Source of the DNA: Cloeon dipterum
Lineage: Eukaryota; Arthropoda; Insecta; Ephemeroptera; Baetidae
Direction of reading: 5' to 3'
Assembly (NCBI RefSeq): GCF_949628265.1
Contig: NC_088788.1
Location: forward strand, 25,468,335-25,532,334
DNA: 64,000 bases
Every line of letters starts with the position of its first letter. Position 1 is the first letter of the stretch. Below the pieces are notes generated by a model. That model was not told where the DNA came from, made no database searches, and saw nothing but the letters and a program-made list of their open reading frames with translations. This document shows, in pieces, positions 1-64,000 of this stretch. Position numbers and translations under genes: made by a program.

Positions 1-2018
1 TCTACTGGTCCCCTCAGCCCGTGGAGATCAACGAAAGGGGCTGTCCACTCCGGTTCGAGTTCCTTGGCGAAAAGTACATGGACCGCCACTTTGAGGAATA
101 CAAAGCCGCAGTTTCCCTCGTGGTCAGTTACGATTTCGCGCTATTTTCAGCGTGTGTTTAATTAGTATGTGCATGAAATTAGGGTGTTTATCCGAAGTAC
201 GACGAAATTGCAGCTCTCCCGCTTTGAGTGAAATATTAGCATATCTGAGAGCAACGTGAATGTATAATTTAGAGGTTTGCTCGCTCGGCCCCATTAGAGA
301 GTCAAAGTATTTCGTACTCGTGCTTCGACGATTTCTAGTGATTTACGACACGATCAGAATTTGATCCTTAATTGAAAAGAAAATAATTGTGATTTAAGCT
401 CAAGATTTACGATGACGACGGCTTCGACATGGAGGAAATCCTGTGGCACACGATCAACTCAAGTTTGCTGCAAATTTCGCTGCAAAGCTTTCAACCCTAC
501 TTCCAAAACCACTCTCGATTTGGAGTCGAGTTTTCAGTTGCGAGCAACGATAATAATTTCTTCGAAAGTGTGCTCAGAAAGAAGCACAAGAATTTCGAAA
601 ACCTGGTTCCAGAATACTTCCAGGTAATGAGGAGTAAAAATCCCAACAAATGGATTTTTATTTAAATTTAATAGGGGTCTCAGCCGCGCAATTTCGAAGC
701 GGCGGCTGGCTGGGCTGGCTTAGCCGAATTTCAGCTCGGTTGCGGCTGAGCATTATTGCCGGCTGGCAAAGAAATTGTTAAATGTGTAGTTTGATATAGT
801 GAATAATGTCCCGCAGGACTGGAGGCTATTTTTTCTCTGTCCAAGGAACAGTATAATATTTGCGACTTTTTGACCGGTGACTGGTGCAGCTCCCAAGGCA
901 AAATACTTCTAATACTGTTTTTAACTTTTGATTTAAAAGATGGATATAAATTGAGAGCTGATTCAATTTACCTCTATTGCCGCATCAATATATTTAAAGT
1001 GGACATACTTTTGTTATTTTTTCAATGATGAATTTCAACACTCAGATTTGTCGAAATTTCAGATGTACGAAATGCTGGTGCCAAACGGCCTGCTGAAGAA
1101 TGGCGGCTTCATGCAATGGCACCGGATGGCGTTCACTTCGTCAGTGAAAAGCACTCGCTCAGTGGTGCCGACCTTCCAACAGCCGCTGCGGCTGATGGAC
1201 AACGAGGACCTGGAAGACGTCCTGCTGCAATCATATTTCGGCTCCGATTTCGTCGGCGCCACCACTCACGCGTTCAACATAACTTTCGGCTATTTCGGGC
1301 ACAGCTATTACGACAAGTTTGATCTGCTCTCCTGGTGTGTGTTTTGTGATCTCTCTGCTTTTTATGCATTCCGCCGCCTGCTCTGCCCTCCTTTGGATTA
1401 TAATTCGTATAGGAATAGGGCGGACGCGGTGCTTTAAGGAGCCTATAATTGAATTCGTCTCACATTTTTATGGGCGAACGGTAATAAATCCTCTGCGTCC
1501 GCCTGAGGTAACGATTTCGTGCGCAGTCAAGTTCCGAGCACGGCATAGACTAATGTAGGGGGACTGATTCTTGAGTCTTTCTTTTTATTTTGTCAGGTGT
1601 TGATTTGATATAGATTTTAGATTAATCGTGTGTCATTATTTTTGCTATAAATGGCTTTTAAAAGTGCACAATGAAATTAGTAATTAAGTAATGTGTTAAT
1701 TCTTATGTTATCAAAATCATATATATTTTGTCTTCATGAAACCCTTTCAGTTTTCTGTAGAATTTATTGCAAAAGTTGCTCAAGAAATGAGTAGAATTCT
1801 CCCTTTATTAAGTATATTGTTTGGCAATCAAACGCAAAAAATGTGAGAAAGATTTTGTTAACCCAAAAGTTTTACTAAAATACATTTTGGATTTCAGGTC
1901 GTTTGTATTTGGCTACGGGGACTCGCCGAAAACCGACATCAACTGGATGCTGGCTTTGGTTCACATTTTCGGATTCAGCCTGATTTCAATAATGATGACT
2001 TGCTGCTGCTGCCTTTAG
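1..2018 (+). CDS. GLMP: Glycosylated lysosomal membrane protein (GLMP/NCU-G1-like), 3' part
   Basis: This is the C-terminal part of a multi-exon gene; its 5' end lies outside the window. Exons joined by phase are <1-122 (frame from base 3), 405-623, 1063-1334 and 1898-2018, ending at TAG. All three introns are GT-AG. The encoded piece is about 243 residues. GLMP is a heavily glycosylated lysosomal membrane protein, known in vertebrates as the partner that stabilises the MFSD1 transporter. The family signals I see are the block GGFMQW, the block HAFNITFG about 75 residues later, then a FGYGDSP-type motif before a single C-terminal membrane segment (WMLALVHIFGFSLISIMM). An N-x-S/T site lies in NHS and another in FNIT. 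Unlike vertebrate GLMP, the protein stops right after the membrane helix in TCCCCL, so there is almost no cytosolic tail and the YxxPhi-type lysosomal signal is not visible. The assignment rests on remembered family features, not on a search. Confidence 0.7.
676..910 (+). repeat. Dispersed GGTCTCA element, copy A (in GLMP intron)
   Basis: GC-richer patch inside the 624-1062 intron. It starts GGTCTCAGCC and carries CGGCGGCTGGC, GCCGGCTGGC and, near its end, a gaccggtgactggtgcagct stretch. The same pieces recur near 11.7, 53.8 and 60 kb. Boundaries are approximate. Confidence 0.5.
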
Positions 2019-5000
2019 CTTCCACTTGCTTCAGCGACACACATGCACCACAATTGTAAATAATTATAAAACTGCATCAAATCCGTTAAATTACGCATTT
2101 TGGAGGCAATTATGACAATTTCGAAAACCCCCAAAACGACACATTTCAGGCTCAAAAACTGCATATCGCGAGAGGGAGGTGAAAATTCTCTCGTTTGCAT
2201 TTAAAACGAAAGAAAACTAAGTGCGCTTTTTACATTTGAATATTTGTGTAAAATACAGGGGACGAACGTGTATTCTAAAAGCTCTTTTTCGCAAGTTAAA
2301 TTTGTTACATCTGTGAATATAGTAAATTTTGTACAGTCGAAACGTTAAATTTATAACAGTTGCATAGCTTTCTCTAGTTTGCGCGTAACGGCTTGTTAAC
2401 TAAATCTACACATATCAACGCCAAACAGGAAATGTTATTTTGTAAGCTGCGATTTTTAAGAGTTTCCAATATTGTTGTGCTAATTGTAAGAAAAATTGTA
2501 AGATACATATCACTAGAAATTTTAAAATATGGATTTTCTGTCATTTGTAGCTAGACTCCAAGCCATTGTCTTTCAAACACACGGTTTGATCTCTTGTTAA
2601 ACACGCGAGGCCATGTTATATATTTAAAATGGCATTTTTAGCTTGGCAGCGACGAGGTTGATTTATTTCGTGACGCTATATGTAATTCTTTTTATACTGG
2701 GGATACTTTCCTCAAAGTTAAGCACATTTTGCTTAGCCTGTTCGAGAAATTGAATCCATGCATATTTTTAATCTCAAACAAGTGTTAAAATTCGGATTTC
2801 CACTTGCAATGGAAATTCTGCATGCATTCATGCAATTTTAAAATAATTTTGACATTCATTCAATGAAAAGAATTTAATGTTCACTCATTTTAGCCCTGTT
2901 GAAAAAGATAAAAGACAGCTTATTAATATTTTTGAAAATTTTTAATTAGTTAACGCACGGAGTCTAGTTGCAAACTACATACACAATGAAAAAACAGCGT
3001 AAAAAACAAATAAATGCTGGTAATGAGCTATGAACAACGTGTGTGAGCTCATGAGGTGGAGAGAAGTTAACTCGAGATAATCAAAACGCTGATGCCTGTA
3101 CAAAAACCGATTTACGAGAGCTCTAATTGAGAACATATCATACAATTATGGTTTACACTAATTCTACTGTCAAGACTTTTCAGAAAACAGCAACACTATC
3201 TTAACCAGAAGATGCACAAAATCAACATTTAATCACACTTAAAAAAGGAGTTAAAGGTAGAAAAGGTTAATAACTCTCACATATCAGATCAGAGGGAAAC
3301 TGGTGCAAAATTCTGCTTTTAGTGACGATTTTGTAATCGATCTTGACCAGTCATATCGCAGGTCATACGACTAATTGATCAATTTATGGACTGTAAAAAC
3401 GTGATTTTGATGTGCAGTTTCTTTCCATTATAATTCGTTTGAAGTATCATAAAATTGTTGAAAGGCATTTTACCAAATTGATGAATAAAACACGCATATC
3501 ATCTTTATTAAAATATTTAAGCAAAATAATTTTTTCGGAAAGTCATTTAATATGCAATTACGAATACACGCCAACGTTTAATAAATGTGAGGTTTAATTT
3601 GCTCCAACTCTACCATTTCCCATTGAGTAATAACTATAGCGTGAATGTATTTAAGAGATCCTCTGAAGTTTATAATTCCTAGGAGAATTAGCAATAACTA
3701 GAGCAGTGTATGAGTTGCAATTAAACTGTTTTATTTTATACTAAAACGAATCATCAAGTGTAGTTGTAACCCGTGCGACGAAAGAAAGTGTAAAAATAAA
3801 ACGATTTAAAGTTTGCTAAAACCGAAAGTGTGGTCATTCCTCGCCGATCATTAATAATAAATTTGCGGGGGCGGGCAAGAAGGGGAGAGGGCGTCGCATT
3901 GCATCGCGTCTAGCTCCAATATAATGCGAATGATATGCGAAGAATGCCGACCAATATCTCTTTATATGTGGGTCGCAGCGGGATTCCTGCACCCCAGCCT
4001 CGCCACCGACAACCCGCACGAGCTGTCCTAAAAAGCGAGACCGCGCCTTTGTCTGTTTCTCGCATTACATCCAACGATTGAGTCGCTCAACGGGGAAACT
4101 CATTAAACGACTGCAGCATGCAAATTCGTTCAATCGATAGCACTGCAAAATTTAGACATCTAACAAGAAAATTGCAGTTTGCTTTGCATGTAAATGATGA
4201 ATAAATAAAAAATATATAACAGCGATTATTTTTTGTAATGTTTATTCTCTCGTTGTCACGCTAATTTTCTTTTCAAATGAAAGTTTTTTGGGCTGGTGCT
4301 TTGTCTTCTGATTTATTATTTTTATTTATTAATATCTCGCGTAATAATATGTTGGCGGAGTAAATTTTTTGAATATGATTTATTTTGTGAAGTAAAAAGT
4401 GATATGGAGAAAAATTGCAGTTTTATACTTATTCAGCAACAGCAGTATTTAAGGTGTTTGCTTCAAAGGCTCTAGAATATTTACAGCGAAGTTTAAAAAC
4501 ATGCACGTTCGACGCCCCAAAGATATAAATGATATATATGATATATATGTAGACATTCCAAACTTGTAAGTTTTACACTCCAAAGTTTATTCCATCTTTT
4601 AAAAGTGTTTCCGAATTACTACCTTTTTGGGGAAACAAAAAATTCTTAATTTTCTTCACAAAATTCTTTAACAGACTACTCCTGGTCAATTTTAGCTTTG
4701 TCTATAAATCTTGTCCAAGATGAACAAAAACTCATTTGAGAATAATTTACATTGAAAAATCCAATATAAAACACGTAACATAATTTATATATAAAATCGG
4801 AAAGTTGTTTCTAATTTTGCTAAAATTCCTTAATGAGTATCAGGGTTTTACCTGGCGAGATTTCGATCGCATTAATAATTGATTTTAATGACGTAAATTT
4901 TTGGGTGCCCACAGGGGAGAGCGGAGGGAGAAACTCAGGTATCAATAAAAAGGCAACGCAAGAGCATACCTCTCGCGAGCGCGCAACCTGCTCGCACACA

Positions 5001-7471
5001 CAGATTCGCTCTTCTGACGACACGCGAGCAAATATCGGTACACACCAATTATCAATGCGATCGTTATCTCTTCAGGTAAAACCCTGACATCTCACCGGGG
5101 TTTAGTTTTTTATTTATTTTTTTGCCTTGGCTTTATTTCGGAATTAAGGTTTTCTGGTGGTTTAGGTTTTGATACTTTCACAATTAGTTGTAGCGGTTTT
5201 ACCCCATTTTTCAAATTATTGCATTTATTTATTAAATTGTTACTAGGAGTAAAAGTTGATGGAATCAAAATATAGGTGAAAAATATTTAGCTGAAAAAAA
5301 ATCCATAGGAGAACAAGAATCAAAGATGACAAATTTTAATGTAGAAGTTATAACGCGCTCAAGAGTACAATAACACTCTCCTGACCCTTTGTTGAGTCGC
5401 CAGACAGACGGTATAAGATGACGTAAACACTTTGATAGGGATATGGGTTGTTGCTGACTTAAATAAAGTGTTTCCCAGCTCACTTTCCTTGTTCGTGTCT
5501 GCTGTGTCAGGAGTGGAATTTGCTTAGTTCCATTTTCTCCAATTATTGTTAGCTAAGATTGCAGATTTTACTTCGCATGTCCCGGATTCCAAACGTCTTG
5601 TCTGAATGGACAATTCGCCTCCAAGCACGACTTTTTGCAAAGCCAACCTTATACCGACTGATAATTTTTAAGGTATCATCGCAACCACTCTGTCAATCGC
5701 CCGACACAACTTCAACATCGACGGCCTTGATATACCAGAAAAAATATCTGGGAAATCTCGGCTCGTTTGACATCTGGCCGCGTGGTTTAGTTTTCAAACG
5801 AAAAGGCAAAAGGATAGCGTGCGGAGATGTCATTGCCTGCTCTTTTATATTGAAACGTCAAAGCACAAAGCAATAAATAACACGATGAAAAATATTTTTA
5901 CCACCGGACCGAAATATCTCCAGCAAAATTTACATAATTAATGTGTTAGGGAATTTGATTTTTTTGTCATTAATTTACTCATAAAAAGGGTAGTTCGAAA
6001 TGTAATGAAATTATAATTTAATGTAATTTGAAACATATGTATTGACCATGCAAGAATAAACAAGCATATATGTGATTTCATTAAATTTTGCGCTACCCTC
6101 TTTATGAGTAAAATTATAAAAAATATCAAATTCCCTCTTAAATTAATTATGAAAATCTGGATGGAGATATTTTAGGAGGAAGAAAAGGGAGTTTTAAATT
6201 ACGAAACAGAAGTAAATGAATTTCTTAATTAAAGAAAACGAGCCAAGCAGTTTTATTGAAGTGAATGCTTTAATTAAAATCATTACATTATCTGTTTAAA
6301 GATGAGATTTTTGTAAAGATTTTTCTAGTTAATTATTTAAAATATTTTTTTAAATTTGAACATGCAGCAAATATATTCCAGGCAAGTTAATTGATACCTA
6401 GTTTTTGCGCATTAAACAACAGTCGTGTCAAATAACTTAACCTGCAGGCGCAGAAGTGCTGCTGAAGGCAGCTCGAAGAAATTGTTACGTCAGCTCCACA
6501 ATCATTAATTTTTATTCAAGCAAGTAACGAGACCGCGCAAAGAATGCGGAGTACTACACGAAGACCAGTTTTTGTTCTAGCACCAATTTTTAGGTGTGTC
6601 GAGGAGACCCGGCGTGTCGCACGCCCGCCTGATTGAGAGAGCGAGCATGACGTAAGTGCGTCAAAAAAATGAATGAATTTGTGCCTCGGCGCTCGTAACC
6701 TTGATCAAGAGTTCATTCACGAGCGAGAGTGTGTCCTGGATTTCCGCGTGCTAAACTAATCAGAGATTTTTTCATGCGTTATTATTATTTAAGCGTGACA
6801 AGGCCAGCGAAAGAATTTTTGATCGATCGATTTTCAGTGCAGCTATTTTCCTTCTTATCAACTCAGGTCCTATTTGCCAAGGTTGGGCAAAGTTAAAATT
6901 AAACAGCGTGCGCGTCACACCAACTCCGCACTCTGCATGAAACGCGATCTCCGCTAATTACTAGGCAAACAATTTTTTTCCGTTTTGGTTAGTGGGAGCA
7001 ATAAAACACGGCGCAGATAATCTCACCGGCACTCTTTCAGGTGGAGTTTCGGCATGATTTGAAATGTCCGCATTTGCGGAGAGATCTTTTTGTCGACTCC
7101 AGGGAATGACTAATGCTTTTCTAAGGACGTAATTCGCACTAATATGCTCAAATGACTTCATAATGATATGCTATTATGTCTAATTTACAAAAATGATTTG
7201 AAAGAACTCTTTAGACTAGATCCTGCTTTGAATGGCCTTTATAAGATTTTCTGATTTTATGGACAAAGTAGACCGTTTAAAATTACATGATGTTATAGTA
7301 ATAAACGAAAAAATAGGTATCACAGCTATTCCAATCATTTCATAAAATAGTGTCTCTTATTGTGAAAATCCTACTCTTCATATTTTAAACATATTTAATA
7401 GGTTTGCTAATCAATCAAATTTATATGTACCAACTTAAAAAATTGCGGCACCGTGGGAAAACCCGATAAAA
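2019..7471. other. Intergenic region, no gene seen
   Basis: About 5.4 kb of AT-rich DNA between the end of the GLMP-like gene and the end of the minus-strand coiled-coil gene. Open frames here are short (60-105 codons), lack flanking splice signals of consistent phase and do not resemble known families. The first few hundred bases are probably GLMP 3' UTR. The one structured item is the foldback element at 5912-6173. A stretch at about 4525-4550 is a short TA-rich simple repeat. Confidence 0.6.
5912..6173. repeat. Foldback (MITE-like) inverted repeat with arms of about 120 bp
   Basis: The left arm begins aaatatctcc at 5912 and the right arm ends with its reverse complement ggagatattt at 6164-6173. 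Reading both arms inwards, matching blocks occur in the same order: cataattaat, agggaatttgat, tttactcataaa, gggtag and taatgaaat. They are separated by small mismatches and indels, leaving a short centre near 6040. The whole unit can fold into one long imperfect hairpin. It has no coding capacity. It could be a MITE or foldback transposon; no clear target-site duplication was identified. Confidence 0.75.
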
Positions 7472-9662
7472 TTAAAAAAATCGTGGTTCAATACCCAACT
7501 CTGCAAGCCACATCCTCAACTGGAGCCCCTCGACAGCCTTTTGCTTGCCCTCCTGCTTCAGCTGCTCGCACTTTTGGTCCACGTCCAGCATCTCTTGCAG
7601 TAAAAGCTGCTGCCTTTCGCGAGCCGCGACCCCAGAGTCGACTGCCGCTGCGTTTCTGCCCTCAAGCACCTGCTTTTCTGCCCTCAGCTTTTCCACGCTG
7701 TCCTTCAGACCTTTCCACGTGTGCGATTTGCCCTGCAAGTCTTTTAGTCGAGCACTGCGAGAGGAAAAATTTACAACTTTTGATTGAGTCCATTCTGATC
7801 GAATTACGTCAGCCTTTTCTTTGTTTCGGTCTTTTCCTCAAGCTCGGCTCTCAGTTGCTGCGCCTCTCTATTCTGTTTCTTCAGCTGCTTTGCCTCTACT
7901 CTCTGAGACAGGCGAAGCGATTGCAGGAGAATAGAAGACTTAGAAAGATCCTTTTGCTCCATAATGCATTGCTGGAAAGAAAAATAGCAAAAATTTTCAA
8001 ACTTGAATTAGCGCTGCTGCTAATATTGATAATCTGGCCGATGTACTCAAAAGTTGTCGGTGTTGGTTAATCTGTAAAAATGTATATTTAACAGCAAAAA
8101 TATAAAATTGCAACTGGCATGCTTAAAGTGATAAACAATTTTATTTTAAAAACTCCGAAATAATTATACTGGGAAGGTTTAATAAAAATAAATTAACATT
8201 TTGCATTCCAGCAAAAATTAAGTTCACGATAAAATGGATAATTTTATACCGTGAGAGTTGTATTTTGGGAGATAAGGGACTGTATACACTCTTCGATGGC
8301 GGCCAGCCTTTCTTTGCCCGCAGCCAAGTCATCGAGCAAATTTGCATGCTCATTTCTCACTCCCGCTATTTTCTGACTCATGGAACCTGTCTCCAGAGCT
8401 AGGCGGCGATCCTGTAGGTTTCTCCAATCATCCTTTTGCTCGGAAAGAGCGAGATTGAGTTTCTCGCTCCTCATCTCGAGTTCTGCCAATTTATTCTCTT
8501 TTTCCGACAGCACATTTTTCATCTCGCTTTAATTTAATTGCAACATTTTCATCGTTTGGATTTTTTAAATTCAGCTCTACACATACCTAAATTCCACATT
8601 CTTTCTTCCTACTTCAGCAAATTCATCTCGCACTAATTTTATTTCAGATTCAATATCCACGATTTGACCTTCCAAATTTTCGTCTTCAATTGAAATTCTC
8701 TTCACATCCTTGCCCAATTGCCTCACTTCCAGAGCCAATGCTTTATTTGACTTAAGAACCTTTTCCAGTTCTTCGTCTTTTTCCCCAGCATATCTGTCGA
8801 ATGGCATGACTTTGCTGGCTTCTTCCATTAGTACATTCTGGTATCTTCAAACATAAAAAATTCCATTTTCTAATTTTTTCCCTTAACAACATTTTTGGCA
8901 AAATTCTGTTGCTGTAAGAAGCAAATAACAAAAATACTTCAGTGTATCAAACTGCTTTAAAAACGCGAGAGTAAAGATATTTTGTAAAATCAATAAGATA
9001 TTGATATTGGAAATTGAATAGCTGCTACTTTTCTACCAAATTTTTAACATTTAACCAATTATTTTTATACTTGTCCAAATATTGTCTTAGCTGCTGTAGA
9101 GATTGTCTATCGACTCGGAGGCAGTCGTGGGCAAGTTCGGCATACATTTCGCAAGGAGTGCGCAGCAACTGCACTTCAATTAACTTCAAACTCAATTGCC
9201 TCCTGTTCAGCCGACCAATTTGCTTCTGGAGCATCTTGTGGTAGTCGAGCTCCGCTTTTGCCTTCTCGTCCGCCAGTTTGTTTCGCAGCTTCTTAACCTG
9301 CTTGCTGGTCGCTGCTGCTTGGACATCGAAATTTGCCTGCGCCGCGTTCAGTCGTTGCTCCTGCATTTTGCCCGTTAAATATAACTGCTAAGCGCAGATT
9401 TTAAATCATCAACCTTGACAAAGTGCTCCTTGACTGCTAGCATTTCCTCTAGTTTGCTCAGGTCAACCCTGACTTGGTCCAGAGTCTGCACTGTTTTGTC
9501 GGAAGGGTCGACTTTGGACACGAGGACGCGGCTCTCTTGCTGTTCGCGCACTCTGATGTCGGCGATCAGGTCCAAGACATTCCGCAGCTCCAAAAGGTTG
9601 GAACGCTTCAGGCTCTCAGAGTCACCATGATTTTTCTGGTGTTTTAGATTAGCGAGGAGCAT
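7472..9662 (-). CDS. Coiled-coil protein of unknown function, 515 aa
   Basis: Six exons read on the minus strand: 9662-9414, 9360-9037, 8837-8587, 8526-8250, 7971-7808 and 7754-7472 (TAA). Phases agree at every junction and the total is 516 codons including stop. The chosen ATG is at 9662. Nearly the whole protein is charged heptad-like sequence (for example LAELEMRSEKLNLALSEQ, KQLKKQNREAQQLRAELEEK), so it is a long coiled coil with only short breaks, such as around MPFDRYAG. No membrane segment, signal peptide, zinc finger or enzymatic motif is visible. Exon 1 to 2 is joined by a 53-nt intron containing an in-frame stop and an ATG, which makes exon 2 look like a separate reading frame. Proteins of this kind are often cytoskeletal, centrosomal, ciliary or kinetochore components. 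I saw no signature that picks one of these, and the calponin-homology head of Nuf2 is absent. Confidence 0.75.
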
Positions 9663-11547
9663 TTTATAAATGGACAAACACGGAAATAAATAAAACCGTT
9701 GTCAACAAGAAATAAAAACTCAACAATTGATCTCGCTAAATGTTAGTTTGCCTCAAGTGTTTGACATTATATTGCTACAGTTTGGTAATCTCACCGAGCA
9801 ACAAAAGAAACGTGCAAATACCGTCGTATTCTTGAATAAATTCTTAGTGTTGCAAAAAAGCAAAATATCCCAAATAAATGGGTTTTTAATCGTTTTGCTC
9901 TTTAAATTTTAAAACTAAATTCTCACGAAAATATTTTCTTCAAGGATTTTTACAAATAAAAAGTACTTAAAGTTGATCATGTTTATATATGCAAGTGAAC
10001 AGTAGAACCCCAAAATATGAAACAGTTCGTATCTGAAATAGAGCAGAGTTCCTTAAATGAGTGAAACATTATTTTCCGTTCATAATTTTTCCATGACTTC
10101 TGGCTGCCCATCCTGATCAGAAACATAATATGTTATATGATATTATCATAGTGTACAGCTCTAGGGTTTCAAACCAATTTTCCCAGTGATTTGAAATTCT
10201 CTAATGGGGGATTTCTTATTTAAAATTTGGATTTCAAAACGAAATAAAAATTATTGGCAATTTTCCACAAAAAAAATCGTTTTGGTTGGCCCCGAGTCCG
10301 TGTTTCACTACCTTTTTTTAAAGATGTAATTTTTAATTTTTATTTAATGAAAGCATAAGTCCGACGAATCCTAGTAGGCCGGTGCTCCTGTGGTTGTACG
10401 TGCGCAGCAGCAAAGCCGGGCATGGCAGTGCGTTGAACAAATTAAGAGTACGCATAGTAACTTTAACAATTCAAATAGTTGAGGTAACCTTCATTACGGT
10501 TGAAATAATTAATCGTCCTTATAGATTTTCGCTATTTTTACAGGAAGCAAAATTATTGCTTCAAATAATTGGAGGGAACTGAATATACAAAAGAGATTTT
10601 TGATCGCAGCTCTCACAAGGTTTCATAACTTTACCACCTTTTTGCGACGACACGACCTGATTAAGAGGTGCTACTGTTAAGTGCGATAACGAGTTAAATA
10701 TTTTTCTTCTTTGATTTTTCGCTTAAAAGCGTCTTTCCTTATTTATATAGACTTAGGGTAGAGCCATTTTATAAACTTTTCTAGTTCCAAAAAATATTTT
10801 TTCGTGGCATATCAAAATGGTTTGATCAAATCAGCGGGGGCATAATTTTTAGGTATTATTCACATTGCAATAAATAATTGCATTTCTCGCTACTATTTCA
10901 TTTTGTTAGTACAAAAGTCTGAATATAATTGAGAAATTTTAACCTTTCCCAATCTGAAACGTGAACAAAATCCTAAAGAAACGATCCGTCAATTTAGGAA
11001 CTATATTAATCTCTGGCGATAAATGCTGCTCCAATCATGTCAGACATCAGGCCAGGGCAATTAGTCAATTATTTATAACGCGAGTTGAAGAAATTCAATT
11101 AGTCGGCTGTGACAGCACATCTTCTCGCTAAACACGGAGCAGAATGATCTGGCGCATCATCTCGTGTTCGAGGGGCAAATAATCGAATTGCTGCACCGCA
11201 TGTCAAGTAAGCAATTTGCACCCACGCCACCCACGCTCGCGAGAAAGGTCTCAAGTGGAAAACTTTTCTCGCGGCCTAATTGAGAAGGAAGCTGCGGCAA
11301 GGAAGGGTTCGTTGCGTCCTTGGCGATCGGAGGAGACCCTCGAGGGTGCCAACTGCAGGCGCGGCGCCGGCGGCACACCTCTCAATTTGGCTGGAGAGCA
11401 GGCGCCGAAATAGTGCGGTCTGTCGTCGCGCAGTCCCCGCCTCCGCCGCCCCCGCGCGCCTGGGGTGGCTCGACCACCAGTCCGCGGTCGGCTGCAGCCA
11501 CAGGTAGGCCACCACCCGCAGCAACCACCTGTGACACCGACGCCGAG
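9663..11547. other. Divergent intergenic region between the coiled-coil gene and Tdc2
   Basis: About 1.9 kb. The first part is AT-rich and holds the start region of the minus-strand coiled-coil gene. The last 300 bases become strongly GC-rich and lead into the Tdc2 start codon. I saw no gene and no clear TATA box for either neighbour. Confidence 0.5.
11216..11547 (+). promoter_or_regulatory. GC-rich 5' region of Tdc2
   Basis: A GC-rich block, unlike the surrounding AT-rich DNA, that ends at the Tdc2 ATG (11548). It is open in the Tdc2 frame from an upstream ATG at 11320, so translation could in principle begin earlier. However, the derived residues are low-complexity (Pro/Arg/Ala) and not family-like. 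A possible 5' UTR intron has donor caggtaggcc near 11502 and acceptor caccacccgcag ending near 11520. It is likely 5' UTR and proximal promoter. Confidence 0.4.
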
Positions 11548-14500
11548 ATGGACATCGAGGAGTTCAGGAAGAACGGAAAGGACATGATCGACTACATCTG
11601 CGAGTACCTCGCAGGTAGGCACCGCTATAGAATAGACTGAATGGTCATTTATTTGCAAAAACTTGAAATGTGTAAACAAATTTAAGGTTTTCTGTGGTTC
11701 AAAATAAATGTAAAAAACGGGCGATCTCAGCCAGCTGAGCCAGCCGGCTAATTTTCAGTCACCAGCCGCCGGTTTCTAATTCTAAATAGTTTAAAATTAC
11801 TGCGGAGGCAAAATATTCTTCCGGTCATTATCTTTAGAAATTCTGTCAGCTGTCTGCCGGGGTAAAATTTGAGCTAAGCTGCCGCCTCAAAACCTCGATG
11901 TAACTATATAAGTAAAGTATAAAAATGCCTTTGGTCATGTCAATGCATGGTAAAAACAAAGTTTTGGTTTATTTCACTAAAATTATTCGATCTGATAACT
12001 AATGGTGATGATAGTTGATGAAATTCCCACTCGAGGAAGACATTGTGCAGAGAAATTTAGCGAAATGGACTTGATGATCGAAAAATATCTCCATTTATTT
12101 GAGAAAAAGATATAATATATAAAGGGGATCACGCTCTAGGGGGATTTTCTTAATTTTGAACTTGGGAGCTCAAATAAAGGAACCTCTCATGACTAGGGTG
12201 CGCCAGTTAGAGCCGAAACATGTGCGAGCAATAAATTTTTAACGACGCTTGACCAAAAAGGACAAGTCCGATTATTATTTACACTATGGTGTGTAATAAT
12301 GTTCATATCGTCCAGGTCGTCCTGATCATGAGGTACACCAACCAGGAAAACGATCGAAAACACTCTCATTGATTAGACATTTATCTCCCCCATTTATGTA
12401 TAATTTTGAGTTAGTATTTTCATCATTTCATATAATTCAAGATCCTGATTTAACTGTAACAATTTGAATTTTTGTTAATTAATTTAAAAATGCGAATTAA
12501 TTATTAGGAAAATCTTCTGTATTGTAAGCTATGATATTTTAAAAATCAAAATTACAATATCTGAAAAATAAAAACCCATATCAGACTGCCGCCACGTTCA
12601 TAATTTTTTTATGCATTGTAAGGTCTGGGCGAGCGAAGGGTGACGCCAGCCATCGAGCCAGGCTACCTGCGGCCGCTGCTGCCGTCGACGGCGCCGCTCA
12701 AGCCCGAGTCGTGGTCGGACATCATGGCCGACGTCGAGGAGAAGATCATGCCCGGTGTGACCCACTGGCAGCATCCGCGCTTCCACGCCTACTTTCCCTC
12801 AGGAAACTCGTTCCCTTCGATCCTCGGGGACATGCTGAGCGACGCCATCGGATGCATCGGCTTCTCGTGGGCCGCCAGCCCCGCCTGCACCGAGCTCGAG
12901 ACCATCGTGCTCGACTGGCTGGGACAGGCCATCGGGCTGCCAAAGGAGTTCCTCGCCTTCTCCGAGGGCAGCAAGGGCGGCGGTGTCATTCAGGTTCAAA
13001 TTTGGAAATTTAAAATTTAATTAAAAGAGCGAAAATTAAAACAAAAATAAAATTTAGGAACCTTTGCAAAATATGTAATCTTTAAAGTGATGCAGATAGT
13101 TTAGTCGATTTTGTTTCAGATTTATTGAGTTAATACACAGAGACACTTTGGAGAGAATCTTTAAATACTAATTAAATTAGAATCATCAGCACCTACCAAA
13201 TACATAATTTATTCTTGGGTGTAATCTTCGAATAAAAAGGTTTATTCCCGGTTATTTTAGTAATTCTCAAATAATAAAACAGGATTTTTTCACTTTCACT
13301 TTCAATCTGTGAGTAAAATTTCAACTGCGATTCTTTTATTCTCAAACCGATTTTTTTCACAAATGTGATTATGCTCCTATTGATGTTTGCGTGTATGCAT
13401 TGTGATATTTCCCAAAGGGTTCAGCAAGTGAGTGTGTGCTGGTGTGTATGCTGAGCGCGAGGGCGCAGGCCATCAAGAAATTAAAAAAGCAGCACCCTTT
13501 CGTCGAGGAGGGTGTGCTGCTGTCCAAGCTGATGGCCTATTGCTCCAAAGAGGCACACTCGTGCGTAGAAAAGGCCGCTATGATTTGCTTCGTAAAGCTT
13601 CGCATCCTCGAGCCGGACAACAACTGCAGCCTCAGGGGCGCCACCCTGAGACAGGTACCTTTCCATTGGTGGCAGCAAGCCCGAGGGCTGAAAATTTTCT
13701 GTTAGCTTCCTTTGTTATTCTAAAATCATTAAGTTCCAAAAAAACTCTATGTGCAAACATATCTCATCTAAAATATTTCTATTTTGCTTCAAAAAGATTC
13801 ACAGCGATTTATTTTATCACACACTGACACCTTATTCAGAATTAGAATCATTCCCTCAAGAGAGACAAATAATGTCCAAATTAATCCAGCCCTCATTGCC
13901 ATCATTCCCTCCACAGGCGATGGAGGAAGACGTGGCAATGGGCCAGATTCCGTTCTTCGTGTCGACGACCCTGGGCACGACCTCTTGCTGCTCGTTCGAC
14001 AACCTGGTCGAGATCGGACCCGTGTGCAGCGACCTGGACGTGTGGATGCACGTGGACAGCGCGTACGCGGGCAACGCGTTCATCTGCGAGGAGTTCAAGC
14101 CGCTGATGCGCGGCATCGAGCACGCGTCGTCGTTCAACACCAACCCCAACAAGTGGCTACTGACCAACTTCGACTGCTCCACCATGTGGGTACGCGACAG
14201 GTTCAAGCTGACGCAGGCGCTGGTGGTGGACCCGCTGTACCTGCAGCACAACTACAGCGCCCAGAGCATCGACTACCGCCACTGGGGCGTGCCCCTCAGC
14301 CGCCGCTTCAGGGCGCTCAAGCTGTGGTTCGTGCTGCGCTCCTACGGCATCGACGGCCTCCAGAGGTACATCAGGAACCACTGCAGGCTCGCCAAGCGCT
14401 TCCAGTGCCACGTCTTGAAGGACAGCCGCTTTGAGATCAACAACGAAGTTAAGGTTTGTCCTAAAATTATAATTTAGCAAAACTATTAGATTTAATGGCT

Positions 14501-17500
14501 TTAACTCAAAATTGTTAGGAGACAAAATTTGAATTTAATTTAAGAAAAGCGACCAGGCAAACGGTACCAGAAAAGCTGCGAGAGTGATCGAATAAATTAT
14601 ATAATATAATTAATTATCAAACGAATCTCCCTGCACATGAAAGATTCACAAGAACTAAAAAATTGACAACGTTACTACCAAATTTGCAAAATTCATAATA
14701 TAAATGTAAGGTAAACCAATCAGTAAAATATTTGAATCATAAATTCCAAAATTTGGCTTTAGATGCCTACAACTGACACTAATTTTGTAACAGAACCCAA
14801 ATTTTGTATCGATTTTGCACAAGATCCAGTTTCGAAAATTTTGCTCACATGAGGTCATCGAGAACCCAAATTACAATTAATATATTGCACCAGAATTGGA
14901 AACGATTCAACAGTTTGGCTCTAGGATATACAATTAATTAGTTTGTCAACTGTTCAAAAATTTTGGTTCAGTTTTGCACCACTTGTCCATATCTCAAGTT
15001 TGTAAGATGGATAAGGACACGAGAGAGAAAAATTAAAATCCTTTTGATCAATGAGTAACATATAATTTCCAACACATACGTAAAAAAACGACGAGCATTT
15101 CAGGAAAGATGGCATTCCTTGCAACATGTCGATAAGGTTCCCGAATGGGAAAACGACACGTAATCATAAATATCAAATATCACGCAATTGTTTCCAAGGA
15201 ACGCTGTGCCGCGGAGCAGTCGTCCAATGATATGGTTGCCATATCAACTCACAAATAATGAAGCAAGTTCAGAATATTTGCTGCTGCCTTTTTTTGCAAA
15301 AGGAAACCCCCTTCTAAAAAGTCAAAATAAAATATAAAATTCTAGACATACAATTAGAAAACTTGTTGATTGCCCCTCAATTTTGTATTTCCAGAGAAAT
15401 ATTTTTTTCAACTGCGCTTTGAATTCAAATGGAACAGATAGCTAGTAAGCTTTTGGTACCACAATCGCTTTGCGGTCGTCGTGGCAAAGCTACCAGACGT
15501 CCTCCATCTATTTCAAATTTGCTTTTCCTTTGAAAGTACCATAAGAACAGGAACCCGTCAAAACTTCCAAGGTTTGCTGATAAAGCATGTGGTTTTACCC
15601 AAACACTTCCTGATTCCGCAAAGTCAAATTCTCATTTTCTTAGTTCGTGGCAAAATTTTGAAATCTAAAATTCCAAAAAATGTCAATGTACTAAAGCTCA
15701 CCGACCCTCCTTTGTATTGAATAAAACGGTTACTATGCTTACATTTCATGCTCCAGCAAGGTTGCCAAGACTGCGTTCTAACTTTTGCATGTTTCAATTT
15801 TTATTAATTGTTATTGTCCTGAGAAGTTTGTTGAAAATTTGTTGAGGGCATAGAAGTTAAACCGATTTAATGAGATGAAGAACATTTTCAAGTTTTCTGG
15901 CCCTGAATCGGGCTTTGTCACAAAATTAGTTTCTGTTTAGATCTCTCTAGAGAAAGTTATAAACCAAAAATTAAAAAAGCGTTACTCGCTGCTTTCTTGA
16001 AGGGGTTTGAAGACAAAATAATTCTCCTTCGCCACTGCTTTCGGTATTAATCAAGTAAGGCGACGGCAATTGCTGCACTCAGCGTAATCAATACGAGTGC
16101 TAAGTGAATGGGGCGAAAATAAATCTGCAATCAGCCCTCGCACCGACACAATGCGTGCATGCGTGTACGCGTGTGAATGAAGGAAATTTCTCGGCACGCT
16201 CCTCACTAACAATGCGTTGGCGGATGGTTAAAAAATAAAATGACTTTTTCTATTGCGCAGCTGGGGCTGGTGTGTTTTCGGCTGAAAGGATCGGACGCGC
16301 TGAATCAGAAGCTGCTGAGCGAAATCAACGCGTCGGGCAAACTTCACATGGTGCCCGCGTCCGTCAACGACAAGTTCGTCATCAGGTTCTGCGTGACGGC
16401 TCAGCACGCCGCTGAGCAGGACATCGGTATACTTTTAAAATTATCAATTTCTTTTCTACACCAAATTACATTTTTAATTATTAAATTTTGTTCCCCGTAC
16501 TAACTTGGTTTTAAATGGCTAACTTTTTACGTCACATAAACGTTTCAAGAGGTGTCCATGTAATGAGAATTAATTAAATTTTATACAACAAATCACTTCA
16601 ACTCCCGTTCCCATGAATAATCTCAGGAGTTAATAACTGCAACAAATTTAATTTTACTGAGCAAAATGGAAGTTTGAAATTGTTGTATATAAAAAATAAT
16701 ATTTTCAGATATGATAATGAGAGAAATGAATAATTTTTTTCAGAGTTCGCCTGGTCAGTGATTTTAACAATCGCCGACTCTCTTGTTGCAAAATTGCCTG
16801 GAACCATAAAAATCAAAGATGAAAAGGTAAATATTCATCATGTTTTGTCAGATTATACTTTTCAACCACATACAGCTGCAGGAAGGAAGCTAACTAGCGC
16901 TTCAAAACAAATTCAAAGAGTTGAGGAAGGACACACGGTTGGTTTAGGAAATCGCTCTTTATCCTTGAATTACTTATCCTGCAATCACTTCACAACATAT
17001 CTTTTCAAGGAAAAAGGATTATGAAAACTTTTTATTACCACTTAAAGAGTGCCTCAATAATTAAACTTATTATTTTATATAATTTTTACGCTTTAAAAAA
17101 TCAAAGTTGGCTCCGTGGCTTTATTTTTAACAAAATGATAGTAATTTAAATAATGTTGTGATTTAGTTGTATTTTGATCTTTTGACAAAGTTAAAATCAT
17201 TTTTTCAATTTCAAACCTAGATAACACAAGCAGTAAGGTTCATAATATTAATAAATTTAATTAAAATTTTGTAGGAAACTAACGTAAAATCACCATCTCA
17301 GCTGTATGACCAACGAACACAGATATCAAAAGATTATTTTGTCTTGTATTCGAGCCTTATTTTGAAGCAGGTACATATTTCTCGCGAACCCTTTTCAGCA
17401 AGCGTCGCGCGAGGAAGCGCTGGCCTTGGAGCGGCGTCAACGCGAGGAGCTGGCTTATAAGCGGTCCTTCTTCGTGCGAATGGTCAGCGATCCAAAAATC

Positions 17501-19369
17501 TACAACCCCAAGATGAGTATCGCGCGCAGACACGTCAGCGCGAGCGACAATGTACGCGAGGAGGCCAGCGTCGAGGAGGAGGAGGACAGCGAGGCTGAGT
17601 CCAACGCGCAAACCCTCCAGAGGCCAATGTAAGCTATTTTTTACTTGAATTCCCCATTCTACTTGTACTTTTTTTAATAAATTCACAAGAGAGTGTGTAT
17701 TTCATACTACAATGAGATTATTCACCACAAAATTCTTCTATGAAGCTTTATTTTGCCTTTATTTAGATATAAATTTGGATTGATTACTCTGAACAAGTAG
17801 AAAATAAAAAAGACAAAGCAGTTGAATTTGCAAAAGAAAAAAAAAACGAAAAGACATCTGCGCGGGGAGTAGAGCAGATTTCGTTCACCACGTAAAAAAT
17901 AATTCAATCAGGTTTCCATTTTCCATGTAGTTTTCACAGTAAAAATGGATATTACTTAAAAACATTATTTTCTGTTACAAATTTCGAGGGTATCTACGTG
18001 CACTACTAATACGTTCGATATCTTAAACGGAAACCCCAGGAAAAAAATAAATTCCATTTCGTACGTTTTATTCCTGCCAAAGCTATATTTATGATCGTTA
18101 TCTCTGCGGTAAGTTTCCAATCTGTTTCGATAAATGTTTTTTTCAGGATACACCATTTTTTAAACAATTAAAAACTCAATGAAGACAAGAGTGACACCGA
18201 TGTCACATTACAGTTATTTCGCTCTTTATTATGTAATTTTCAAGTACGTCTGCATGAGAACATTAGTTGAATAACAGCCAGCACAGAGGAAATTTTTAAA
18301 CGCAAAGATAGTAAAAAGTCTGCGGTCAAACTTTTCGCATTTCCTATGGATGTGCATGTTTGTTTTCAACGGCCGCTTTACGTGTTTCCCCGGCCATACT
18401 AACGTCAATAATTTCCTGCGCAATAATAGACCCAAATTAAAATATAGTTTTCTATAAGGGCAATGACATAACTTTTGGGGAAAACCAGCAATTTTGACCC
18501 TTTTTAATAATCTCTTTATCTAACGATCTTTCCGAAAAAAATGAACAGGAAACCTTAAAATATAATGTCAATTAAAGATCTCGAAAAACAGTTTTTTTAT
18601 TTATTTATTCAATCATTTTATTTTTGTCATTGAGAAAATATCGATCGCAAAAGTATTTATTACTCATTTACATGCTGACAATGCCTGCATAACTAAAATT
18701 ACATTTTAATTTCTTAATAAAATTTCGTGTCCGAGATTCATATTAAACAACTTCACATACGCGTGAAACAATCAATGATTTGAGGTGATTTTCTTGTATT
18801 CATAATTAGAATATTGTTTTTGGTTAAGTTCTCGCTTCAAACACTTCATAAAAATTGGGAAAATATAAAATGCTATCTAATTACAGTTTATAAGGTTAGG
18901 GGTGTACCAGATTATACAGTCTGTGGTTTGGTCTACATATTTAATTTACCACGATATCTGGTGCGAAATAGATTTCAAATTCGAAATGATGTGTCAATTT
19001 TGGATGACTCACAACAGTAAAACAGGCCATCAGTCTATGAAATCGACTGTAAAATAAACTTGTTTTCAGCGCCTCGTGGATAAGCTGGCCGCTGGCTTTT
19101 CTCTTCCAGGGCACATTTGACGAGGCGAAAGGCTCACCTCAACTGCCCGTTAGGTAAGTGAACGATTACAAAAGTTGTATGGCGAAAGGTCGAGCGTGAG
19201 TCTCCTCTGTCTGCATGTATTGTGTGCTCGTAGATTCCGCCACCTGGACACAATGGTGCGGCTCAAGTCGAACGGTGAGAGCGCCACCGAGAGCGACGCG
19301 AGGCAGCCAAACCAAAAGTCACCGCGGAAGTCACCTCTGGGGGCGCGCAGGACTCGCGACCAGCTCTAA
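11548..19369 (+). CDS. Tdc2: Tyrosine decarboxylase 2 (PLP-dependent group II decarboxylase)
   Basis: Converts tyrosine to tyramine, the precursor of octopamine; in Drosophila Tdc2 is the neuronal enzyme. Nine exons: 11548-11614, 12623-12993, 13418-13654, 13917-14453, 16261-16426, 16744-16826, 17399-17628, 19070-19153 and 19234-19369 (TAA). All phases agree and total 636 aa, about the length of Drosophila Tdc2. Motifs in order: [19 protein letters not shown] and [14 protein letters not shown] (N-terminal half), [14 protein letters not shown] with His193 (cofactor-stacking), HVDSAYAGN with Asp272 (binds the pyridine nitrogen), and NTNPNKW with Lys304 (Schiff base to PLP). The C-terminal extension beyond the catalytic domain contains [17 protein letters not shown], the feature that best marks it as Tdc2 rather than Ddc or Hdc. 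The far tail is acidic, then basic and Ser-rich. HVDSAY replaces the commoner HVDAAY, as it does in the neighbouring paralogue. Exons 2 and 4 are almost identical in DNA to that paralogue. Confidence 0.92.
11718..11905 (-). repeat. Dispersed GGTCTCA element, copy B (Tdc2 intron 1)
   Basis: Begins gatctcagccagctgagccagccgg and continues through caccagccgccgg to a GC-rich end at gctaagctgccgcctc. This order matches the reverse complement of copy D at 59959-60166, so it is the same element in opposite orientation. Edges are approximate. Confidence 0.55.
12020..12290. repeat. Repeat sharing two blocks with the element near 48.4 kb
   Basis: The block aaattcccactcgaggaaga (from 12021) is followed about 215 bp later by gacaagtccg and then acactat (12261-12287). 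The same two blocks occur at 48401-48455, close together and with the first one inverted. It lies in Tdc2 intron 1, between exons 1 and 2. Confidence 0.4.
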
Positions 19370-20753
19370 AAGGTCGTTTTCCTGCCTGTTTTCCTCGTAA
19401 GCTGCAGGGTTTTCTCCTTTGTTTGCGTCAAAAGAAAATCATCAGAGGTAAAACATAAACGCGATAATCGGTGTATGCAGTCGAGGAAAGATGTGCATTA
19501 AAATAAATAAAGAGCGGCCGATGTGCCGATTATTAGAGAGAGTGAACCGCGCCTCTCCCTTCCACTGCGTCTGGTCCACCTGGCCGTGGCGGATAAACGT
19601 TAAATAGCCGGGTTTCCCCGCAGCATCCGCGCGGCACCGAGAGGACCGCCCGTGGCCAATCTGCCGCTGCTCTCTTTTTTGCAAACATTTGTGACGCTGC
19701 ACTTATTATACTGCAAGCTGCACGTATGCCGCCGTGTGAGAATAGGAATTCGATGGCAGTTTCCTCATAGACAGAAATATGCGGATGATGAAATTTTGAT
19801 TAGCATTTTCATGCATTTCCGCATTTACTGGAAAACCTTTGATCAGGAAAAGGAGAAAGAAAACAGCAAAAATGTAGAGATTTCTAGAAACTAGTTCAAT
19901 TGATCAGGTTTTCCCTCGTTTATTACGTACAAATTGAAGGTAGCAAAATTAGTGAGCCAAATTTTTATTAGGTTTTCTATCTGTTTTGAGCAAAAATATT
20001 TTTCATCCTTACAAATAATATTCCATGTTTCCACTTCAAAAGAGCAAAGTACTTATTGGATATCTGCTGTTCAATTTATGTTAAAAACAGACATTTAGAC
20101 ATATTTTATAATTGTACGATTAGTAGTGCCCCTATGAGTTAAGTAACGTTTTGAAATAAAAATATTTGAATAAGTAGGGAACAACTTTTAGATTGGCTGG
20201 ACTTCTGTAGTTTCCATAAAAATTATTTTCTTTAAAATAAATATTAACTGAGGCTCGAGATTTATTTTTTCAAGCATTAAAAAGACAAAATGTTGTCATT
20301 TTCGAGTCGTCTGCAAAAAAGTCAAATTATCATAATTATTATTGTGTACTTGGCAGATTTGAGGTCTAAACCATAATTTAAGTCTAAGATCAGGCATATC
20401 TTAAAATAAATAAAATTACATTCTTGGGTTAAAAACCTGGTCCTTCCAAATGGTCTTGGACCGACAGAACCGCACTATGGATTTCCATATTAAGGCAGAG
20501 CCATAAATCCTTTTCACGAATAAACAGTTTCCTTTCCTTAATGCTTTAAGTTTTTGGTATATCAATAGCTGCGCTGCATGAAAGGAAAGGGAAAAACAGG
20601 ACGAGTCCCATGTGATCAGCTTATCCAGTTTTATCAAAATTTTCCCAGCGAAAATTGTTACAATTAGCCGATTTCGCTAACAATGCGAAGAGCGCGGTGC
20701 CCATGACGACAATAGCGCTGGAATTCCCTCCACTGGAGCCGCGAGGTGGGGCT
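19370..20753. other. Tdc2 3' UTR and Tdc2-Tdc1 spacer
   Basis: 1.4 kb between the Tdc2 stop and the Tdc1 TATA box. The proximal part is moderately GC-rich and includes two overlapping polyadenylation signals near 19502. The rest is AT-rich with no coding signal. Enhancers separating expression of the two paralogues would be expected here, but I recognise none. Confidence 0.5.
19502..19511 (+). terminator. Polyadenylation signals for Tdc2
   Basis: Two overlapping AATAAA hexamers (19502-19507 and 19506-19511) about 135 bases after the Tdc2 stop codon. Placement fits a short 3' UTR; actual cleavage is not shown. Confidence 0.45.
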
Positions 20754-20808
20754 TATAAAAGAGCGGCGGGAAGCTTGGGTGGGCACCATTACTTCACAGC
20801 AGTTCAGT
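20754..20808 (+). promoter_or_regulatory. TATA-type core promoter of Tdc1
   Basis: TATAAAA at 20754-20760 lies in a short GC-rich setting about 100 bases before the Tdc1 ATG. A TCAGT initiator-like pentamer sits at 20804-20808, which is further than the usual spacing of about 30; a closer start around 20784-20796 is also possible. The resulting 5' UTR would be about 50-75 nt. The Tdc2 copy has no such TATA box at this position, so the two paralogues have different promoter types. Confidence 0.6.
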
Positions 20809-20855
20809 GCAGACCAACCTTTGGTGGACTGGGCCAACACACAACGGACACCAAG

Positions 20856-23373
20856 ATGAACGTGGAGGACTTCAGGAAGAATGGCAAGGAGATGATCGAC
20901 TACATCTGCGACTACGTCGGCGGTATTAGCGAGCGCAGGGTGACGCCGGCCGTCGAGCCGGGCTACCTGCGGCCGCTGCTGCCGTCGACGGCGCCGCTCA
21001 AGCCCGAGTCGTGGTCGGACATCATGGCCGACGTCGAGGAGAAGATCATGCCCGGTGTGACCCACTGGCAGCATCCGCGCTTCCACGCCTACTTTCCCTC
21101 AGGAAACTCGTTCCCTTCGATCCTCGGGGACATGCTGAGCGACGCCATCGGATGCATCGGCTTCTCGTGGGCCGCCAGCCCCGCCTGCACCGAGCTCGAG
21201 ACCATCGTGCTCGACTGGCTGGGACAGGCCATCGGACTGCCAAAGGAGTTCCTCGCCTTCTCCGAGGGTAGCAAGGGCGGCGGTGTTATTCAGGTAAAAA
21301 TTGAATTTAAACTTTTTAATAATCAAAAGAAGTGAAATCACGGGATATTTTACACCCAATGCCTTTAAATAGTTTTAATGAGCCAAAATTTCAAATTTTT
21401 ATACAGACAATTATCTAAAAGTTTAATCAATAATTATATAAAATAAAATTATGTAAATAAGAAAAGCCTTTTCCCAAGTCAATTTTTCCAACTTTAAACA
21501 AATTTAAAAAAAAAAACTAAATTAATCGTGAACTCGACTTTTGCCTTGTGCAGACCTGCGCCAGTGAGTGCGTGCTTGTGAGCATGCTGGCCGCCCGCGA
21601 GCAGGCCATCCTGAAGCTGAAGCAGGACAACCCCAACGGCACCGACGGCGAGTTGCTCAACACCTTGGTCGCTTACTGCAGCAAGGAGGCACACTCGTGC
21701 GTCGAGAAGGCGGCCAAAATCTGCATGGTCAAGTTGCGTATCCTCGATCCGGACAACCAGTGCAGCCTGCGCGGAAACACAGTCAGAGATGTAAGTGTCG
21801 CCTTTCTTACCACTTGATTAACTGAGTTATGCAACCCCTGGGACCCGCGAGACATCCAGGTTGCATAACTTAAAATTTCAATTTACGTGAAAAGCTCATT
21901 TAAAAAGATAACATATTTTTAAATTTTTATACCAGTTTTTAGCAGTCTTTATTCCAATAATAACCCTTCAGGTTAACTTGGAATTTATTTTACATATAAT
22001 CAAAAATTAAAATTTATGGATTTTTTAAATTTTAAAAACAGGCCATGCATGCTGATATGGAGAGCGGCCTGACCCCATTCTTCATGTCGACGACCCTTGG
22101 ATCGACCTCTTGCTGCTCGTTCGACAACCTGGTCGAGATCGGACCCGTGTGCAGCGACCTGGACGTGTGGATGCACGTGGACAGCGCGTACGCGGGCAAC
22201 GCGTTCATCTGCGAGGAGTTCAAGCCGCTGATGCGCGGCATCGAGCACGCGTCGTCGTTCAACACCAACCCCAACAAGTGGCTACTGACCAACTTCGACT
22301 GCTCCACCATGTGGGTACGCGACAGGTTCAAGCTGACGCAGGCGCTGGTGGTGGACCCGCTGTACCTGCAGCACAACTACAGCGCCCAGAGCATCGACTA
22401 CCGCCACTGGGGCGTGCCCCTCAGCCGCCGCTTCAGGGCGCTCAAGCTGTGGTTCGTGCTGCGCTCCTACGGCATTGACGGCCTCCAGAGGTACATCAGG
22501 AACCACTGCACGCTCGCAAAGCGATTCGAGCAGCTTGTGCTCAAGGACAGCCGCTTCGAGGTCGCCAATGACGTCAAGGTTAGTTTGAGTCTGATCTCCA
22601 AATACTATAAGGGTTGATTTATAAAATCATTGATCTAAGAATTGATTAATTTTCTTATTTTTTAATTTTATTTATGAAAAATAAAATTGAAGTTTTAAAA
22701 ATTTGAGGGAGGGATAGAATTTTAGAGAGTTAATTAGTTTGACTAATTTTGTATCCTCTTAATCCACAGATGGGCCTCGTTTGCTTCCGTCTTAAGGGCG
22801 AAGACAAGCTGACCCAGGAGCTGCTGGCCAAAATCAACATTTCAGGCCAACTCCACATGATCCCCTCCCTCGTGAACAACAGATACATCATCCGCTTCTG
22901 CGTCACCGCGGAACACGCCACAGAAAATGATATTGGTGAGTGTTCAATGTTGATAAGTGAACCAAACCGACTTCAATAAGTTTCTATTTTTGCGAATTAT
23001 TTTTAACTGAAAATAACGATAAAATATATTTCCGGGTTCGCAAAATGATTCAACGTTTAATAATACCCCAATTTTTATCATCGTTGCTTTTATAACTATA
23101 GATTTCGCGTGGTCTGTGGTGAGCGATATGGCGGCCGAGATTCTCAGCGACCCTAACAACAGACAGCGCCGCCAGTCGCTACTCAAGAGGCGTCTCAGCT
23201 TCGTCCGAAGCGTGTCCCGCGATGTGTTCCAAAGGTCCAATTCGAGGAGCAGTCTCTACGACGGCTGTTCGCCCGTCATCATCTTGGACGAAAACGATTT
23301 GGAGATTAAGGAGGACGTATTCACCTTCGCGCCGATGAAGGAGGAGCTCAACGAGGAGATCAAATCCAAGTGA
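20856..23373 (+). CDS. Tdc1: Tyrosine decarboxylase, second tandem copy (Tdc1-like)
   Basis: Second PLP-dependent decarboxylase, predicted to make tyramine. Five exons: 20856-21293, 21554-21790, 22042-22578, 22770-22935 and 23102-23373 (TGA), 549 aa with all phases matching. ATG at 20856 is in a CCAAGATGA context and follows a TATA box. Catalytic residues fall at the same numbers as in the upstream copy: His193 in [14 protein letters not shown], Asp272 in HVDSAYAGN and Lys304 in NTNPNKW. Differences from the upstream gene: exons 1 and 2 are fused with no intron between them, the loop around residues 170-180 is changed ([12 protein letters not shown]), and the C-terminal tail is shorter. That tail has a basic Ser/Arg segment ([17 protein letters not shown]) and an acidic end. 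The tandem order resembles the Tdc1/Tdc2 pair of Drosophila, but the protein is closer to its neighbour than Drosophila Tdc1 is to Tdc2, so the symbol is positional. Orthology needs a tree. Confidence 0.9.
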
Positions 23374-23581
23374 ACGCGAGTCTGTTACGCGTCTGCAAAG
23401 CTTTTCTGTGATACTCATTATTCATTCAATTATTTGAATTATTTATATTATTCTCATCATTATTTAATATCGATTTCTCCCAGACGTGATTGTCGACTTT
23501 ATATCAAAAATGGGAATGGGAACGATTTGTAGTTGTGATCAAATCGCTAAACGTCATATTTTGTACTTTGCCAGTAAGTTA

Positions 23582-23587
23582 AATAAA
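23582..23587 (+). terminator. Polyadenylation signal for Tdc1
   Basis: AATAAA 209 bases after the Tdc1 stop codon, directly opposing the Sec31 3' end. Confidence 0.5.
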
Positions 23588-23615
23588 AAATAGGTTTACC
23601 GGTTTAAAATTATCA

Positions 23616-23621
23616 TTTATT
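23616..23621 (-). terminator. Polyadenylation signal for Sec31
   Basis: TTTATT on the plus strand (AATAAA on the minus strand), about 155 bases after the Sec31 stop. It lies within 40 bp of the opposing Tdc1 signal, so the two 3' UTRs probably overlap. Confidence 0.45.
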
Positions 23622-23773
23622 ATTATCAAAACCTAACAGATAAACAATTTTATGATAATTAACGATCTCTTAAAATTTCCTTTTTACAATGATTACAAGA
23701 ACTCAACCACCATAATCCCCATCCATTCAAAATAGTTCATTTGGTGAATCTGCGAAAAACATGTGACAACTCA

Positions 23774-26700
23774 CTACTGCACATGGGCGCCAAGCTGAGC
23801 AGAGGTCTGGATCAGGACCTTGATGCTGGGCATGAAGGCGGACATCTGCGAGAATTCTGGCCCAGAAATCATTACTGTGTGAAGCTGCAGGCTGCCTTGG
23901 TAGTCGCCAGCCTGGATGTGCCTGATCAGTTCGTGGAACGAGGCAAAAGAGTTCTCCGAGAGCTGTAACATTTTTTGAAACTTTGCCAGAAAAACAAAAG
24001 ACAGATACATTACAAAATATGCTCAATAACTGTTTTTAATTTAAATACAAGACTCTCAAGGAGCAGATAGATATAGGATAAACCTAAAGAAAAATAGACA
24101 TCTGTTACCTTGTACTCGCGAAGGCTGTCAAAAAGAATTTCCAATTTCCTGCCAACATCCTCCATCTTTCGGCGTATCTGCGGATTTGGTGCCAAACTAA
24201 TACATTGATCCTTCAGCGAGGTGAGCACTGTCGCGATGATTTGGTGCTCAGCAGGAATTTCCGCCTTGGGCTTAGGAGGCTCGCAGATGGTGGCCTTTCT
24301 CACCGGCGATACAGGCGCTGTGGCAGCAGGCTGCATGATATTATACTGTTGGTTTGGCATCTGGCTCATCTGATTGTAAGGCATTTGGCTCATCTGATTC
24401 TGAGGCATTTGGCTCATCGGATTCTGAGGCATCATCGGCTGATAAAACCCTGGCATACCCTGGAAAAATACAATAATTGGAAGTTATTATTTTCAAGCTA
24501 TTAATGAGAAGGAATAAGAATAATAGGTTCAACATCATAAATAATGGAGAAAATTACTTGTCATAGAAACCAAACCACAAAATGTGTGAAAATCTGATTG
24601 GAATTGGCTGCAAAGCAGATTTTTTAAGATTATAATTATTCTTTGTTGTCAAATTACAAATCCCCACCACGGGACTTAAACATTTTCCTTTCAATTTCCC
24701 AATCATTTAAATTTTAACAAGAAAAAAAATATTATACAAGTGTATTCCTCGATTTGAACTATGTGGACTTAAATCACTACCTCAAACCCAGATATACTAA
24801 GAATTATTATTAAAAACATTTTTTATTTCTAGTGACTTTGAATCCTAATATCTAGTGAAAAAATCATATAGATGTGTCCAACCACACAAAGCATAATGAA
24901 ACAACTACATACCGTGTTGACTGGCTCAGGTTCTGCAGGAGCAACGCCATATAAAGGACAGGTTATGGGAGCGGGGGCATTAATGTCAGATTTTTTCTGC
25001 AAAAAGTAATACTCATGATGGAATCAAACTATTTTAAAGTACTCTGATCATAGGCATGCAAATGAAGGAGGAATTCGAACCTGCACTGGCTTGCTGATTG
25101 GTGGTGGGTCATTCCATCCTGGCGGTGCGAGCTGGCTCTCCATCAGTTTGGGCTGTGGCCGCGGGGCAGGCGCCACACTAGCTTGCGGCTCTGCATAGCC
25201 ATAATAAACACCTTTAAATTTCTCACCGCCAAATTTTAAGATCATTTTTTTTCAAATTTGATATGTTTGTGAAATTTTAAAACAAATTTTGAAAAACTTT
25301 TGTAGTTTAATCATGTGTCGCAAGAGTAAAAAAAGCGAAAAATAGAGATCAGTGTTTCATTTTACAAAAATTTTCATGTGAAAGACTCACCTGTGTATGA
25401 GGAGTAGGAAGAGTTGTTGAATGACTGATCACTGGGTAAGGCAGCACTCGGCATAGGAGAGAAGACGCTGGGCTGCTGGGACGAGGAGTAGCTGTTGTCT
25501 GCTCCATAAGGACTACCAGAGTAAGGAGATGATGGGTACGAACTCGCCTGGCCATACTGTCCACCACCGTAGCTTTGGCCGTAAGAACTGTTATTTTGCA
25601 CAGAGGGGTCGGCAATATATTTCCTGCCTGCGAATAAAAGACAATTAATAAATTATCACACTCATGCCAAAAAGATTTAATTCAAACTTCCTAATTAGCA
25701 ATGATAAAACTTAATATCAGGTATTTTGTGCAATAAACTCAAGGGACAAAAGTTTCGGAACTTAAAAAATCTTTAGTTACAAAAAGGTTATTTAACATCA
25801 TTAAAATCTCAATTGGGGTATGTGTCTGTGCAGTGCAAAGCAATTAGTAAGCTTTGATTTTGCCGATTTTGCAATTAAATGTCATATTAGAAAAGTGTTT
25901 ATATTATGCTCTCTTGTTATTTTCCCTTGATTGTATAGGAAATTAGGTTTAAAATCAAACTATTTACTTAAGCCAGAGCCAATTCCTGAAGGTTTGCCTC
26001 CAGTTGTCGGCGGAGGAGGGGCAGGTGAAGGAGACCCGGTGGCTGCAGGCTGCATTGGAGTCGGATAAGGAGAAGGTGAGGGCGCCGGAGGGTACACATT
26101 TGGCGTGGGCTGATACAAACTGGGTGCCGGTTGATACACAGGCGAAGTCTGCGGGTACACTGGACCACTGGAAGGGTAAGCCTGCACTGCCGGTTGGTCG
26201 TAACCACTTGACTGACTAACAGTTCGCGATCTCGGCCACTGCAATTGGGAAATATTATATTTTAACTGCAATAATGATTCATAGTTGAGATAGAAGATTG
26301 ATCCAGTTGCTATACTAGATTAGCTGATGAATTGATGTTCAATTTTACTGGTGGCTATTTAAACAGCCAGATTTGCTGACAAGGCTTGGGATTAGCCAAT
26401 TTGTTTTGTTGAAGTAATCTGTATATTTTTAAAATCTAATTTAATTAACAAAATTTAATAAACAAAATTTAATAAACAAAATGGAACATTTATTTGAAAA
26501 CGCATTACTTTCAGATGTTTGTCCCACGCTTTGGATAGCTCATTGCATTAAAAGCAATTAGCATAATATTTCCATATTTTTCTTGCAAATCGCGAGGTAG
26601 AGACAGTTAAAAAATAGAAAGGTTTCTTGCTCTAGCTCTCTTAGCAAATCTTAACCACGCGCATCTTCAAAAAAATCGATTAAAGGCTCTCTCAACGAAT

Positions 26701-29700
26701 GTTTAAGTTCTGGATATTTCCTTACCGGCTGTGTAGGAATCTGCGGGCCACTGGGCCTCCTGAATGTTTGCTGCTGCTGCAGATGCTGTTTCTGCACAGC
26801 TCTGGGCTGGCTCTTCATGCCAAGACCTGTTGTCAGTCTGTCTTTCAGCTCAAGGGCAGACTCCTGCAAATAAAAACATCACTATCCCACCGGTCTGTCT
26901 AAGTGGGGATCAAGCTTACATCTTGGGCAGTCTCCAAACAGGACAGGGCTGAAGTCAGGGCGCCCTGAGAGGCCAGAAGGAAGGCGTACTTGGACAGCAA
27001 GTTAGCCAGACTTCCCGTAGTCGGAATCGTTCTACCCTGAGACTGGGACGCAGCTATTTGGAGCAAAAGAGCTCCTTGGACCATTTCCTGGAATGGATTG
27101 ATTGGGCAAGGTGGTTTGCACAAGGGAAATATTTTACCTGCAGCTGCAAATTGCTGCTTGGAGCAAAGTTTGTGTCCCATGAAGAAACAAGTTTGTCCAC
27201 ATTGCCGGAGCAAAGGTAACAAACCTGGGCAAACGATTTGTATTCTGCATCACTCTCTAGTCTTTCGCCAAGTTGTTCTAGAAACAAAAAATTGAAAAGA
27301 TTTATTAAAAATTTTAACATGACTCCGTAAAGTAATACTTTAGAAAATCTACAAGCAACACTTACGACACAGTAAATAGAAGTCCTCCCCGTTCGCGTGG
27401 GTGAGGATTCCAGCCAAAAGTTGCGGCCACGAGGACAACGAGCAAGTGGCAATAATAGACTTCCAGTCATGGCTCACAACAGCGTTAATCAGATGAGAAA
27501 GCCAGCCTTTCGATTGCTACGAGTTAAATGTTAGTTAACAAACTAATATTTTTTAAATAAAAATTCAGTAATATTGGTTTGAGTCATGTGTTCACCTATT
27601 TTTAAAACGGTGTTGGTAGTGTCAAATTGTTATTAAAATAAGAGAACACAACACCCTGTGATGATTCTCCCCACTAATTGGTACTAGAAACTTACAGACG
27701 TTTCCCAAGTAATCCCAGAACATCAATGTCAATAACAATCGATTGAAAATTACTCTATCCAAATTGACATTAATCAATTACTCTAATTAAATGATAAATT
27801 ACTTTTTAAATTATTTGATGTAGTAATATCCTGTAAATTCTGAAAATAAACCAATAAAGATAAACTCATTTCAAGCAATTGTGCAGAGCAATAACAATAT
27901 AATTCAAATACATTCTAAATTTCGACATGAAGTTTGAACACCAGATTTCAAAACCCCTTGTTGATTTTGTGAAATAAAGTTAAAAATAAATCAGGTTTAC
28001 TTGTCGTGCTCAATCATCTGACACCAATTCCTCCAACTCAAACAAAAAATCCTCAATTTTGAAGTGATAACAACATCAATTTGTCTCTATAATCTAATGG
28101 TTTTGTTGAAGTACCTTGAAGTAGCGCATCTGCGTTTGGGCAAGCAGTTTTGCCCCGCCAGTCATGGCGAGAAGCAGCGCGTCGGCCATTCGGTTTTGTT
28201 GAAGACACAACTCCACAGCCGCTTCCAGTTTTCCAACCAACAGTGCCTGGCCAATTTGACCTTCTGGGTCAAGCGAGCTAGGGATGCAGAATTTTTCGGT
28301 TGGAAGATCCGAATAGGGGAACTGAAATTAACTTATTTTGAGCCACAAATCTCAAAACATTGCAAAATTCGAAAACATTAACAAGATAAACATAAAAAAG
28401 TTGTTATTTGAGAAAGCGGAAAATAGTTACACTCTGGTCGAATTCTTCAGTCTGGAGATCACCCTGAAACCAAAATTTTTACTATCTAGAAAAACTTTAA
28501 CTTGGGTGCATTACATTAGTGGTCAAATGAGAGACATCATTGGTCAGTTTATTGATGTCATCGCCAAGAGCCGCGTTGATGCTGCTGTTTATTTGGTCAA
28601 GGGGGTAGCCTAGCAAGGTGAGCGTAGCCGACTGAGGGTGAGCTTCAAACTGGGCACCCAAGTACTGCCACAGGGTTTTTAGCTGCGGCGACGAAGCAGT
28701 CTGCAGTTGCTCGTAGCAGAACTCAGAGTACATGCCCTGGCTAAGTACGTGCTCCAGTTTTGCGGCGCGGGTGAGCAGCTCTGGCTCAGACACCAATTGG
28801 CTGATGATTACTTTGTTCGGCTCGTCAGTAGAATATTGAACTAGACGGCCACCAAACTAAAAAAATGATATAATAATATAAATGTAACAATTGCGCTAAA
28901 AACAATATCAAGAAAACTTTTATCCATGTGACAACGTCCCATTTCCTTCACATTTCAAAATATTTTTAAGTTTTGCAAATACACACAGCAAAAGAGGATC
29001 CTGCAGTCCTTCTTAACCACTTTGGCGGTTTTCTCAGGTCCACGTGGGTTTGAACGACTGGCTGAGCCACAACTGCAGGCGCAAGGCTCTCCATGCCGGG
29101 AAATGAGTCTGCAATCTGAAAAACTAATTGTTAAAAATACCAGTGTAGGTTCTTTACAATTTGGCAAACCTTGCTAGTTGTTACAGTGGGCGCTTGTTGG
29201 CCACCAGTCAAGGAGTAAATGCTAACATGGCCATCAAAGCTGGAGCAGGATATGAGGGAAGGATATCTAGGGCACCAAGAAACGTCAAAGAGCCACTGAT
29301 GCGGAGTTTGAATTTCACAGAGAAGTTCATGGCCCTGAAAGGTTTTTAATCTTGCTTACTCGATTGATTAAAAGTGATTGACCCCCGCTAGTAGAATAGA
29401 AATTAAAAAATATATATTTGAAAATACTGTTAAAATTGAAAGATATTTAAAAATATTTGTAGTCTTTTTTGCTATATTATTAAAAATTACAAACAAGAAA
29501 AAAATAAATCTCACTTGAGTGTTCTCATTTGGATTCCAGCAGAGAATCCTGTTGTCCCTGCCGCAACTGAGCAGAAGATCTGGGTCCTTCTCACACCAAG
29601 AGATACAAGTGACTGCCCTTGTATGGCCCAGCATGGTTTTGAGGGGCGAAGTGGCGAATCGCAGGTCCCACAGCTGCACCACTGGTGCCATGTCGTCTTC

Positions 29701-30583
29701 AGAGGACAGACATAACTGCGTGGCCACGTCTGGATGCCAAGCAACCACGTTCCAGCGAACCTTGAGTTGATTGTGGATAGTCAAAACTCAATTTTGAATT
29801 AAAGTTTTTAAACTCACATGAGAGTTTGAGTCAGCTAGTTTGATGATGGGTTCGTTTTTACGCAGATCCCAGACCACGCATCTGGATGCAAAAGTGGAAG
29901 CCAGAATATGTTGCACTGAGAAAATTTATTTGCAAAAAGCAGGAATGAAGAAAATTTAGAGCAAACCTTGTCTGTTCCAAGACAGCCAACTGACTGCGTC
30001 TGGTGGAGTCACCTTGGCTCCAGGGGTCATTGGACTTGTCATTTGTACCAAGTCCCAGATGAAAATTTCTGAGTCACCAGCACCAGAAGCTAATAAATTT
30101 TGCTGCAAAGAGGGCAGTGTAAGGAGAGGTTTTTCACGCACAGAACGAAATTTACTTGATATGGATTTATGTCAAGAGCCTTGACAGCACCACTGTGTCC
30201 ATTCTTCTTGATCTTCAGATCTTTTTGTCCGCCCAGCATTTCCTGGGGACTGTAAATTTCGACTATACCTCCATCACAACCAGCAATCAAATTGTCCATG
30301 CTCCACACTAGCTTGTGGAACCTGTTGATGCATGCCATTTTAAATAATTCAATTTTATTTTGACATTTATAAATAAGAACCTCTGATCTGTCTGTACTCC
30401 TGCAACTTTTTCCATGTCTGTGCCTGGCTCACTCAGGTTCAAAGAGAACAACTCCAGCGCAGACGTAGTGCTGAAAGTGGCATCCAGTTGCTGGGCCGCC
30501 GTTCCTCCAGCCAGTAGGGTTGGATGCTGGTCAGGAGGCGACCACGCCACGTTCACGGTCCTCTCGACCTCTTTCACTCTCAT
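23774..30583 (-). CDS. Sec31: COPII outer-coat protein Sec31
   Basis: Outer scaffold of COPII vesicles at ER exit sites; pairs with Sec13 and stimulates Sar1 GTP hydrolysis with Sec23. Twenty exons on the minus strand: 30583-30381, 30321-30156, 30102-29967, 29915-29818, 29760-29515, 29334-29170, 29115-28987, 28856-28515, 28463-28431, 28321-28115, 27516-27366, 27277-27138, 27087-26920, 26863-26726, 26238-25968, 25627-25391, 25190-25081, 24996-24913, 24459-24109 and 23962-23774 (TAG). Total 1187 aa with all phases consistent. Residues about 1-340 form WD repeats ([30 protein letters not shown]). Then comes the blade-insertion and alpha-solenoid region (about 380-770). A Pro/Tyr/Ser/Gln-rich disordered linker follows (about 770-1010) with WNDPPP, typical of the Sec23-binding PP motifs. 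The C-terminal helical domain is at about 1010-1187. Exon 9 is only 33 nt. Start ATG is at 30583 ([16 protein letters not shown]). Confidence 0.93.
26446..26481. repeat. Short tandem repeat in Sec31 intron
   Basis: About 2.5 copies of a 15-bp unit (aacaaaatttaataa) inside the intron between Sec31 exons 14 and 15. Low-complexity; no function seen. Confidence 0.6.
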
Positions 30584-31434
30584 GATTACGGCTTAAAAAT
30601 CGAAATGGAAAAGAAAATGATGATAATAATATTCTGACAAATTTTTTGTATTGCAGTCGAAAACAAAAAGCCGACAGTCAACCAATGAAACAACACACGT
30701 CAGACTCAGCTGTTCCAACTAACACGAAAAATATAGGTTGATAACAGATTTTGAAAGTTTAAGCAGCAAGATTTGCAAATTTTCAATCACAGTCTGGTGG
30801 GCAAATAGTTAGCGTTTCATTTTACCTTGTTTACGGTGATCTCGATTTACAAGTTTGCGGTCTAGAAATAAACAACTGCAAGTTCCAACGTGGCTGCTTT
30901 GCTCACTGGTCTGTCTAGTCGTCTGGTGTTGGTAGTGGTGACTTTAAAATCCTGACAATCTTGTTATGTTCCCGCCCCCTCTTTATGTCGGCCCCGTCCA
31001 CTCCCACTCCCGTTTTAGTTCGTCACATGACACGACAGCTAGCTAAAGATTAAGGTTGCTATTTTCACGGCTAACTTCATCTTGCTTATTTACACTTTAG
31101 AAAAGGCATGGTTGTGTTGGTGCATGAGTCATGAATAGGTGAGACGACCAAGAACCATGTAGACGCGCGAGTTTTCAAAACAGTAATAGTGTTGATAGGT
31201 CTAAATCATGAAAAAAGTATTTAAATGGCGCTCGAGCTGTTCCTGAGAGATGGAACCAGGATGGAACGGAGCTTCATCTCTCGCCTTCCCCTCTTTGCTT
31301 CTGACGCTTGTTGTGAAAGGTGTTAGTTTAGTGTTTATGCTGCATTCAACAACGCAGTAGATAGGTTAAGCGCTAAGCATTTTTGTTTCTTTGGCGTGTT
31401 AGCGCATTTCTGGCCAATATCTCCGTAAAACAAA
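30584..31434. promoter_or_regulatory. Divergent promoter region between Sec31 and Rpb7
   Basis: 850 bp separate the Sec31 ATG (minus strand) from the Rpb7 ATG (plus strand). No TATA box stands out, and the sequence is mixed with GC-richer patches near 30960-31030 and 31240-31300. This is expected for a shared TATA-less housekeeping promoter, but no specific factor site was confirmed. Confidence 0.5.
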
Positions 31435-32391
31435 ATGTTTTATCACGTAATGTCAAATTAATTTCATTAATTTGGTGTTGGGTTTAATTCATTGTTTTTA
31501 CAGATTTCGCTAGAACATGAAATCCTGCTGCATCCCAAATACTTTGGCCCACAGTTGAGTGAAACTGTCCGACAAAAACTATACACAGAAATCGAAGGAA
31601 CTTGCACTGGAAAGTAAGGATAATTTTATTATGTAGTTATAATTTTTTATGTAACCATTAAAAAATTGAAAAAAGTAAGTTCAAAACTGCCAGAAATAGA
31701 TCGAAAGAGAACAAAAATAACGAGGGAATCTAACCAAAATTATAATAAAAATATGGTAGATATTCTTTGTATCTTATAGTTCTAAAATGATAAAAGAAAG
31801 AAACGATTTTCCAGGCACGGCTTTGTGATTGCCGTTACAACGATTGACCACGTTGGAGCAGGGCTAATTCAACCTGGACAAGGATTTGTACTCTACCCTG
31901 TCAAATTCCGAGCTATTGTGTTTAGACCATTCAAAGGTCAGGTTCTTGATGCTGTTGTCACACAAGTAAACAAAGTAAGTTTTTGTTGGTTATGGGATGA
32001 TTTTTTTCAATTAACTGAAAAACTTTTATTAAATTATTATAGGTTGGAATTTTTGCTGACATTGGACCACTGTCTTGCTTCATTTCTCATCACGTAAGAG
32101 TGCATCTCACATTGAACCTTTCCCACTCATCAGTCTTTTGTATTCATTTTAGTCAATTCCTGCAGACATGGAATTTTGTCCGAACGTTCAACCACCTTGC
32201 TACAAATCCAAAGATGAAGTAACAATTTAATTCTTTATCAAAAGTGTTCTAATATCTTTATGCGCTAGGACATAGTCATTCACGCAGATGACGAGATTAG
32301 ACTGAAAATTGTCGGAACAAGAGTGGACGCAACTGGAATTTTCGCCATTGGAACTCTGATGGACGATTATCTTGGACTGGTTTGCAGTTGA
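31435..32391 (+). CDS. Rpb7: RNA polymerase II subunit RPB7
   Basis: Subunit of the Rpb4/Rpb7 stalk of RNA polymerase II, which binds nascent RNA and helps initiation. Six exons: 31435-31446, 31504-31613, 31815-31974, 32043-32093, 32153-32218 and 32269-32391 (TGA), giving 173 aa against about 172 in animals. Exon 1 is a 12-nt coding exon (MFYH). The protein follows the family almost residue by residue: [16 protein letters not shown] at the N-terminus, [33 protein letters not shown], the S1/OB-fold part [20 protein letters not shown], and [14 protein letters not shown] then [14 protein letters not shown] at the end. Nothing is missing. It is head to head with Sec31 and tail to tail with Trmt6, whose stop codon is about 250 bases away. 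Confidence 0.97.
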
Positions 32392-32568
32392 GAGTTATTA
32401 TTATGGTTGACACTACTACATTTAAATGTTTGCCTCTTCTTCCTAAACGAATAATCTGTTAAATCACACTGAAGCTTTATATTTTTAATGAGACCAGTAA
32501 ATCAATCTCGAGGAGCTAATATTTATCTCTACCCTACTATTTTGATGGCAAAATATTCCTTGTTTGAT

Positions 32569-32574
32569 AATAAA
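32569..32574 (+). terminator. Polyadenylation signal for Rpb7
   Basis: AATAAA about 180 bases after the Rpb7 stop and only about 65 bases before the end of the convergent Trmt6 coding sequence. Confidence 0.5.
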
Positions 32575-32620
32575 TGAAATTATAAAGAAAAGTCAATGAA
32601 GCATTTCATAGAGTTGTCAT

Positions 32621-32626
32621 TTTATT
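32621..32626 (-). terminator. Polyadenylation signal for Trmt6
   Basis: TTTATT on the plus strand, 14 bases beyond the Trmt6 stop codon, implying a very short 3' UTR interlocked with that of Rpb7. Confidence 0.4.
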
Positions 32627-32639
32627 TTCGGCTGAAATT

Positions 32640-34427
32640 TTATGTACTTTCAACAGTTAGTCCATGTAATATAAAGCCTCCAGAGCCACTCATCAGCACC
32701 TCTGGGTGAGTTCTCTCAGGAAGAATTTGATATTTTCGCAGCCAGGGCTCTTTCAGCTTAAGGGCAGTGACATTTTTGTCCGCCTTCAGTTTCATGTAAG
32801 CCTCTTGCAGTGGCTCTTTGAACTGTGAGTAGATGACGAACGGTCTTGACAGCTCGACTAATGGTAGTAAATGGGTGCACACATTGATTGGGTTCTCTTT
32901 CGCCACCACAATTAGTGCAGCGGCCTTGTCTGATCGCAGCCGCTCCATCACTAGTGAAATTTCAGCTTCATAATCGGAATTGGCTCTCTTTGCTAAGGGC
33001 CCTTCCTCTTGTTTTTCACCATTCTCCTTCAGAGGCAAAATTCCACATTCAGTAGCTGATTTGAGGAATTCAGATAGGCTCAAGTAGTGCACCTGCAATT
33101 TTTTGTTCTTTTAATATTTAAAATAAAAATTTGATACAACAGACCCACATTTTCATTCCTTTAAACTCCCAAAAATGAAATAATTTTCATTTAAACTTGA
33201 AGCTGGTGCCAAAACTTGTGAGTTATACATCATCAAATTAATGAACTATTCCTTCAATCATAAATATATGTGAGAATAAGATTTTCTTAAATCATTTCTA
33301 TTTTAAAAAGTAAACCATAAATATACAAAACAATTCATGCTCGTAATCGCGAATTTGGACCTCGCCTACTTATAATTAATGTTTATAACGCAAAGGAACA
33401 TGAAATATATTATTATCTAACAGTCCATATTAAGGGCGCCAGCTGTACAATCAAAGCTATGGTTAAAAAATTAAATTGATGGAAAAATTGGTTAAATTTT
33501 TTAATTTCTGTTTCTAGTGATAATTTTCTACTAAATTTGGGTAAAGATAAAAAAAAGGTAGATTCCAGTAGATACAAACCTTTGAAAGGAGCTCAGGCGA
33601 GTAGTTCATAGCCTGAATCGCGATTGTCTTGTCGGTGCCTCTTGCGCAGCTCAATACAATCAGGTGCGCGTCAGAAGTTGCCGATAGACGTTCTATCATA
33701 GCACTAGTGACCATCCCTTGTGATCCTGACTCAAACAGGAGGAAGGTGCTGGGCGTTGTGGTTGCCTGTACGCCGCTCAGGGACACAATGAGAGACAAAG
33801 AGTCCTGTCGGAGGCTCATATGCTTCGGGTTCTGCTCTTGCGGGGACAAATTGCACAGAGCCTGCGTCACAAGTCTGTTGGATGTTGGACGTACCAGGAC
33901 GTACTTCTTATACTTCCTCTGCTTCTTAGAAACATATCTAAGGAAGGGTTAAATTAGACACCAATTTAATTAGATAACTTCTAATACTTTTCTTGGGCAA
34001 AAACTGTTTTTTGCTCAAAGGTAGAGCTGTTTTCCACCAGTTGCCCTACAATATCTTTTGCAGACACACCCTCGGCTTGCATGCCTACGATTGCTTCTCT
34101 GGAAAGCTTCTGGCTTTGACCATCATCTTTGATGAACCTGTTGTCTTTGCCCTCTGTGTCTTTGCTATCGTCTACCAAGACTTGCACCAAACTCTGCTCG
34201 TACTCCGAGATAGGACATTCAACCAGTTGAAATCGACGCTCCCCCCTGATTCTCTTGGCTGCCTCCATGGAATATGTGCTCCATACTGACTTTCCCATCA
34301 AGTTACCTAGCTCGACGATATCCCTGCCAAGTGATATGTGCGATTTTTCTGTCACCTGCACCACTTTGACGTAGTTTTCTCTCTGCAGGGCAACCCATTG
34401 CCCACTCTTTATAGTATTAGTTTCCAT
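32640..34427 (-). CDS. Trmt6: tRNA m1A58 methyltransferase non-catalytic subunit TRM6
   Basis: Non-catalytic partner of TRMT61A in the nuclear complex that makes 1-methyladenosine at tRNA position 58, including initiator tRNA-Met. Three exons on the minus strand: 34427-33988, 33937-33580 and 33092-32640 (TAA), 416 aa, phases consistent. Recognised from the N-terminal barrel-like part (IKSGQWVALQRENYVKVVQV, then GKSVWSTYSME), the central KDNRFIKDDGQSQKLSREAI block that introduces the family core, the basic KKQRKYKKYVLVRPTSNRL segment, and the C-terminal Rossmann-like half ending HPEVLMSGSGGFILHGLTV. No SAM-binding motif of the catalytic subunit is seen, as expected for TRM6. It is somewhat shorter than the human protein (about 497 aa), mostly from reduced linker sequence. 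Its start codon is head to head with Wdr3, 582 bp away. Confidence 0.93.
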
Positions 34428-35009
34428 CTGAAAACGTTTGAAACAGCGGAAAATTATAATGTAAAAATTTAATCATCATTTATCTAATTATGTATAAGCA
34501 ACTAAAAATACATACATACATAAATCGTGATTACAAAGAAACAAAGTCATGTAATAATCAATGTTAACTTAATGCTGTTCAGCCCAGTTCAGCCGGCGCA
34601 AACTTCTGTATGTAAACACACGTGTCGTACTGTAGCTTGTTTGTTTCTCTTCGAGTAAACATTTGAAAGGAATACCTTTCACCATATTGGAATTTTGCTT
34701 AATCTAACCAACTGCGTAAGTTACCAAAATTAGATTCCAGATTTTGAATTTCGCGGTAATTTTTCTCTGAAAAAAATGGCGATCAAGTAGCGCCTTCAGA
34801 TTTTATTATAAGTATAAGTAGTGTTATGTTAGTGTTTCACATGTGGTCTGAGTCGGTCTGAGTGAGTCTGCTGTTTGCCATCTACCTGCAGCCAAGAAAT
34901 TATTTAAGTTGTTCAAAACGAAGGATTTTGCTGTTAAATTTTCTTTTTTCAAGCCCATCTGCATTTCATGCATACTCATCCATCATAAATCTCAAATAAT
35001 TCATTCAAC
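34428..35009. promoter_or_regulatory. Bidirectional promoter between Trmt6 and Wdr3
   Basis: 582 bp between two divergent start codons of genes that both act in nuclear RNA processing. There is no TATA box in a convincing position. The repeated ggtctgagtcggtctgagtg (about 34854-34873) is a small internal direct repeat. Confidence 0.5.
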
Positions 35010-38000
35010 ATGGGTTTAACAAAGCAGTATTTGCGTTACGAAAAGGACGGCGTTTTCAATTTAATCGCTGATCCCAATTGCAATGTTGTGTTTGTTACCC
35101 TGAATGGTCAGGAGGGTCGCTTTGTGGCCGTCGGTGGCGGTGAAGATGTAATTATTTGGGACTTGCGGCTCTCAGAAAAGGTATTATTTAATTTGCAATC
35201 ACATGATGCTAGAATTAATTTTTTAATTTCAGACTGTTGTTTTAACTGGAGAAAAGAAAGCTGTAACCCGGCTGGCTGCCAACCCTGAGGGTAGCCAACT
35301 TGCTGTTGGTGATGAGGCCGGCAATGTGAGAATCTTCGACCTTGCTTCTGCCGAGAACATTTGCACACTTGCTGGCCACAGACACGCAATCACCTGTCTA
35401 AACTATGACCAGAATGGCACTAGACTCGCATCAGGCTCCAAGGTTTGGCTTAAAAATTTGCAAGCAAAGAGAAATTTAACGCACAATTTTTGTTCGCCAG
35501 GACACTGAGGTAATTGTTTGGGACGTGGTTGGAGAGCGAGGTCTGCATCGCATGAGTGGGCACAAAGGGGACATCACTCAAGTGCGTTTCCTCCCTGACC
35601 ACGAAGTCCTTGTCTCCAGCTCGAAGGATTCTTTCATCAAATTTTGGGATCTAGATACGGCTCATTGTTTTATAACTCTCTCTGCGCATAAAGCTGAGGT
35701 ATGGTTATTTTTGGGCGAGTATTCCTTGAATTAAAATATATTCTAGGTTTGGGACATTGCAATAGTTCACCAGGGTCGGTATCTCATTTCTGGAGGAACA
35801 GAGCCAGAGCTTTTTGTTTGGGAAATAAAAGAAAACACGCAGGAGAGCTTGTCAGAGGACAACCTGGTAATATAAAGTTTTTTTGTATAAAAAGGAACAC
35901 AAGTTATTTTTTATTTTACATTTCAGTGTCCTCTGCGTTGCATCAAATCAGGCTCACTGGTTCGCAGTTGCGTTGGTCGCCTACAGGCCCTGGTCACGGA
36001 CAAGTCAGGACAGGTTCTTGGCAGTTTTGGAACAGACAGAAATTTGGAAATTTTCTGGTTCTACAATGAAGATGAAGTGCAGAACAGAACTAAAAAGAGG
36101 AGGAAACGAGAATTAAAGCAACAAAAGTGAGTCCTTATATTAATTGTCCCTCCAGTTCAGTTAAATTTCACTTTCTTGTGCATAGAGAGCAAGGAGAAGA
36201 GGTACAAACTGAAGACTTGGAACCACAGACAAACTTGACAGATGCAGTTCGTAAGCTGCTCACCTTCAAGTGCACTAACAAAATAAAATCTTGTGACTTC
36301 ATAATGGGGAAAACTGGTGAAATCAGGGTAAGAATAATTTAGAACCTATTACTTCAGAACCTACATTAATTCATTCATTCATCAGTGCTCCTGCGTGTTA
36401 AACAACAACAAAATAGAACTGTACTCAGTGTTGGCGAAAAGCACAGCAGAACACAAGCTCCTGAGGACTCTGGAAAAGTGCGGTCACAGAAGCGAGGTGA
36501 GGGCAGTGTGCTTCAGCTCGGACGCGCTTGCCGTGGCTACTGGCTCAGCTGAGAGTGTCCGTGTTTGGAACCGCACCTCCCAGTCATGCCTGCGAACCAT
36601 TGCCACAGACTACGTGACCTCTCTCACCTTTGTCCCTGGAGACAGACATCTGCTGGCAGGACTGAAGTCTGGCTCCATTCTTGTCATGGACATCGGCACT
36701 GCGGAAATCCTTGAGGAAATTTCTGCACACCAAGGTGAAGTTTGGTCCGTCTGCGTCATGCCTAATAATGTAAGTCAATTTTTACCTGAACCATCACCAT
36801 CATTTAAATTAATGACGCCAGAAAATTTTAAAATTTGCATTTGCTTAATTTTACAGAAACTCATTGAATATATGATAAATATATTTTTTCCCTAAATTTT
36901 ATGTTATTTTTAACTCCGTGACCAAGAAGGTAAAAAAATGATAGATCTTCAACGATACACTTTCCTAAATTCCTACTCGAGTTAGTTTCTAGAGTATTAA
37001 ACAATTAACCAATAATTCTTTTAGCGAGGCTGCGTTTCCGGAAGTGGGGATAAATCACTCAAATTCTGGGAGTTTGAAGTAGTCACCCCTTTGAACGAGG
37101 AGAACAGCGGAAGCAGAGCCAAAGTCCTCTCCTTGCTGCACACCAGGTCGCTGCAGTTGGAGGAAGGAATCGTTTGCGTGGCCATCAGTCCCAACATGCG
37201 CTACATTGCGGCCTCCTTGCTCGACTCGACTGTCAAAATCTTCTTCATGGACACGCTGAAGGTCTGCTTTGCACCTCACAATCCAGGAATGATAATTGAT
37301 GTTTTGCTTTCAGTTCTTTGTCAGCTTGTATGGCCACAAACTGCCAGTGCTATGCATGGACATCTCTTACGACTCGACTCTGATATGCACTGGAAGCGCT
37401 GACAAAAACATCAAAATTTGGGGACTCGACTTTGGAGACTGCCACAAATCGATTTTTGCCCACGATGGTGCAATCAAGAGTTTGAAGTTTGTTCCAAAGA
37501 CGCACTACTTCTTCAGCTGTGGTAGAGATGGATCCGTGAAACAGTGGGATGCGGACAATTATGAAAGAATCATGACTCTGGATGTGAGTATTCATTTTTG
37601 TTATTTACATAAAATACCTACATAAATTTATCTGAAACTTTAAACGCTTACAAGCATAGACAGTCAACATGCTGTTAGATTAGGTTTTTTGCTGAACAAA
37701 AATTTGTAATTTTTCAAACTCTATGTGGGAGCCATTTTAGAGTGAAAAATATTTTTTCTTGTTTGAAAGAATCAATATTATGCTTTATTTTTGCTTAGCT
37801 TTGGAGCTTTGGCATTATTATTATACCTTAGTAACATTTTGTATTTTCTTAAAATATCCTGCTTGTTGATGTTCATTAATCAATTTGAATTTAAGGGTCA
37901 TCTTGGCTCGGCTCACTGTCTTGATGTATCAACCAGCTATGTGGTCAGCTGTGGTAGCGACCAGGTGGTGAGGATTTACGCCAGGAGTTCGGAGCCACTG

Positions 38001-39127
38001 GTTTTGGAAGACGAGAGGGAGGAGGAGAGACAAAAGGAAGATGATGAGAAACTCGTCACTGGAGATGATTCAGTCGTCCCTGGACAGGCAGCGCACAGTC
38101 TGCCGTCAAAGAAAACTGTTGGCACTGAAAGAGCGGTACAGAATTTTTGCAGATCAACTGGACAGAGGAGTGGAACAGTATTGAATTGTTTCAGGCAGAG
38201 CAACTGATTGAGGCAATCCAACTCTCAGAAACGTACCGGGGCGATCTGGAGGAGTGGAATGGCGCTAAAGAGACCAAACCTGTGCCGCCACCACTGATGA
38301 CTGCCCTTCAAATTGAAGAGCCTGATCAGTTCATCTTGCACGCGTTGAAGTCCATTCAATCGAGGTAAAACTAAATACCATTAGAAAATATATCAGTTGA
38401 AGCTCATAAATTTTTGTAAAATTTTACATGATTGGTTCAGAATTAGAAGTTCTTGTTTGTAGATGTGCCTTAAAAATCATTAATGGTGTTGATTTTGAAC
38501 AAATTTACTTCCTGTCAAGCATTTCTTTTAAATGTTTTTTCCCAATTAGTCTTACTTGTGAAATAAATATTTTAAATTTGTTTTCTGGAACTCTCAAATA
38601 TTGCTTTGTCTCTGTTTTTGAGGAAATTCCACATTCCGGATTTTAATAGATAGTAATTTTAAAGTTATGTCAATTATTTTTGCTCTCAGCGACACTGAGG
38701 AAGCTTTGCTGCTGCTGCCCTTCTCCTGTGTCAGCAGTTTGCTCAGCCGCATCCCATACCTGCTGAGGAAGGGCAGAGACATCGAGACGGTTGCCCGAAG
38801 CTTGCTTTTCTTGGTCAAGGTGCATCACGAGCCGATTTTGCAAACAAAAAAGCTGCTTTCAGCAATCAAGGAGCTATCTACCTTGTCTATTGGATCCATC
38901 GATCAAGAGAGGGTAAGGTGTTCTAATCTTTTGTTATTTTATTTCTAAAAGAGTTGTATCAGGACCGGGTTGGTGTTAATTTGTTTGGTCTGCGGGCATA
39001 CCAGCGCAGAGTAGAGGCAGAACAGAATGTACACATCTTCAGAGAAGCCACTGTTATGAGACGGGAAAAGGAAAAGAAGCGGCGATTGAAGGAGAGAGCA
39101 ATCAAGAGGGCTGTTCTTACAATGTAA
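35010..39127 (+). CDS. Wdr3: WD repeat protein 3 (Utp12/Dip2), ribosome biogenesis
   Basis: Component of the UTP-B module of the nucleolar small-subunit processome, needed for 18S rRNA maturation. Thirteen exons: 35010-35180, 35233-35442, 35501-35698, 35747-35866, 35927-36126, 36186-36327, 36386-36769, 37025-37261, 37314-37583, 37896-38135, 38195-38364, 38690-38912 and 38963-39127 (TAA). Total 909 aa with all phases matching. It has two tandem WD40 propellers: typical repeat ends are [46 protein letters not shown] and VKQWDADN. A basic insert ([12 protein letters not shown]) follows the first group. The C-terminal Utp12 domain (about 760-860, with [20 protein letters not shown]) precedes a highly basic tail ([18 protein letters not shown]) that fits nucleolar location. 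ATG at 35010 begins [11 protein letters not shown], as in the family. Confidence 0.95.
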
Positions 39128-39138
39128 CAACAGTTTTA

Positions 39139-39144
39139 AATAAA
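39139..39144 (+). terminator. Polyadenylation signal for Wdr3
   Basis: AATAAA 12 bases after the Wdr3 stop codon, implying a very short 3' UTR. Confidence 0.5.
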
Positions 39145-41044
39145 ATAATAAGTCTTACTTATTGCTCTGATTTTAATTTAAAAACAACTAAAACCTAAAA
39201 ATTAATAAGCAATGGACCTGATACAATTATTTACAAATCTTATATATAGGTTGCTGAATTCAAATAGAGTTAAATATTTTCTATAACAATATTTATTAAC
39301 TATTAATACACAATCTTAACATACATTTTTTTTCCAACTGCGTAAGTGATTATTAGTTGAGAAACAAAAAATCTACTTTTCTTTGATTGGCTTACTCGTC
39401 TTAAGCAGACACTGCTAAAGATTATTTGATCCTTCTTGTCAAACAATTTTTCATATCAACACACTCAGGCATGCAGTTTCTGAAAAGCCAACACAGAACC
39501 TGCCAGCGAGACTTCTCACACGCGAATATTTAAATGCAATTTGTTAATTGGCACCTCTAAGATTGGCGCTGGAAAAGCAACAATATATCTCCCAGAAGTG
39601 GAATTCCTTCTCGCCACAATTATTTTTTCTCTTCATTTACCATCTAAAACATTAGATAAACACCAGCGATCTAATGCATATTATACTTTAATATTAATAA
39701 ATAGTTCTGTATTATATTATGGACTGCTAATAAGCTATTCTAGTTTGATTATTAATTTAGGAAAGATGTATTGAGTGTAAGAGCTTTTGTACTTAAAAAA
39801 TGCTGAGAACCACATCATTTCATACACTGCAGATAGGATATTAATAAGATACGACTATGTAATCACGCCAGCGATGACGAATCTTTGCAACTTGGCTAAG
39901 TGGCTGCCCCAGCCAAGATGAAACATCCTTCAAGTGTAGTGAAACCATAATTAACTACGCACTATATTGATATTACAAACTGCTTCAATTCAGACACGCG
40001 CGTCTCACTTATCAACAAGTTATATCATTCACTGCTCACCTCTCGCTGAAATTTGCATTTCGAGATTAAGGAATGCCAAGAAATCTAATAGAAATAGTTA
40101 TTTAGCACCATATATGTACTATAAACTCTCGATACGGTTTTCACGAAATAGTTGGTTCCTATTTATTAGTAACTGATTTAGCTCTGCAGAGCAAGATTTG
40201 AAATAAATTTGCAGTTGAACTTTTTATTACTATACCCATAATACTTTTTTCAACAGATGAACCAAGCGTAAAAATCAGTACTTAATAATTTTAAAATAAA
40301 TTATATTTTACTTGAATATCGAAAAGAATTTTCTGAGATTATTTAAAAAATGTAAATGACCTCATTGACTGAAAATTTTTCAAAAATGCATTTTCCCAAA
40401 CATTCAGACAGTTCTTACATGAGAATGTCCATTTTCAAAGTCTTGATGTTGTTGTCTCTCCGTTCGTGTTGTTGTATTATTTTTGCTCATTTATAGGAAA
40501 ATTCAATCAGATATGTTTACTTTAGCAACTTATTTGCGAAAAATTTTGATTACCGTGGCGCCAGCTTCAGTGTCCCTTCTAACGCATTTTTTACACATTT
40601 TGGGCCACTCGAATCGTATGCTCCAAACAGCCAAATTCTCGGCTACGTGCGTATGTATAGCAGTTCCAAGAAACAATTACTGTGGTGGAGCATTCCGAAC
40701 AGAAACAAAAAGAGCTTTCCGCTCATCAAGCGCCTCTGCGGTTTCTGCGACAAGAAGTTTTTGTGGCGCTGCTGAGAATAAAATGTTAGTTTGCGGTTTG
40801 CGAGTGCGCCGTCACAAAGTACGCAAAAAATCCCAATAACCAAGAGGAAGGTTCCAGCTTGACGCGTGTGTAATAATTGACAAACTACTACGAGCACTGC
40901 AAAATAAGTAGAAATTAGTAGCTATGGTACATCGTGCCGTGAGCCTTTTTGCCGTGTTCACCACATTTTTCATTTAATACGCCTTTCGTCGTTATACTTA
41001 GAAACGAGTTGGCCACAATGGAACCAAAAGTTTGTGTCTTATTT
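39145..41044. other. Convergent intergenic region and transporter 3' UTR
   Basis: 1.9 kb between the Wdr3 poly(A) signal and the end of the minus-strand transporter coding sequence. The part next to 41044 is probably transporter 3' UTR. Short open frames are present on both strands but none shows splice-consistent coding features. Confidence 0.5.
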
Positions 41045-62000
<20,956 letters not shown>

Positions 62001-64000
62001 CGAATAGAAATCACATATCAGGAGTGCGCGACTCGCTCGCGCTCTCGCTCCGCCGCAAAAAACAATCTGACTCTGGCCAAACTTGCGCACTCGGCGGACG
62101 CAGCTAGCCGCGGCCAGAGGCGGGCGAGAGGGGCTCCTCGATCCACCTTGGCCATGTTTCCATCCGATGGCTGCTGCTCCGCCGCCAATGACCGCAAACC
62201 GCACGCACGAGAGCGAGAGAGAGGCTGCTCGGCAAAATTAATATCAATGCAAATAAGAGAGTCGATACTTTATACAGATACACGCACGCGGGATTGACGA
62301 CTTTATATACAGTGTCAATCCAGCCCTCCGAAGCAGCGACTCCCTCGCCCTTTGCCTCATCTCTATTGATATTTTCCGCGGGGAACTTTCATGGCCGACT
62401 TCGCAACTTAAACAAACCGAGTTATTAAGAGGTTTCTGTTTCAATATATGGTTTTTCATTGAATTCTTTGGTGACTTGAGAACACCCAAAGCTGAAATTC
62501 TGGATCCTTTTACTTATTATTTTATTTTAAATTCAAAAGTTGGCCAACTCTCTACCTCTCTTTGACGTTTCTCGTTATAAGCAGTTTCAAGCTGGTTTTG
62601 ATGAGTATATGATTCATGTATTCTTATACACGAAACGCGGAAAATGCGTCTTTTGATAACATTTCAGCAGCAATTTCCTGCTTCACTTTTAATTTCCGTC
62701 GCTTTTTGCCTTCAAGTTGATTGTGAAATTATATTAAATTTCAACTCATGCATGTGAGAAAACAACTCATTTTTTAAAATGATAAAAAATCACCCGACTT
62801 TGAGTTTTGGTTGAAGCGTTTTTTCCTACACACCAGTTTTAATCTTGATTTTTGCAAATCTGCAGCGACGACCCCTGGCTTGCATTTTGTCTTAATTTTG
62901 TTTCTAAAACAGATTTTGTCTGAAAGCGAAACTGTCTGAAAATTATTTTTCTGTGATGAGAAAGTTGGGAAAATTGTGATTGGAATAGAATTAAAGTGGA
63001 TCTTGGAACATTGATGGCACAGAAAGTCCAAAAATTAGGAAATTCACTATGAAAAAATCCTGAGGTGAGAATATTGTTCCTAAGAAGATTTAAGATCGTG
63101 TATTCACTTCTGGTAAACAACTTTACAACGATGCTGCTCAGGAGAAAAAAACAGATATGACAAGATGTAAATTTCATCATAAAAACCATACATTTAAAAC
63201 TGGCTATCGCAAACGCCTTGCAGAGGAATAGAAACTGTGCCGCAGAACATTCATCCATAATGGAAGCAAAAAATCTTTTCATTCCACTCCTTTACCTGCT
63301 CTTCTCGGCACGAAAATCGCAAACGCATTTTTCAACGGTGTAAGGAAAATTATTCGATCGTAAAAAATATCATTATTTATATTTCTAAAATATTAGTTTG
63401 AAAATTGGGTGTGAAATATTGTTCACACCTGCCTCAAAAGGCGTAAATGCAATCTAGCTATTTCAATATACATATATGAGATACAATTACGGTTAAAGTT
63501 GCGTAGACCATTCTTTCACAGAACCCAAACCCTAAACTAAAAAAATCGACAACTTAGCTAGTCGATCCCTACAAAAACGAGAGAAATACAAAAAATTATA
63601 TAGACGGAACATTGATAAATTTTCATTAAAAACAACATCCAAAAGAAATGTAATTGACAATTTATTTGCCAATATATTCCAGAAAAAATGCTATTGGTCA
63701 AGTTCTAACATTCTTCCCTGTATTTATAAAACGAATTTAATTTTATTTTGGGCCACCGAAAGCAGTCAATCCTGGCAGGGACGACTAGAGGCACGATGAC
63801 TTTTAGTGCACGCGGCCCTGAATAATATGCGCGTTCTCGATTTGAAAAAGATTGTGACTAGACCACCCACCACGCAAGGGTCTACTCTACTGTCAAAGTG
63901 AAAAAGTAGAAATATGATGAAAACAGCCACCGCGACTGTCAGACAGATTGGACTGACTAGAAAAAACTGTCAGATATTGGTCTTCGTTTGATGACAATTT
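62001..64000 (-). promoter_or_regulatory. Upstream region of the transporter gene
   Basis: The first 300 bases upstream of the transporter ATG (62000) are GC-rich, unlike the surrounding sequence, and probably contain the 5' UTR and core promoter. No TATA box in a convincing position was found. From about 62.4 kb to the end of the window the DNA is AT-rich with only unsupported short frames, and I see no other gene. Confidence 0.4.

Follow-up and report, generated by a model that had tools for sequence, protein, structure and literature searches.

A tandem pair of tyrosine decarboxylase (Tdc) type genes, which bear the marks of recent gene conversion, and an SLC6 monoamine transporter, most likely the octopamine/tyramine transporter (OAT) of this genome, stand on the two sides of four housekeeping genes within the analyzed stretch of 64,000 nucleotides (the window; C3:25468335-25532334). 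Their closeness is most likely due to chance or history, and not to the existence of a co-regulated unit, a reading to which we assign a probability of about 70%. According to it, the Tdc products would convert tyrosine into tyramine, a tyramine beta-hydroxylase (TBH), probably encoded on another contig, would turn tyramine into octopamine, and the SLC6 protein, presumably expressed in neurons, would take up tyramine and/or octopamine again together with Na+ and Cl-, while gene conversion would keep much of the Tdc catalytic core identical. The genes are of known kinds; the neighbourhood they form is interesting, and unproven. The genome searched consists of 190,111,064 bp in 10 contigs.

The tandem Tdc pair and its identical tracts

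The two decarboxylase genes lie in the same orientation, and share two tracts of nearly unbroken identity:

11548..17632, + strand: Tdc A, aromatic amino acid decarboxylase of the tyrosine decarboxylase type; exon model, 7 exons, 564 aa; PF00282
20856..23373, + strand: Tdc B, tandem paralogue of Tdc A; exon model, 5 exons, 549 aa; PF00282
12661..12968, + strand: putative gene-conversion tract 1 in Tdc A; 275 and 32 identical bp on the two sides of a single difference
20961..21268, + strand: putative gene-conversion tract 1 in Tdc B; counterpart of 12661..12968
13978..14385, + strand: putative gene-conversion tract 2 in Tdc A; 373 and 34 identical bp on the two sides of a single difference
22103..22510, + strand: putative gene-conversion tract 2 in Tdc B; counterpart of 13978..14385

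Strong matches to PF00282 were found for both genes in Pfam, where one exon of each, and the whole of Tdc A, were scanned. The best PDB matches of Tdc A are DOPA decarboxylase (628 bits), 3k40 (612 bits), which we take to be Drosophila DDC, and HDC (571 bits); no animal TDC is found among its PDB matches, and the five NCBIfam families that Tdc A matched all score well under their thresholds. Elsewhere in the genome, at C1:27.10 Mb, another tandem pair, DDC-like, was recognized, among ten loci looked at out of 45 matches. Its two genes, L028 and L029, correspond to NFNPHKWMLVNFDCS and NFNPHKWMLVNFDCA; the second may, we assume, be an aldehyde synthase. This pair features the PLP lysine motif NFNPHKW, versus NTNPNKW in the pair of the window, and its local matches to Tdc A show 31-63% identity; outside the window, no match to Tdc A exceeds 66%. 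The window genes are therefore aromatic amino acid decarboxylases distinct from DDC, as indicated by PF00282 and by the presence of the separate DDC-like pair. Both appear to be tyrosine decarboxylases, with a predicted preference for tyrosine, on the basis of this separation and of an apparent resemblance to Drosophila Tdc2: both NTNPNKW and the C-terminal tail motif of Tdc A seem to resemble TDC, and the tail that of Drosophila Tdc2.

Drosophila Tdc1 and Tdc2 stand in tandem. Both are said to be functional, a finding reportedly due to Cole et al. 2005. The window pair is likewise of the Tdc type, and its two members end in dissimilar C-terminal tails; it would depart from the fly pair in the identity of Tdc A and Tdc B over two tracts of the core. 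An intron found after codon 22 in Tdc A (exon 11548-11614), its first, is absent from Tdc B (exon 20856-21293).

The 190 sites that differ between Tdc A and Tdc B, out of 1377 aligned coding bases, are unevenly spread. Within the two tracts no synonymous difference is found (0 over 65 sites and 0 over 81 sites), while pS amounts to 0.33 ahead of the tracts, 0.56 in the interval and 0.59 beyond them. The longest identical run, 373 bp, exceeds those of all 20,000 shuffles, the maximum of which is 99, and two copies of its sequence were detected in the genome, one in each Tdc gene. By comparison, the longest identical stretch shared by the members of the DDC-like pair, within the stretches fetched, is 56 bases. 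GC3 of Tdc A reaches 0.91 and 0.97 in the tracts, higher than in exon 3 (0.73) or downstream (0.84). Taken together, the tracts are a strong sign that two blocks of the Tdc catalytic core have recently been gene-converted, which would be the simplest account of their identity. An error of assembly seems less likely, because both copies retain unique flanks. Gene conversion between the Tdc genes is a feature absent from the earlier note on this DNA. It would make the pair a clean natural case, in a neurotransmitter enzyme, of neighbouring genes converted only within two blocks internal to exons, and would distort any Tdc1/Tdc2 phylogeny based on the core.

The identity of the SLC6 transporter

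The transporter gene lies on the opposite strand:

41045..49776, - strand: SLC6 monoamine transporter, TM1 to C terminus; 13 exons; PF00209; probably OAT-type, by elimination

Its 13 core exons join in frame, and all intron borders are of the GT-AG type, except for one GC-AG intron. The latter (donor GCAAGT; 47656 and 46441) falls between the TM4 and TM5 exons; a long CT/GA simple repeat, at about 44265-44400, lies within the intron preceding the TM8 exon. The PF00209 match and the Asp in TM1 (FAVDL) identify the product as an SLC6 monoamine transporter.

A search of the genome with PF00209 produced 98 matches (82 of 90 candidates were scored), which were grouped by hand into 14 SLC6 loci. Of these, 12 have a readable TM1, and three of the 12 carry the Asp typical of monoamine transporters: the window gene, a locus at C4:23.09 Mb and one at C4:18.66 Mb. 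The second is DAT, 73.7% identical to fly DAT over 524 aa and featuring the Asp in TM3; the third is SERT, 75.3% identical over 519 aa to a provisional fly SERT sequence. The window SLC6, 51.6% identical to the genome's own DAT and 50.6% to its own SERT, is thus a third monoamine transporter in the same genome.

Comparison with proteins of known structure places it at similar distances from all the types represented. Among the best 60 of 104 PDB sequences retrieved by phmmer, the scores are 726 bits for human NET, 708 for human DAT, 665-696 for the various fly DAT constructs and at most 651 for human SERT; no OAT sequence is found among these 60, and a scan of viral contigs gave no match. The core alignment gives these identities: fly DAT 57.3%, NET 55.6%, human DAT 54.6%, human SERT 53.2%. 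Ranking by identity alone does not point one way: phmmer puts NET first, the core alignment is slightly nearer to fly DAT. Judged from these sequences, the window SLC6 is about equally distant from DAT, NET and SERT, as an old paralogue would be.

Trees were computed in two sets, the first from reference sequences alone, the second with the genome's own DAT and own SERT added. The free trees have weak deep branches (one at 6.8/47 with the own sequences), and in the one limited to references fly DAT joins GAT1. Of the topologies tested, the best ones in both sets put the window SLC6 beside human DAT/NET. In the reference-only set, a position as sister to SERT (AU 0.0066) or basal to DAT+NET (AU 0.0072) is rejected, leaving those as sister to fly DAT (0.39) and outside all monoamine transporters (0.099). 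With the own sequences added, the placements inside insect DAT (iDAT) are rejected (AU 6.5e-6 and 8.6e-6; SH 0.0006 for both), and so is the grouping with own SERT (AU 3.6e-64, and also by SH). These are the only placements rejected by SH in this set: the position as sister to SERT is rejected, more weakly, by AU (0.034) and kept by SH (0.41), and the same holds for that basal to DAT+NET (AU 0.013, SH 0.45). What remains are the positions as sister to human DAT/NET (AU 0.93) or to iDAT (AU 0.13).

The survival of the last position in both sets, together with the core identity to fly DAT, is what speaks for a fast-evolving or duplicated dopamine transporter in place of an OAT, an explanation that we regard as highly improbable. 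Against it stand the DAT with the TM3 Asp at C4:23.09 Mb, the rejection of the placements inside iDAT, and the 37 columns in which fly DAT alone differs from human DAT, NET and SERT: the window SLC6 agrees with the fly protein in 9 of them and with the others in 24, the remaining 4 showing neither state. The window SLC6 shares with Drosophila DAT and iDAT the SLC6 family and the TM1 Asp; it differs from them in its 53-57% identity, in having Ser and not Asp at 121, Gly at 422 and Met at 426, and in that a separate DAT is present in the same genome. Placed outside iDAT, 53.3% identical to full-length fly DAT and endowed with a Ser in TM3, it is not an insect DAT; for AmDAT and DmDAT an identity of 71% is given in PMC6838227. 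Nor is it a SERT, as seen from the AU values for the two SERT placements.

The earlier note had seen an octopamine/tyramine (NET-like) type in TM6 and TM8. The TM8 motif, MGGME, is common to human DAT and NET, and is not diagnostic because human DAT shares it; a clearer difference is found in TM3, where the window SLC6 has Ser versus the Asp (AFYVDFYYNV) of fly DAT and of the genome's own DAT.

Trichoplusia ni OAT is, reportedly, an insect octopamine transporter. The window SLC6 resembles it, along with Chilo OAT and Bombyx OctT, in being third beside DAT and SERT and in falling outside insect DAT. In PMC4501067, DAT, SERT and OAT are described in Chilo and no OAT is reported as characterized in Drosophila; Table 1 of PMC5085708 lists DAT, SERT and OctT for Bombyx.

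This trichotomy also bears on the idea that the gene represents a third lineage, neither OAT nor DAT, such as a retained NET-like catecholamine transporter. Human NET is indeed its best phmmer match among the 60 considered, and the best tested trees put it beside human DAT/NET. However, the same two sources give Chilo and Bombyx a single third type, OAT/OctT, no second extra SLC6 with a TM1 Asp is found among the 12 readable loci, and of the 26 columns where human DAT and NET share a state against fly DAT and SERT, the window SLC6 follows the human pair in 7 and the opposite state in 12. We consider this lineage improbable, though a little less so than a duplicated DAT.

The window SLC6 is therefore taken, by elimination, as OAT-type, since it is the third SLC6 with a TM1 Asp beside DAT and SERT and since placement inside iDAT is rejected. 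Its most likely substrates would be octopamine and tyramine, an assignment based on this elimination and on the literature trichotomy, with DAT, NET and SERT as the types compared, and one that amounts to a strong inference, below proof of membership. The earlier note had supposed that the transporter might be OAT and had proposed a tree with insect DAT, SERT and OAT as the check, a place inside insect DAT counting against it; such placements are rejected, and its supposition is well supported.

Distance, intervening genes and the question of a common locus

From the stop codon of Tdc B to that of the SLC6 gene there are 17,671 bp, in agreement with the distance of about 18 kb between two Tdc genes and a monoamine transporter given earlier, and the four housekeeping genes then proposed to lie in between were also recognized, on both strands:

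24010..30592 (approximate), - strand: SEC31 (COPII coat); best PDB match of 29368-29787 is Sec31A, 117 bits
31786..32097, + strand: frame with an exon of RPB7 (RNA polymerase II subunit); PDB RPB7, E 1.9e-26; PF03876 below cut-off
32640..34472 (approximate), - strand: TRM6/Gcd10p-type tRNA methyltransferase subunit; 33981-34472 PF04189, 100 bits
34989..38948 (approximate), + strand: WDR3/Dip2 (Utp12 family); 35227-35508 PF25173, partial; PF25172, PF04003

The other exons of SEC31 were assigned by eye, four of them having been scanned against Pfam with no match; the part of TRM6 at 32640-33110 was also assigned by eye, and has no Pfam match.

Under uniform placement, the probability that one named gene lies within 17.7 kb of another is about 2e-4, a value low enough for a functional cause to be conceivable. 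Over the 45 pairs that some 10 amine loci can form, the figure becomes about 0.8% at 17.7 kb and 2.3% at 50 kb, uncorrected for the windows and ideas scanned. The closeness of Tdc and SLC6 genes is thus suggestive, and by itself not significant.

The Cu2_monoox_C domain, searched as a guide to TBH, is found at 4 loci in the genome, none of them in the window. The gene most like DBH, with a score of 73.5 bits against it over 60 aa, lies at C4:1.617 Mb. A DBH-like gene at C3:27.897 Mb (L036, L039), which shares its contig with the window and is 2.4 Mb away from it, gives the strongest Cu2_monoox_C match in Pfam and scores 62.8 bits over 91 aa against DBH; we presume that it may be of the MOXD type, and that the C4 gene is nearer to human DBH. 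The likeliest TBH would be the C4:1.617 Mb gene, because it is the most similar to DBH; the C3 gene is ranked behind it because the DBH score of the former is higher over a shorter stretch. No TBH is thus included in the neighbourhood, its candidates lying at C4:1.617 Mb and C3:27.897 Mb. The evidence against a full phenolamine pathway cluster is mild. The genome's own DAT and own SERT are both on C4.

Non-coding sequences shared by the two sides were looked for by comparing 4 segments of the Tdc side with 5 of the transporter side by blastn, and none stood out: the 20 comparisons yielded 99 matches with E no higher than 1, short and mostly AT-rich; the top 15 measure 12-18 bp, and the lowest E is 0.006. 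Linkage of Tdc and OAT was not found in a literature search covering titles and the beginnings of abstracts, subscription journals being mostly outside its scope. Bombyx OctT is assigned to chromosome 20 in PMC5085708; no chromosome for Bombyx Tdc was found in the literature consulted.

These data bear on the proposal that the region is a functional phenolamine neighbourhood, in which Tdc-OAT linkage is conserved and shared enhancers, or a shared chromatin domain, act in octopaminergic neurons. The linkage is real, and its low chance probability, for one named pair and over the amine-locus pairs, is in favour of it; the intervention of four housekeeping genes on both strands, the location on C4 of the gene most like TBH and the shortness of the non-coding matches are all against. 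On balance we deem it unlikely. Rated slightly lower, and speculative, is the wider idea of an ancient insect Tdc-OAT neighbourhood, in which synthesis and clearance would be under shared long-range control and gene conversion would keep the decarboxylase cores identical while tails and exon 3 diverge; the arrangement would then be invisible in Drosophila because OAT has been lost there. Should the linkage prove conserved, phenolamine production and clearance could be assigned to one place in the genome, which would also offer a way to approach octopaminergic identity among those insects which keep OAT. As for the joined locus of production and clearance suggested in the earlier note, nothing beyond proximity speaks for it, with the likeliest TBH on C4 and no shared non-coding sequence found in the segments compared. 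Chance or historical closeness, with the two sides probably not co-regulated, is the reading retained.

The candidate upstream exons of the SLC6 gene and the flanking sequences

Two candidate exons may extend the transporter gene upstream:

51139..51246, - strand: candidate exon, either the second (phase 1-1) or an alternative first one with ATG at 51205; codon score, donor 6.7 bits
61886..62000, - strand: candidate first coding exon of the SLC6 gene; codon score, donor 4.9 bits, phase compatible

They rank 1 and 2 among 30 phase-compatible ATG-to-donor candidates, when donor score and codon usage are combined. The codon score of the ATG form of 51139-51246, which joins in frame, is reached by 4 of 400 open non-coding comparison windows, and that of 61886-62000 by 2 of 400; the latter exon is separated from the next SLC6 exon, on its upstream side, by 10.6 or 12.1 kb. 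An SLC6 gene reaching 62000 is accordingly proposed as a candidate model, on the grounds of phase, codon usage and splice sites, not of homology. With these exons the product would consist of 626 or 662 aa, a range that reflects the uncertain N terminus and that differs from the 706 aa of Bombyx OctT given in PMC5085708; the Chilo OAT frame, according to PMC4501067, has 2250 bases. The two upstream exons fit alternative N termini.

Upstream of the Tdc pair, an exon of NCU-G1 (PF15065) is found at 955-1437. In the 40 kb flanking each side, the top-scoring frames resemble, by eye, AHCY, an ALG-type glucosyltransferase and others.
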